Of a DNA stretch of 64,000 nucleotides, positions 1 through 64,000 are shown in pieces. Position numbers and translations under genes: made by a program. Below the pieces are notes generated by a model that saw only the letters and a list, made by a program, of their open reading frames with translations, had not been told where the DNA came from and did no database searches. Position 1 is the first letter of the stretch. Each line of letters begins with the position of its first letter. The DNA comes from Ulva prolifera (Eukaryota > Chlorophyta > Ulvophyceae > Ulvales > Ulvaceae). The DNA is taken from positions 248,001 through 312,000 of the forward strand of contig CM041197.1 in the NCBI GenBank assembly GCA_023078555.1. Direction: 5' to 3'.

Positions 1-1553
1 CCACGGTGTCCGCATGCAGGCGCAACCAGTGGTGGTCGTCCGCCACACCAGGAAGCCGTCCGCCCCTTGCGGCCTATGCCGGCTGTGCAGGGGAGCTGCC
101 GGCAGGTGCAGGGGACCCGCCTGCGGCGCCGAGACAGCCGCTGCCAGGTGCTCCACAGTGAGCAAGGCGCCCTGCACATAAGGTACCACGTGCATTGCTC
201 TGCTCCGATCATGCAAGGTGAGGTGTGTGTACCATATTGTCAGGGAACCTCGAGCCGATGCCATGGCCAGCGGATCAGCACGCTGTAGCAGGCGGGAAGC
301 AGAACCAATTCGTCAATGTCTTTGTAATTGAGGCCAGTTCTCAGCGGTAAGTGTGCCATGGGAGCACAGCCTGCCAGCCTGCGATCGGGCGGCATGTGCC
401 GCAGAGGTGGTTGCAAGCATTTGCCATCGCAGTCACCGGAAATCAAGTTTTGCATACAAGCTGGCTTGCAATGGAAGCACATAGGAAGTTTCTTGAAGAC
501 CTGGCCAGGTACCATGATGCCTACCGCAACTGCCTTTCGTGCTTGCACCTGATTTTTGTAAGATCCATGGGAGACGCCACAGGACAACATCAACAAGCAC
601 ATCAACAACAGTGCATCGGTGCAGTTGATTCTAAATGATATAACATAAGTTTGAAAAGGATCTGACATAGAGGCCTGAGTGATCCCAGCCACATGTCTGA
701 CGGTGGACGTGGCTGATCATGGAGGGATTGTGTAGCAGCACCGCCACCAGGCTGGCCATACAGCTTCGCGAAGCAGGCGATCTTAGACGAGGCTCACGGT
801 GACCTGCGGGCGCTGTTAATACGACAGATGTCGTTTATGTTCAGAGCTGTGGTCTGCTTGACGGCAGCGCCAGCCGGTCATGTGGCATGCTAGTGCTCTT
901 GCTGTCGAAGCCTCCCGCAGCTGGGTGCTCGCGTGTCGAGGGCACCGCCAGCTCCGGTCGTCTAGAATCATATCAGTCTCTGTGTGGTGACGACTGCGAT
1001 GATTCCATATGGTATGACTGCTCTTTCCGGTATTCCGGACCACTGGCGCCAGATATCGTTGGCAGCTTCTCACACTGTCCCAGATAGCTCCACCGATACT
1101 GGCCTAGATCGTGTCAGCTAGGTCGACAGAGCTTATGCAGGTACTGCTTAAAACTGATATTCGCTGTGCAAATGCAGCGTGCGCTCGGTGAAGCAGTCGG
1201 TCCGAAGCAATCTGCGTTCTAAGTCAGCGTGTTTGGGTCTTTCGAGCAAAGCTGGTGGCCGCTTGATCCAGAATGAAGTTAATATTGCTGGATGAGACGC
1301 AACGGCGCACCGGTTCCGTCGGCTTCAGAGGTCTAACTTTCGTGCGGGTACACCATTCCCATGTCAACGTTGCTGAGCTGCACGGCACCAAGTCGCGGCT
1401 TGCGGAAGCCCGAAGGAACGGTACAATGTCTCCACACGTTTCACGCTCCTCTTGCTGGACGAATGGAGGAGCAAGCTCGACACGGTGGCCACAGGACTGG
1501 CGCCTGCAGGGCACAGCTGTTCCTGGCAGCGAAGCCCACCACTCAGTGGCCAT
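1..1553 (-). pseudogene. ZBH1: zinc-ribbon/beta-helix gene, 5' part only, probably decayed
   Basis: Only the first two exons lie in the window; the beta-helix exon would continue past the left edge. Exon 1 is 1311-1553 (81 codons, ATG at 1553, starts MATEWWAS) and ends at a GTGCGC donor. Exon 2 starts at 171 after a TGTGCAG acceptor and reads GALLTVEHLAAAVSAPQ, closely matching ZBH2. Two signs of decay are visible. In exon 1 the zinc motif keeps C-x4-C-G-H, but the third of the four cysteines is replaced by Arg (ERETCG instead of CxxCG). In exon 2, near positions 25-30, one base is missing relative to the siblings just after VWRTTTTGC, so the frame leaves the conserved HAGTVELPERG segment. 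A sequencing error could explain the second change but not the first. With ZBH2 it forms a subgroup sharing CRRQSCGH in exon 1. Confidence 0.6.
240..668 (-). CDS. Unassigned 142-residue open frame inside ZBH1 intron 1
   Basis: An ATG at 668 opens a frame of 142 codons that ends at 240, on the same strand as ZBH1 and wholly within its first intron. Near the start it has a hydrophobic stretch (ALLLMCLLMLSCGVSHG) that could be a signal peptide or membrane segment. A cysteine-rich part follows (CFHCKPAC, GDCDGKC, AGCAPM). No family is recognised and no matching frame was found in the intron of ZBH2. It could be a small nested secreted-protein gene, an extra ZBH1 exon or a chance frame. The hydrophobic-then-cysteine-rich order is the only argument for it. 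Confidence 0.25.
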   Translation of the reverse strand: MSDPFQTYVISFRINCTDALLLMCLLMLSCGVSHGSYKNQVQARKAVAVGIMVPGQVFKKLPMCFHCKPACMQNLISGDCDGKCLQPPLRHMPPDRRLAGCAPMAHLPLRTGLNYKDIDELVLLPACYSVLIRWPWHRLEVP

Positions 1554-2222
1554 TCCCCGCTTGGTACTCGCAATGTGAGGGCTAGTGACATAATAAGAAG
1601 TCAACTTTGGCAATCACGAGGTCTATCTGGGGCGCGGGCATCACCCGGAAGGCCTCGGCTCCGGAAGTCACTCGCCAGAACTGCATAGAGCCTACATGGG
1701 CGACCTGACCGCATCATACATTCAGACGGACTCAAGAATTTTTAGAAGGGTCGATGCTTGCGGGCACCCAACAGCGCATACGTAAGCTGTATCTTGTACT
1801 GACATCCACCACCCAGCCACGGTGTACCGCGATGTGTCGTGTGTGCTGACTCAGTGGCGCTCGGCAAGGTGAAGGTCAACAGTCGCAGACGTCTCTGCAA
1901 CAGGCCACCTCGCCAGGTACAAGAAGCACAGCAATCATCACAAGCCTGCACATGAGTGGCCGCTGGAGTGCATGCAATGCATGTGGTGCGTGACATTGGA
2001 CTGGTTTGCACTGCAGAACTGAAGCACAACAGATCAACCTGTATGTAGAGCGTGCGCATGATTCGCCGGAGAACGGTTCTGCCCGGCACACACCGGTGGA
2101 TTCCTACATGCAACACTTCAACGAGATTGAGGGGTCAACCCCTAGCACATAGCTCCCCGGCCGAGTTTGTACGATATCGTACAAACTCTCGCAGCGGCCG
2201 CCTTCTCAGTGCAATCTGCACT
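1554..2222. other. Intergenic spacer between ZBH2 3' end and ZBH1 5' end
   Basis: No coding signal could be supported here. It should contain the ZBH1 promoter and the ZBH2 3' untranslated region. The upstream block seen before other family members was not found. The only distinct structure is the palindrome at 2163-2188. Confidence 0.5.
2163..2188. repeat. 26-bp perfect palindrome just past the ZBH2 stop codon
   Basis: Two 13-base arms (left arm GAGTTTGTACGAT) meet with no loop. The last base of the ZBH2 stop codon is at 2223, so in the ZBH2 transcript this hairpin would begin about 35 nt after the stop. No comparable palindrome follows the other family members, so it is not a general terminator of the array. 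Confidence 0.8.
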
Positions 2223-5200
2223 CTACGGCATGACGATAGCCACCTCCGGGAGCGGCCGGACTAAGTCAAAGTCAAGCTCGCCCCACGTGAGCATCGTGTC
2301 CACAGACTCTACAGGGACCTCTGCAGCCTGGCCCGCACACCCGATCACAGTGCACCCGGAAAACACGCTGCGCTCGGATACATGCCTCACGAAAACACCC
2401 AGGTGGCACGCGACTGCGGTCACGTTGCTCGCCTCCACGTGGCCGGGTTCGCTTACCAGCACCGCATACTTGTCGCAATCCACCACCTCACAGTCGGCGA
2501 GGCGCAGCCGCGCAACGGCGCCCTCATGCGCGCAGCGCGCCGTGCCCGCCGCGCTGCCTCCCCCCCGCAGTTTCTCAAACGCCTGCCGCACCGCGGCCTC
2601 GCCCGAGCGGCCGCACACACGGCACGGCATGGCTAGCTCGCGCGGGAGCTCTCCGACCAGCATGCCGGCCATGCATTGCGATACCCGCGTGCTTGTCAGC
2701 CGCACCGCAGCTGGCCCGCACACCCACACGCCGGCGACGCGGCAGCCGGAGACGCTGCAGCGCAGCATGGTCACGGTGGTGGCGTGGGCGGCATCCCTCT
2801 TAGACCGCCGCTGACAGGGCATCGAGTTGCCATCCACTGTGGGCGGTTCGGGCATGACACGAAGCCCTTGCTCCGCGCCTGAAAGCTCCGAGTCGACTAG
2901 CTTCACGAGCGTGGGCACACCGGCAGCGCAGCGTACAGAGACACAGTCACTGGCCGCCTGAATTGACATCCGCTTCGCAGTGAACGAGGCGCCCCCGGCC
3001 GCGATGGCGACGCCCACATCTCCCCCTGTCACCTTGCAGTCCTGCGCGGAAAGGTCGGCACCGCTGCTCAGGGCCACCCCTGTCCCGCAGCCGTGGACGG
3101 TGGTGTGCAGGAGCTTCACCCCTGCTCCCTGGGCCGCCATGACTGCACGGCCAGACAGGGCGTTCATGCGGCAGCCGCGAATGGTGCATACGCCACCGTG
3201 GCCCGCATACACAGCGGCGACTCCCGCAGCGGCGGAACCCGCAAAGGAGCAGTTCTCGACGACCACTGGGCCGAGAGCGGCGACGTAGACGCCATCAGCG
3301 AGAGCCCCCTGGAACGTGCAGTCACGGACGGTCACGGCGTCAGGGGTGCAGGCGGAGACGGCGTCCTGGAACCCTGAAAAGCCGCAGTGTGCCACACAGC
3401 CACCGCCGGCGTCGGCAAACACGATCGCAGATTTGCTTGTGCCCTCCTCCACCACTCCCATCTTACCAGCCACCTGCTCGTTGCCCAGCCCGCGGAAGAT
3501 ACAGTGCCGCACGTCCGCCTCAGCCCCCGGCTGTGTAAGCTTGACACCCGACACACAGCCACTGAACGTGACCCCACAGAGCCTCACCGATGCAGGAACC
3601 CCCGGCGGCAGATCTCCGCCCGAAACCAGCCCAAGCAAGCACTTCTCCACCGTGCCACCCTTGATGGTCACACCCCCCCCCTGCACGAGGTAGCCAGCCC
3701 CACCACAATTATGGGACTCTGTCTCCTTGCGGACCGGCTGAATATCGCTGACGGTCGTGTCAGTTGCAAACACCGTCCCCGCCGTGCATGACACCCCCGC
3801 ACGGCCGTTGCTGACGTGGCACCTGAGAAGCCGAACGGTCGCAGCGCGCAGCACGGACACCACCTCCCATTCACCCGCACCGCGGCAAGTCCGCAGCACG
3901 CAGTCGGCCGCCGCGACCCGCGCGTCAGCCTCCGCCTCACACGCCATCTCGCCTTCGTAGCAGCCCCCCTGCAGCCGCAGCGCGCTGCCGGGATCGTGCA
4001 CGCTCAGGCACTCTGCCAGGGTGGCGGCCTTGCAGTGGGCAAGCGCGGCTCGCCCCCCCTTGCGCACATACGCAGCGGCGTGCGAGCAGCGCGTGCGGCA
4101 CAGCACAGCGCTGGCGTGGCTGCCCCACGTCACAGCCAGGCCGCCTCCACCCGTGGGTGTGTCGTGCATGTCGCACCGCTCCATCTGCATGCATGACGCG
4201 CTCCGTTTGTGCGGGAGCCGCGTCTGGCCGAGGGACACAGCCATCGAGCACGATTTAACCGATGGTCTCGCAGAGACGCTGATGTGGCACTCCCGCAGCG
4301 TCAGCCTTGCGGAGCTCTCCGTCAGGGCACCATACATGACTCCGGCAACATGCAGCCGCTGCGCCTGTACGGTGCTGCGCTGCGTCCCCCTAGCCACACG
4401 CACTGCCTCAATGAAATCCGAGACCCGGCAGTCATAGAGCCGCACAGCAGCGCTGCTCATGGTGATGCCGTGCAGCCCCAGAATGCATGACAGTCCGCCG
4501 CCGACCAGCACGCTGCGCGTCAGCGCAGCGGTGCTGCAGGCATCATTGACCGCAATGCCGGTCAAAGTTTTGGAAATGGTGCACGAGTCCGCGGCGAGGG
4601 TGGCCCCACGCTCGACGACGACGCTGGTGCTGCAGCGAGAGATGCGGCAGTCGGAGATGGTGACTACGGTGGCGTCACCGCTGGCGACGAGGCCGGGGTA
4701 AGCGCCGGCGACGCGGCAGGTGAGCAGCGTGACCGCCGCGCCGTGCACAGCATACACCGTGGTGGACTGGAAGTTACAGTTGTGGAAGGTCCCGGAGAAG
4801 TGCGCCCCGGCACACATGACAATTCCTCCTGCGGCATGCATGCATGTTTGATAATGCGCAAAGCTCGTCATATGTTGCACCCCCGGACAGGCCTGGAACT
4901 TCATGCGCGTGGCGGCATCACAGAGAAAATGCATGACTCTTGAACAGCACAGCTTTGCTGCGCTGTACACGTCACATGGAATGCAATCTGTTGTGCAGCA
5001 GCGCGGACCTTTGAAGGTGGTGCCGTGGAAGTGTGCGCCGGCGCCGGCCAGCAGCAGCACCCCCCGCTCCGGCAGCTCCACAGTGCCCGCGTGGGCGGTG
5101 CAGCCCGCAGTGGCCGCCCGCCACACCAGGAAGCCCTCCGCCCCCTGCGGCCAGTGTGGGGTGCATAGGGGAGTCACCGGGAGGTGGAGGCTGTGAGTCT

Positions 5201-6658
5201 GCGGCGCCGAGATCGCCGCTGCCAGGTGCTCCACGGTGCTCAAGGCGCCCTGCACATGAGGTCTACTGTGTCACCTTGACTGCGCCATTTGAGCATTGGA
5301 TACTGGCGATCGCAAGTCCCGCAAACATGGGTGGCCAAAAAGGTGATCGCGAACGCCATATGATCGGACCAGCTGGCTGCAGCATGACTTGGTGACGGGC
5401 TATCAAAGGTTGGATGATTGAAAGTCAGTGCTTCGGCAGCACATGTGTCTTCGCAGAGGACTGTGCACCTGCCAAGCTGGTGGCACATGCGTGCTGAGTT
5501 CAGCCTGAGCAGCAGAGGGATTTCATGCCGTGGCCGTTTTCCTGAGCAACCACCAGTATTTATATAATATATATAAATACTGGTGGTTGTATATATTTCT
5601 TGTGTGTAACTGCATTGGTATTCTCCCGACGATCTGGAGCCAGTCAGATATCAGTGCGCGTGATCTGGCAGCTTCTGTGCTTGAAATGGATCCATGCGTG
5701 GCTCAAGTGACAGCACAGAACTGGAAAGGCATGCACGCCAAGTTGACATCCATGCATTCGGTTTGCATGTTCAAAGTGGTCCGAGCGGCTTCATAGACGG
5801 TGGGAGCTGCGATTTATCTGAAGGCAGTCTAGATCTGCTGCAGCACGTTGTGTCCGGCCAAGCAAGTCCACAGTCGATTGTGATGCATGAACGAGACGCA
5901 GATAAGCCCAGAGCAGGCATCGACAACGTGGTGAAAGATTGGGTGTACTTGACGAACAGCGCGGTCTGATCGTACCATATGCTGGAGCGAAATCTTCAGT
6001 ATTATAGTGTGGCAGTGTAATGCTCACAGTGTAATGGAACCATCCGGCACACCGCTGATCCCGGTCATCCACATCTGAGTTCTAGTGTGGATGTAGAGTG
6101 ACTGCGGACGGTAGCTACCAACTACGCGGACAGGTGCTGCGATATTTCTTGCGTTTATTTCGAACCGTTGTTCAGGAACTTTTATACTCATGGCACCAAC
6201 TGTCCCGTCCATCGCGCGATTGTACAATGCGTCTTGGTGAATTTGTAGCGTCGTAGTAAAATTTGACATCGTCTGGGCACACAGACACCGCGATCTGCGA
6301 ACCTGTTGGTCCTAAGCAATTTGCGAACAACACGGCTGTGTGGGGCTGTTGACCCGTCCTCGCCACCGCTACATCAGACCAATATAAGTCAGAAATAAAG
6401 ACTGATATCGCGGCGCACCCAATCTTTCTGACTTGGACGTCGAACGTTTGTGCGGGTGGCCCAGTCCCATGTCAAACCTGTCCAGGTCGAGGGGACGAGG
6501 TCGCGGCTTGCGGAAACACTAGAAGCTAACCCTGGGTCTCCACATTGATCACAGCGCTGCTCGTGGTCGGATTGAGCGAGATCTACACGGTGGCCACAGG
6601 ACTGGCGCCTGCAGGGCACATCCGCATCTGGCAGCGAAGCCCACCACTCTGTAGACAT
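2223..6658 (-). CDS. ZBH2: zinc-ribbon plus parallel beta-helix protein
   Basis: Three-exon model: exon 1 6419-6658, exon 2 5009-5249, exon 3 2223-4828, giving about 1028 residues with all phases consistent. Residues 1-80 hold the zinc-ribbon-like domain (C16, C21, H23, C36, C39), followed by a conserved RDLVP...LTW segment. Exon 2 carries the family signature VWRAATAGC...VELPERGVLLLAGAGAHFHGT. Exon 3 opens GGIVMCAG and runs as beta-helix coils of about 22-24 residues with regularly spaced Cys. Near the end, CRVCG and RCAHEG form the second metal-type cluster. Start choice: the ATG at 6658 matches the start of its siblings. Intron 1 is long (1169 nt) and holds a palindrome. Intron 2 is 180 nt, a multiple of three with no in-frame stop. 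No signal peptide is visible. Function unknown; a binding scaffold is inferred. Confidence 0.72.
5547..5589. repeat. 43-bp hairpin with 20-bp perfect arms
   Basis: The left arm 5547-5566 and right arm 5570-5589 are exact reverse complements around a 3-nt loop (ATA). The inner half is AT only and the outer half reads CAACCACCAGT. It lies inside ZBH2 intron 1. Perfect arms suggest a recent origin or ongoing maintenance. It could be a minimal foldback element. Confidence 0.85.
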
Positions 6659-6825
6659 CCCCACTAAGATCGAATTAGTAGAGCGTCAACATGTACTGGT
6701 ATGTCAGATCCTGGCAATCACCAGGATGTAGGCCATGCGCGTCAGTGGGCAAGCCTGGCCGGCACGCGCTCGACCCCCACAGACCCAAGTTGGCTCACGT
6801 AGGCTCAGGCAACATGCGGCTTAAC

Positions 6826-6880
6826 GTTGCATCCATGTGGAGAAGGTCAGTGTCTGGCACGCCTCTATGCAGGTGGGTAG
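6826..6880 (-). promoter_or_regulatory. Conserved upstream block of ZBH2
   Basis: Read on the minus strand, this stretch resembles blocks upstream of ZBH6, ZBH7, ZBH8 and ZBH9. When translated they share a VP-x-(D/N)-x-x-(T/H/R)-M-(N/D) pattern, here GVPDTDLLHMDATLSRM. It lies about 170-220 bp before the exon 1 ATG. It may be a conserved promoter or 5' leader, or an unrecognised upstream exon. Confidence 0.25.
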
Positions 6881-7257
6881 CACCACTGGGTACGCAACCA
6901 TGCCTGCGGTAGCTGCTTACTGTTTCGAGATACGCGACACAGCCGAGGGATACCGCGAGATGGCACGTGCAATGCAACGCAAGTTTCTGATAGACACTTT
7001 CTGCTGTCGCGACATGTCGTAGGGTCAGCTTAGACACGCTGCAACACGTGTACGCCATTCCATGTGTAATCGTAGGCACATCAGTCACGTCAAGCCTATG
7101 CATGTGTCAAACCTGTAGATCTGTACATGGATGGCCTCTGGACTGCATACAGTACATATTCCGAGAACAGTGCACACTCGTGTGGGCGACGTGGATATAT
7201 TTTGAGAACAGTGCACTGAGACGTCAGAGCAGTGCACACTGGTGTGCGCGTGATGCT

Positions 7258-7323
7258 ATTGCTCCACAGCACAGTCGTGATTGCACCACAGCACAGTCGT
7301 GATTGCACCACAGCACAGTCGTG
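7258..7323. repeat. 22-bp tandem repeat, three units
   Basis: Units at 7258-7279, 7280-7301 and 7302-7323 read ATTGCACCACAGCACAGTCG plus TG. The last two are identical and the first differs by one base. It lies in the spacer between ZBH2 and the 3' end of ZBH3. The spacer just before it also carries loose copies of GAACAGTGCAC near 7165 and 7205. Confidence 0.85.
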
Positions 7324-7543
7324 TTTGCCATGGTCAGTCCTGTATACAAAGCGTGCAGAGTCCACGGACCGGCGGCTGCACAGTGTGCATCATCACAAAC
7401 ACGTTGGAAACGACCACACCGCTTTTTCACATTTCCAACTCCACAGCATCAACTCCCTGCCCCAATCGTTCAAAGCAGCTCACAATACATCACAAACGCG
7501 CCCGTGGCACGACTGTCTCACTGTGCGAGACGTAGAGCAGCAC

Positions 7544-10500
7544 CTACTCGACCAGAGACCAGGAGACTCCCGACAGCACCTCCGGTAACACCATCGACTC
7601 ATCATTGGCACTGACATGCCGTCGGCCGTTCACGGGATACATACACCCAATCGCTCTGCACTCTTCAAACGTGCTGCTCTTGCCGGCGACCCGAACAAAG
7701 AACCCTATCCCACACGCCCGAGCGGTCACGTTTTGCGCCGCAGCGCAGCCATGCGGGAGAACAGCCACACCCCACTTTGAGCAAGCCTCAACATCGACAC
7801 GCACGAGCGTTACTCGCGCAACGCAGCCGTCATGTGCGCAACGGCCCGACGCCGCCGCAGTCCCCAGAAGTGCGCGGTACGCCCTCACCAGCGCCGCCTT
7901 GCCACTCACGCCACAAACCTCACACACCTGTTCCACGTCTTCGTCTGTTTCCCCGACAACGACGCCAATCGCGCATCGCGTGATCACGCTCTCGAGCACC
8001 CGCCCCCTGACCGCACCGCCTAAGTATATCCCGGTGTGGCCGCCTGACACTCTGCAGCGGACGACGGCGACAGAGCCGCCGGTGTCCGCCACGTGCACCC
8101 CAGCTTGGACTCCAGAAAGCTCGGAGTCGATGAGCTTCACGTCCACAGGCGTGCCGGTACGGCTGTGGGCACAGACACCAATCACGCTTGCCGAGACAGT
8201 CACGCGCTCCGCAGTCAAGACGCAGCCGCCAGCAAACGAGAGAATTCCCATCAGAACGCCCGTGATGTGGCAGTCCAGCACCTCGAGCTTTGAGTTTTGG
8301 CGGGCGACGAGGCCGTCGGCGGTGCCGTTGACGGTGGTATCGCCCAGCACCTTCACGCTGGAGCCCTCATTCGCTGTGATGCAATCGCCCGTCATGCCAA
8401 CGAGGCGGCAACGGCGGATTGTGCACGTGGCCCCGCGCTGTGCCCGCACCCCCTCCGCCCCCGTCATCGAGCAGCCCTCCACCAGCACTACACCCTCAGC
8501 CTCGACGCAGACACCCTTCGTATCGCCGCCCGTAAACTGACAGTCCTGAATCACGATGCCGTGGGGTGAACTGGCGGCAATATCGCAGTGGTGTCCTTCA
8601 AACACACACCGCCGCACTGAACTGCTCCCACACCCAGCAAGCACAAGCCCCGTCATGAAATCGGACAGTCGGTCGGTGCAACGTAGATCCTGCAGCACCC
8701 CGCGCTTGCACTCCCGCTTCAGGCCACGGAACTCACACTCCACCACGTCAGCCCTCACCCCGGACGTGATCTCCATGCCACGGACACAGTCCCTGAACAT
8801 GACGCCCTCCAGCGTCAGCGATGCTGTCCCCCCCTTTGCCGAAAGCCCAATACTGCAGTGCTCCACAGAGCCACCTTTGACGACGGTGCTACCCCCGCTG
8901 ATATGGTATGCTACTGCATCTGGAGCTTGGCCACGCCGCGGCCCCTCGTGCCCGGGCGAAACAATCGGGCGGATCTGAATGTCGCACACCGACGCTTCAG
9001 TCGCATGGACGGTGCTGTCGGTCGCCTGCACGCCCGCACACCCGTTGTGGATGTGGCACCAGGACAACCGCGCGCACGCCTTCTCACGCACGATCACCAC
9101 CCCCCCGTCCCCCCGGACGCCGCGGCTGGACAGCTTGCACCCAGCCGCCGACAGCCGCGCGCCCCTCTCCGCAAGGCACGCGACGGTGCTGCCCTCATAG
9201 CTGCCGCCGTCCAGGCGCAGCAGCCCGGCGGGAGACTCGATGCGCACGCACACCCGCGTGCCGGTGCTTACGCCGGTGCAGTGCGCGAGCGCCGCGTGGC
9301 CGCCGTGCCGACCGCTCGCAAGCACCTCCTCCGTGCAATCGAATCGGCACAGCCGCGCAGCGACGGCGCCGTCGTCCTGCAGGCTGATGCCGCGCACGGT
9401 GCCGGGCTTTATGCGGCAGCGCTCGAGCTGCGCCCGGCCGCCGCCGTTCACGCCGTCCCTGGTCCCGAGGAACACAGCCATCGGGATCTGCACTTTGGGG
9501 CCGCTGCGGTCGCACAGGAATGTGCATCGCCGGAAAGCAGCACGGGAGTACGTGGAGAGCATGGCTCCCTGGGGGCTGTCGGTGAATGTGACGGTGTCGG
9601 CCTCGACCGAGGTCGTGCGGCCGATGGCAGTGAGAGCTATCGTGAAACCCTGCAGCCTGCAGGAGCGTAGCAGGAGCGTGCCGCCGCGTGCGGTGGCCGC
9701 GGTGTCGACCCGCGCGCCCGCAAGGTCGTTGGCGATCACGCAGTGCTGGAGCGTCACACGCGTCCCCCGGCCGTTGGAGACCACCGCTGCAGATGTGCGA
9801 GTGAGGCGGCAGCCGTGCGCGATGACAGACGCGCCGCACTCGGCGACGATGCCGGTGGGGCAGCCGTCGAAGGTGCAGCTGGCGAGGGTGGCTGCAGTGG
9901 CGCCGCCGCTGGCGGTGAGGCCCGGCTGGCAGGCGAGGAAGCGGCAGTGGTGCAGCCTGGCGGCGGCGCCATGCACTACGTACAACGCGGTGTCGTCGAA
10001 CTTGCAGTTCTGGAATGTTCCGGAGTGCTGCGGCCCCGCACACATGACGACGCCCCCTACACAACGCAAAGAAGTCTCAGCACAGCTGAGAGACAGGAGT
10101 ACACTGCTTGCCCTGGCTGATTGAGAATCACCGACGGTGACATGTGCTGGCTCACAAATCCTTGCGCGGGTTCGAGGCAGACACGATTTCGGGAGATGAA
10201 TGGCACAGTGCCTCCCAAGTGACAGACAAGCTGATACCTCACCTTTGAACGTGACGTCATGAAAATGCACGCCGTGTCCTGCCAGTAAAAGCACGCTTCC
10301 CTCTGGCAGCTCCAGCTGGCTCGAGTGGATACTGCAGCCGGTGGTGACTGCCCGCCACACCAGGAAGCACCCAGCAGGCGCCTGGTGTCTACTGCGGACG
10401 AAGCTCAAGTGGCCGCTGAGGTCCAGCTTGCGAACATTCAGCGACGACATGGCCGCCACAACAGCGTCGATGCTTCCGATCTCGCCATCCCACTGCACTT

Positions 10501-11428
10501 GCAGCTCTCGGTGGACACGAGCAAGAAGGGCACTGGTACCGTAGCATGCGAGGGCTCCAGAATGTAACAGTGGAGACACTCCGTGATCGACCGCTGAACT
10601 CCTGGCTTCAGCACATACTGAGAGTGACTACAAGTCATTAGTGTGCACAGCAATCCGACGGCATCAAACATGCAGCAGCGCTGCCGCTGCATTCGACGTT
10701 GCTGCGACTCAGCGTGCGAGAGTAACGCGGGACTGACTGCGTCCGCCAAAATTTATCAAGAAAGGAGTCAAGAGCGCATCCTACGTTGTCACAACTGGAT
10801 ACGCGTGTACGCAACACACTGTCTCTCAATGATGGACCGTCAACTGCACAGCGCAATCCAGGTAAGGTAGCGCGATGAGGACATGCCAACAACATGTCAC
10901 GCAATCTCACACTCCTCAGATATGTGATAGATTATGTACATTCGTTTCCAGCAACTACATTGATGCTGGCCGCGTGTTGAGCCGATGGAACACGGACCGA
11001 GCATGCACTTGCTTGTCAGGGAGAAGACGCGAATGCTCACAGAAATACTTCGTAGGTTATGTAATCCTTGATTGATCAGTAATTGCGGACTGCCAGTTGC
11101 AACAGGATGGCCACACAGATACAAAGTCAGAAGGCGTTTGGTCAAGTAGGTTACGCGCGAACGGGCTGGCACTCGCACTGCGGGGACGTCGCACCACACA
11201 ATGTTCTGAAGTCATCAAATTACGCGATGTCTTGAGAGATGCCCAGTCCCAGGTCAAGTCCGCTGACGGCACATAGTCTTGATACCCACGACTGAACTGC
11301 AGGAGGCTGCTCTCGCCACATACAGTGCAACGAACTGATTGAACTTGTGAAGGTATTGACTTTACATGGCCGCATTGCGGAAGCCGGGTCTTGGCTCGTC
11401 CTTGCGAAGCCCAATTTTCCAGACATAA
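7544..11428 (-). CDS. ZBH3: beta-helix family member with damaged first exon
   Basis: Exon 2 (10243-10492) and exon 3 (7544-10056) are intact, with good splice sites and matching phases. Together they encode about 920 residues of lead-in and beta-helix, including the C-terminal CEVCG...RCAHDG cluster. Exon 3 is the shortest complete one of the family (837 codons). Exon 1 (11195-11428) is recognisable by LENWAS, RLPQCGH, CTVCGESS and QDYVPSADLTWDW. However, the position of the family start codon reads TTA, the nearest ATG (11426) is out of frame, and the first zinc cysteine is Thr. The gene may start elsewhere, make a protein without the zinc domain, or be decaying. Intron 2 starts GTGAGG and ends TGTAG, unlike its siblings. 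It is 186 nt long, a multiple of three, and stop-free. Confidence 0.6.
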
Positions 11429-12198
11429 TTGACCAAGATAGAAGCCGCGAGAATGCAGCGTGACAAACGAACGGAGAGCAATGAGCGCATATACAGATTC
11501 CAAGTTACATTCAAGCGCTCGCGGGTAGGCTGCGCAGCACCTTTGGCTACAACCGGTCTGACGTTGACATGTCTGTCGACGCAGGTAGCACTGCCCACCC
11601 CCCCCCGTCCGGGCATGCCTGGCCTGCTAGACTGAGGTTGTGGTTGAAGAACACAAATTCTCATGCGAGGGCCGCACTGTCTTCTGGCATCGGACCGCAG
11701 CACATGCCAACGGGAATTCCGCGTGTGATTCGCACCGCGTCTGGCACCACGGATGGCATGTTGCCGCTTCTCCATGCACTCGATGAACCCACCTGTCATG
11801 GTGCACCACGCGCAAACAAGCTCGCAGCCGGCGCATTTTGAGCCAACCAGGTAGCACTGCAGCAGAAATACCATGTGCGCAACTATTTCATCGCAGCAAA
11901 GCGATGATGCTGCAGCAGGATGCACTGTGTGGTCTGAATGTTCCTCTACACCCTTATTGATGAAGCCTGCTTGATGATTCATTCCTTGACATGTAGTACA
12001 TATGATGCAGAACGCATGATGCCTCACATGAATGTCCAGCATAAGATTGCAACTGAACCTGAATGACTTGTAATCAGAGCATGAAGGGATTGACTGTGGG
12101 TAGCTTGCAGCTGAAGCTGAAGAGAGTTTGCCAAGCTCCTGACCTCCTGTGTGCATGCAAAGTCTGCAACCTGTGCAAGTTGCCACAGCGCTGAACAT
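11362..12198 (-). CDS. Unassigned cysteine-rich open frame upstream of ZBH3
   Basis: An ATG at 12198 opens 278 codons. The first two thirds are rich in paired cysteines (ATCTGCRLC, FCIICTTC, SKCAGCELVCAWC). The last third overlaps ZBH3 exon 1 in another frame and looks like a shadow. The spacing of the Cys pairs could bind metal, but no family is recognised and no splice structure is evident. If real, the coding part is probably confined to about 11640-12198. Confidence 0.22.
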   Translation of the reverse strand: MFSAVATCTGCRLCMHTGGQELGKLSSASAASYPQSIPSCSDYKSFRFSCNLMLDIHVRHHAFCIICTTCQGMNHQAGFINKGVEEHSDHTVHPAAASSLCCDEIVAHMVFLLQCYLVGSKCAGCELVCAWCTMTGGFIECMEKRQHAIRGARRGANHTRNSRWHVLRSDARRQCGPRMRICVLQPQPQSSRPGMPGRGGVGSATCVDRHVNVRPVVAKGAAQPTRERLNVTWNLYMRSLLSVRLSRCILAASILVNYVWKIGLRKDEPRPGFRNAAM

Positions 12199-12284
12199 TA
12201 CGTCTCGGCATCATGTCAGACCGCAGAGTGGAGTCCATCCACTCTGTAGCGGTACATGTCTTCTAAAGGTCGCCTTGAAGTATA

Positions 12285-12348
12285 CTGCTGTTGAGCAAGG
12301 CCAATGAGCCTGTGTATACACAGGCTCATTGGCCTTGCTCAACAGCAG
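12285..12348. repeat. 64-bp perfect palindrome without loop
   Basis: Thirty-two bases on each side of the 12316/12317 junction are exact reverse complements, centred on GTGTATACAC. No mismatch occurs until the bases just outside. It is the longest uninterrupted palindrome in the window and lies in the gene-poor gap between ZBH3 and ZBH4. Confidence 0.9.
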
Positions 12349-14388
12349 AACAGCTGGCAGAACAGCACAGGCATCCCAGCCTCGGTGCACATGTAAGTCT
12401 CGTGAGAACTTGGCTATGCCACCGCATCATCACACGTCCTGAAAGGGCATTACGGACCGTTGAAAGCCTCAATCACTGTGAGGAACCTGCATCGACCCCA
12501 GCACTCACAGCACCGGTACCCACCACTCCGGCTCCGGGATATCCCCCCCCACCTCTGAGACATGTACACCGGGGGATGTGCATCTCTGTGCAAGGCGCCT
12601 CGCAGCAGCCCGGATCCGCCAGTACCCCCGCTTACCCGGGGCTGGTGTCAGCACTCACATGCCTGCGCACATCACAGACCCCACCGCAGCCAGCAATCCG
12701 CAGGTGATCCACGCGCCGATAGATGTCGCCCGATGCGCCCGGCACGGTACCCCGTGCGACCACGCGCCTCGCCGCAGTTGGCAAGCCCACAGCCATGCAG
12801 CCCCCCGCCAGCGCGTGAAGGCATGCCTGCACCTGGTCGTGGGGATGTGCGCGCTCTGGTTCTGCTACATCTGCTGGCTGTGGCTTAAGTGTGATGTGCT
12901 GGGGCGATGGTCCCGTGGCTGAGCTGCTTCTGCATGCGGTGCCAGCACTGTCTGCCTCTGCGCCTGTGTCCGTGTGGCACCCTCGCATACACACCCCTCC
13001 ACACGGTGCAACGCGCCTTGCAGGCACTTCATGATCACACCGCTGCCCGCCCGGCTGCCATGCATACAGCACTGCGGCCTGCCCAGCCGCATCCCGCCAT
13101 CCCCGCCCTGTAGTATACAGAAGGAGCCGGTGCCCGCGCCGCCTCGGCCGGAGGGGGCGCCACCTCGTCGAGGCGAGCTCCCCGGGTGCCCACTGATCGA
13201 GGTCACTGGTAGCCACTCCGAGTGAGTCAGTCCATATGCTCAAAGTCTTCACATGCATGCCGCTGCGGCCGTGACGGCACCAGTGGTGACACACCACCGG
13301 GTGTGAGGCATCTCCGTCCATGTTGCCCCCAGGCCGCCCGCCCAACATGCATGCCTCACTACTTTGCCGATCACTCGACAAATTCACCCAGCATTCGAGC
13401 GACACTGCACGCCGGCGGCGGGGTGCAATGAGTCAACCGCCCAGCATGCACCATAACCAGACAGGGCTGGGTGGGACTCGCATATGCATGTCTGTGTCTG
13501 CGGTGTCACCCGCCCCCTGCTCGCCCTTGTCCTGGCGCCACTCGCACCCACGTGGTGCACCGCTCTGGCAGAGCAGACAGCCTCCCTGGATATGACTTCA
13601 AAGTAAACAATTGTGGCACACACATCTGACAGACGAGTCACCAAACGCACTGACAGTTGCGCAACCCTCACGCATGCAACGTATGCATCAGCAAAACACC
13701 AGGGACAGAACAGTGTGCTGACTTGTCCGCGGTTGTCTGCACTGCTGAGTCAGCATCCTGGTCCCTGCCTCTCACAGTCACACGGGCTTGTCATGCCACT
13801 TTACACCACGATGACCTGTGGTGATGGCGTGTTCAGTATACTGCCTACTGCAGCATGAGGCTAGTTTATGTAAGGAACGTGTCTGCCATTAGCCATGTCA
13901 TGAGCCATGAATGCGTGCTGTCTCCTTTTGACTCATGCGGCTGGGCACACTGGGCATGCCTGCCTGCTGGTGTGCCGTCTGTAGCTGCCACATACCAACC
14001 GCAAAGTGGCCTGTCCTTGCGGGCAACTGCAAATGACAGACAGGGGAACCCAGAAAACTTGGCTGCTGACAAATCAAGTTCTTGAGTGCATGTGCGTACG
14101 ATTTGCAGTTGACCAAAGTTTGCGGTGTTCTGTGCCTGCACGGATATTTCTGTCACTGCCCGGGCCTCAAGTCAAAGCTGCAGTGCCTAGTTAGCAGCAT
14201 GCTGGTCTGCCACATGCCACGTCACCAAGCACCAGGAAGCTGAAGAGTGCATGGGAAGCAACCAGCACTAGCAGGCAGCCCTGGCAGGTACAGCTGCAGC
14301 TTGCATGCTGCCCAGCCGATGGCGTCATCACTCAGGTGATGAATGTTCATTTTTTTTCAATTAATTCACATGACCTCTGTAAGCAATG
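12349..14388. other. Gene-poor, GC-rich spacer
   Basis: Between about 12480 and 13400 the DNA is as GC-rich as the exons, and overlapping frames are open on both strands. None shows a recognisable domain or a beta-helix pattern. One plus-strand frame ends in a hydrophobic run (ALWFCYICWLWL near 12855) that could be a membrane helix, but it has no convincing start. From 13400 to 14388 nothing coding was seen. Confidence 0.4.
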
Positions 14389-14457
14389 ACTGGAGATGTG
14401 GCTAGCCACATCTCCAGTTCGGAGCGCTCCAAACGCGTTCGGAGCGCTCCGAACTGG
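14389..14457. repeat. Two overlapping palindromes back to back
   Basis: 14389-14418 is a 30-bp perfect palindrome (ACTGGAGATGTGGCT and its complement). The 17-bp arm 14414-14430 is exactly complementary to 14441-14457, with a 10-nt loop, and each arm contains the self-complementary GGAGCGCTCC. The two structures share 14414-14418, so they could form alternative cruciforms. Confidence 0.85.
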
Positions 14458-15292
14458 GTGCCGCAAAAACATAGCAGTTGCCGCGATCGACATTCTGCAA
14501 TGATCACCCGGACGTTCCGCATCCAGACCTGGGCAAGATATCGGCAAGGCCTATCCCGAAATATTTGTGCTCCCGCTTGAACAATGCTCGAGTGTACTGC
14601 TTGATTTTGCTCAGCTGCGGTAACGCATTCCGTGGCGTGCGGGGAAACTCACGGTTTGAACGTGACGCCTGAAAAGCTACTTTATGCAGTAAGATCCACC
14701 TGCAGCCGCAAGGCAGCCTTGACTGCGGCATCACAACCGATGAATTTCGACAACGTGATCGTGTCAGCCGCACTTGAGCTGATGTCGTGACAACGTGTTG
14801 CTCAATACATGTGGCATGCATGGGCCACCTGCCATATGCTCAGGGAAATCAGTATGGTCACCATTACAGTGTGGCAGTCAACATTCCACTTCCCGAGGCA
14901 CCAGGAATATGTGTTGGCACTTGGCTGACAGAGTTGGAGGCAGCGCAGGGCTGGCATGCCTCACCCATGGCCTTGAACAAGGGCTACCTTTGAGTGGCTG
15001 TATCTCTCTGCTGGAGCCTGCAGTGACGAACGATGGCACTACGTGCCTAGCCCACCGGGCGGGGTGCGCACTGGGTTTCGCGATTCCGATATATGTGATG
15101 TGGTTGCTGTAGCCTCAACAGGCCCGTCCATGGGGGCGGGGGGCTGCGGAGGTGGCATGTGGGGCCTAGGTGCTGAGGTGGCGGGAGCAGGGCACTGAGG
15201 TAGCAGCAACAGCTGTTCTGTACGTTTTCGGTAGTTGCCCATGTGTGTATGCTCCGAAGAGGGTAGATGGCTGCAGGTGTTGTGGTGGGTGT

Positions 15293-15314
15293 GGGGGGGG
15301 GGGGGGGGGGGGGG
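15293..15314. repeat. Run of 22 G
   Basis: An uninterrupted G run within a G/T-rich stretch (about 15120-15320). It could fold as a G-quadruplex. No gene is adjacent. Its exact length is likely to be unstable or misread. Confidence 0.85.
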
Positions 15315-16829
15315 TCCTGCTCCGGGTTCAAAAGTGTAAGCTTCATTTGCAGCAACTTGTGCTGTGTTTCTCTATGTTGTGGTGGCCATGGAGTTGCTAG
15401 CAAGGGACAGAGGGTGTGGGCCAGAGTGTGCAAGCTTCTGTTGCGATCACTTGTGTTCTCCTGCGCTCAGATGACATGTGTCCATGTGCAGAGAATGTAG
15501 GCCTGAATGTGCATGCCTCAAGCACCGCAGTGCTGCTGCTGGTGTGACAATGTGTCTGGAATCAATGTGTTGCTTGTAGCTATTCCATCGTTCCCTGCTT
15601 TGATCGGTCTGCTTGTTTTGCCATCAGTGCCAATTGTGCTACCGAGGCGACTGGCCAGATCTCTGCTGTGAGGGGCTGCAGCAAAACGTGGTGGTAAACA
15701 GACTGTATCTCTGAGATATGTTCTGTCACGGAGCGGCTCAGTGAAATAGCGAATTGTGGCCGTCGGCAGACCGCCCATGCTTGTGAGATGCAGCAACAAT
15801 TTGCAGTCGAGAGTTCACATGTCATTTGTCGACAGCTTGTACAGCTGTGTGCGCAGCGGTGGTGCATCGTCGCAACAGCGACGGTACATGCCCCTGGAAT
15901 AGCAACGCAGCGTATCGCTTCTCCAGCTACATGTCTGCAGCAGAAAGGTACCTGTCCTGAGCAAACGATCGATGATAAGTTGCATCTGGCGTTCTTTGTA
16001 GCTGGTACGCTGGGACAGCGACGTCATGCTGCTGTGCTAGCAGCCGAGCAGAGGAAACGGCACATTCCAATGCGGTGAGATGCATATGAGCCTCGTTTTC
16101 CTTGCTCCAGAGATCTCTGCGAGTGTATATCTCGGCCAGGCGGTGCACAGCAGAGGAGAGCTGCCAGGCGTCGCGGGCGATACAGAGCGGTTGCATTATC
16201 GACAGTTCTGGGCGGAGCATACAGTTGTGACAATAGGACGTAAAAAATACTCGATGCAGCATGGCCATACGATCGACAGGGCTGCACACAGCAAGAGTGT
16301 GATTTGTGACAGCATACCCGGACCATCAGTCTGAAGATGGCTGCCAATCGAACTTCATCGGAGCCAGACCAGGGCAGGCATCCGCAGCATTTACAGCTGC
16401 TTGAGATCTAGAAGATATCCTCCGCAAGCTGTGCGCGGTTGGATTCGCACACAGCAGGCATTCAGCACGGCTCATAGCGCGCACAGAGCATCGTCGACTA
16501 CAGAAACAGAGGAAGCAGCCAGCGAAATGACCAACGCATGCAGCGGGAGCGCCGTTTGTGAACTATAGAGTCTCCGCAGCTGCATGTGCAGCTACAAAGT
16601 TTGTCTGATCGGTGAAAGCAACCGTCCGTGCCAAGTCTGCTCGGCAGCCGGTGCGCCGGGACATGAACGGGCTGCAGCGCTGGCCTGCTGGGACGGCATG
16701 TTTGAAGCATGCAGAAAAATTAATTGTGTCCCTGGTTCCGGCTGTGTCGCTGCACGCCCGCACGCTACAGGTGTCGGGCGGATCGGTGCCGGGACCATGC
16801 CGGAAAGACTCCGGAACAGTGGACCATGT

Positions 16830-16870
16830 ACGCGGTCGACGCGGCGTTAAGCGACGCGGTCGACGCGGCG
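16830..16870. repeat. 17-bp direct repeat, 24-bp period
   Basis: ACGCGGTCGACGCGGCG occurs at 16830-16846 and again at 16854-16870. It is strongly CpG-rich. In one plus-strand frame it translates as a repeated AVDAA motif, but no surrounding gene was identified. Confidence 0.8.
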
Positions 16871-19800
16871 CCAGGGCGCGATCGCTACACTAAAAACGCG
16901 TGGAATCGGTGGCGAGGGGTGCGATCCGACACGTGGGGAGGGCCGCGAGCCTCTAAGGCCCGGTGGGCAAAAAGCAGTTTTTTGGGCCTAGACAACGCCT
17001 AGTACCTTTTCCTTAGCGCCAACTACCTGGGAGGACTGTTGCGGATCCAGGGAACCAAAAATTACCGCAATCCGAGAAGTATGCACTGAGATATGGATTG
17101 TTGAGTGCACTTGGTCTCAGACACAAGGCTTGGGCCCCACTTGGAGCTACACCGAGAGCCCGACTACACGAGCACGCAGATCTGCGGCTGCGTCGCGACG
17201 AGGCGCGCTACTGCGCAGATGATTAGACCTTTATCTATAGATGCTCTGCGATCAGTTTTGTCTCCTGAATTCTTGGATGTGTTACGTGCTGCATGTCCTT
17301 CCGTGACCCATGCATGCGGGGACCTTCAGTCCGGTTGAGATGCACCACGTCAGCTCGACACTGAGACTCGGACGTCCACCGCTACGCCGACAAATGTCCC
17401 AGCATGGATTCCTGGCACGGCTGTCGGTATCCTCGGGGCGCTGGTAGTATAGTCTACGCCGCCGCCGGCTGTAAGGGCGTATCTCTGACGAGGCCGCTGA
17501 TTCACGTGCTATGTTTTTGCGGGAGCCTGAACGCATGTTTAAACATGCGCAAGTGTGTAACATGGACCATGCTGGCCTAGGTTCCGAGGTCAGGTGTGTC
17601 AGGTGACGAGGTTCCGAGGTGTGTAGGGAGGTGCCTGGCACATTCTCTTCAGGGTGCGGCATGCATATTCTTTTTTTTTTCGCAGGAAGAGCTTGCACAG
17701 CAGCTGGAGCCACAGGCACATTCACAGCTCCACACGTGTGATGACAAAACAAAGTCACGGCAGCCTTCTGCTGGAGTTGTGGCTGCCTCACAGACGCGAG
17801 CGCCGCGACGAGGGGCGAGAGGCCTGCTTTTGTTCTTACAGGCGGTCGAGCACGCATGAGTCGTGATTCTGTCATGTTGATCAAATCACTCGACTGCCCC
17901 CTCCCCCCACACGATCCGCGATACCGCAGCTGGCGCACATGAATTCGACCATCAAAGGGGACGGCCGGCATAGCTTGCCGAGGAAGAGTATGGTCGAGGG
18001 AAACTTTTCGGTATGCTTCCAGCATCGTGTCAGATCGCATGATCAAGTCAACACGAGCGGCAAACAGCCATGCATATGCGCAGCAGGCCTCACGACCATG
18101 ACTCATGATCTTTCTCGGCCCGCCACGGCGAGGCGTGAACTCCGGGATTCTTACTGATTTGTCGTGACGAGGCAGCAAAGCGCGGAATGTCTGCACCGCA
18201 GCTTAAGCTTGACCGTGTCGACGCACGCTCGATCTTCCACGGCTAAACGTTACTCAAGAATGAACGGATTTAACCAAAAGCATCGCGATGCTTTCTCTCG
18301 AAAGATCTATTGCATAGCAGTGAACCGATGTAAACGGAACCAGGTGCAGCACGTGCACAATCATCTGTTTCGAGACAGATCCCACACAACCACGCGTCAG
18401 CGCTGGTGCGCACTGCCGGCAGCGCCAAGCACCCTGTTGAGCGCAGACGCCCCATGGCCGTACGGCGGGCGCATCTATCGTCAAGATTCTTTGTTTGGCT
18501 CCTCACTGGGGGGCGTGCATAGGCACGGGCAGACAGCAACAGGCACGCGGCGGGCGGGGTGGGAATTGTCTCACATGCCCTGCGCCAATTCCCAAGCAAT
18601 GCTAATGTACGGGGTGCATTGGGGATGCATATGGCAGGAATCTGTCATAAGAGATGCAGTCGGCCAAGCTTGTGGAGTGCATGCGGCCGACTTAGAGGCG
18701 CAGCTGGAGACAGGAACCCCTCCAAATTGCAGTTACTGCCAGGTATGCGTGACTACCCTACGTCTCAGCAGTTTGGCGCCATGGCGCCGTCGCGAGGCCT
18801 CGCCCGCGCCGTCCAGACTGCAAGCTTGCGCAGACCTGTGTGGTACACCGTGGCCACGCATGGTGCGTCTGCCTCTCCTTTCCCGACACGCCTGCGCGAC
18901 ACTGCCATGCATGACAAAACGCGTGCATGTGGACGCGATTCCGGCACCGTGGCTACACCGCAGCGCTGCTGAGCATGCCCACTGTCAGACTCGCACCAGG
19001 CTGGACTGTTTGTTATAAATACCCCCGTTGAGATGTACAGAGATCACCGTGTTTTCAGCATTCCAAGCCATACCTGCCCCTGCCATCTACAGTTTGAAGC
19101 TTCACAACCTCCACACCCCCCAGGTGCTCCCCAACTGCGTTGATTGCTCCTGCAGAGTCTTGACATGTTCAGTCAAATACGTTGGGTCTCGCTGACTCCA
19201 ACAATATTATCCCAATAGCCATAACTCCATTTCCTGCGAACTTCTCCGGAGCTCGAGCTGTGTCCAAAAGTTCCTCTGGAGCGCTCCTCTGGGGCTAGCC
19301 CCACACGCCCCCAAGGCCCCTTCTAAGTTGTGTGATGTGCCGGCAGACGCATAGGGCTGTGATGTGTGTCATTTCGTGGCTTCACTCACGAATCTGGCCT
19401 GTGGCCTGTGCTGTCACAACATTGCCTAGCACTAGCTGATTTTAGAGCTTGGCCCAGCTAGCATGTATGCCTGTGACTGCCGCCAGGGCACAAGTTGCCA
19501 CACTGCAAGGGAGAACTGCACTGGCTTTGCCCCCTCTGCCAGATCTAGCTGAATGGTGCCTGGCACTGCTGATCTAGAGTGCCCGGCTGTTTTGCGCGAT
19601 GCTACCGTTCGCCTTGCAACTGTACATAGCACATCATGATGGACGGCAGGCGGTACCGGTAGGACGTGTCGCGATGCTGGTAACATGCTTGAGCTTCAGA
19701 TCAGGAGGCGCGCATTTGCGAGGCCAGATCTCCCACTGGCATGGTCCACGGGAACTGCAGTGATCGCCGTGGCGGTGCGGCATGCTTTTGAAACGCTTGC

Positions 19801-20296
19801 GTAATAGAGCTCCCTAGGTGCTGCCATCGTGCAGCACGCGTGTCGGGTTCGTGCTGTCCAATATGGGCGCAGACAGAGTGTAGCACAGAGACAAAGCCGC
19901 AGAGGCACGTAGCACCGCAGACACAGCGCATGGTGAGCGGCAGCGCAGGCATGCCGCGCAGACGACATGAGTCATGTTTCTTTCCTAATGCCGCGCTCGC
20001 GTCTGCGCGTCATGCACATGACTCGAGACATAGCTGACCGCTTTCGCGTGTTCATAGCACCCCTGCATCTCGACCGCAGTGCCTACCTGCCACCGCGATA
20101 ATCACGGGAAGAGTTCGTCACGAGAGCTGAAGCTTGGGGGTGAACTGGCATTAGGAAAGAAACACAGGAATTTGAGCTCGACAGGAAGCATCCCGCAGCT
20201 GGCATGGCGGCGTTGCTCTTCATCACAGTGCATGTCCGGCCAACGCATGCCGTTTACGAAACGCGGCCTGCTTACGTACTGGATGACCACTGGTGT

Positions 20297-20396
20297 TGTG
20301 GCAATCCAGTGATATGGCCGCTATACCACTGGATCCTTGCACGTCGCGGCGTGCAAGGATCCAGTGGTATAGCGGCCATATCACTGGATTGCCACA
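20297..20396. repeat. 100-bp near-perfect palindromic element
   Basis: Fifty-base arms are complementary except for one pair near the centre (20344/20349). Each arm contains a smaller imperfect palindrome, AGTGRTATGGCSGCCATATCACT-like, so the structure is nested. A diverged half copy lies at 41871-41902 inside ZBH7 intron 1, which shows that it is a dispersed repeat. It could be a foldback mini-element; no target duplication or coding part is visible. Confidence 0.85.
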
Positions 20397-20837
20397 GGTG
20401 TTGAGGCCTCATGAGGGTGAGTGTGAAGCGGCGCCGTTAAATTTCTGGTGCTGTGTTCGTACGAGACCGCGGTTGCGCGGCCTCGACTGTTAACGTCACT
20501 GACGGGCGGTTCTGTATGATGCGTGCATGTGTGCTGGCTCACAAGCTGTGGCGTATGCACATCTGGAGTCCTGGATCCTCGGCACCCGTGTGCACTGTAT
20601 ACGTTTACACATACGTGTCATCTGCAGCGCTTTGGGATCAAGCGCCATGAAATCCGTCGCACCGTGATGACCTCTCGGCACCATGCATGGCCGGCATATA
20701 CGGCCACGGTGCCGGATATACGGCCATGCATATCGCGCATGCATATGCTTTTTTTTTTGTGAGCACGTGTCCTAACAGCACTCTTGCCTGGCCGTACCTG
20801 ATGTACTCCACATGGTGTGCAGAACAACTCTCTCAAG

Positions 20838-21337
20838 ATGTGGTCCGTCATTGTTACCCTCGCTATGCTGCTCGCTGCGGCCATGCCCGCCGAGGCAGCG
20901 CGCGACGTCGCGGCGGTGCAGTCCGCCCAGTTCACCACCATGGAGGTTACACACACTCGCCACCTCGCTGGTGCGCCCCCTTCCACCACACCCCGCTGGC
21001 TGTGACAGCTCCACGCATGGGCCATATGTACATGTTTTGCCACAGCGTGGCAGGCACCGGCATGTGTCTGCTAGTGGAACCTGAGTGGCAATGCATCCAA
21101 GATACACATCAGGTGTGAGTTTAGATGCATGTATATGTGCTTCATACCTGATGTCAATCCCATCTCCAAAACTGCCACTGTCCAGAGGCAGGTATTGCAT
21201 CACCGCAGCAGCCACACACATGATGCTATGACTGTAATACACCGTATGCTAGCCAGGATGCAAAAGTACATGTGAACTAAAATTGCTGCATGTGTGCAGG
21301 TTACGGAGACGACGAGGAGCCAGGATATGGCCGTTAA
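20838..21337 (+). CDS. Small secreted peptide precursor, two exons
   Basis: Exon 1 (20838-20970) starts MWSVIVTLAMLLAAAMPAEA, a textbook signal peptide with likely cleavage after Ala20 (AEA-A). It continues as ARDVAAVQSAQFTTMEVTHT and ends ...RHLA plus one base at a GTGCGC donor, the same donor sequence used by the ZBH genes. The acceptor GTGTGCAG at 21292-21299 restores phase 1. Exon 2 (21300-21337) then adds GYGDDEEPGYGR and a TAA. The whole precursor is 56 residues and the mature part about 36, with no cysteine, a basic middle and an acidic tail with two GYG motifs. It is on the opposite strand to the ZBH array. No family is recognised; a secreted signal, wall or antimicrobial peptide is possible. 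Exon 2 is short, so other 3' exons cannot be excluded. Confidence 0.5.
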
Positions 21338-22460
21338 GCAGTTGTGGGCATGTGGGCAGTTGTGGCTGGCCTTGTGGCTGTGTCCAGCAGTGCGTATGAT
21401 TGCCAGCAGTATGATTGCCAGCAGCCGGCTCTGGGCCAAGCTCTGAGCGCAGCTCTGTGCATACGCAGTGAAGGTGCCTGTGGGACACCCAGCTCACCAG
21501 ATGCCATTGTGCCCAGCCTGCTTTCACAGTAGAAATAGTAATTTTTGTCTTCTTAGGTGCTGTAGATTTTTTGGGTGGCAGTAGATATAGGAAGTTTCAC
21601 TGCTATCGGGGTATGCCAGGTTGAGGTGGGCATACGAGCGCTGTAAATACCGGGTTACATGTTATGTTGACACTGTCTTTCACCATGCCACCACATCACG
21701 CTGCTGATCGGCAGCACTAGCTATGCGGCCGCTGCACTGTGTGGACCTGGAGCTGCTTTGACCAATACCGCACTTGCAGCTCCCCAGCTGACGCCATTGA
21801 AGCATGTACAGCTGTTGCGTCCGCAGTGAAAAAGCTGTGTGAACCAGTCCTCGGATCTGGCTGATGGTACACATACCACATAAACACCATCACACGTATC
21901 ACATGTGTGGCATAAATTTTACAAGCTGCATTTGTGTCACGAGTCAGTGCATTCTGTCAGTCACGGTCGGCATGTCTACAGAAATTCATTTTGATGCAAC
22001 AAATCCGTTCCACTCCCCACATCAAATGCCTCAGCAGTGGTTGAAAGTTTGCATCAGATGGATCTTCACTCAATACACAGTCACTTTCTTCCATAAGTGA
22101 CCAAACGCCCTGACCAACACGGGTTGCTGATGACTACTAGTCAATGCAACTATACAGACTGAATACAGTTGTAAACAGACACGCACATGAAAGGTGTAAT
22201 GCACATTGACGTAGCCTCAGTAGGTGCATTCACATACAGCTGCATCTTGCCAAAGAAAACTACACTCACCAATCTTCCAAGCAATTCTCCCTGCCACACA
22301 TCTCTCAGCCCTGACCAACTGCCTGCAGGCAGCACCAAGAATATAACGGACACACGGCACGGAAGCACACCAGCCAATCACGCACACGCACACCCATCAC
22401 ACCACCACATGCATGCACGCCATGCACACACGCCAGCATCACACGCCTACGCCATTACTC
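21338..22460. other. Spacer before ZBH4 3' end
   Basis: No coding region could be supported. A 15-bp direct repeat (GTATGATTGCCAGCA, twice in a row near 21397-21426) and CA- and TGCATGCA-rich DNA at 22380-22440 are the only structures seen. The latter lies just past the ZBH4 stop codon. Confidence 0.4.
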
Positions 22461-25400
22461 CTACCCCCCCTCCCCCGGCAGAACCTCCACCTCTGGCATC
22501 GGTACAACGACTGGCAGCGGCCGGGCCCCCACCTGCCGATGCTGCGCCCCCTGCGTAGGTATTGCGCACCCGACCGCCTTGCACTGCACAAACTTGCTGC
22601 GGTCATACAGGTACTCCATGAAGAACGCCGTCCGGCAGCGCCGCGCGGTCACCCCGGCCGCATCCACGCGGCCGTGCAGGTTCACCCGCACCCCCAGCTG
22701 CCTGCAGTCCACGAGCTCGGAGTCCTCCATGCTCAGCCGCGCGATCGCGCCCTCATGCGCGCAACGGCCCTCCGGAGCCGGGCGCCCGCCCCGCCTGAAC
22801 AGCGACGCGTATGCGCCCCTGTAAGCACTGTCGCCAAAGTCCCCGCACACCGGGCACGCATCCGGCTCGACCCTCATCACATCCCCGACAGACACCCCCG
22901 TCTTGCACCGCGAGATGACTGTGCCCTTCATGCGTGCGTTCTGCGGCCCGCCGAGCACGATCCCGGTGTCGCAGTCGGAGATGCGGCACCGGATGAATGC
23001 GAGCTCCGCGAACGCGTCGCAGATGCACACGCTCGTGACGCTGCCCGTCAGCACCGAGTCCACGAGCTTGACGACCGTGCGCCGGGTGTCCTGCTCGCGG
23101 ACGCTCGGCAGGTGCACGTTGATGTAGCTTGACCGCATCGTGACGCGCTTCGCGGTGAACTTCCCGCCGCACAGGTTCACGCCAACGGCGGTGTGCACGC
23201 CCTCGATGCGGCAGTCCTGCGCCGCGAGCTCCGCGGCGCCTGTCACTACGAGGCCGCGGGAGGACCCCCCAGCCACGGTCGAGTCCACGATGGTGACGGA
23301 GCAGAGGCCCTCCGCCTCCACGGCGTCGCCGGAGAGGCCGGTGAAGGTGCAGCGGCGGATCGCGCACGCCGCGCCGTCCACTGCGTGCACCCCGAACGTC
23401 TGGAACTCGTCCCCCCCGCGGCCAGGCTTGCCGGAGAACGCGCAGTCTTCGAGGGCGATCTTCCCGTGGGCCAGCACACACGCGCCGCCGTGCTTCGTGA
23501 CGGTGACGGTGCAGTCACGGACGGAGGCCTCGTGTTCAGACTGTGGCATGATGCCAGATGAGAAGCCCTCAAACGTGCAGTGCTGAACCTCCGCATGGCT
23601 CGTGCGCAGCGACAGGCCGGCATCGCCAGAGCAGCAGAACATTTTGCGCAGCGCCTCGCGCAGAGCCGGGCCGCCGCGGACCTCCCGCCGCAGCCCGCGG
23701 AAGCTGCACCGACTCACGTCCGCGGCGATATGGTGCGCGATGTCGGCGCCGGTGCCGCATTCGGAGAATTCGACACCCGAGAGCGTCACGGCACCGGAGG
23801 TGGTCTCGCGGTTGTCGGCCTCCAGGCCGAGCACGCAGCGCCGCACGCTGCCCCCACGCACAGTCAGCCAGCCATCAGTACACACATACCCTGCCCCACC
23901 CTTGTACGCCCCGGGCTCATGGCAACACCCGCCGGCCGTCGGCGATACCGTGATCAGTGTGTGAATGTCATGCACGGCCATGTCTGTTGCGACCACGGTC
24001 CCCCCAACCACACACACACCGACCACACCTGTGTGGACGTCACATCGGCGGAGCCATGCATGCGCGCCGCCGCCGACGGAAACCACCCCTGCAGCCAACA
24101 CGACACGGTGACTGTGAAACTCGGTGTCGACGGCCGTGAGCTTTGCGCCCGCGCTCACGGAGCACGCCGTTGTGCCGCCGGTGTAGCTCCCGCCCCGCAG
24201 GCGCAGCCTCGAGGCTGGGTGCGCGACAGTCACGCTGGTGCCGGGGGTGGCGACGGTGCAATGTGCCAGAACCGCGGAGCAGCCCCCGCCGTCACGCATA
24301 TCCCCGACGACGATCACTGTGTTGCCACCATTGAAGCGGCACAGCGCCGCAGACACCGCACTGCCCTTGTCTACGGCCACAGCCGGGCCGTGCGTCATGG
24401 CGACCGATTGGTGGACCTCCGTCAGCTCGATCTGCATGCATGCGCCCGCAGCGCCCTGCGACGCGTCGCCGGTGGCGAGCAGCGCAGCCGCCTCCTCGTC
24501 CTTGCGCGATAGCTGGATGTAACAGTCTCTGACGAGCACGCGGGCGCGGGTTGTACACATGACGCCGCGCACGAAGTTGAAGACCTCGCACGCGTGAACC
24601 TCGATTGCCGTGGTGCGCAGGCGGGCAGAGATCGCGGTGTAGAAGGTGGCGATGGTGCACTCCCGCAGGTCCACGGTGCCGCCGCACGCGGCCACCGCCG
24701 TCTTGCCGATGTTGCCATCATACCCTCCGGCGACATCGGTGCTGCGGAGCGCGGCGTGGCTACCAGGGCTGTTGACGGTGACCGCGCAGGCGGTGAACAT
24801 GAGGGAGCAGTCTCGCGCGTTGAGCGCCGCGCCGGCGTCGACGATGACGCAGGTGTGACAGTTGTTGAAGACGCATCTGGACATTGTGGCGTGGGTGGCA
24901 CCGCCGCTGAGGGTGAGACCGGGGTGAGTGTCCACGGTGTGGCAGCGGGACAGCGTGACGGCCGCGCCGTGCACGGCGTAGACGGCGGTGGAGTGGAAGG
25001 TGCAGCTCTCAAAGCTGCCGGAGTAGTCGGCCCCGGCACACATGACGACGCCACCTGCATGCATGCACTACGGGTGAGCGGCGGGTGTGATGCTAGGAGT
25101 GCACTGCTGCGCAGGTGGACAGACTGAGCTTTGGACGAAGGCAATGTTTTGCATGTCTGACAGAACTCCTTGGGGGAACCAGCCGGCGGTCGCGCAGAGC
25201 TCGCACCTGTGAAGGTGGTGCCGCGGAAGTGTGCGCCGGCGCCGGCCAGCAGCAGCACCCCCCGCTCCGGCAGCTCCACGGCGCCCGCGTGGACGGTGCA
25301 GCCCGCTGTGGCCGCCCGCCACACCAGAAAGTCCTGCCCCGATCCTGGGCGATGCTTCGTCTGGAGCCGTGCCCCAGAGATGTGGAGGTGGTAAGCGTGT

Positions 25401-26407
25401 GGTGAGGAAATAGTGGCCACGAGGGCCTCGACCGTCGGATCCTCCGCGGTCAACTGCAGGTACAATGGAGTCATTGTCGGACAGGATGCACAACAGTGGC
25501 GTTCACCTGCCCCGGGCAGTGGCAGTCCGGGCAGGTAGCGAGTCGCGCCTCCAGCTGCGTGCATGCATGTCCCGCCGGCTCACACGTGTTGGCCATGGCA
25601 ATAGCTGTGGGCTGTGGCAGTGTCAAGCGGTTGATGAGATATGCTGGACCGATGGGCCCGGAGGTCTGAGATGTCCGTGTCACTGTGAATATGGGTGCGT
25701 CATCATGCATTCATGGGCAAGGAGGAGCTAGCTGTTGTCTGTGGCGGTATCTGGCTAGCTGTGTTCAACTCGGCTGGAAGCGTGAGTAGTTCACAGGCAC
25801 CTGATGCAACGCAGCCACGCATTGATGTGTGCATGAGCAGCAAAGTGCCACCAGCGTCTCGTCCAAGGCCGACGTACTACGTAGCGCCTGTGTGTGCTAT
25901 GGGCAAGTGCATCTCGACGATCTCGACTCTGGACCAGGAACATAGCGCCACGATTGCGATGCTCCGTGCTAGCCAAGAGATATCAGCAGATTCAACGTTT
26001 TAGATTGATGATGTTGTCCCGGTCGGGGTGCTTGCACCGACGACCTAATCAAGACGGTTCGCATCCAGCGACAACGTGAAACCCCGATGCCACCTTAAGC
26101 AGCGACAAGATAACTATCCAGGACACCACAAGAACTGAAAGCGTACCGATCGCTGCAATGATTCAGATTTCGTGCGGGAAGCGCCTGGCCAGGTCAACTC
26201 TGCGGTTGGCACGTAGTCTCGGCATGCTGGGCCGCGCTTCAGCGGGAACGCCTCGCCGCACGATGAGCATGCATAATTCGATACAGCTGGGGCTTGAAGT
26301 TGTATGGTCTGCCCACAGCATGGCAGCCGGCACGGGACAAGGGCTGGCGCCGGCGTCTCCACGGATCTGCCACCGGTGGCACACCACCACTCAACGGACA
26401 CCGACAT
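22461..26407 (-). CDS. ZBH4: zinc-ribbon plus parallel beta-helix protein
   Basis: Exons 26147-26407, 25207-25453 and 22461-25054 give about 1033 residues in a continuous frame. Exon 1 starts MSVSVEWW at 26407 and has about ten extra residues before the first zinc cysteine. Cys occur at 26, 31, 47 and 50, and the usual CGH is CGQ, so the fourth ligand pattern differs. Exon 2 has VWRAATAGCTVHAGAVELPE. Exon 3 starts GGVVMCAGADYSG and proceeds through beta-helix coils to CPVCGDFGD and RCAHEG near the end. Intron 1 is 693 nt and uses GTACGC. Intron 2 is 152 nt and ends in a TGCATGCATGCAG acceptor. It sits after the 11-kb gap and is fairly divergent from ZBH5-9. Likely an intact gene; role unknown. 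Confidence 0.72.
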
Positions 26408-27539
26408 AGGCGATGAAAGATCCAAGATCAATGAACACTACCCAAAAGGAACAATTGGGCTACATTATCGATGTTTTCAAGGGCGTCTGGAAACGAGAGG
26501 CTATACGCATGGCTGCGAGTGGTCGCAGAATCTTGGCAGGCCGTGGATCTACATCCCATGCTGGCCAAACAGCAACGCTACAACAGCCTGAGACATGAAA
26601 GATGATAGCATGTATTGATAGCGTGCTGACTTCCGGAGCGAACGCCTCTGACGTTATCTGCTGTCCATGATATCATCGATCACGAGCCGTCAATTGTGCG
26701 CAGTCTGGTTGTGCATCCCACGCCGAAGTACCGCAGGTGGGACGCTGGGCTGCTGCCAGCACAGTGCATGGCACGGCTGGGCAAGATACTCTCGCGATGT
26801 ATGGGCGGGCCGCCTGATGAGAGCACGCCGAGATCTGTGGCTACAGGCCTTTCAAAGGTTTGACTCGACCCGCATGCATGGATGGAGCTGGGGCAGTCAG
26901 CGTGCGTGTGCTAGGTGGCGGTGTCGACCCCTTCTTCAAACAAACCTGCTGCGCAGTAGATCCACGACCACGCAGCACCCTCCAGCAAAGCCGTCAGTTC
27001 GTCACGCCAGGGCGCAAGCGTGCCCAATGTTCGAGCCACATGCCAAGTGTCCACCAGCACCACTCACGCTGGGCGGGTTTCAGGAGAGGCTGGCCAGATC
27101 CCATGCCTGGTCAGATTAAGCCGGGGAGAACCATGCGGGCAGTGAGGGACTGCACATCGCTGTTTCGAAATAGCTCCAGCGCCGACTTTAGCCGGTGTCG
27201 ATGCATCTCCGTGTTGCGCAGGATATCCCAGTGCACATCACAACCACTCCCAGAGTGGCTTGACCATCGACAGCGTACAGCGACGCCGATTTCCTGGGCA
27301 GGACTGCTCTAGCAAGCCTGATCCAGCATCTCTTACCCTCTCAACACAAATTGCGCGACCCTCTCTTGCATCCGGTCAGACCCAGACGATGAACGGAGTG
27401 TGGTAGCAGGAACAGTCAGGAGGCATGTGGTCGTGCTGCAGAAACAACGCCAGAGAGGCAGGCGAACTCCGCGAGACTGCGCTTGTGTGACCTCCAAAGT
27501 AGCCCTGCGCGTGCGGTGCCGCTCCAAAGCCCAATGCGC

Positions 27540-27571
27540 GGCTGGCATTCATGTGCGCATGAATGCCAGCC
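27540..27571. repeat. Hairpin with 14-bp perfect arms
   Basis: Arms 27540-27553 and 27558-27571 (GGCTGGCATTCATG and its complement) surround a 4-nt loop. It resembles the other foldbacks in the window in form but not in sequence. Confidence 0.8.
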
Positions 27572-27706
27572 ACGACGTCCTTGCACATGCGGCATAATAT
27601 TACACCGGTACCGTACATGCATGCACTGCCCCTTAAACACCTTCTGTTGACCCAGGCCTGCTACAGGTCCTGGCACATCGTGAACACCAATGACAAAGGC
27701 AATCAG

Positions 27707-27738
<32 letters not shown>
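27707..27738. repeat. Run of 32 C
   Basis: An uninterrupted C run about 170 bp beyond the ZBH5 stop codon. It lies on the 3' side of the gene, so the ZBH5 transcript, if long enough, would carry 32 G. It could form a quadruplex; the exact length is uncertain. Confidence 0.85.
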
Positions 27739-27741
<3 letters not shown>

Positions 27742-27908
27742 CCCTTCGCACTGCACACCTTTGCACTGCCGCACACACACCCGCTACGCAGAGTCCTGGG
27801 CCCTGGCCCCTCAGCGCGCGCCATTGGAAGGCCGATGCTTCGCCTGACCGGTCCCCCAATGCGCTCACTGTAGCAGTGCGCCCCAGGTGGCCACAGTGCG
27901 CTGCGTCC

Positions 27909-30900
27909 TCACGACGGCAACACCTCTACCCCTGGGATCGGCTTAGTATTGTCGACAGCATCATTCAACAGGTCCACACAGCCCAGGGGACCACTCCACC
28001 CCTGTCGCGAACCGATTCGGCACCCGAAGGCTCTGCAGCCCTCGAAGCTGCACCGATTCTTACTTAAATCCACCAGAAACCCACGACCGCAGTCGCGCGC
28101 GGTCACCCCCGACGCCACAACACGGCCAAGCAATATCACATGCACTCCCGTATTTGAACACTGCACGACCTCGCAGTCGGCCAGCACCAGCCGCGCCGAC
28201 GCACCCTCATGCGTGCACCGTGCCGCCACCACCGAGCCACCCCCAATGCCCCCTGAAAATGTGTCAACAGCTGCTTCTGCAGCCGCATGCATCGCTTTCT
28301 CCCCGCTCAGTCCACAGACCTTACAGGGGACACGATATGCATTCACTACATCTCCTACCGAGACACCGACCAGGCCGCCGGAGATGCTGCCGCCCTTGAT
28401 GCGTGCCTTGACAGGCCCCGTCACAAACACCCCGGTATCTGTGGCTGAAATACGGCACCGCACAAAAGACAAGTCGGCCACAGCGTCCCCGGCCCACACC
28501 CCCCGCTCGGCACCGGTGAGCACACAATCAACGAGCTTCACTGCTCGGCGGCCGCCCTCATCTGCATGCGGCGCAGCTTCAAGTAACACGTTGGTACGGA
28601 TCCCTTGCAGCGTGACGCGCTTCCCGTTGAACGCGCCGGCGCTCCCGGCAACGTTGACAGCGACGACAGTGTCGACCACGCGGCAGTCCTGCGCCGCGAT
28701 CTGCGCCTGGTGACGTGCCACGAAGCCGTTGCTACAAGGACCTGCCACAACGGAGTCCACGACAGAGACAGACGCATTATCGTGTGCCTCTATCGCGACG
28801 AGCGACAACCCCTGAAATCGGCAGCGGCGGACGACACACGTCGCTGTTTCGTTCGCGAGGATGCCGCACACTCCCTTCCCTCCGGAACTGCGGAAGACAC
28901 AGTCCTCCACTGCCGCTGTCGCGCTCAAAATCATGCCCGCACCTTTGTCACATGCGATGGTCACATCACAGTTGCGGATGCAGACGTCTGCTCCATCCAG
29001 CAGATCTTCCAGGGAACCAGTGAACCCCGAGATCGAGCAGTGCTGCACTGATGCATGCAGACAGTGCAGGGCAAGGCTGGCGGCACCCCTCGCCTTGTGC
29101 CTGTGATCCCCCGCTTTATGCAGCGCCTCCAGCCCCGGCACCCCCTTCCGTTCGCCCTCCAGCCCCCGAAACACGCAGTGCTTCACGTCAACGCTGCATG
29201 GGTGCTGAAAGGAGGCGCCCATGAAACAGTCAGTGAACTCAGCGCCGTCCAGAGTGACAGCGCTTGGCGCATCCTCTTCGCCAGTATCCGCCTCCACCCC
29301 GACGACGCAGCGGCGAGCGCCGCCGCCCCGCACAACCAGCCGCCCGCTCACGCACGTGAACGCTGCGCCACCGCCGCCATCACAACAGTCCCCGGCATGC
29401 GTAGAGCAGGCGGCCTTTGGCGCCAACAGCGGAAGCACGTCGCATACGCATGTGTCCACAGCTGTGGCAGTGGCGCGGCTGATAAGCACACCCACGATAC
29501 CACCGTGGACACGACAGTCTCGAAACAATGCCTGCGCTGCGTCCAACACCCTCACCACCCCCACGCACTCGTGGAACTGCACGCCAGCAGGCGCCTGCGG
29601 ACCGTCGTGGCCGCGAAACTCACAGTCCGTGGCTGTGAGCGTTGCCCCGTTCTGAGCCGCGCACGCCGTCATGTCGCCCTTGTAGCGGCCACCCTTCAGC
29701 CGCATCCTGCCGGCCGGCGAGTTGACCAGCAGGCACAGCAGCGGGCTCTCGGCGGTGCAGTGCTCCAGCGTGGCACGGCCACCACAGTCGTTCACCCCGA
29801 CGGAAGCGACCTCGCTCGTGCAAACAAAGCGGCACAGGGTCGCTGCGGCTGCGCTGCCGTCGTCAATCACGAGCGCCCGCGTCTCCGGCACACAGTCGCT
29901 CACGGTGCAGCGCTCCAGCTGCAGCCGCCCCCGCGCCTCGCTGCCGGCGGCGCCGCACGCACTGACGGCCACGGGGTCTCTCGGGCCCGGCGCTGACATC
30001 CGGAAGTCGCAGTCACGCATGAGCGCCAGAGTGCAGCATCGGGCAAACACACCGTGAACGCTGTCCACGATCTGCACCCCCTGCAGCTCCACCCTGCTGC
30101 TGTCGGCATACACTGCGCTGCCGAAGCGTGTCAGCATGCACCCGCGCAGCGTGGCCGCTCCGCGGCGCACGGACACGCCAATCCCGCCGAAGGGGTGGTT
30201 GTCCTCGTAGCTGCCTTGCGCCTCGCAGGCCTCCAGCGCCGCATGGCTTCCGTCTTCATTGACGATGACCGGGAACTCGGTCCTGAGGAAGCAACAATCA
30301 CTCGTTTCAATTGCCGCCCCCGCCTCAACGACGATGCTTGTACGGCAGCGGCGGAATGTGCAGTGGTCGAGGGTGGCTGAAGTGGCCCGGCCGTTCAGCG
30401 CGAGGCCGAGGTGGGAGTGCAGAATGGCGCAGGCGCGAAGTGTGACGGCCGCGCCGTGCACGGCGTACATCGTGGACGAGAGGAAGGTGCAGTCCTGGAA
30501 CGTTCCAGAGAACTGCGGCCCGGCACACATCACGACACCACCTGCACAATGCTTGCTGTCTGCGGGGGTGACCGAGCGGCACGCGCACGGTGCGACGTCG
30601 CACGCCAACAGCACTCGCCCCATGGTCACTGTTCTACGAATTTGATCAATTTTGCAAGAGCTCGGACCTTTAAAGGTGGTGTCATGGAAGTGTGCGCCGG
30701 CGCCGGCCAGCAGCAGCACCCCCCGCTCCGGCAGCTCCACCGTGCCTCCATGGACAGTGCAGCCCACAGTGGGCGCCCGCCACACGGCACACGAGTTTCC
30801 ACGCGGAGCCAGGAATGGGGTCTTAGGCCGCAGGGGCGCGGTGCGGAGGCGCAGGCGGTGCACCTTTGGGGAGCACAGGGCTGCCACAAGCCCCTCGACA

Positions 30901-31422
30901 GATCTTATGCTGATTCCGCCCTGCAGGCTTAGGTGTTGGTAACATGCACACCGAGCTGCTTAAGAGCTGTGTGAATGCAGGCAATCACACCAGCAGGGCC
31001 ATGCCTCACGCTGAACGCGTCAATACGCACTACACGCAATTGTCGATGGGAGTTGCACTGCAATTTAGTAGGCGCAGGTACGTCGAAGTATGCACGCCAA
31101 CAATTCTCCCGCGGGGGAGACCGCCGAACACACATGCACGCCATAGTGCGAACTATCATACGAAAGCGTCACAACGCACCAGATCTACGTCTTCAAGCTG
31201 CAGACAGGTTTTCATCCTGCAGGTTGCCCCTTCCCATGTCATATCAGCAGACGGGACGTAGTCCCGGACGGCCAGGCCGCTCTGCTCAGGCAGCCAGTCT
31301 CCGCAGGTGGAGCATTCGAATGTAGAATCAAATGTTCCATGCAGATAGACTGTGTGTCCACACGCTGGAAGGCGGCATCGTACAGACACCTCGTCGCAGC
31401 TAGCCCACGACTCGAACGACAT
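27909..31422 (-). CDS. ZBH5: zinc-ribbon plus parallel beta-helix protein
   Basis: Exons 31180-31422, 30668-30920 and 27909-30541 encode about 1042 residues. Exon 1 starts MSFESWAS at 31422 and has the full zinc pattern C16, C21, H23, C37, C40, followed by RDYVPSADMTWEGATC. Exon 2 begins after CTGCAG and contains LVAALCSPKVHRLRLRTA and the VELPERG signature. Exon 3 begins GGVVMCAGPQFSGTFQDC. Residues near 905-945 hold CKVCGLSGEK and RCTHEG, followed by ADCEVVQC and the family end GVEVLPS. Intron 1 is the shortest of the array (259 nt). Intron 2 is 126 nt, a multiple of three, and free of in-frame stops, so an unspliced message would still be read through. It appears intact. Confidence 0.75.
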
Positions 31423-33501
31423 TGACAAAGGACTTCCCTCGCGAAGGCGCCAGCAGTCATCATCCCATCAGTGTCAACTTTACTACATTCACATATAATG
31501 CTGATGGGTGTTTCTTGAGAACTGCTGTTGTATGAGTTCACGCAAACAGGCCGTGTTGACCTGCCAAGGGCCGCTGCAGCTATGTAGCTGGTCGACCTTT
31601 CCACAACCAGGGCCGTCTCTTGGTACATATGACATGTCAAGGTGGATTTGATTACCGTGGCGACGTCAGTCGACACGCTAAGCCGAACGTTCTGCGTCGC
31701 ATGTCGCAGGAACGCCTGTGGACGGCAGGAAACATAAGTGGCGGAGTGCATGCGTTGGCATTGTCGCACAGATGCGCCCGCATCATGTTAGTCGTTCAAC
31801 GTGGTGTCCCACCACACTACTGTACACTGATGGGGAAAAAGTTGCTAGAGGGGAACATCTAGCGCACAATATGTCGACGCCTGCGCGCGGCACAATGTCG
31901 GAGTCTTCCAGTGGATGGCACGGCAATCCTTTGATAATGCATTTGATGTCTCCATCTTTTTCTTCGGTTCATGCGCTGCGCATCCTTTTCGCTGCCTTCC
32001 TGGGTCCAGAGTCTGGACTCCAGACGTTCTTCGAGAGGTGGGCTTGACCTTGGATCACAAGCCACACCGTCTTGACGTATAGGACCAAATCTCACATCAT
32101 CTCACTGTCCTCTCAATTTGCGAGTTGATGATGGAGCGAGCAAGTCTGCCGCAGGAAAGCACGGCATGCCGCGCCTATGCCATATCATCGCCCCGTCCGT
32201 CTCGAAAGATCTGTCGCCAGCGGAGTCGCCTCTGTGACTGATCTGCGAGGCATGATCTGCAGCAGTACGTGTCCTCCGGCAGAGCCCTACTGCAAAGCTT
32301 GCCTAGCGGGCAAGGGATGCTTCCTGCTCAACAGTGCGGTATCAGTCGCGCCGTACAAGCCATGGTGATGCATCCCATCTAGTACGTGAACTGAGCCCCA
32401 GAGGCTGATGTTTGGTGTTTAGCGCTGGACTCATCCCTTCTTGCACGCTACGTGGCTGAATTCCTTGCAGGTGGGTACAGACGTATTGCTGCACTCCCAT
32501 GAGGACACAACACAGACTGTCCGCATCCTGCGCATTGCGACAACATGAGCATACCTGCATACATCGCGTGATGGTACCCCTGCGTCTGCAGTCGTGACCA
32601 GTGCTCTACATTTCCGTTTTTCCCCGAAGAGTTTCTGGCTGGACATTTTCACAATCGAGCGGTACTGCACCACTGAGGGACAGCTGCCAGCGGGATGCGC
32701 TCGCTGTGTCTGGAGAATGTAGGATGTGGCAGCTTATTTTCAGCGGCGAAAACCGTTGGGGTTTTTTAATTCTGGCGGCATCTTCAGAAAGATTTTCTGT
32801 TTTAGCGGGAAAACCGGCGGGTTGTAAAGCACTGGCCATGACTGGACCGGCGTGCCATGCTTCTCCAGTGCTATATCAAGATAGCGAGACCCATGCATGG
32901 CCTGTGTGCCTGTCAGGTGTCGGACAGCGGCGCGGCCCTCCTCCTGCACGTCATCGCCGGACAGAACCATGACAGGTTCTGACGCAGCGACAGGTTGGTG
33001 TGTTGCTCCCCACTCGGGCGTGAACAGCGTTTCAAGAGAAGCTTGATGCAAGTCCACATGAACATCTTATGTACCCATCAAACTGTGTGTGCAGAATGTG
33101 CCCCGGCAGCCACTGTAGACTATGTGCATGCCATGCTGAAGTGTACATTGACTGGTATGGGCAAGCATCAGGGTGTCGGCCATGCTTTCAAGGAGGTACA
33201 GCTGTGAAAGCAGGGGAAGCGGCAGGGCAGCGGCAGTGTGTATTGGGGCGGGAAGTGTGCAACAAGTCCGGTGTGCTGCCGGCACAACGAGCCGAGGAAC
33301 GCACGGCATATAGACTTGCTCACAGCCAGATCTCAAGATATGCATGTGTACAGCGCTTCCTGGCAACACAAGCTACAGATACTTCTCACAACTGAGGCGA
33401 TCGGCGGATACGTGCGTCCATGGCACAGCCAACACTATGCCCCACCACTCCAGCGCCCGTCGCAGCAGAACTCCCCCTGTGGCCACTGCCTGCAATGCAT
33501 T
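31423..33501. other. Spacer between ZBH6 3' end and ZBH5 5' end
   Basis: Contains the presumed ZBH5 promoter and one unassigned minus-strand frame (32740-33057, listed separately). A weak version of the family upstream block may lie near 31620-31690, reading SVSTDVATVIKSTLTC on the minus strand. Nothing else coding was seen. Confidence 0.4.
32740..33057 (-). CDS. Unassigned open frame, possible isolated exon
   Basis: A frame of 105 codons has a protein-like composition, with few arginines from GC-rich shadowing and many ordinary residues (for example SRYLDIALEKHGTPVQSW and YNPPVFPLKQKIFLKMP). It lacks an ATG at its upstream end, where the first codon is GTG, and the first internal ATG is about 30 codons in. 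If real it is probably an internal exon or a gene fragment. The local base composition is less GC-rich than the ZBH exons. No family is recognised. Confidence 0.3.
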   Translation of the reverse strand: MDLHQASLETLFTPEWGATHQPVAASEPVMVLSGDDVQEEGRAAVRHLTGTQAMHGSRYLDIALEKHGTPVQSWPVLYNPPVFPLKQKIFLKMPPELKNPNGFRR

Positions 33502-36500
33502 TTACATTGGCAACACCTCCACCCCTTGGAACAACTCCGCACTGTCCCCTGCCATTGGGTATGGCACGCACAGCGCGTTCTTTAACGCTCCATGCCGCGA
33601 CCCGGATATGCCGACGCCGCACCCGACCGCTCTGCAGCGCTCAAAGCTGCAACCATCTCTTTTGACATCTATCAAGAAACCATGACCACAGTCACGCGCG
33701 GTCACCCCGTCCGCCTTGAGGCGACCGAGTATGTTCATCCTCACTCCCGCGACAGAGCACCGCGCCACCTCGCAGTCGGCCATCGCCAACCGCACAACTG
33801 CGCCCTCATGCGTGCACCGCGGCACTGCCGCCAGGGCGCCGCCGCGGCCTCCCGCCAGCGCCGCCGCAGCTGCTGACCGCATCGCAAGCTGCCCGCTCAT
33901 CCCGCAGACCTCACATGGACCCTGCTGGAGATCCAAGATGGTCCCAACGGCCACGCCGGTCCGGCAGCCGGAGATGCAGCCGCCCTTGATCCGGGCGTTG
34001 ATAGGGCCTGTGAGGAGCACCCCAGTCTCGACAGCGGCAACATCGCAGCGCACGACAGCGACATCCGCCGCGGCGTCCGTAGCCCATACACCCGTCTCAG
34101 CGCTGCTGAGGACCGAGTCGACGAGCTTGATCACCGTGAGGCGGCCGCCGTGCCAGGGGGCAGCCGGCAGAGTCACGCAGGCGCGCCGCGCCTGCAGCGT
34201 GACACGCTTCGCGGTGAACACGCCGCCGGTCGCAAACACATGCACGGCGACCTCCGCGTCCGTCACGCGGCAGTCCTGCGCCGCGAGCTGTGCCTGGCCA
34301 CACACCACAAAGCCGTGGTCACAGGGCCCCGCCACAGATGAGTCCACGATCGAGACAGAGGCGTGCTCCTGCGCCTCTATCGCGGCGTACGCCTTGCCAC
34401 GGAATCGGCAGCGGCGGACGGCACACGCTGCCGTACCGGCCGCAGCGATTCCGCATGCTTTCGCCCCTGCGCCGTGAAACCTGCAGTCCTCGACTGACAC
34501 CTTCCCCATCACTGCGAGACCGAGGCCGTCTTCACTGACCACCGAGAGATCACAGTCACTGACGCTCACCTCCGCTCCATCGCGTGTGACCTCGACAGCC
34601 ACGTCAAAACCCGAGACAGAGCAGTGCCGCACCGACGCATGCATACAACTCATCGACATGCCCGCGTCACTTTTCTCACCGTGCCTGCGGTCCCCCGCTT
34701 TCTGCAACGCCTCCACCTCGGGGGTCCTCGTCGACCCGGCCTCCAGCCTCCGGAACACGCAGCGTTCCAGGTCGGCCCTACATGGGTCCGCAAAGTCCGC
34801 ACCATACACACAGTCAGTGCACTCCACGCCGTCGAGCGTCACGACGTTCGGAGCATTCTCGAGATTCCCTGTCTCCACCACGATGACACAGCGGCGCACG
34901 CTGCCGCCGCGGACGCTCAGCCGGCCGCTCAAGCACATGAAACCCGCCCCGCCCTTTTCATCGGAAGACTCACTGCAAGGCAGCCAACGCGTGGACCCTG
35001 GCGTCAGTAGCGTCCGCACGTCATATATGCACGTGTTCACAGCGGTCACTGTGGCCTGTACCACAAACACACCCATGCAGCCGCCGTGGATGCTGCAGCT
35101 GCTGAGCCAGGCCTGAGTCGCTTCTCCCACGACAGCCACGACCCCAACAAACTTCTGTGGCTTGCCTGAAGCACGGCGTGGCAGATCATCACGACCTAGA
35201 AACTCGCAGGCAGTGGCTGTGAGCTTCGCGCCGTGCTCGACAGCGCACGCCGACATGCCCCCCTCGTAGCGGCCACCTCTCACCCGCAACCTCGCGTTTG
35301 CCGCGGCCAGCAGGCACACCTGCTGGCTTATGCCGGTGCAGTGCTCCAGCGTCAAACAGCCGCCACTGCCGAACGCCCCGACCGACGCGACATCATTCGC
35401 GCAGTCAAAGCGGCACAGCGTCGCAGCCGCCACGGTGCCGTCGTCGATAATCAGCGCCCTCGCCGACGGCAGGCAGCCGCGAACGGTGCAGCGCTCGAGC
35501 TGAATGCGCACGCTCCCCTTGCTGTCCCCGTAGTCGAATGCTGCGACCGCTGCAGGGTCTGGCGTGCTGGGCAGCGTCATCCGGATGGTGCAGTCTCGCA
35601 GGACTAAGCGGGTGCGGGTTTTCATCAGCACCCCCTGAGAGCAGTGCACGATCTGCATCCGCTGCACCTCCACCATGCTGCGGTCGAGGTCAACAGCAGT
35701 GCAGAAGTTCTTCAGGGAACAGCTCCGCAGTGTGGCCGTGCTGCGGCGCACGGTCACCCCGGTGTCGCCGCCGAAGTCTTCAACGGAGATACTGCCCCAC
35801 ACTGTGCAGCTCTCCAGCGCAACATGGCTGCCGACTTCATTGACGATGATCGCAAAGTCCGTCTTCAAGAGGAGACAGTGGCTGCAGTAGGCTGTTGCGC
35901 CAGCCTCGACGATGACGCTGGTGCGGCAACGGCGGAATGTGCAGTCGTTGAGGGTGGCTGAGGTGGCCTGGCCGTTGACAATGAGGCCAAGACGGCATTG
36001 ACGAAAGGTGCTGCTGCGGAGAGTGACTGTCGCGCCGTGCACGGCGTACACCGTGGTTGAGTGGAAGGTGCAGTTCTGGAACGTTCCGGAGGACTGTGGC
36101 CCGGCACATATGACAATGCCCCCTGCAGCATGCATGCCCTGTGTAGCGCTCGTCCAGCATCACGTGCGATTGCATGCAACAGCCGGAACCAGGAGCATGG
36201 AATCGATCGAGCTCGGACCTTTGAAGGTGGTGCCGTGGAAGTGTGCGCCGGCGCCGGCCAGCAGAAGTACCCCCCGCTCCGGCAGCTCCACGGTGCCGTC
36301 ATGAACGGCGCAGCCGAGAGTGGCCGCTCGCCACACAGCAAACGAATTGCGGCGCGCCTTCGGCAATGGGGAGCAGGGACGCAGGGCCGCCGTGCGGAGG
36401 TGCAGGCATTGCAGTTTCGGGGAGCAGAGGGCCGCCACGAGGTCATCGATGGCTTCGATCCTGGCACAGTTCTGCATACAGTGCACCGTATGGTACGCTT

Positions 36501-37137
36501 TGACCACATGGATCGAGCACAGGGAGCAGAACATTCATGTCTGGCGGCAAGCACAAAGTTCAAGCAAGTGTGTGTGCAATACTGCCTACATGGTTGAACA
36601 TGTACACAGTCCGAATCTGCCCCAATGGCTGCAGCTTGGCTTTGAACATGCAGTCCACCACAAAGGAGCTGTAGTGCGCTGCACATGTGGTTCGCCCTCA
36701 ACACGATGACCAGGACTTCACGCAGACACATGTGAATCTTCCGTCTGAGTTCATGTATTTTTCGTCAAAGAGGAGGCGCGCAAATGTCACCGTTGCTCCC
36801 GCAAAGGCCATGGGTACATGAGCCTGGTTCCACATGGACCAGCCCATGTGGTCGCCATGGTGCTGCACAGCGCATTAAGTACGTCGTGGCGCACCGCATT
36901 GTGACTCTGCACGTTTAATCTAGTTGTTTTGTTGCAGGTGGCGCCTTGCCATGTCAAATCTGGCGTCGGGACGTAATCCCGGATGGCGAGGCCGCTCTGC
37001 TCAGGCCGCTCTTCTACACAGATGGGGCATTCAAAGCTCGCATCGGCCGAAGCAACAAGATCGATTGTATGTCCGCATGACGGAAGACGGCACTTTACAG
37101 GCGCATCAGCACTGCCAGCCCACGACTCGAACGACAT
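33502..37137 (-). CDS. ZBH6: zinc-ribbon plus parallel beta-helix protein
   Basis: Exons 36895-37137, 36219-36471 and 33502-36122 encode about 1038 residues. Exon 1 starts MSFESWAGSADAPVKC. Its zinc pattern is C16-x4-C21-G-H23-x13-C37-x2-C40, followed by RDYVPTPDLTWQGATC. Exon 2 contains LVAALCSPKLQCLHLRTA and FAVWRAATLGC. Exon 3 begins GGIVICAGPQSSG, runs as repeated coils such as SATLNDCTFRRCRTSVIVEA, and near the end holds CEVCGMSGQ and RCTHEGAVV. Intron 1 is 423 nt. Intron 2 is only 96 nt (a multiple of three, but with an in-frame stop) and ends GCATGCATGCTGCAG. A TTCCGCGGAGGAGTG motif lies 7 bases upstream of the ATG (plus-strand 37144-37158) and recurs before ZBH7. Probably intact; molecular role unknown. 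Confidence 0.75.
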
Positions 37138-37394
37138 GGCCTATTCCGCGGAGGAGTGAACTCACTCGACAACCCACATTTTGTCACGACTACCACCTAT
37201 AAGATCAAGGCATACTTGAAACGGCGCAATCGCAGTCGATGCGATGGGCACGAGACATGCCGTTGCATGGTTCAACGTCGATGGACCAACCGGTGTGATC
37301 TTGACGACCTGTCAGCCGGACACTGGTCAACTCAGGTACAGCCAGGGCCATCGCCAGGTACAAGCATGGGTCTAGTTATAGCCATAGTCGAGGC

Positions 37395-37460
37395 TGTGTT
37401 GTTCATCCGCTCGAGGTCTGCTGGCATGCCAAAATTCGTATGCGCTGCCTGGCATATCGC
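37395..37460 (-). promoter_or_regulatory. Conserved upstream block of ZBH6
   Basis: On the minus strand this reads NFGMPADLERMNNTASTM when translated. It aligns with similar blocks upstream of ZBH7, ZBH8 and ZBH9 at about the same distance (260-320 bp) from the exon 1 ATG. ZBH6 and ZBH8 align without gaps; ZBH7 has one extra base. It could be a promoter or leader element or an upstream exon. Confidence 0.3.
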
Positions 37461-37934
37461 GGGAGATGAACCCGTCAAACCACTGAGCTCGGAACTTTGC
37501 ATGGCGAACCACCAGAGCAGACTGCATCCGAACATCAACACAACAAGAGCAGTCGACTTATGCGGCGGAGCATGAAATTTTCCGGTGCAACGATGGAGAT
37601 CTCTACCCAGTATTTGCCATAGCATCGATATCACTGCGCTGCGCAGCAGCCACAGCGTAGCTGCATCTGCAATAACACCATCCTAGATACAGGCGTGCAG
37701 ATCAGCGTTGCAATGACACACGCAACACTCCAGTCACCTTCTTTGAAGCCACAGCAGGGCAGGCCGTAACAGCACATCGCAGATGGATGCTGAGGCTATA
37801 TATCCGGTTGTCAAAGAACCGATGAACTATCTTCGGCGCAGCTTCCTTCCTCGACGTCGCCCCCAAGGCTACCAGCTGCCATTGCCTCATTATCGCTGGG
37901 CGCCACCTGCTCTGCAGAAGAATCCATCACTTCG

Positions 37935-38560
37935 CTGGGCATGGGGCCGTGTCTTCGAATATTTGCATACCAGGGCCACCTGTGTGACACCACGGTGGTC
38001 CTGCAAGGCCACTGCATCGCAGTGCGCAGCAGAATATCGCCACTACGTCCCTGTACCCGACTTGCCTTCGACTCGGCATCTCGTAAGAGCTCTCCCCTGC
38101 TATGGACGCCAAACCAGCCGCTGGTTTGCTAATACTTAATTCCACAGTTCAAGCGTGTGAAGGTAGACGTGTCACCCGCCATGCCGTCAAGTTCCCGAAA
38201 CACCGCTGCAGCGACGGTTCCCGGGTAGCAGGGTCGGATCAGTAGCGCTGTGCAAAGCCAGAGCTGGCCAGAATTTCGTATCGAAAGACTCGGGAGGCTG
38301 CTGCAACTCAGGCAGCGCTGGGCTGAGCGCCAGGATGGGCCGGTCACATGCCATGTCAACTGCTCAACAGCGGATGTGCAGTCGTTCTCGTGTATGTGTC
38401 TTAGTGCCGTGCCCCATCAGGAATGCTACAGGAAAACGTGTCCGGACATGAGCCGCATCCCAGGGCTCTCACGGCAAAAGATACTGCTTCACGGACAGCC
38501 GAGGCGCTGGTCTGCTGGAGTGCGTTTCAGTCGGCAGCACATGCAGGAGCCTGGGCTCAA
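37935..38560. repeat. Duplicated intergenic segment, copy A
   Basis: Similar in order and sequence to 43145-43700. Shared stretches include CCCGACTTGC followed about 30 bases later by AGAGCTCT/GGAGCTCT, then CTGCTATGG/CCGCTACGG, and further on the exact GCCATGTCAACTGCT. In the plus-strand frame both copies read VP-x-PDL then YGRQ-x-SR, here VPVPDLPSTRHLV...CYGRQTSRW. Upstream of this the DNA weakly resembles the RDYVP part of ZBH exon 1 in inverted orientation. It may be an unrecognised small gene or its relic. Confidence 0.4.
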
Positions 38561-38748
38561 TGACTGACTCGGAGTGGAATTTACGACACGTATCTGATAC
38601 ATCATATGCGCATGATGATCAAGTCTGTCACGATGGAAGCTGTATAACCCGGGCAATCGGTGGAAAGCAGTCGCCCCTTGCACCGGCACAGCGGTCGCCA
38701 CGCATACCTGCCGCCAAACTGTCGTCACGCATGCCACCCCCCCGCCGG

Positions 38749-41700
38749 CTATGGGCAATGCCCGCAGAGCCCTCCCTTTGGCACCACCGCCACCCCATGC
38801 ACCGGCTCCGCACCGTCGTCGTCATGAGCGTGCTCTGACACCCCTCGGCAGCGGTCCCGCACGCCGACGCCGCACCCCACCGCTCTGCAGCTCTCGAAGC
38901 TGCAGCAGTGAGTGAAATCGAAGCAGAACCCGTGACCGCAGCCGTCCGCGGTCACCCCGGACGCCTTCAGGCGGCCAAGCACGTGCACCCGCACCCCTGC
39001 GGTCGCGCACCGCGCCACCTCGCAGTCCGCCATCGTCAACCGCGCAATCGCGCCCTCGTGCGTGCACCGGGGCGGTGCCGCGCAGCCCCGGCCGCGGCCC
39101 CCCGCCAGCGACGCCGCTGCTGCTGCCTGCACGGCGTGCTCTCCACCGAGCCCACAGACCGCGCAGGGGCCCTCAAGGTCTACGATCGCGCCAACAGCCA
39201 CGCCGATGTCACCGCCGGAGATGCTGCCGCCCTTGATGCGGGCCTTGACGGGGCCGGCGAGAAGCACCCCCGTCTCCGCGGCGTCAACACTGCAGCGCAG
39301 CACGGTGACGTCCGCCGCGGTGTCCGCAGCCCAGATGCCCGTTTCACCGCTGCTGAGCACCGAATCGACGAGCTTCACCACCGTCCGGCGGCCGCTGAGC
39401 CAGGGGGACGCGAGCAGGTTCACGGAGGCGCTGCGCCCCTGCAGCTTGACGCGCTTCGTGGTGAACACGCCGCCGGGAGCATGCACATGTGCCGCGATCT
39501 CCGCGCCGTCGACGCTGCAGTCCTGCGCCGCGAGCCGTGCCGTACCATTCACCACAAACCCGTGGGTGCAGGGGCCAGTGACGGTGGAGCCGAGGACTGT
39601 GGCAGAGGCCTCATCGAGCACATGTATCGCCGTAAACGCCCCGCCGTCGAAGCGGCAGCGGCGGACGGCGCACGTCGCCGCCCCGGCCACGGCGATGCCG
39701 CATGCTTTAACCCCCGTGGTGTGGATCGCACAGTCCTCCACCGACAAATCCCCCGCCACCAGAAGACCCATGCCGTCTTCTTTGACGACTGACAAGTCAC
39801 AGTGTTGGACGCTCACCCGTGCGTCAGGCCGGGGCATGTGGAGGGCCCCCGGAAACCCCGAGATGGAACAGTGCTGCAGCGATGCATGCTGGCAGCGCAG
39901 CGAGACGCCGGCGTCACTCCTCGACCGGAGCCTGCGCTTCGCCGCCGTCCGCAACGCCTGCAGTCCCACTGCCCCCTGCTGCTCATACTCACCCCTCAGC
40001 CCCCGGAACGCGCAGCGCGTCAGCTCGACCGTGGTTGGGTGCGCAAAGTCGGCACCACACGAACAGTCGGTGACCTCGACGCCGTCCAGCGCCACAGTAC
40101 TTGGAGCAACATCGACATGCCCTGATTCCACCCCGATGATGCAGCGGCGCACGCTGCCGCCCCGCACGCTCAGCTTGGAGCTTAGGCACATGAAACCGGC
40201 CCCCCCCCTGTCATCGCATGCGTCATCGCACGGACCCCACAGGGTGGCCCCCGGCGTCAGCAGCGTATGAACGTCATATATGCACGTGTTCACGGCGGTC
40301 ACTGTGGCCTGAACCGCAAACACACCCATGACGCCGCCGTGGATGTTGCAGCCGCTGAGCCAGGCCTGAGTCGCTTTTCCCACGACAGCCACAACCCCGA
40401 CAAACTCGAGCGGTGTGCCACAAGCACGGCCTTGCGGACCATCACCGCCGCGAAGTTCGCAGGCAGTGGCTATGAGCTTCGCCCCCCCTTGGGCCGCACA
40501 CGCCGTCGTCCCCCCCGCATAGCTGCCACCCTTGAGCCGCAGCCTCCCGCCTGGCGAGGCGACCAGCAGGCACACCTGCGGGCTCTCGCCGGTGCAGTGC
40601 TCCAACGTAAAGCAGCCACCACCGCCGATTGCGCCCACCGCCACGATGTCGTTCGAGCACGCGAAGCGGCACAGTGCCGCAGCCGCGATGCTGCCGTCAT
40701 CAATGACGAGGCCCCGCGCCGCGGCCACGCAGTCGCGCACGGTGCAGCGCTCGAGCGCCAGGCGCACGCGGCCCTCGCCTCCAGCGGTGCCGATCGCTGC
40801 GACAGCGGCAGGGTCCGTCACGCCGGGCAGCGTCATCCGGAAGTCGCAGTCGCGCAGCACCGCACAGGTGCCGCGCCTCGTGTTCACGCCCCGATGGCAG
40901 TTCGTGATCTTCACATCATGAACCTCCAACACGCACCGGTCCGCGTCGACGGCTGTGCAGAAGTTCTGCAGCAGGCAGCTCCGGAGCGTGGCCGTGCCGC
41001 GGCGCACGGACACCGCGTCTTCGCTGACCGGGTCTCCAGCGGAGACACCGCCGCTGAATGTGCAGCTCTCCAGCGCAGCAACGCTGCCGCCTCCGTTGAC
41101 GATGACCGCGAACTCGCTGCTCACGAGGTGACAGCGGCTGCTTTCAAGGCTTGCGCCATCCTCGACGATGATGCCGGTGCGGCAGTGGCGGAGGGTGCAG
41201 TTGTCGAGGGTGGCTGAGGTGGCGCCGCCGCTGAGCGTGAGCCCGATGTGCGATCTCCAAATGCCGCAGTCGCGGAGGGTGACGGCCGCGCCGTGCACGG
41301 CATAGACTGTGGTGGAGAGGAAGGTGCAGTCCCGGAATGTTCCGGAGTACTGCGGCCCGGCGCACATGACGACGCCCCCTGCAGCATGCATGCACATTGT
41401 GTCGGGAGAAGAAACCAATAACAATACTGAAACGAAACACGTGTCTCGACATCATGGCTGCGCACACGAATGGCAACACACTCCAGCACTGTGAGCATGG
41501 AGCTGGGTCAAGGGTGTGACCGTGGATCGCATGAGAGCTCGGACCTGTGAAGGTGGTGCTGTGGAAGTGTGTGCCGGCGCCGGCCAGCAGCAGCACCCCC
41601 CGCTCCGGCAGCTCCACGGTTCCGGCATGGACGGCGCAGCCCGCTGTGGCCGCCCGCCACACGGCAAAGGCATTCCTTCGCGGCTTTGGCAGAGGGGTCT

Positions 41701-42485
41701 GAGGCCGCAGGGGCGCGGTGCGGAGGCGCAGGCGGTGCACGCTCGGGGAGCACAGGGCCGCCACAACGCCCTCTAGACATGAGATGCTGCCACCACTCTG
41801 CATCCAGTTGTCCACATTAGTACTTGATACTGGACACTAGCTCAGCAAGTCTGGGGGGTCTGGAAATCTAGTGGTATGGCGGCCATATCACTGGATCGTC
41901 ACACAGGAACTTGACTTCTCGTGGCAAGCACACCGACCATGCTTAGCTGGTATGCCTATGTGGATTTACACACATGGTCAAAGTAGAGTCGCTGCCACCT
42001 GGCTGGGCTCTGAGAGCTCAGCACACCACCTGGCCCATTTAGTGCCTCACCAGTGGCATGTTGATGCAAACATCACGCGAATACAGATAGACGATTGGAA
42101 CCCATACGTTAGTCATTGGACTGAGAAAACATGCACGTGCTAACCGCAGAGTGGCTCCCTCGACTGTCCTTACGTCCAAGAGGCTTTTGTCAAATGTGGT
42201 CGCCATACTGCTGAGCAGGGCATGAAATGCGTAGTAGCGCACCTCGTACTGTTTTGTATCATGTAGGCTACATGTATCCTGGCAGGTTGCCCCCTTCCAC
42301 GTCAAATTGGCTGTGGGGACGTAGTCCCGGGTGGCTGGGCCGCTCTGCTTAGGCTGCTCCTCTCCGCAGGTGGAGCATGCAAAGCTTGATTCAACTGGAG
42401 CAGGAAGGTGGACTGTATGTCCGCATGATGGAAGGCGGCAACGCACAGGCGTGTCAGCGTTGCCAGCCCACGACTCGCATGACAT
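38749..42485 (-). CDS. ZBH7: zinc-ribbon plus parallel beta-helix protein
   Basis: Exons 42243-42485, 41545-41797 and 38749-41378 encode about 1041 residues. Exon 1 starts MSCESWAG at 42485 (C16, C21, H23, C37, C40). A longer reading from a GTG at 42518 is possible but unlikely. Exon 2 has CLEGVVAALCSPSVHRLRLR. Exon 3 opens GGVVMCAGPQYSGTFRDC and near the end carries CAVCGLGGEH and RCTHEGAIARL. The C terminus goes about eight residues past the usual family end and adds KGGLCGHCP, a third small Cys/His cluster not seen in its siblings. Intron 1 (445 nt) contains a half copy of the palindromic repeat at 20297. Intron 2 is 166 nt. A TTCCGCGGAGCAGTG motif lies 12 bases before the ATG. Probably intact. 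Confidence 0.75.
41871..41902. repeat. Half copy of the 20297-20396 palindromic repeat
   Basis: About 32 bases match 20361-20396 with roughly four differences (core GTGGTATGGCGGCCATATCACT). It lies in ZBH7 intron 1. Only one arm is present. The core itself is an imperfect 23-bp palindrome. Confidence 0.7.
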
Positions 42486-42714
42486 AGGAGACGGACTTCC
42501 GCGGAGCAGTGCTGTCACTCAGCAGTACACGAATTGTCGCTCCCGCCAAGCCACACACAAATATATATTCAAATCACAGTACATGCTGTCTGCACGGCAA
42601 GTGCTGTTGCACGATGCACTGCCGATGAGACACCGGGTTTGACCTGCACATGCCGTCAGCCACACACGGCTCCAGACTGCCACAGCCAGCGTCAGTGTAT
42701 GTAAAGATTATAGC

Positions 42715-42785
42715 GCAGGTTGCGTTGTTCATCGTGATCGGATCTGGGGGTACGCATGAAGTCGAAGGTACCGCGTGGCATGGTG
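42715..42785 (-). promoter_or_regulatory. Conserved upstream block of ZBH7
   Basis: On the minus strand the translated block reads STSCVPPDPITMNNATC, aligning with the ZBH8 block LVPPNLVTMNGASS. A single-base length difference lies just before the conserved part. It is about 240-300 bp upstream of the ATG. Confidence 0.3.
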
Positions 42786-43144
42786 CGCAAAACAAAATGC
42801 GTCCCCCACAAACTCGGGACCTGGCATGGCGATTACATCCGTCCGACCGCATCGCTGCACTGCGACGCAGCCACGGAGCTGCAATAGCAGTATGTGTATG
42901 GACATGCGTTCGAATTGCTGCACCGACATAGGCCGTCCTATGGTCACTGCGGCCTGCATGCAGCGCTGTCCTGCCATGCTTTCGTAGCACTGCGGGACGG
43001 CTTGCCAATGGTAGCACAATGCATATTGATTCTCAAGCTCGCTTTCTACATGGCATCCTACTGACGAGGCAGTTTGTGTCCTCTGTGTCGCATCCGTTGC
43101 AGCGTTGATCGCTGGGAGTCGACAGGGCCTGAGACGAGCCATCC

Positions 43145-43700
43145 TGTTCATGGGCGTGGGGCCACATCTTTACGCACTCGAAAATGGTGTCTCTGAGGAC
43201 TCCTGCTTTCCATGCGCAGGGGCCAGCAGGATACCACGGTGTCCCATCACCCGACTTGCAAGCGACTGGGCGTCACGCAGGAGCTCTTGCCCGCTACGGC
43301 CGTCAGATAAGTCGCTACTGCTCCAAAACATGCCTCGAATCTCAGTCATTTGTTGTGTATGGTATACGCCTCACTCACCAGCCGGGAAAATGGCCCGAAG
43401 CATCGCTGCAGAGCAGCAGTGTCTTGTCAGCAGAAGCTTCAGCATGGCTGTATAAATGAAGGCTACACAGTTTGTTAGGCTGCTAGTTTCCTAGAGGCTG
43501 CTGGCAGCGTTTACGTGCTGGGCTGAACACCAGAATGCACCTGGTGCGTGCCATGTCAACTGCTGAACAGGAGAGGTGCTGCCATTGCTGTAGGCATGGT
43601 ATGTGTGTATCGGTACTCTGTCTTCCCTCGAGGCTGCTACAGGCACAAATCGCAGCGATACCTGTGTACACATCTGCAGAAAGGAGTTCTTGCGCAGCGC
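43145..43700. repeat. Duplicated intergenic segment, copy B
   Basis: Counterpart of 37935-38560, with the same order of shared stretches. In the plus-strand frame it reads GVPSPDLQATGRHAGALARY then GRQISRYC. Each copy lies between a ZBH promoter and the 3' end of the next ZBH gene, so it probably moved with a tandem duplication of a whole unit. Confidence 0.4.
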
Positions 43701-46700
43701 TCACAGCATGTTCTTACAGCAACCTTACAACGATGTACCATGTTGATTACCAAACCTACAGGTCTCGCGACAGAGGCTTCCGGGACCTCTGCCATGGCCA
43801 GAGAAACCTCTAGGTGTCAACGGCCGTTGCGCACAGCCCGCCCGCTGCACACAGCCCGGGTTTTCTGTACGTGATGGTTGTGGCGTGCGTGGGTGTCTGG
43901 GTGTGTGCTTGGTCTGCTTGCTTCGTTCGTGGTGCTGCCCGCCATTCCACCTTTCTCCTTGTAACACACAGCCCGGCCGGTCGCCTCACGCGTCCGTCAC
44001 AGCAGACACAGGGGGCAGAGGCAGGTGCGTCCGTCACAGCAGCTTGCATGCGCTCCTGTGGCCAAGCGGTAGCGCCGTATGCAGCCAACGATCTCCAGTG
44101 GTTCAACAGAACCCACCAGACTGCTGCACAAGTCGGTCGATAGACGCAGGGCTCCGCACCGGCATACGCCAGCTGTGTTCCACATCTGGCTTCCTGATCT
44201 GCCAGCTGTGTCCGACATGGACCGCACGGTGGGGTCTCCTCTCCTCCCTGGACAACACATCACTGATGGTCACTGCACTGTAGGCAAATTTCCAGGTATG
44301 TTGGTGTACATGAAGACATGAGCTGCCCTGCATGCCATCTTCTCGCACAAAGCTGTACCACCAAACATGATGTGCTGCACATGGTCAAAACAACCGCCGG
44401 TGGCATAAGAGCCCCGCTGCCAGCCCCACTTCACAGGCTCCGCTACCAGCCCCACTTCACTGCCTCCCCCCGCGGGTGATGCCAGCGTTGGTCGTTCATG
44501 CACTTGCGATGTCGGCCCGCATGCCACATCCGTTTCGGCGCACACAAGACCCGCATGGGCCTGCTGTGCGCTGCAAGGGCAGCGTTTTAGAGGCAGGACT
44601 GCAGCACGTACAGAGCCCGGGACACCCGAGCTCGCGACGCCGTCGTTCGCTCGCTCGCCACGGATCTACCCTGTGTCACGAGGTCAACATACAGTGCTGA
44701 GGCAGGTAGCACCGCGGTGTCCGTGCGTGTCTACACGATCACCACCGAGACATACAAGTCACAGCCGGCACTCCCACACAGAACAACAATGCAATGGGGC
44801 TATGTTGCCATGTGGCGTCCAAGGTTGCCCATCACGGCGTCAGCACTGCAAGGCCGGACCGCCCGTGTGCAGCGAACTGCGCCCCCCCGACCCCGACCAT
44901 TCCTCGCGCACACCCGCCATGATCAGGCTCACCGTGGCACAGCCCCTCCTGGAATCCCCCCGCCGCTGACAACCTGTACTTCACGCGACAGGGCAGGGGC
45001 GGCAAACGCCACAGCGAAGGCAGGTTGTGTATAGCAGCATAAGGTGCTGGCACTACAATGGCCGAGGATGCTGTGGGTGGTTACAAGGGTTTTTCAAACT
45101 GCAGTGGAGATGGTGTAGCGTAAACGACAAGTTTCACCGCCCAAACCGTCAGCATGAAAATCATAGTTATATGGACGCGTTCTAGTGGCTGCTGTAGCCT
45201 ACTGCGCAGAGGGTCCAGTAGCTGAAGCAGTACACCCGCAACTCTGGCGTGCCAGCAGCAACTCACAGGAGTTACAGCAAGTTGGCTCACCAAGGGGTGA
45301 GCAACCAGGGTGAGCGATGGGCTGAGGACATGTGAATTTGATGAAACGAGCCCTAAATGGAGCGCGGATTGGCCTCGCAGGTAGTGTAGTTCCTGCTGAA
45401 TTCATAGATGTCGCTGTGGTGCAGAACGGGCATGTTTTGGCAACGTTATGGGTGCGTATGAATGTGAGGCATCACGACGAAACATCTGTAGTTTGTCCCA
45501 CGGTGGCCACGGAGCTCCGTTCTGAGTAGCCCGAGTTACGTACAAATTCCTCACCGGTGCTCAGATGCGACGAGCCGTTCCATGCGCGCGTGTTCTGGCT
45601 GACAGTCGTCTCTGGTGTTTGGTATATTATAATAATTATTATAATGCTCCTTACAGCGAGCCTTTGTTCCATGTTGTTCACAGCGCATTACGTCAACAGA
45701 CGGCTTCGTGGACGACTAGATGAGTTTGTTTTGCAGTATTGACAGGCTTGGCTCCGATAGCATCCGGCAAGTCGCTGAATGTGCGTGCTAGTGGCTTCCT
45801 GTCTCAGCGCGGACATGCACGGTGGGACGTTGGTCCTGCGTCCGTCGCGAGCTGCGACGGCAATTCGTAAATACATTTCAATTGGGAGGGTCTATGACCA
45901 ATCTTTATTGTGATCGTAGTCGCACTTGTAGCAGGGTCTCTGTTGGGTGAACGTCATGGATTCGGAGACGGTAGCCATTGTAAACTCCGGGCGCACCGTC
46001 AGCGGAGCGCAAAAGAAAATGGTGCGATTATCTGTGTACATGCTTGAGAATATGAGTCCTCATGTTACGGCAGCGCTGGTTGCTGGCTCCTGTTGTATAG
46101 ACTGCCTCCAGTCGCGACCGATGTCGGTTACCGCATAGCGAGTTGTGCCCGTGTATTTGCAGCTATTTATATTCGATGCTGCGTATGTGCGATCCTGCTG
46201 TCTCACCTACGTCTTTCGGCGTGTGCAGCTGCACACGCCATGCATACATGCCATGCATGGTGTGCACAGTGCTGGCACTGCATGCATGGTGCCATACCAT
46301 GCATGGTGTGACTGGGCGGGATGCTTGCCCAATACGTGAGTGTCGGGACTGGAAGCAGCCGTCATTGTCCACCTGGCTTGGCACAGAAGGATGGCCTGTG
46401 ACTCGCCTACCGTCGTCCGGAGGGTGTGTCTATAGGTGGACTACTGCTTCGGCACGCGTAATCCCGGTCGTCCAGAGACGTCACTCGTCCAAAAAGGGAC
46501 ATGTCTAAATACATGCAGAAACACTTTATTTAACAGACCTGATTGGGAAGGTGGCGCTGTGATGAGGCCTGTGGCCAGAGGCGTTGCTTGTGTTTGTATG
46601 CATGGCTAGGATTTGGTCAGCCAGCATGCATGCACGCATCTGCGGCTGCGCACAGGGCGATTGCAGACCTGCAATACATCGACTCAGAACCCTGAGCTGC

Positions 46701-46941
46701 GGTCATGATCTCATGCATGGGAGAAGTTGCAAGACTCACTAGCATGTACTGCACGGTCACATGTGAAACATGCTCACCACGCAGCTCCACGTGGCTGGTT
46801 ACAGCAGGCATTCACAATGACAGGGAGGGCACCTAGCAGATGCATGTCGGGCTCGGCAGGGCCCCTGCAAGACACTTTCTCTAGCACACCCGCCGCAGCC
46901 GTTCTGGCGCCCCCTGCCACTGGCCCCTGCACCCGCGCCGG
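43701..46941. other. Spacer between ZBH8 3' end and ZBH7 unit
   Basis: No gene could be supported. Seen here: a 109-codon plus-strand frame (43814-44143) with a hydrophobic run VMVVACVGVWVCAWSACFV but no family; a direct repeat GCGTCCGTCACAGCAG twice near 43999-44044; a 24-bp tandem pair near 44417-44465; a GC-rich part at 44470-45050 with no domain; and several copies of CATGCATGGTG at 46230-46310. Confidence 0.35.
45626..45645. repeat. 20-bp perfect AT palindrome
   Basis: ATTATAATAA followed directly by its reverse complement. It is short and AT-only, so chance is a reasonable explanation. Confidence 0.7.
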
Positions 46942-49900
46942 TCATATCGGCAACAACTCCACGCCCGGGATGGACACTGCAGTGAACACTTTTTCAGGCA
47001 AGGTGCCTGGCATAGACGTTGGATTAAAGGCCGCACAGGTTTCGTCACGCCAGTCTTGCACACCCGCCTGGCACCCGATCGCTCTGCAGCTCTCAAAGCT
47101 GCCGAGATCATCATGGACATCCATCACGAAGCCATGACCGCATTCGCGCGCAGTCACCCGGGACGCCTCGAGGCGGCCGAGGGTGCTCACATGCACGCCG
47201 GCGAACGCGCACCGCGCCACCTCGCAGTCGGCCATGGCCAACTGCGCCAATGCGCCCTCATGCGTGCAGCGCGCCGCCACCGTGGGACCACTGCCACTGC
47301 CTTGCGCATGACCGCGCGCCGCCGCGGATGCAGTTGCAGCCTGCCGGGCTTGCTGCATGCTCAACCCGCAGACGATGCAGGGGTCTTCATCAAGACGGAG
47401 CAACGTGCCCAGCATCACGCCGGTCTGACAGCCCGAGATGCTGCCGCCGTTGATCTCGGCCGTCACCGGGCCCGTCAGAATCACCCCGGCCTCGGCCGCG
47501 GCGACACTGCAGCGCAGAAGAGTGATGTCCGCCGCGGCGTCCATGACCTGCACGCCTGTCTTGGCGCCGCTGAGAACCGAGTCGATGAGGGTCACGACCC
47601 TGCGGAGGCTACTGTGCGGTGCAGTTGGTAGGCGCACGTTGATGCGGCCCGCGTGCAATGTGACGCGATTCGCATCCAACACCGCCCCGCTCCCGGCCAC
47701 GAGCACGGCGATGTCCGCATTGATGATGCAGCAGTCGCTCGCCGAGAGCCGCGCCTGGTCACGGAGCACTACGCCTCGGCGACATGGCCCGGCCGTGGAG
47801 TCCAGGACTGAGACACACGCGTCGTCCTGCGCATCTATAGCGGCAAGGGCAGCACCCTGGAAGCGGCAGCGGCGGACGTCGCACTTGGCCGCATCAACCG
47901 CGACAATGCCGCTTTGATGCTTGTCGCCCGTGCTGTGAACCTTGGAGTCCTCGATTGCCACCTTCCCCGCCACAAGCACGCCCATGCCCCCAGCGTTCAG
48001 AACTGCTACGTTGCAGTGTTGAATGCTGACGGCTGTGACGTCCTCCGCAACGCTCACGCCATCGGAGAATCCTGAGACAGAGCAGCGCTGCACTGATGCA
48101 TGCCGGCAGCGCAGAGAGACACCACAGCACTGATTCGTGTTGTTGCGAACCTGCGCTGTCCTCAGAAGTGCCACAAGCCCCGGATCCCCCTGCCGACCTT
48201 CCTGAAGCCCCTGGAACACGCAGCCCACGAGGTCAGCCCGACCTGGGTGTGAAAAGTCGGCACCAAACACACAGTCAGTGACGTGCACGCCATCCAGCGT
48301 CACATAATCGGCCTCGACTCCAGCAGTACCCGACTCGACCCCGATGACGCAGCGGCGCACGCTGCCGCCCCGCACAGTCAGCCGGCTGCTCACGCACAAG
48401 TACCCCGCGCCACCGCTGCTGACCCCGATCTGGGAGCGCTGCTCAGAGCGGCAGAACGCTGGTGGGAACCGCGACTGCGCGCCGTTTACGCATACATTCA
48501 CGGCAGAAACCGTGGCTTCACACATCAGCACGCCGATGATGCCTCCATGGACGCTGCAGCCGCTGAGCCGCCCCTGTGCGTCCACAAGCGTCACCACCCC
48601 AAACTCAGCAAAACTGTGCCCGCCGTGTTCTCTCGGACCGTCCTGACTGCGAAATTCGCAGCCAGTGGCTGTGAGCTGCGACCCGAGCTGCATGATGCAC
48701 GCTGTCGTTGCACCCTTGTAGACACCACCCTGTACCCGCAGCCGACCGTCCGGCGAGGCCACTACCAAGCATGGCTCCTGGCTCTCACAAGTGCAGTGGG
48801 CAAGTGTAGCATGGCTTCCACTGACGATCTCGATTGCAGCGAGATTACTGGAGGCGGAGAAGCGGCACAACGTCGCAGCTGCTGTGCTGCTGCGGGTCAA
48901 AGCAACAGCCGAGGCGGCAGCCCCACACTCGCGCACGGTGCAGCGCTCGAGCTGTAGGAACACGCGGCCCCCGCTGCCAGCGCCGCCACAGGCGGCAATG
49001 GCAACGGGGCGTCTCGGACTGGGTATGCTCATCTCGACGCTACTTTCACGCATCACCGCATGGGTGTGTCGCCGCATGCACACCCCGCCAACGCTGTCCG
49101 CGATCTGCACCCCCTGCAGCTCCACCCTGCTGTGGGTGGCATGGAATCCGTTGTAGAAGCTCGTCAGCTGGCAATTCCGCAGAGTGGCGACGCCGTGGCG
49201 GACAGTCACCCCAGCCTCGCCCAAGGGATCATGAGCATCGAAGCCGCCTCGGACGTCACAGCGCTCCAATGCCGCATGGCACCCGGCTTCATTGAGAGTG
49301 ATTGCGAATTCTGTCCTCAAGAGGTCACATCCGCTCATTGCCAGCTCCGCGCCGGCCTCGGCGACGATGCCGGCGCGGCAGCGGCGGAATGTGCAGTCGG
49401 TGAGAGTGGCCGAGGTGGCGCCGCCGCTGAGCGTCAGCCCGATGTGAGCGTGACGAAAGACGCTCCGGCGGATGACGGCGGCCGCGCCATGCACGAGGTA
49501 AACACTGGTGGCATGGAACGTGCAGTCCTCGAACGTTCCGGAATACTGCGGACCGGCGCACATGATGTTGCCCCCTGCAGCACTCACGGACTGTGTTACA
49601 TGGACCACGTCGGGGAGGCAGGCAGCACCGCCAAGACAATGAGCATGTGGACACCAACACCACCGTTCGCCATCAGCTTGTGCCGGCACAGCAGGATGAC
49701 GAAGCCCATGGCTGTCACAGCGGCATGGCCGTGGTGTGCCGGACGACCGCTGCAGTGTGTCTCCGGCGTCACCGCGGCACATAGCAAGGGCTACAGGGCT
49801 CAAGGTAGTGCACAGTAACGTGTGTGTATAGCCATTGCAAGGAGGCAGATGTGGGCCCGGACCTGTGAAGGTGGTGCCGTGGAAGTGTGCGCCGGCACCG

Positions 49901-50750
49901 GCCAGCAGCAGCAGCCCCCGCTCCGGCAGCTCGACAACACCAGCGTTGACAGAGCAGCCGACAGTGACCGCCCGCCACACCGCGAAGGAGTTTCCACGCG
50001 GAGCCAGAAATGGGGACTTGGGCGGCAGGGACGCCGTGCGGAGGCGCAGGCGGTGCACCTTTGGGGAGGAGAGGGCCGCCACGAGGTCCTCGATGGCTGC
50101 GATTCCTGCGCCGTCCTGCAAACAGTGCTCCGCTCTGACACCATCGACGAAGCACTGGTAAGAATGGCAGTAGAAGGCAAGCAGACATCACGATTGTGGA
50201 GGCAAGCACACGATCTGGGAATATGTGTGCATTTTGCACGTGTGCGCAGCCTATGTCAGCCCTTGAATGAATTCAGCGTTTCGCAAAACATGTATGTACG
50301 TTGCGAGGACTGCATATGTTCGGCATATGTGGTCCCGTTAATTCGGAGTTGTCAATGTGCAATAGGATACGGCTCAGTAACTTCAGATTTACTTTTACTT
50401 TTACTGCTGAAAGTCAGCATGGCCCCGGCAAATGCTACAGCTCGCCAAGCTTGATATCACTTGTGCTGACTGGTACCAGAGAGCGCATCAGACACGCCGT
50501 AGCGCACCACGTTCAGCGGTTTGAGCTGTGGCCTAGTTAACTTTCTGCAGGTTGCGCCTTGCCACGTCAAATCAGCTGTGGGGACGTAATCCCGGGTGGC
50601 CAGGCCGCTCTGCTCAGGCCGCTCGTCGCCGCAGGTGGGGCATTCGAAGGTCGAGTCGACTGGAGCAGAAAGTTTGATTGTATGGCCGCATGTTGGCAGA
50701 CGGCATTGCACCGGCGCCTCAGCGCTGCCAGCCCACGACTCGAACGACAT
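46942..50750 (-). CDS. ZBH8: zinc-ribbon plus parallel beta-helix protein
   Basis: Exons 50508-50750, 49863-50115 and 46942-49574 encode about 1042 residues. Exon 1 starts MSFESWAGSAEAPVQC (C16, C21, H23, C37, C40) and ends ...PLNV at GTGCGC. Exon 2 has IEDLVAALSSPKVHRLRLR and VVELPERGLLLLAGAGAHF. Exon 3 begins GGNIMCAGPQYSGTFEDC and near the end carries CIVCGLSMQQ, a longer spacer than its siblings, then RCTHEGALAQL. Intron 1 is 392 nt. Intron 2 is the longest second intron (288 nt), yet is a multiple of three with no in-frame stop, so exons 2 and 3 form one open frame of 1059 codons if it is kept. If retained, the insert would add 96 residues with several Cys. Probably intact. Confidence 0.75.
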
Positions 50751-50974
50751 TGGCAACGCAATACCGCACAGTGTGCTATCACTCGACTACACACAACACG
50801 AAGCTGCCACAGACGATATCACACATTAAAACCATTTGAAATCGCAGTGGGCGCGGTTCGAACGACTGCTGCTGTTGTACCGTTCACTGCAGCTGTTGAC
50901 GGGCCAACGGTTTTCAACCTGCACACCCAGGTAGGCGGTACAAAATGCAGAGACGATGTGACACTTACATATTA

Positions 50975-51040
50975 TTTAGGAGGATGCGCCATTCATCGTG
51001 ACCAGGTTCGGGGGCACGAGGAAGGTGTAGGTGCTGCTTG
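50975..51040 (-). promoter_or_regulatory. Conserved upstream block of ZBH8
   Basis: On the minus strand the translated block reads STYTFLVPPNLVTMNGASS and then stops. Its equivalents lie before ZBH6, ZBH7 and ZBH9. It is about 225-290 bp upstream of the exon 1 ATG. The early stop argues against a long upstream exon in this copy. Confidence 0.3.
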
Positions 51041-51584
51041 CTGCTTGTCATGGCGCTGGGGGTGGCCCAGCGACCTAGTGTAGCGGCAACGTCGTTCGCC
51101 TGCGATGTAATTCACGCACAGCGCAGAAGCCACAGCGCGGCTGAGACTTATGATACGGTAGTCTGAGCTCGCGGCATTCTCCTTGTTTCAATCTCCAGTA
51201 TGGAAAAGCCCAGCTGTCTAGAGCGCAACGCCAGCACATGCATGTGGCGCTGAGCTGTGCAATTGCTTTGCATGACATGCCAGTCCTGCAATATTACAAA
51301 TCTGAATTCCAAGCTGTTGTCATTCCTGGCGCTGTTGCTGTTGATGTGGTGCGCAGCCTCCCGGTGCCACATCTGCACGTCCGAGTGCCAGATGTCCGTG
51401 ATCGGTAGACATTGCCTGGGCCTTCAGGGCCACGCCGGCTAGCAATCAGAGCAGCTTGAGGTAGGAAGAGTAGGCAGGGTAGCCACCCAGCCCACAATGT
51501 CACCGACCCCACTCAGCCACGATAATAATTTTACCGCATGCATGTCCCGCATACATGCCAGAATGAGTTGACTCACATCCGCAG

Positions 51585-51655
51585 GGATTCGAACCTGGCT
51601 GCACAAGACAACGCTGCTTCGACATGCACACATGCTACTCTAAACACAAGGCCTG
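51585..51655 (-). other. tRNA-like relic with perfect B-box match
   Basis: The minus strand contains GGTTCGAATCC, an exact match to the RNA polymerase III B box (GGTTCGANTCC). About 47 nt upstream is a weak A-box-like TTTAGAGTAGCATG. The T stem pairs poorly and no acceptor stem closes, so it is not a working tRNA. A tRNA-derived SINE end, a tRNA pseudogene or chance are all possible. Confidence 0.2.
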
Positions 51656-52847
51656 TGAAACCGTTGCTGCAATCGTCAATGCAGCAACTTAATATGAAAA
51701 TTTGTCACACGCATTTTGAAGTAACAAGTTGACAAGTGCATAGAAGAGGAACCACTGGATAGCTACTGGCATAAGCGGCTGCACAGCTGTCGGGATATAG
51801 ATTTATGGCTGAGGTGTTCATGGTGCACGCATACATGTTCAGGCCACCAGAATTGAGAGACACTCTTGTACATGTACGTACTGAGATGTGCGGCTTCGGT
51901 AATGCGCATACAGCTGTACTTCGTGGTTCTCAGATGCCGGTGTCCAGCATGTTGGGCCACCTCCTGGACATGTGACGACCATAAACACATTGAGAATTTT
52001 GAGTAAACTTCCAGTTTAGCTCCACGAAGCCGACGAATTTGCGTAGGCCCGGCACTGTCCAACGTCCAGGGCTGGTGGTCAGGTCTTAGTTGCCATTCTG
52101 TCGCGATCTCACCGTATCAAACAGAGTCACATGATGAGAGAGACTCTGGTAATGTAAATAGAAGCAAGATGTGGATTGCCGAGACAAATCCACGTCTGCA
52201 GACTCGCCCGATGCACAGACAGCGCGCGCACGAAAGGGATCCGCAGAGCACGAGTTCCGTTCTAGAGTGACTCGCGAATGTCTTGACAGAGGATGCCACG
52301 TATGTACCAACGTACTCATGGATGCCGTATGATTATGTATGCGGCAGCGGCACACGTAGCACATGGTAACTGCACTTTGAGCGGCAGTGACCAGGAAGCG
52401 TTAGCCGCAATGCAGCGTGCACTCCTACGTACGGACTCTTGAATCGTCAATGCCGGCAGTGTCTGAAATGTTACCTCAACATGGTCCTACACCAATCTCT
52501 TTGATCTACGAATAGCACTGTAGGATGTAACGAGATTGCAACCGGGTCTGGCATAAGTCGATGGAGCACACACGATCAGCTCCACAATCGGCGTAAAATA
52601 GGCCAGGAACTCGCGCTCGTATCGTACTATCGATATCGCTTGCTGTCGTGGCTGCCGCAGTCGAGATACTACCGCGTGATCGTGCATCATGGGGCGCGGC
52701 GTGACATGTCATGCATGGTGTGAAATTATTATTTGCAGGCTCACTGGCAAAGTCAGAGCGCAATGTCCGCTAAACTACGCTCACAAGCTCTCTGTGGGTT
52801 TTGTTCTTGCAGCGTGGCGCTGTGCAGCTGCAGATCACGATGTGCCG

Positions 52848-52998
52848 TCACCCAGACTTGTATCGGCGCAGGCGTTTGGGAACAGCGATCCGAATTCGAT
52901 GATGCCATAAAAAAGAAAAGAAAATGATACGTGTCCTCAGTGCTGCGACTTTCTGACCAGCGCAGCGTCATTCTATATCACCCAGACTTGTATCGGCG
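52848..52998. repeat. 21-bp exact direct repeat 130 bp apart
   Basis: TCACCCAGACTTGTATCGGC plus G occurs at 52848-52868 and 52978-52998. The DNA between holds a short A-rich run. The pair could be remnants of a tandem duplication or the ends of an inserted segment of about 130 bp. Confidence 0.75.
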
Positions 52999-54132
52999 TA
53001 CTCGCCTGGAGTGCGACGGCGTGCGAAATCGAATGGCATGTTGTATCTCTGAGGTATGTCCTTTCAAAGAATAGAGCGGCTTTCACAGCTCTACATGTAT
53101 CCCTCAAGTATCAGCAAGAGGGCATCAACAGCGTCCCGGAAGCTGCTGTCGGTCAGAATGCGCTGGCATCAGCATCGCTGTTATTTTTTGTGGTATGCCA
53201 GAAACTCATCAATGGTATGTACATCCCATTCACCACTGCAGGAGCAGTCACTGCACATTGTCGAATACTTTGTGCCATTACAACCAGAGCAATACAGATA
53301 CAAATCCTTCTACATGACTCCCTCTCTCGTCCACGTCCTCAAGACGAGTGTGCGTTCCTGCGGAATCCTGCGAACTGCTTGCGTTGCTCCAGCATGGTCC
53401 TTGTCTGGCTCGTATGGCTTTGCTGCGCTGCTCATGGTCCAGATCTGGCTCGAGCCACGACCAGTGCATGCCAGAGTGTTCTGCGGACTGCTGCACTGCC
53501 AGCGGCAGCGCTGTGCATAAAGACCATGATCATGATGGCCATGTGATGCTTTGCACGGACGGTATCAGTCCGCCGCATCCACAGGCACACCTTGTGCCAT
53601 GTGATGCTTCCACGAAGCAGGTGCATCGCGCCACTCAAGCAAGGTCTCTCTGCCGTGATTGTGAAGGTGCTGCTCTACATGCATGTAGACATCATGCTCT
53701 CATCTACAGAGCAGATGCCAGAGGGATATAAATGAGCTGAGGTGCGGCAGCTGACCTTTACAGATGAGGACGGCATCCACGGCTGCACAGACTCGAGAGG
53801 TGTGTTAGGCAGGGGAGAAAACAAAGCCCTTGGTACCATCCTGCACTCCTCTCCAGGACGAAGGTAAGAGCTGTCTGATGATGACCTACCGCCATCGCTA
53901 CGTATACTCGAAGCAGCAAGCATTGCCTATTTTAATATTCTTGGAAACCCCCAGGCATTGGTGACTTTGGAATACGTTCCATTTTCTGGACAATTAGCAC
54001 ATTATTCAATAACATGGAATAGATAGAGATTGCCCGTGTCGCGCAGCTAGGGTGGCACAACTCAAGCTGACACAACACAGGCGCACACAGCGGATGCTCA
54101 GAGCATGCAGAATGGTGCCTGATTACATCATA

Positions 54133-54740
54133 TTACTCCTGGTAGGTCTCATGCACGCCGTCCTGGCACCCGACCGCTCTGCAGCCCTGGAAGCTGCAGC
54201 GACCACTCATGAAGTCCACACAGAATCCACAACGGCAGGCGTGTGCAGGCGTGTGCGGTCACTTTGGAGGCCTCCAGGCGGCCATGCACGTTCACATGCA
54301 CCCCCTCCTTTGCGCACCGCGCCACCTCGCAGTCTGCCATCTCCACCTCCGCAAACGCGCCCTCATGCACGCACCGCGGCGGGGCAGACGTGCTGCCGCC
54401 GCTGCCCCCCCGGTAAACCTCCGCAGCTGCATGCATCGCCATACTCATTGCTCGCGGGCCGCTCACTCCGCAGACGGCACACGCTTTACGCTCACAGTCC
54501 AGCACACCACCAACAGCCACACCGGTCTGGCAGTCAGAGATTGTGCCGCCCCAGATGCGGGCCTTCACGCCGCCGGCCACAAACATGTTGACCAGCGAAT
54601 ACGCTATAGCGTCACACGGTATCATGCGCATGACCTGATGTGCCACAGCGTGCAGGCACCGCCCCCAGCACATCCACGTCGGCACTGGCTCCATCACGAT
54701 CGCACAGTGGCCCAATCAAGGGAGCATCTGCCTCCCCCCG
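54133..54740 (-). pseudogene. C-terminal fragment of a ZBH gene
   Basis: About 600 bp correspond to the last fifth of the beta-helix exon. The best part reads VKARIWGGTISDCQTGVAVG, CAVCGVSGPRAM, RCVHEG and MADCEVARC. Near 54240-54250 a duplicated CAGGCGTGTG shifts the frame, after which the end CGFCVDFM...GCRAVGC continues in another frame to a stop at 54133. The part upstream of VKARI is also out of frame (a DVDVLGAV piece resembling the VADVDVVRC segment of ZBH9). No zinc exon or lead-in exon is near. It lies between ZBH8 and ZBH9 and is probably the remnant of an eleventh copy. Confidence 0.75.
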
Positions 54741-54760
54741 AGCCTTGGCACTGAACCCAG

Positions 54761-54878
54761 CTCTGCAGCAGTGTTGGGTCGCTTTACAACATTTCCAGGG
54801 CTGCCACCCAAAAAATAGACCTGGATATTCGGAATTGTTCAATGTGATCGGGCCCGATGACCCAACACTGCTCTGCAG
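54761..54878. repeat. Inverted repeat pair next to the ZBH fragment
   Basis: GCAGTGTTGGGTC at 54768-54780 is exactly complementary to 54859-54871. Flanking CTGCAG sequences extend the similarity with a 2-nt offset. The unit of about 115 bp starts about 20 bp from the broken 5' end of the pseudogene fragment, so a small foldback element may have taken part in truncating it. Confidence 0.6.
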
Positions 54879-55868
54879 CGCCGCCGTGTGCAGCAGGTCA
54901 CAGAATTCCAGCTGCTGTAGCATTCTAGCTCAGTCCGAGCAGCTACGGGGTATCTAAGGTCTTCAATGGATAGCTAGGTATTCCTCGAGGTCAGGCTGTG
55001 GAACACTTTATGCCATTTGTGTCACTCTGGCGTGTCATGCGCAACCCGAAAGGTTTGCATGATGCGCACGTGCCAATTACGCTACCTGTTGGCAGGTGAG
55101 GATATTGATCACAGTGCAGTGGCCCACAGTGGCTGGGGGGCCCTGGGCGGCCCCGCGCACATGCATGCTGCCACTCACAGTCAGGCACACGCTCATGCAT
55201 ATGGAACCCGCCCCATTCAAGGCGTGATGTACGTCACGGTCAGTACTGAACCAGGATAATGCCGGTGATTTGCAAATGTCATTCTCCCTCGTAGCCGCCA
55301 CTGAGACCAGGCATGGCTTCATAGGCATGGAACGGCCCTCAGGCGGTGTGAGGCCACCGACATGATCTGCGCATGGCACACATGCATGATATACACCGAC
55401 ATGGCTGATGGCGCAACTGATAATGCTTTCAGAACGCAGAGAAAGGCCCACGTGCCCCTCAAATTGCCGCTGAACTGCGATAGCAGCATGCGCACGGACC
55501 CGGATGGCCAGCTCACACCGTGTGCATGCATGCCTGGTCGAGGCAGACAGCAACACCTATAGTATACCGAGACGAAGATCCAGGTTTTCGACTGAGCTTG
55601 CAAGGGGGGGGCGCAGCCGTGGCCACTGAGAACTACCATCTGCACATGCGCAGCATGAGCTCTTCCTGTAGGAAGACAAGCAAGACGTACAATATTTCAC
55701 GATGTAGTTTGCCGTGCGTTACTAGAGCATATGCTCAAGACACAACCAAGAGGACACATTCAGCAGGGCGGTTCACGGCGTTACATACCAGCCAAGGCCC
55801 CACCCGACTGGCCGCCCATTTCACGAGCTGCAGCAGTGTTCCCGCGGCCGCCACTGAACGCGATACTC
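54879..55868. other. Spacer before the ZBH9 3' end
   Basis: Nothing coding could be supported. The right-hand end is the ZBH9 3' flank. Confidence 0.4.
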
Positions 55869-58800
55869 TCACTCTGACACCACCTCCAGGCCTGGGATGG
55901 GCGTTGCACTGTTGACACCGTCATGCATGTGATCTACACCGGCAGACACAAGACCGGGCCGTTCTCGAGCGCCCACCTCGCACCCGACAGCTCGGCAGCC
56001 CTCAAATCTACAATGTTCCAGATCAACATGCATGTTGAAACCGTGGCAACAGTCTTGCACCGTCACCCCGGACGCGTCGAGGCGCCCAAGCTCATTCACT
56101 CGCACCCCCGCGACAGAGCACCGCGCGACCTCGCAGTCGGCCATCGCCAGCCTCGCGACCGCGCCGTCATGCGTGCAGCGCGCACCCGCCGCAGCGACGC
56201 CGCTGCCCCCTGCAAACGCATCCGCAGCCGCAATTGCTGCCTGCGTCGCCTGCTCCCCGCCTCGCCCACACACCACGCATGTGTCATCGTGCGAGTATCC
56301 AGTTATAGCTCCTACGGCCACGCCGGTCTGGCAGCCATGCACACTCCCGCCCTCAATGCGCGCATTGACGGGGCCCGCCACACGCACCCCGGCCGTTGCC
56401 GCAGCAACGTCGCATCGTACAACATCGACGTCCGCCACCGCGTCCTCGACCAACACGCCGTACGCGGCACCGGAGAGAACTGATTCTACAAGCTTCACCA
56501 ATGTGCGGCCGCTGCTGTGGGGCGGCACCGGCGGCAGATGCACATTGACGTCCCTCGCGTGCATCGTGACGCGCGTCGCAGTGAACGATCCGCCACTTGC
56601 ACAAAGAAGCATACCAACCTTTGCATCGGTAATGCTGCAGTCCTGCGCCGTCAGCTTTGCCTGACCATGCAACACAAAGGCACGGTCACAGGGGCCGGCC
56701 ACGGTCGAGTGCGCAACCGCGGCAGTCGCGTCCCCTTGCACCTCGATCGCAGCGAGCGTCAGGCGTTTGAAGCTGCAGCGGTCGATGGTGCACGTAGCTG
56801 CAGCACCGACGGAGATGCCACATGTTTGCGCGCCGGCGGCGCAGTGAAACACGCAGTCCTCGACGGCCGTGACGCCCTTTGTCGCCACCACGCCCAGGCC
56901 TGGGCTGCTGGTTCCCGGGCTCATGACCGACAGGTCACAATTGCCAATGCTCACCTCCGCGCCATCCCGCGCAATCTCCACGCCGTGGGCAAATCCCGAG
57001 ATACAGCATTTCTGAACCGACACGTATGGGCAGCGCAGCAAGAGGCCGGTTGCCCCCCTCGCCCGCAACCTGCCCGCCGCCGCCTTCTGCAACGCTGCCG
57101 ATTCTGGTGCCGCTTGTCGCTCCCCCAGCAGCCCCCGGAACACACAGCGCTCCACGGCAATACGACCGGAGTGAGCAAAGTCAGCACCACAATGACAGTC
57201 AGTGACCTCGACACCGTCGAACGTGACCGCGTTCGGGTTGCCTTCGACGACATCCGACTGAACCCCGACAATGCAGCGGCGCACGCTGCCGCCCCGCACA
57301 GTCAGCTGGCCGCTCACGCAGACAAACCCTGCCCCGCCCAGGTCCTCACGCGGGCCGCGGCCAGCCCCGGAACGAGATGCCACCGGTGGCGCTTGAACAT
57401 CACATACGCTTGTGTCCACAGCAGACATCACGCCCTGGCAGGCCAAGACGCCGATGATGCCGCCGCGAACGCTGCACCCGCTGAGGCGCGCATGGGCCGC
57501 GCTCACGGCCGCGACCACCCCCTCGAGCACACGAGGGTCGCCTCCGGTATGGCCTCGGCGGCCGCGAAACTCGCAGCCAGCGGCAGTGAGCTTCGCCCCA
57601 TCCCGGGCCCCGCACACTTTCTCGCCACCCCTGTAGACGCCACCCTGCACCCGCATCCGCCCCGCCGGAGAGGAGACGAGCAGGCACACCTGCTCGCTCT
57701 CGCAGGTGCAATGTGCCAGCATGATACGACCGCCACGGAATGCCCTTACCGCCGCGGCGTCGTTTGAGCAGGAAAAGTGGCACAGGGTCGCAGCCGCTGC
57801 GCTGGCATCCTCAAAGTCAATCGCCCGCGCCTCAGCCACGCAGTCGCGCACGGCGCAGCGCTCCAGCTGCAGGCGCACGCGGCCCTCGCAGCCCGCGACG
57901 CTGCATGCCGCAACCGCTGTGGGGAGCACCGCACTGGGCGTAGTCATCCGGAAATCAACTTCGCGCGCGAGCGCATGAGTGCGGCAAGTCATGAACACCC
58001 CCTGAGCGTTCCGATCGATCTGCACCCCTTGCAGCTCCACCCTGCTGCGGTCGGCGCTGACCGCAGTGTGGAAGGACGTCAGCTGGCAGGCCCGCAGAGC
58101 GACCGCGCCGCGGCGCACGGTCACCCCGGCCTTGCCAAGGGGATTAGCATCCCCGCTGCCGCCACTTACATCACAGTCCTCCAGCGCAGCACGGCTGCCG
58201 ACTTCATTGACGACGACTGCAAACTGGGTCCCGAGGAGGAGACACCCGGTCATGCTGACAGCCGCGCCTGCCTCGAGGACGATGCTGGTGCGGCAGGCGA
58301 GGAATTTGCAGTTGTCAAGAGTGGCTGAGGTGGCCTTGCCGCTGAGGGTCAGCCCGAGAAGTGTCAGACGAAAGCTGCTGCTGCGGAGGGTGACGGCTGC
58401 GCCATGCACGGCATAGACGGTGGTGGACTGAAAGGTGCAGTTCTGGAAGGTTCCGGAATACTGCGGCCCGGCGCACATGACGACACCCCCTGCAGCATGC
58501 ATGAACTAATCGGCGCGCACATGGCAGCATGAATTCGGCGCGCACAACAAGGGCAAATTCCAGAAACAAGGCGATGGGGTCGATGAAGTGTGAGGTCGGA
58601 CCTGTGAAGGTGGTGCCGTGGAAGTGTGCGCCGGCGCCGGCCAGCAGCAGCACCCCCCGCTCCGGCAGCTCCACAGTGCCCGCGTGGACAGAGCAGCCCA
58701 CAGTGGCCGCGCGCCACACCACAAACGAGTTGTCACGCCGAGCCGGTAGTGGTGACTGAGGCCGCAGGGGCGTGGCGTGGAGGCGCAGGCGGTGCAGCTT

Positions 58801-59784
58801 TGGGGCGCATAGGGCCGCCACGAGACTCTCCACAGCCGTGACTCTGACACCGCTCTGCAGCCAGTTCCGTGCTCAACTACAGAATAGATCAGTCCTGTGC
58901 GGGCAAAGCGCTGGGCGTGTGCTGCTGGCCATGACGGCATGCATGCACGCTGTGCGGAGGAGCTGTCAACAATGTGCAAACATCGGGCGGGATGTCGTTC
59001 GTTTGGAGGCGGTGTTGGCTGTGGTACCTGATTGATTTTGCGGATGCAAGTAGGACTCCAGATCCAGCGAGCGGCACAAGAACAGGAACGATTATCGCAA
59101 AGGCCGCGGTCACGTTGGCAGCAAGGCATCGGCCGTGGCGGTTTTAGATTGTGTTGCCTTGGGTGGCAGGTGGCGAGATGCCGCCAAAGTGGTGAGATGT
59201 GAGCTAGCTGTGTGTCAAGGCTGTGCGTGCGGGGACACCCGCGTCTGCGCCTTTTCTTCAATTGAGAGACAGTGCGGAGCTGCAGTGGCGTGGTGCACAC
59301 AGCCCGCCACCTCAGCCGCATCTTCCTGCGTCCTGCGCTCTAATCGCGTCGATCATGATCATCACACGTCCGCACATGGATCCTTCGTCCGAATACACAG
59401 CAAAGAGAAGCAGGTACTGGAGGTGTGCCTACATCAAGATGCGGCCGCGAGTGCTCTACTGCTAGCCATGGCTTTCGTGAAATCACTGAGATGTGTGGTC
59501 GCTCTGGTGCAAAAGAAAACGCAAACAGCGTCGTAGCACACCGGACCCGGGTTCTCATGATGTAGCTGACTGATGTTTGAGCAGGCTGCCCCTTCCCAGG
59601 TGAGATCGGGCGTCGGCACGTAGTCCCGGATGGCCCGGCCGCTCTGTCGAGGTAGCGCGTCTCCACAGGTGGGACACCCGAATCTCGAGACCTTCGAAGC
59701 AGGAAGGCAAATTATATGGCCACATGCTGGCAGACGACACCGCACAGGCGCCTCAGCGTTGCCAGCCCACGACTCGAATGACAT
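55869..59784 (-). CDS. ZBH9: zinc-ribbon plus parallel beta-helix protein
   Basis: Exons 59542-59784, 58602-58854 and 55869-58489 encode about 1038 residues. Exon 1 starts MSFESWAGNAEAPVRC (C16, C21, H23, C37, C40), followed by RDYVPTPDLTWEGAAC. Its donor is GTGTGC where most siblings have GTGCGC. Exon 2 carries VESLVAALCAPKLHRLRLHA and VELPERGVLLLAGAGAHFHG. Exon 3 opens GGVVMCAGPQYSGTFQNC and near the end carries CVVCGRGGEQ and RCTHDGAVARL. Intron 1 is 687 nt; intron 2 is 112 nt and ends GCATGCTGCAG. The protein has no signal peptide or membrane helix, which with the two Cys/His clusters suggests an intracellular location. It appears intact; the substrate or partner is unknown. Confidence 0.75.
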
Positions 59785-60019
59785 GGGCAACCAATATCCA
59801 CACGGCTGCGCCGACGCCGATCTATCTCAGAACATACACCAGCAGCGATATCAGCCTCGCATCAAAACGTGTGCACGTCGATGAGTGTTGCACGAGCGCT
59901 GCTGTTGTATAGGTTCCTGCGGACGAGCAAATCAGGATGACCCACGCGTACGCAGAGGTCAGGACAGCCATCTGTCGGTCCTGTTTTGGCGAGTGACAGT
60001 TCTGGGTGCAGGAGGAAAT

Positions 60020-60080
60020 ACCTGATGCGACATACACAGTGATGCGGTCAGAAGGCACGCCAGATCTTGCTCCGTGCCAA
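60020..60080 (-). promoter_or_regulatory. Conserved upstream block of ZBH9
   Basis: On the minus strand it translates as SGVPSDRITVYVASGISSC, similar to the ZBH7 and ZBH8 blocks and about 235-300 bp before the ATG. In this copy the same frame continues into MAVLTSAYAWVILICSSAG, a hydrophobic stretch that could be a signal peptide. This keeps alive the idea of an upstream exon or a small separate gene. Confidence 0.3.
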
Positions 60081-61963
60081 GAAAAGTGGCGAAGTGTAGC
60101 GTCGGTATCGTACACCTGCCCACGTCCACTCACTGCGCAGCCATCACAGCGTAGCCGAACCTGATTGATTATAATGCTGTGATACGATTGCGGGGTGGCC
60201 CTCTAGATTGCGAGGCCGGCGTGCTGCGCTGCGCTGCGCTCAAGCGGTGCGTGGCATGAAATTCCTTGAGCTTGCCAGTTTTCTGTCTTGGACACCACAA
60301 AAAAACAGTAAGGGGCTGTCTGGCTGTCTTGAAAATTATACCGCTGCTTACGCGCTTACTTTCATCGCTGCCGCTTCTGGCGCCAGATGAGCTTTGTTCT
60401 GTGGTTGTTCGGTGGGCGTGACCCGGGCCTTCGAGGCCACTCCGGCTGTTGACGTTTGGGAACGTTTCTTTTTAATCAGGCTTCGTAGTCATGCTGGTCT
60501 GCAACGGACTATGCCACAGGATGCAGCTGCATATCACGGCGTCGAGTTGCCGCAGCTCGCGGATTAGGCGCCTGGTCAATGCTCCAGTCAGCGAAAAGGG
60601 AACGAGTCCTTGGTGATCCTCAATACATAACGCAGGAATGCGACACTGCAACACTCGCCTGGCGCTTAACAACCTGAAACATCCCTACGTCGCAACAGAG
60701 TGGTTTTCACAGCGCCATGAGCAGACCGTGTGTGCAAGTAAGTTGGAACTATGGAGGCTGCTGGTTTTATATCTGCGGTGGCCCCCGCACCACCATGGAC
60801 ACCGAAACTCAGCACCACCCCGGTGGCCTCAGAACCACCCCAGTGGCCTCAGCACCACTATGCGCCTTGATGGTGATGTGCCCACCACTCGGTTTTGCGG
60901 TGCTCCTTAGACAGTGCTACAGGTGCTCCTTAGACAGTACAACATGTGAGCAACCGATACAAGACAAGCCCAATATCGCACTTCCAACATCCAGAGGCTG
61001 TGACGCGCCGTGATCGAACTATCCTGGAAGTGTATATTGCATCCATGACATGGGCACACTCATCTGACCCGCCCCGCACTACACTCATGCAGAGATATAC
61101 ACAAAATCGCGCCAGCTTCACCCCCGAAGCTCCACCACGGAGATTCCGCTCTCACGTGCGCCTTGCCCCCCTCGTGTGTGCGGCGGCGTCCTCAAGCCAC
61201 ACCCCGCCGCGCCTGATATCTCAGACACCCACCCGCACATGACCGCGCCATGGAGGCAGGCATTCCACCACGCACAATGCGCCCTTTGTGAAACGGCGCC
61301 TTGCAGTTTGCATGCAGCCACAGGCAGCCTTTGTGCTCCATTGCACCCCTGGTGCTCCGGTGCTAAATGCCCAGCCTGTAGCGAGGGCGGCAGTGCTGAG
61401 TCCCACATGGTAACAAGTGAGCAGAAGATGCATGCGCCTACAACAGTGACCATACGTCAACACGTATGAGAGTGGCCGGACGAAGGGGCATTGCCGGCCC
61501 AGCTAGGCCACAGCGCTGAGATCATCAACAGTATCGGGCTGGCACTGCATGACAGCCCTGCAAGAGAATTCAGCTGACAGCATCTTTGTAGGCAATGGCA
61601 GATATTGATCGGCGCCGTTGACGAGCTACATGCAGTTCTTCAGTGTTCATGGCATGCCTTCCCGGGCGATACACCATGCACGCCTTCATGCTCATCCACT
61701 CATCCACTTCACCGACAGCTGACTGGCAGATTCCACATCGGGAGGGGGATGACTCACCGCGGGATTTGTGACATCAGGATGGGCGATCCAGCATGGCGGC
61801 CTTCACGGTAGGTTCAGGTCCTGCTGTTCAGCATACAGAGGCGAGATCGCGGAGCCCAAGCTCTCCTACGCAGCCTCCAGCGCCGCGGCGGCGATGGAGC
61901 TCCATCGCCATGGAGGCCTCATGAGACTATCAGCGGACGCCGTGCTTGCCGCGCACAGTGGCC
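60081..61963. other. Spacer between ZBH10 3' end and ZBH9 unit
   Basis: No gene could be supported. It contains the tandem repeats at 60808-60944. An open plus-strand frame at 60946-61242 is short and has no domain. The right-hand end is the ZBH10 3' flank. Confidence 0.4.
60808..60944. repeat. Two short tandem repeats
   Basis: A 20-bp unit CTCAGCACCACCCCGGTGGC occurs at 60808-60827, with a two-base variant at 60828-60847 and a partial third unit to 60859. Forty bases on, GGTGCTCCTTAGACAGT plus six bases is repeated at 60899-60921 and 60922-60944, the two copies differing only near their ends. Confidence 0.85.
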
Positions 61964-64000
61964 TCACATCGGCACCACCTCCACCCCTGCGATCGGCAGG
62001 GCTTTTGCAGCAGCCTCGACCATGAGGTCTGCAGAGACAGGCGCCACGCCGCCGCACTCCCGAGCGCCGATCTGGCACCCGACCGCTGCGCAGCCCTCAA
62101 AGCTGCTGTCACCGGCTTCCAAGTCCACCCAGAACCCACAGCCACATTCACGCGCGGTTACTCCACATGCATTGAGGCGTGCGAGCACATTCACATGCAC
62201 CCCCATCAACACACACCGCGCCACCTCGCAGTCGGCCATGGCCAGCTGCGCAACCGCTCCGTCATGCGTGCATCTGGCGATTGCCGTGCCACCGCCCCTG
62301 CTGCCCCCTGCCACAGCTGCCTGAACTGCGGACAGCATCGCCGTTTGGCCACTCGCGCCGCAGACGACACAGGGGACATTCTGGACGTTTATCACGGCGC
62401 CAACAACTACGCCCGTGTGGCAGTCAGAGATGCTGCCGCCCTTGATGCGGGCCTTGACCGGGCCCGCCACAAACACCCCGGTGTCCTTGGCGGCAACAGT
62501 ACATCGCACGATCGAAACGTCCGCCGCAGCGTCCCCGGCCCACACGGCCGTAACAGCTTTGGCAAGCACACAATCGACAAGCTTCACGATCCGGCGGCCC
62601 GCCTGCCCCGGCGTAGCAGGCAGAGCCACGTTGGTGTGGTTCGCATGCAGCGCGGTGCGCTTCGCGGTGAACACACCCCCGCTTCCCACAACGCTCACGG
62701 CGATCTCCGCGTCGTCGATGCTGCAATCCTGTGTCGCAACCCGCCCCTGATTATTCACCACGATGCCGTAACGACACGGGCCTGCTACGGCCGACTCCAA
62801 AACTGAGGCAGATGCATTACCCCGCACCTCTATTGCGGCATGCGCCAGGTTGCGAAAGCGGCAGCGGCGGACGGCACACCGCGCGGTCGCCTCCATGGCA
62901 ATCCCAAACTCTTTCGTCAACCCCGCGCTGTGAAATTCGCAGTCCTCGACTGCGACGTTCCCCCTCACCAGCATGCCCAGCCCTTGGTCACTGGAGACGG
63001 TCACGGCACAGTTCCGCACGCTCACCTCCGCTCCGGGGAGGGGGATCTCGATGGCCCCTGGGAATCCCGCGATAGAGCAGCGCTGCACCTCCGCATGCAT
63101 GCAGTGCAGCCCGAGGCTGGCAGACCCCTGCCCGCAGTGGCGGACCTCGCCCGCCCTCCGCAGCGCCTCCAGGCCCGGCGCCCCCTGCCGCTCGCCCTCA
63201 AGCCCCCGGAACACGCAGCGCGCCAGGTCGACACGGCTTGGGTGCCCGAAGAAGGCCCCAGACACACAGTCAACGAGCTCGACGCCGTCAAGGGCAACGG
63301 TGTTGGACTCATCGTCCACCGTGTCCGCCTCGATGCCGGCAACGCAGCGGCGCACGCTGCCTCCGCGCACGGTCAGCCGGCTGCTCGTGCACAAGTACGC
63401 TGTGCCACCGCTGCCTTCAAGGAGCAGATTGCCAGCCCGCATGTGGGTCGGCCCCGGCAGAAAGAGCGTCTGCACGTCATGTATGTTTGTGTTCACAGCG
63501 GCCACCGTGGCCTGGCTGACAAGCACACCAATGACACCGCCGTGGACACGGCAGCGCAAGAGCCATGCGCGAGCGGCCGCCGCAACTGCAACCACGCCAA
63601 CTGACTTGCGAGAACCCCCTGTGGTCTGCCATTCCTGGCCATCCTGGGCACGGAACTCACAATCCGTGGCTGTGAGCTTCGCCCCATCCTCGGCCGCGCA
63701 CGCCGTCAAGGCCCCCTCATAGCGGCCGCCCTTGAGCCGCAGCCGCGTGCTCGGCGAGGCGATCAGCATGCACACGGCCTGGCTCTCGGCGGTGCAGTGC
63801 TCCAGCGTTGCGCGGCCGCCGACGCCTTCAACATTGAATCCGACAGACACGGCTTCGCTCACGCAGGCGAAGTGGCACAGCGTCGCTGCCGCTGCGCTGC
63901 CATCGTCAACGGCCAGAGCTCTCGCCGCGGCGACGCGGCCGCGCACGGTGCAGCGCTCCAGCTGCAGAGACACGCAGCCGATGCCTCCCGCGTTGCCGGA
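61964..64000 (-). CDS. ZBH10: beta-helix exon, 5' part beyond the window
   Basis: The frame is open from the right edge to a stop at 61964 (678 codons), which corresponds to the last three quarters of exon 3. It contains LQLERCTVRGRVAAARALAV, coils such as TATDCEF and RRCRFRNL, the C-terminal cluster CVVCGASGQT and RCTHDGAVAQL, MADCEVARC, and the family end GVEVVPM. It is clearly in the ZBH5-9 subgroup. The zinc exon, the lead-in exon and both introns should lie within about 1.7 kb to the right. No damage is visible in the part present. Confidence 0.7.
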   Translation of the reverse strand, partial: SGNAGGIGCVSLQLERCTVRGRVAAARALAVDDGSAAAATLCHFACVSEAVSVGFNVEGVGGRATLEHCTAESQAVCMLIASPSTRLRLKGGRYEGALTACAAEDGAKLTATDCEFRAQDGQEWQTTGGSRKSVGVVAVAAAARAWLLRCRVHGGVIGVLVSQATVAAVNTNIHDVQTLFLPGPTHMRAGNLLLEGSGGTAYLCTSSRLTVRGGSVRRCVAGIEADTVDDESNTVALDGVELVDCVSGAFFGHPSRVDLARCVFRGLEGERQGAPGLEALRRAGEVRHCGQGSASLGLHCMHAEVQRCSIAGFPGAIEIPLPGAEVSVRNCAVTVSSDQGLGMLVRGNVAVEDCEFHSAGLTKEFGIAMEATARCAVRRCRFRNLAHAAIEVRGNASASVLESAVAGPCRYGIVVNNQGRVATQDCSIDDAEIAVSVVGSGGVFTAKRTALHANHTNVALPATPGQAGRRIVKLVDCVLAKAVTAVWAGDAAADVSIVRCTVAAKDTGVFVAGPVKARIKGGSISDCHTGVVVGAVINVQNVPCVVCGASGQTAMLSAVQAAVAGGSRGGGTAIARCTHDGAVAQLAMADCEVARCVLMGVHVNVLARLNACGVTARECGCGFWVDLEAGDSSFEGCAAVGCQIGARECGGVAPVSADLMVEAAAKALPIAGVEVVPM

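Follow-up and report, generated by a model that had tools for sequence, protein, structure and literature searches.

What do the repeated genes in this stretch of Ulva prolifera DNA encode, and what could so many copies be kept for? The window, i.e. the whole stretch of 64,000 nucleotides analysed here (G000:C2:248001-312000, in a genome of 88.9 Mb whose light-harvesting proteins place it in a green-plastid alga), carries on its minus strand eight three-exon genes, two more that are each truncated at one end of the window, and an isolated fragment (Table 1). Exon 1 was detected nine times in the window and exon 2 likewise nine times, together with nine exon-3 frames of 677 to 878 codons counted from the intron boundary, the shortest of which (677 codons) is truncated by the window end. 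At the left end, only exons 1 and 2 lie inside the window, and the exon-3 match found outside it (C2:246844-247749) corresponds to residues 1-294 only of the query used for the genome census; at the right end, copy I is represented by a truncated exon 3 alone. The exon counts, all on the minus strand, thus bear out the preliminary description of ten full or partial copies plus one fragment in a single orientation, since eight complete genes, the left-end gene, the right-end exon 3 and the fragment give ten plus one.

Table 1. Exons of the array, in window coordinates
Feature	Position	Strand	Remark
Exon 1, copy G	50508..50750	-	zinc module CGH...CPTC; ATG to phase-0 donor GTGCGC
Exon 2, copy G	49863..50115	-	beta-helix start; CAG acceptor phase 0, donor phase 1, read from sequence
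Exon 3, copy G	46942..49574	-	beta-helix and C-terminal CxxC...CxH site; sequence used for folding
Exon 1, copy H	59542..59784	-	
Exon 2, copy H	58602..58854	-	
Exon 3, copy H	55869..58489	-	query of genome census
Exon 1, copy F	42243..42485	-	
Exon 2, copy F	41545..41797	-	
Exon 3, copy F	38749..41378	-	
Exon 1, copy E	36895..37137	-	
Exon 2, copy E	36219..36471	-	
Exon 3, copy E	33502..36122	-	
Exon 1, copy D	31180..31422	-	
Exon 2, copy D	30668..30920	-	
Exon 3, copy D	27909..30541	-	
Exon 1, copy C	26147..26407	-	CGQ replaces CGH
Exon 2, copy C	25207..25453	-	
Exon 3, copy C	22461..25054	-	
Exon-1 homologue, copy B	11195..11425	-	usual start position without ATG
Exon 2, copy B	10243..10492	-	5' end inferred
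Exon 3, copy B	7544..10056	-	TAG acceptor
Exon 1, copy A	6419..6658	-	
Exon 2, copy A	5009..5249	-	
Exon 3, copy A	2223..4828	-	
Exon 1, left-end gene	1311..1553	-	Arg in place of one zinc Cys
Exon 2, left-end gene	22..192	-	
Exon 3, copy I	61964..64000	-	truncated at right end
Exon-3 fragment, isolated	54121..54697	-	

The three-exon plan with fixed intron phases that had been proposed for these genes also holds. Intron 1 is phase 0, with an in-frame GTNNG donor located 42-54 nt past a conserved Trp in 26 of the 28 exon-1 copies examined, and intron 2, as read from the sequence, is phase 1. Moreover, the divergence of exon 1 is correlated with that of exon 3 (Mantel r 0.84, 0 of 2000 permutations), in a comparison that took in 25 of the 29 genes having an exon-3 row. 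This co-divergence argues that exons 1 and 3 form one gene, and the alternative that they belong to separate genes, which the preliminary description had raised against its own model, appears on this comparison not to hold. The encoded protein is about 1,050 residues long and probably resides in the cytosol or the nucleus; its N-terminus usually reads M[SA]xExW, and reading by eye revealed no hydrophobic signal peptide.

The genome holds at least 42 full-length copies of this family, 31 of them within C2:133-978 kb, and the family is spread over several contigs of 6-13 Mb. Of the 55 matches found in the genome, 41 run without a stop from residue 3 or earlier to residue 834 or later of the 874-residue query, and an open exon 3 has been kept in 41 of the 42 full-length matches, at identities as low as 28%. 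The earlier proposal of repeated duplication with retention is supported. Pairwise dN/dS lies between 0.39 and 0.55 (about 0.45) in the 22 closest pairs listed. Self-alignment of the window at E<=1e-10 gave, exon 3 aside, no matches beyond palindromes, the fragment, and exons 1 and 2 together with the sequence directly bordering them. Taken together, the stop-free near-full-length matches, the dN/dS values and the confinement of the self-alignments indicate that the array is not a product of chance. Sliding windows of 25 codons (35 and 34 windows in two clades) included none in which pN exceeded pS, and these data therefore give no support for diversifying selection. The neighbouring copies L025 and L028 show 4 differences over 13 consecutive 30-codon bins versus 207 over the other 16, and the near-identical bins look like the trace of a gene conversion. 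Some copies look damaged: L032 has a stop in exon 1, exon 1 of L019 is frameshifted, copy B has no ATG and a copy on contig C35 contains 7 stops.

Exon 3 provides the bulk of the protein. The exon 3 of copy G is predicted with confidence to fold as a right-handed parallel beta-helix (mean pLDDT 86.4, pTM 0.78, 88 strands) along which a cysteine ladder runs, and the Pfam Beta_helix family (PF13229) was matched above its cut-off in 3 of 3 window proteins scanned, with E from 2e-28 to 2e-32. The beta-helix of about 880 residues announced from the sequence is thus upheld by the model. We found, in addition, a second zinc-type site that the preliminary description did not contain: a C-x2-C, a helix and a C-x-H, forming an insertion near the C-terminal end of the beta-helix, whose C734, C737, C771 and H773 are invariant in 29 of 29 exon-3 copies. 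The other invariant residues, as judged by eye, are Cys, Gly and Ala, together with D615 and R638. Within strands, variability peaks at three positions that we took as facing outward, two in strand c and one in strand a.

The nature of the N-terminal module is less straightforward. Its conserved core is C-G-H ... C-x2-C: C21 is present in 26 of 26 exon-1 copies, and H23, C37 and C40 each in 25 of 26, whereas a Cys lies within the 6 residues ahead of CG[HQ] in only 12 of 26. Of the C-x4-C-G-H/C-x2-C motif first described, the C-G-H and the C-x2-C therefore stand and the first Cys does not. Similarly, an N-terminal zinc-type module is retained, but its assignment as a zinc ribbon is not established, the exon-1 model having a pLDDT of 59. 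A zinc ribbon has two C-x2-C knuckles, and exon 1 conserves a single one; with the second knuckle missing and a Cys near CG[HQ] in less than half of the copies, we rejected zinc ribbon as a settled name. Since 14 of 26 copies are devoid of a Cys near the first site, the fourth ligand is likely to be the His in C-G-H, a role less typical of His in zinc ribbons. The ligands of the SP-RING distal site are a C-x-H plus a C-x2-C, and each of these is found in 25 or 26 of the 26 copies, with a spacing between CGH and CxxC that is often just 13 residues.

Profile comparisons of exon 1 point in several directions. Against PDB sequences, the best RING-type match has an E of 0.039, and NSE2 (E 0.13) and PIAS3 (E 0.72) appear among the weak matches; zinc-ribbon proteins are equally close, with RNA polymerase subunit P/Rpo12 (E 0.05), a lysine-biosynthesis zinc protein and eL40. 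In Pfam, one member of 26 matches Prok-RING_4 (E 0.003) and one the FmdE treble clef (E 0.00017), ribbon and rubredoxin-like families match at similar levels, and the family matching most members is Zn_ribbon_8 (4 of 26, best E 0.027). All fold matches of the exon-1 model have E of 0.45 or above, i.e. noise level, and the model is too poor to exclude a RING.

Genes combining similar parts occur elsewhere in the genome. At five loci read for genomic order, on contigs C7, C8 and C9, a weakly RTF2-like RING and a protein kinase precede a beta-helix; the RTF2 matches fall under the Pfam cut-off (best E 0.0099). Among 32 kinase matches in the genome, 5, including the query itself, have a same-strand Beta_helix match at most 6 kb downstream, while none has one upstream and one has it on the opposite strand. 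Like the window family, these cousins carry an exon-2-like segment before the beta-helix and a C...CG[CF]...CxxC module further upstream; unlike it, they have a kinase inserted after the zinc module and ahead of the beta-helix. Moreover, the C-terminal CxxC...CxH site present in the window family was not seen by eye in two of them, L005 and L007. Alignment of exon 1 with their RING-like modules gave an hhalign probability of 1.5% (E 0.033). Since a RING-like module and a kinase stand ahead of a beta-helix of this kind, the solenoid would act as a sensor unit that can be exchanged between proteins, and these distant cousins suggest that the alga has evolved its own collection of proteins for recognition inside the cell.

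Searches of Pfam, PDB sequences, PHROGs and NCBIfam returned no full-length match to a named family, in agreement with the initial statement that the combination could not be named, and neither such a family nor an account of one in an Ulva genome was found in a literature search conducted at the level of abstract openings. A prokaryotic origin was considered and rejected, 0 of 54 pattern matches in prokaryotic contigs being confirmed.

We tentatively favour, at somewhat below an even chance, the reading that this tandemly amplified nuclear family encodes proteins acting inside the cell in recognition or as adaptors. Both zinc-type sites would bind zinc, and the second would clamp the end of the solenoid. 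The start of the helix, encoded by exon 2, joins the N-terminal module to the long beta-helix, which would act as a binding solenoid, some of its outward strand positions being the most variable. The N-terminal module would be the effector or docking part, and might dock an E2 in the manner of a one-zinc RING such as SP-RING; any partner bound by the solenoid would then be tagged or recruited. The RING matches are not significant, and ubiquitin- or SUMO-ligase activity, suggested by motif resemblance, seems to us overall rather unlikely.

Other readings have to be weighed against recognition. Exon 1 could be an ordinary zinc ribbon docking onto nucleic acid or protein, and the beta-helix a structural scaffold, with neither ligase activity nor recognition of foreign or variable ligands. 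Rpo12, the lysine-biosynthesis protein and eL40 match exon 1 as well as RINGs do, Zn_ribbon_8 is the commonest Pfam match, and selection is purifying throughout; yet the probable His ligand in the 14 copies is less typical of a ribbon, and more than 40 divergent, kept copies are hard to square with a housekeeping scaffold; we consider this reading unlikely. Alternatively, the family may simply duplicate readily in tandem and be kept under weak constraint while having no particular part in recognition. Drift of this kind would agree with the relatively high dN/dS and with the damaged copies, but not with the open exon 3 of all but one full-length match nor with the invariance of the exon-3 zinc ligands; we regard it as improbable.

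An about equally improbable role is that of a carbohydrate-active or cell-wall protein, with a beta-helix that would bind polysaccharide of the alga or modify it in the way of pectate lyases and C5-epimerases. PL6 alginate lyases and mannuronan epimerases are among the top Foldseek matches in the PDB (E from 2e-4), a match to a fucoidan lyase covers one stretch of the exon-3 profile (E 0.0023), and Pfam gives a NosD match and a sub-threshold pectate-lyase-like match for window proteins. However, the Foldseek matches reflect no more than the shared fold (query TM at most 0.25 among the 50 listed), and neither a lyase catalytic cluster among the invariant residues nor a hydrophobic signal peptide at the N-termini was recognised by eye. 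Giant-virus beta-helix proteins also rank among the best structural matches, as would be expected if a giant virus integrated into C2 had brought the genes in. Against this stand the splicing of the copies read, the distribution over several large contigs, two pattern-seeded scans in which 0 relatives were confirmed in viral contigs, and a genome search, run without a positive control, that gave no capsid-family match; we find a viral origin highly improbable and have rejected it.

In conclusion, the proposal of intracellular recognition or adaptor proteins matters in that, to our knowledge, intracellular recognition of pathogens or self in green algae is an open matter, for which a family of beta-helix proteins bearing two zinc-type modules and numbering at least 42, together with its kinase-linked cousins, offers concrete and testable candidates. 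Whatever the function, our searches of Pfam and NCBIfam gave no full-length family with this order of domains and a cysteine-laddered beta-helix that bears a C-terminal zinc-type insertion.

Among known proteins, those of Beta_helix PF13229, the bacterial and viral beta-helix enzymes and the tailspikes share the fold, with partial sequence matches only, the best in the PDB for the exon-3 profile being a phage tail fibre (E 0.0014). FBXO11 (F-box, CASH beta-helix, UBR zinc finger) is likewise an intracellular beta-helix protein with a zinc module, and its CASH domains are described as important in substrate recognition (PMC8825234); its zinc module differs from those of the family in motif and place. 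No F-box was found among Pfam matches to E 1 for 26 exon-1 proteins and for the exon-2/3 proteins of three window genes, the three window proteins gave no UBR-type finger in Pfam, their C-terminal site being CxxC...CxH instead, and FBXO11 was absent from the PDB sequence matches, a set that need not include an FBXO11 structure. SP-RING (Siz/PIAS, NSE2) and the UBR4 hemiRING are one-zinc RINGs. SP-RING is described as retaining the distal zinc site of RINGs (PMC10873205), and the C-x-H plus C-x2-C of exon 1 is similar to that site; exon 1 departs from it in that the similarity is not significant, the spacing is often just 13 residues and the model is not confident. A broader reading, which we find unlikely, is that the beta-helix, and not leucine-rich repeats, would serve as the recognition solenoid of a large intracellular receptor repertoire. 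The window family, with its one-zinc RING-like module, would form one class, and genes with a RING and a kinase a second. Such copies, shuffled by tandem duplication and gene conversion, would be a functional parallel to the plant NLRs, receptor kinases and expanded F-box families.

The nine long exon-3 frames of the window, all on the minus strand and 677-878 codons when counted from the intron boundary, are accompanied by nine exon-1 and nine exon-2 homologues, and their assembly gives eight three-exon genes, a truncated gene at either end of the window and one isolated exon-3 fragment. This agrees with the preliminary description, which had counted ten full or partial copies plus a fragment, and the fixed intron phases proposed there were also recovered (intron 1 in phase 0 and the end of exon 2 in phase 1, in the sequences read). 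Exon 1 extends from the Met to a phase-0 donor; an in-frame GTNNG lies 42-54 nt past a conserved Trp in 26 of the 28 copies examined, a set that excludes the frameshifted locus L019 and a second exon-1-like stretch of L029. Exon 2 begins behind CAG in phase 0 and finishes in phase 1. In the eight copies printed, the exon-3 acceptor is CAG, with TAG in copy B as the one exception, and ATG is absent from the usual start position of this same copy. The window also contains nested mobile elements: a 1.94-kb element, present elsewhere in the genome at about 79-92%, splits a sequence of about 1.15 kb whose halves adjoin elsewhere with 92-99% identity.

Features of the window and kinase-linked beta-helix loci of the same genome
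Feature	Location	Strand	Remarks
Palindrome	12285-12348		64 bases, 100%
Palindrome	14414-14457		44 bases, 95%
Nested mobile elements	14450-17535
Outer sequence, two halves	14450-15030 and 16969-17535
Inner element	about 15029-16971
Palindrome	20297-20396		100 bases, 98%
Exon-3 fragment	54121-54697	minus	standing alone, outside assembled genes
L036/L005	C8:5.573 Mb		kinase E 6e-17; beta-helix by Pfam match
L038/L007	C8:5.595 Mb		kinase E 3e-10; beta-helix by Pfam match
L040	C9:242 kb		kinase E 4e-13; beta-helix by Pfam match
L042	C7:6.09 Mb		kinase E 2e-31; beta-helix by Pfam match
L043	C9:297 kb		kinase E 4e-14; beta-helix read by eye

Do exons 1 and 3 belong to one gene, as the preliminary description had required? 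Short of transcripts, the co-variation of their distances argues that they do: r is 0.84 over 25 genes, a value reached by none of 2000 permutations (maximum 0.26). Copies B and I, L019 and L032, which have no clean aligned exon 1, are absent from this comparison (29 exon-3 rows).

The family extends well beyond the window, which occupies C2:248001-312000. With exon 3 of copy H (874 residues) as the query, 55 matches were found in the genome (88,887,114 bases, 44 contigs), of which 42 cover at least residues 3-834, and 41 of these 42 are stop-free. They are distributed over contigs C2 (31), C1 (7), C8 (2), C4 (1) and C35 (1), the C2 cluster occupying 133-978 kb with 22 copies on the minus and 9 on the plus strand. 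The full-length copy at C35:15344-17836 has seven in-frame TGA and no other stop type. An exon-1 homologue was found upstream in all 20 further copies read (at E 1.2e-4 or lower; of the ten copies from which the HMM was made, three are among these 20), damaged in two cases (a frameshift in L019, a stop in L032), and exon 2 in all ten loci examined (L015-L024). Judged by eye, L041 (C2:723300-727300) is a relative whose exon-1-like start, MSLELW...ELTW, retains MSxExW and LTW but no longer the zinc Cys/His set; it is not detected by the exon-1 HMM.

Values of dN/dS range from 0.39 to 0.55 among the 22 closest pairs printed. In no sliding 25-codon window does pN exceed pS (two clades, 35 and 34 windows); there is thus constraint, and at this resolution nothing indicates diversifying selection. 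The neighbours L025 and L028 (C2:234 kb and 228 kb) show only 4 nucleotide differences in total over 13 consecutive 30-codon bins and 207 over the remaining 16, the first bins including a little intron, as rows L025, L028 and L030, in which the boundary motif was not encountered, start some residues ahead of the exon. Such a near-identical tract of about 390 codons between otherwise diverged neighbours likely reflects gene conversion. In the exon-3 tree the six window copies D to I cluster with L015 of C1, and this grouping suggests that copies have moved from one chromosome to another. Two C1 copies with equal match scores (C1:9427990-9430524 and C1:9471539-9474073), about 43.5 kb apart, suggest a recent segmental duplication.

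The beta-helix fold, first proposed from the sequence, is also what AlphaFold2 predicts from 29 aligned exon-3 proteins (mean pLDDT 86.4, pTM 0.78), with 88 strands mostly grouped in threes, i.e. about 29 turns. Over residues 3-592, where strands were assigned in threes, Cys makes up 62-66% of the residues at the stacked turn position that lies between strand b and strand c, forming a cysteine ladder; overall Cys content is 5.3-6.5% in the nine window copies. Variability within strands is highest at three positions, two in strand c, with entropies of 2.69 and 2.74 bits, and one in strand a, with 2.68 bits; the outward positions of strand b have 1.93-2.33 bits, the outward-facing side being deduced from the residue pattern. 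Near the C-terminal end of exon 3 lies an insert comprising C734-x2-C737, a helix (741-758) and C771-x-H773, its four Cys/His residues each invariant in 29 of 29 copies, past which strands resume until about residue 840.

At the other end, among 26 exon-1 proteins, C21 is found in all and H23, C37 and C40 in 25 each; a further Cys at most 6 residues ahead of CG[HQ] occurs in 12. This leaves C-x-H plus C-x2-C as the conserved set: of the C-x4-C-G-H/C-x2-C motif originally described, C-G-H and C-x2-C stand and the first Cys does not. The structure model is poor (pLDDT 59). The best profile match in the PDB has E 0.02, and the hits are a mixture of C2H2 fingers, RING-type ligases (6f98, E 0.039), RNA polymerase subunit P (E 0.05), eL40 (E 0.095) and NSE2 (E 0.13). 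The Pfam matches of the 26 members are scattered: FmdE treble clef (best, E 0.00017, one member), rubredoxin-like (best E 0.0014, three members), Prok-RING_4 (E 0.003, one member) and Zn_ribbon_8, the family with most members (4/26, best E 0.027); for the first member, the only one with cut-offs shown, no family reached its cut-off. The conserved ligands and these mixed zinc-family matches make zinc binding likely and a RING-type identity possible.

Elsewhere in the genome, five loci read carry a protein kinase upstream of a beta-helix on the same strand. By eye, the L038 kinase has HCG for HRD and GFG for DFG, with Asp residues replaced, and looks like a pseudokinase. The L040 kinase has at least 32 genome matches, itself included, many on C1:12.26-12.45 Mb and C9. 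In 5 of the 32 listed (the query being one), a Beta_helix match follows within 6 kb on the strand of the kinase; none of the 32 has one upstream and one has it on the opposite strand, both lists being lower bounds. We infer that kinase and beta-helix exons would be joined into one transcript. At two other beta-helix genes, L035/L001 and L037/L002, the upstream frames scanned matched no Pfam family, and no domain was seen by eye upstream of L003 (L039). In alignment, all five kinases are preceded by a C...CG[CF]...CxxC module; three match the RING profile of RTF2, none of them reaching the Pfam cut-off (best E 0.0099), and the best PDB match of the aligned modules was a sugar transporter (E 0.067), while TRIM32 had E 0.64. 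The expected cysteines of exon 1 align with these RING-like modules, but the hhalign probability is 1.5% (E 0.033), and in L001-L003, L005-L008 and L035-L041 the best value obtained with the exon-1 HMM was E 0.024; we do not claim homology between them.

The genome has 38 exon-wise matches to chlorophyll a/b-binding protein genes. For two of these proteins the top PDB match is a chain of 9vfj, a Euglena photosystem I (PMC12577709), the score, for the one protein shown, being a sum over repeated domains. Green-algal and plant chlorophyll a-b binding proteins come next. Given these genes and their PDB matches, the host has green plastids, and its simplest placement is among the green algae.

No full-length relative was found in Pfam, NCBIfam, PHROGs, PDB sequences or viral and prokaryote contigs, nor did literature searches return a description of such a family, which the first reading had been unable to name. 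Relatives, possibly unnamed, are likely in other algae. The rival explanations weighed were an activity on carbohydrates, a purely structural scaffold, drift and a viral origin. The simplest joint reading is that of intracellular recognition or adaptor proteins, because a constrained solenoid with variable positions on its presumed outward side has zinc-type modules near both ends, and because many copies are retained, neighbours have likely undergone conversion and cousins carry signalling domains. The N-terminal module might recruit an E2. In FBXO11, substrate recognition falls to beta-helical CASH domains, with a zinc finger alongside (PMC8825234); by analogy, the window family may follow a similar logic, a beta-helix for recognition combined with a zinc module.
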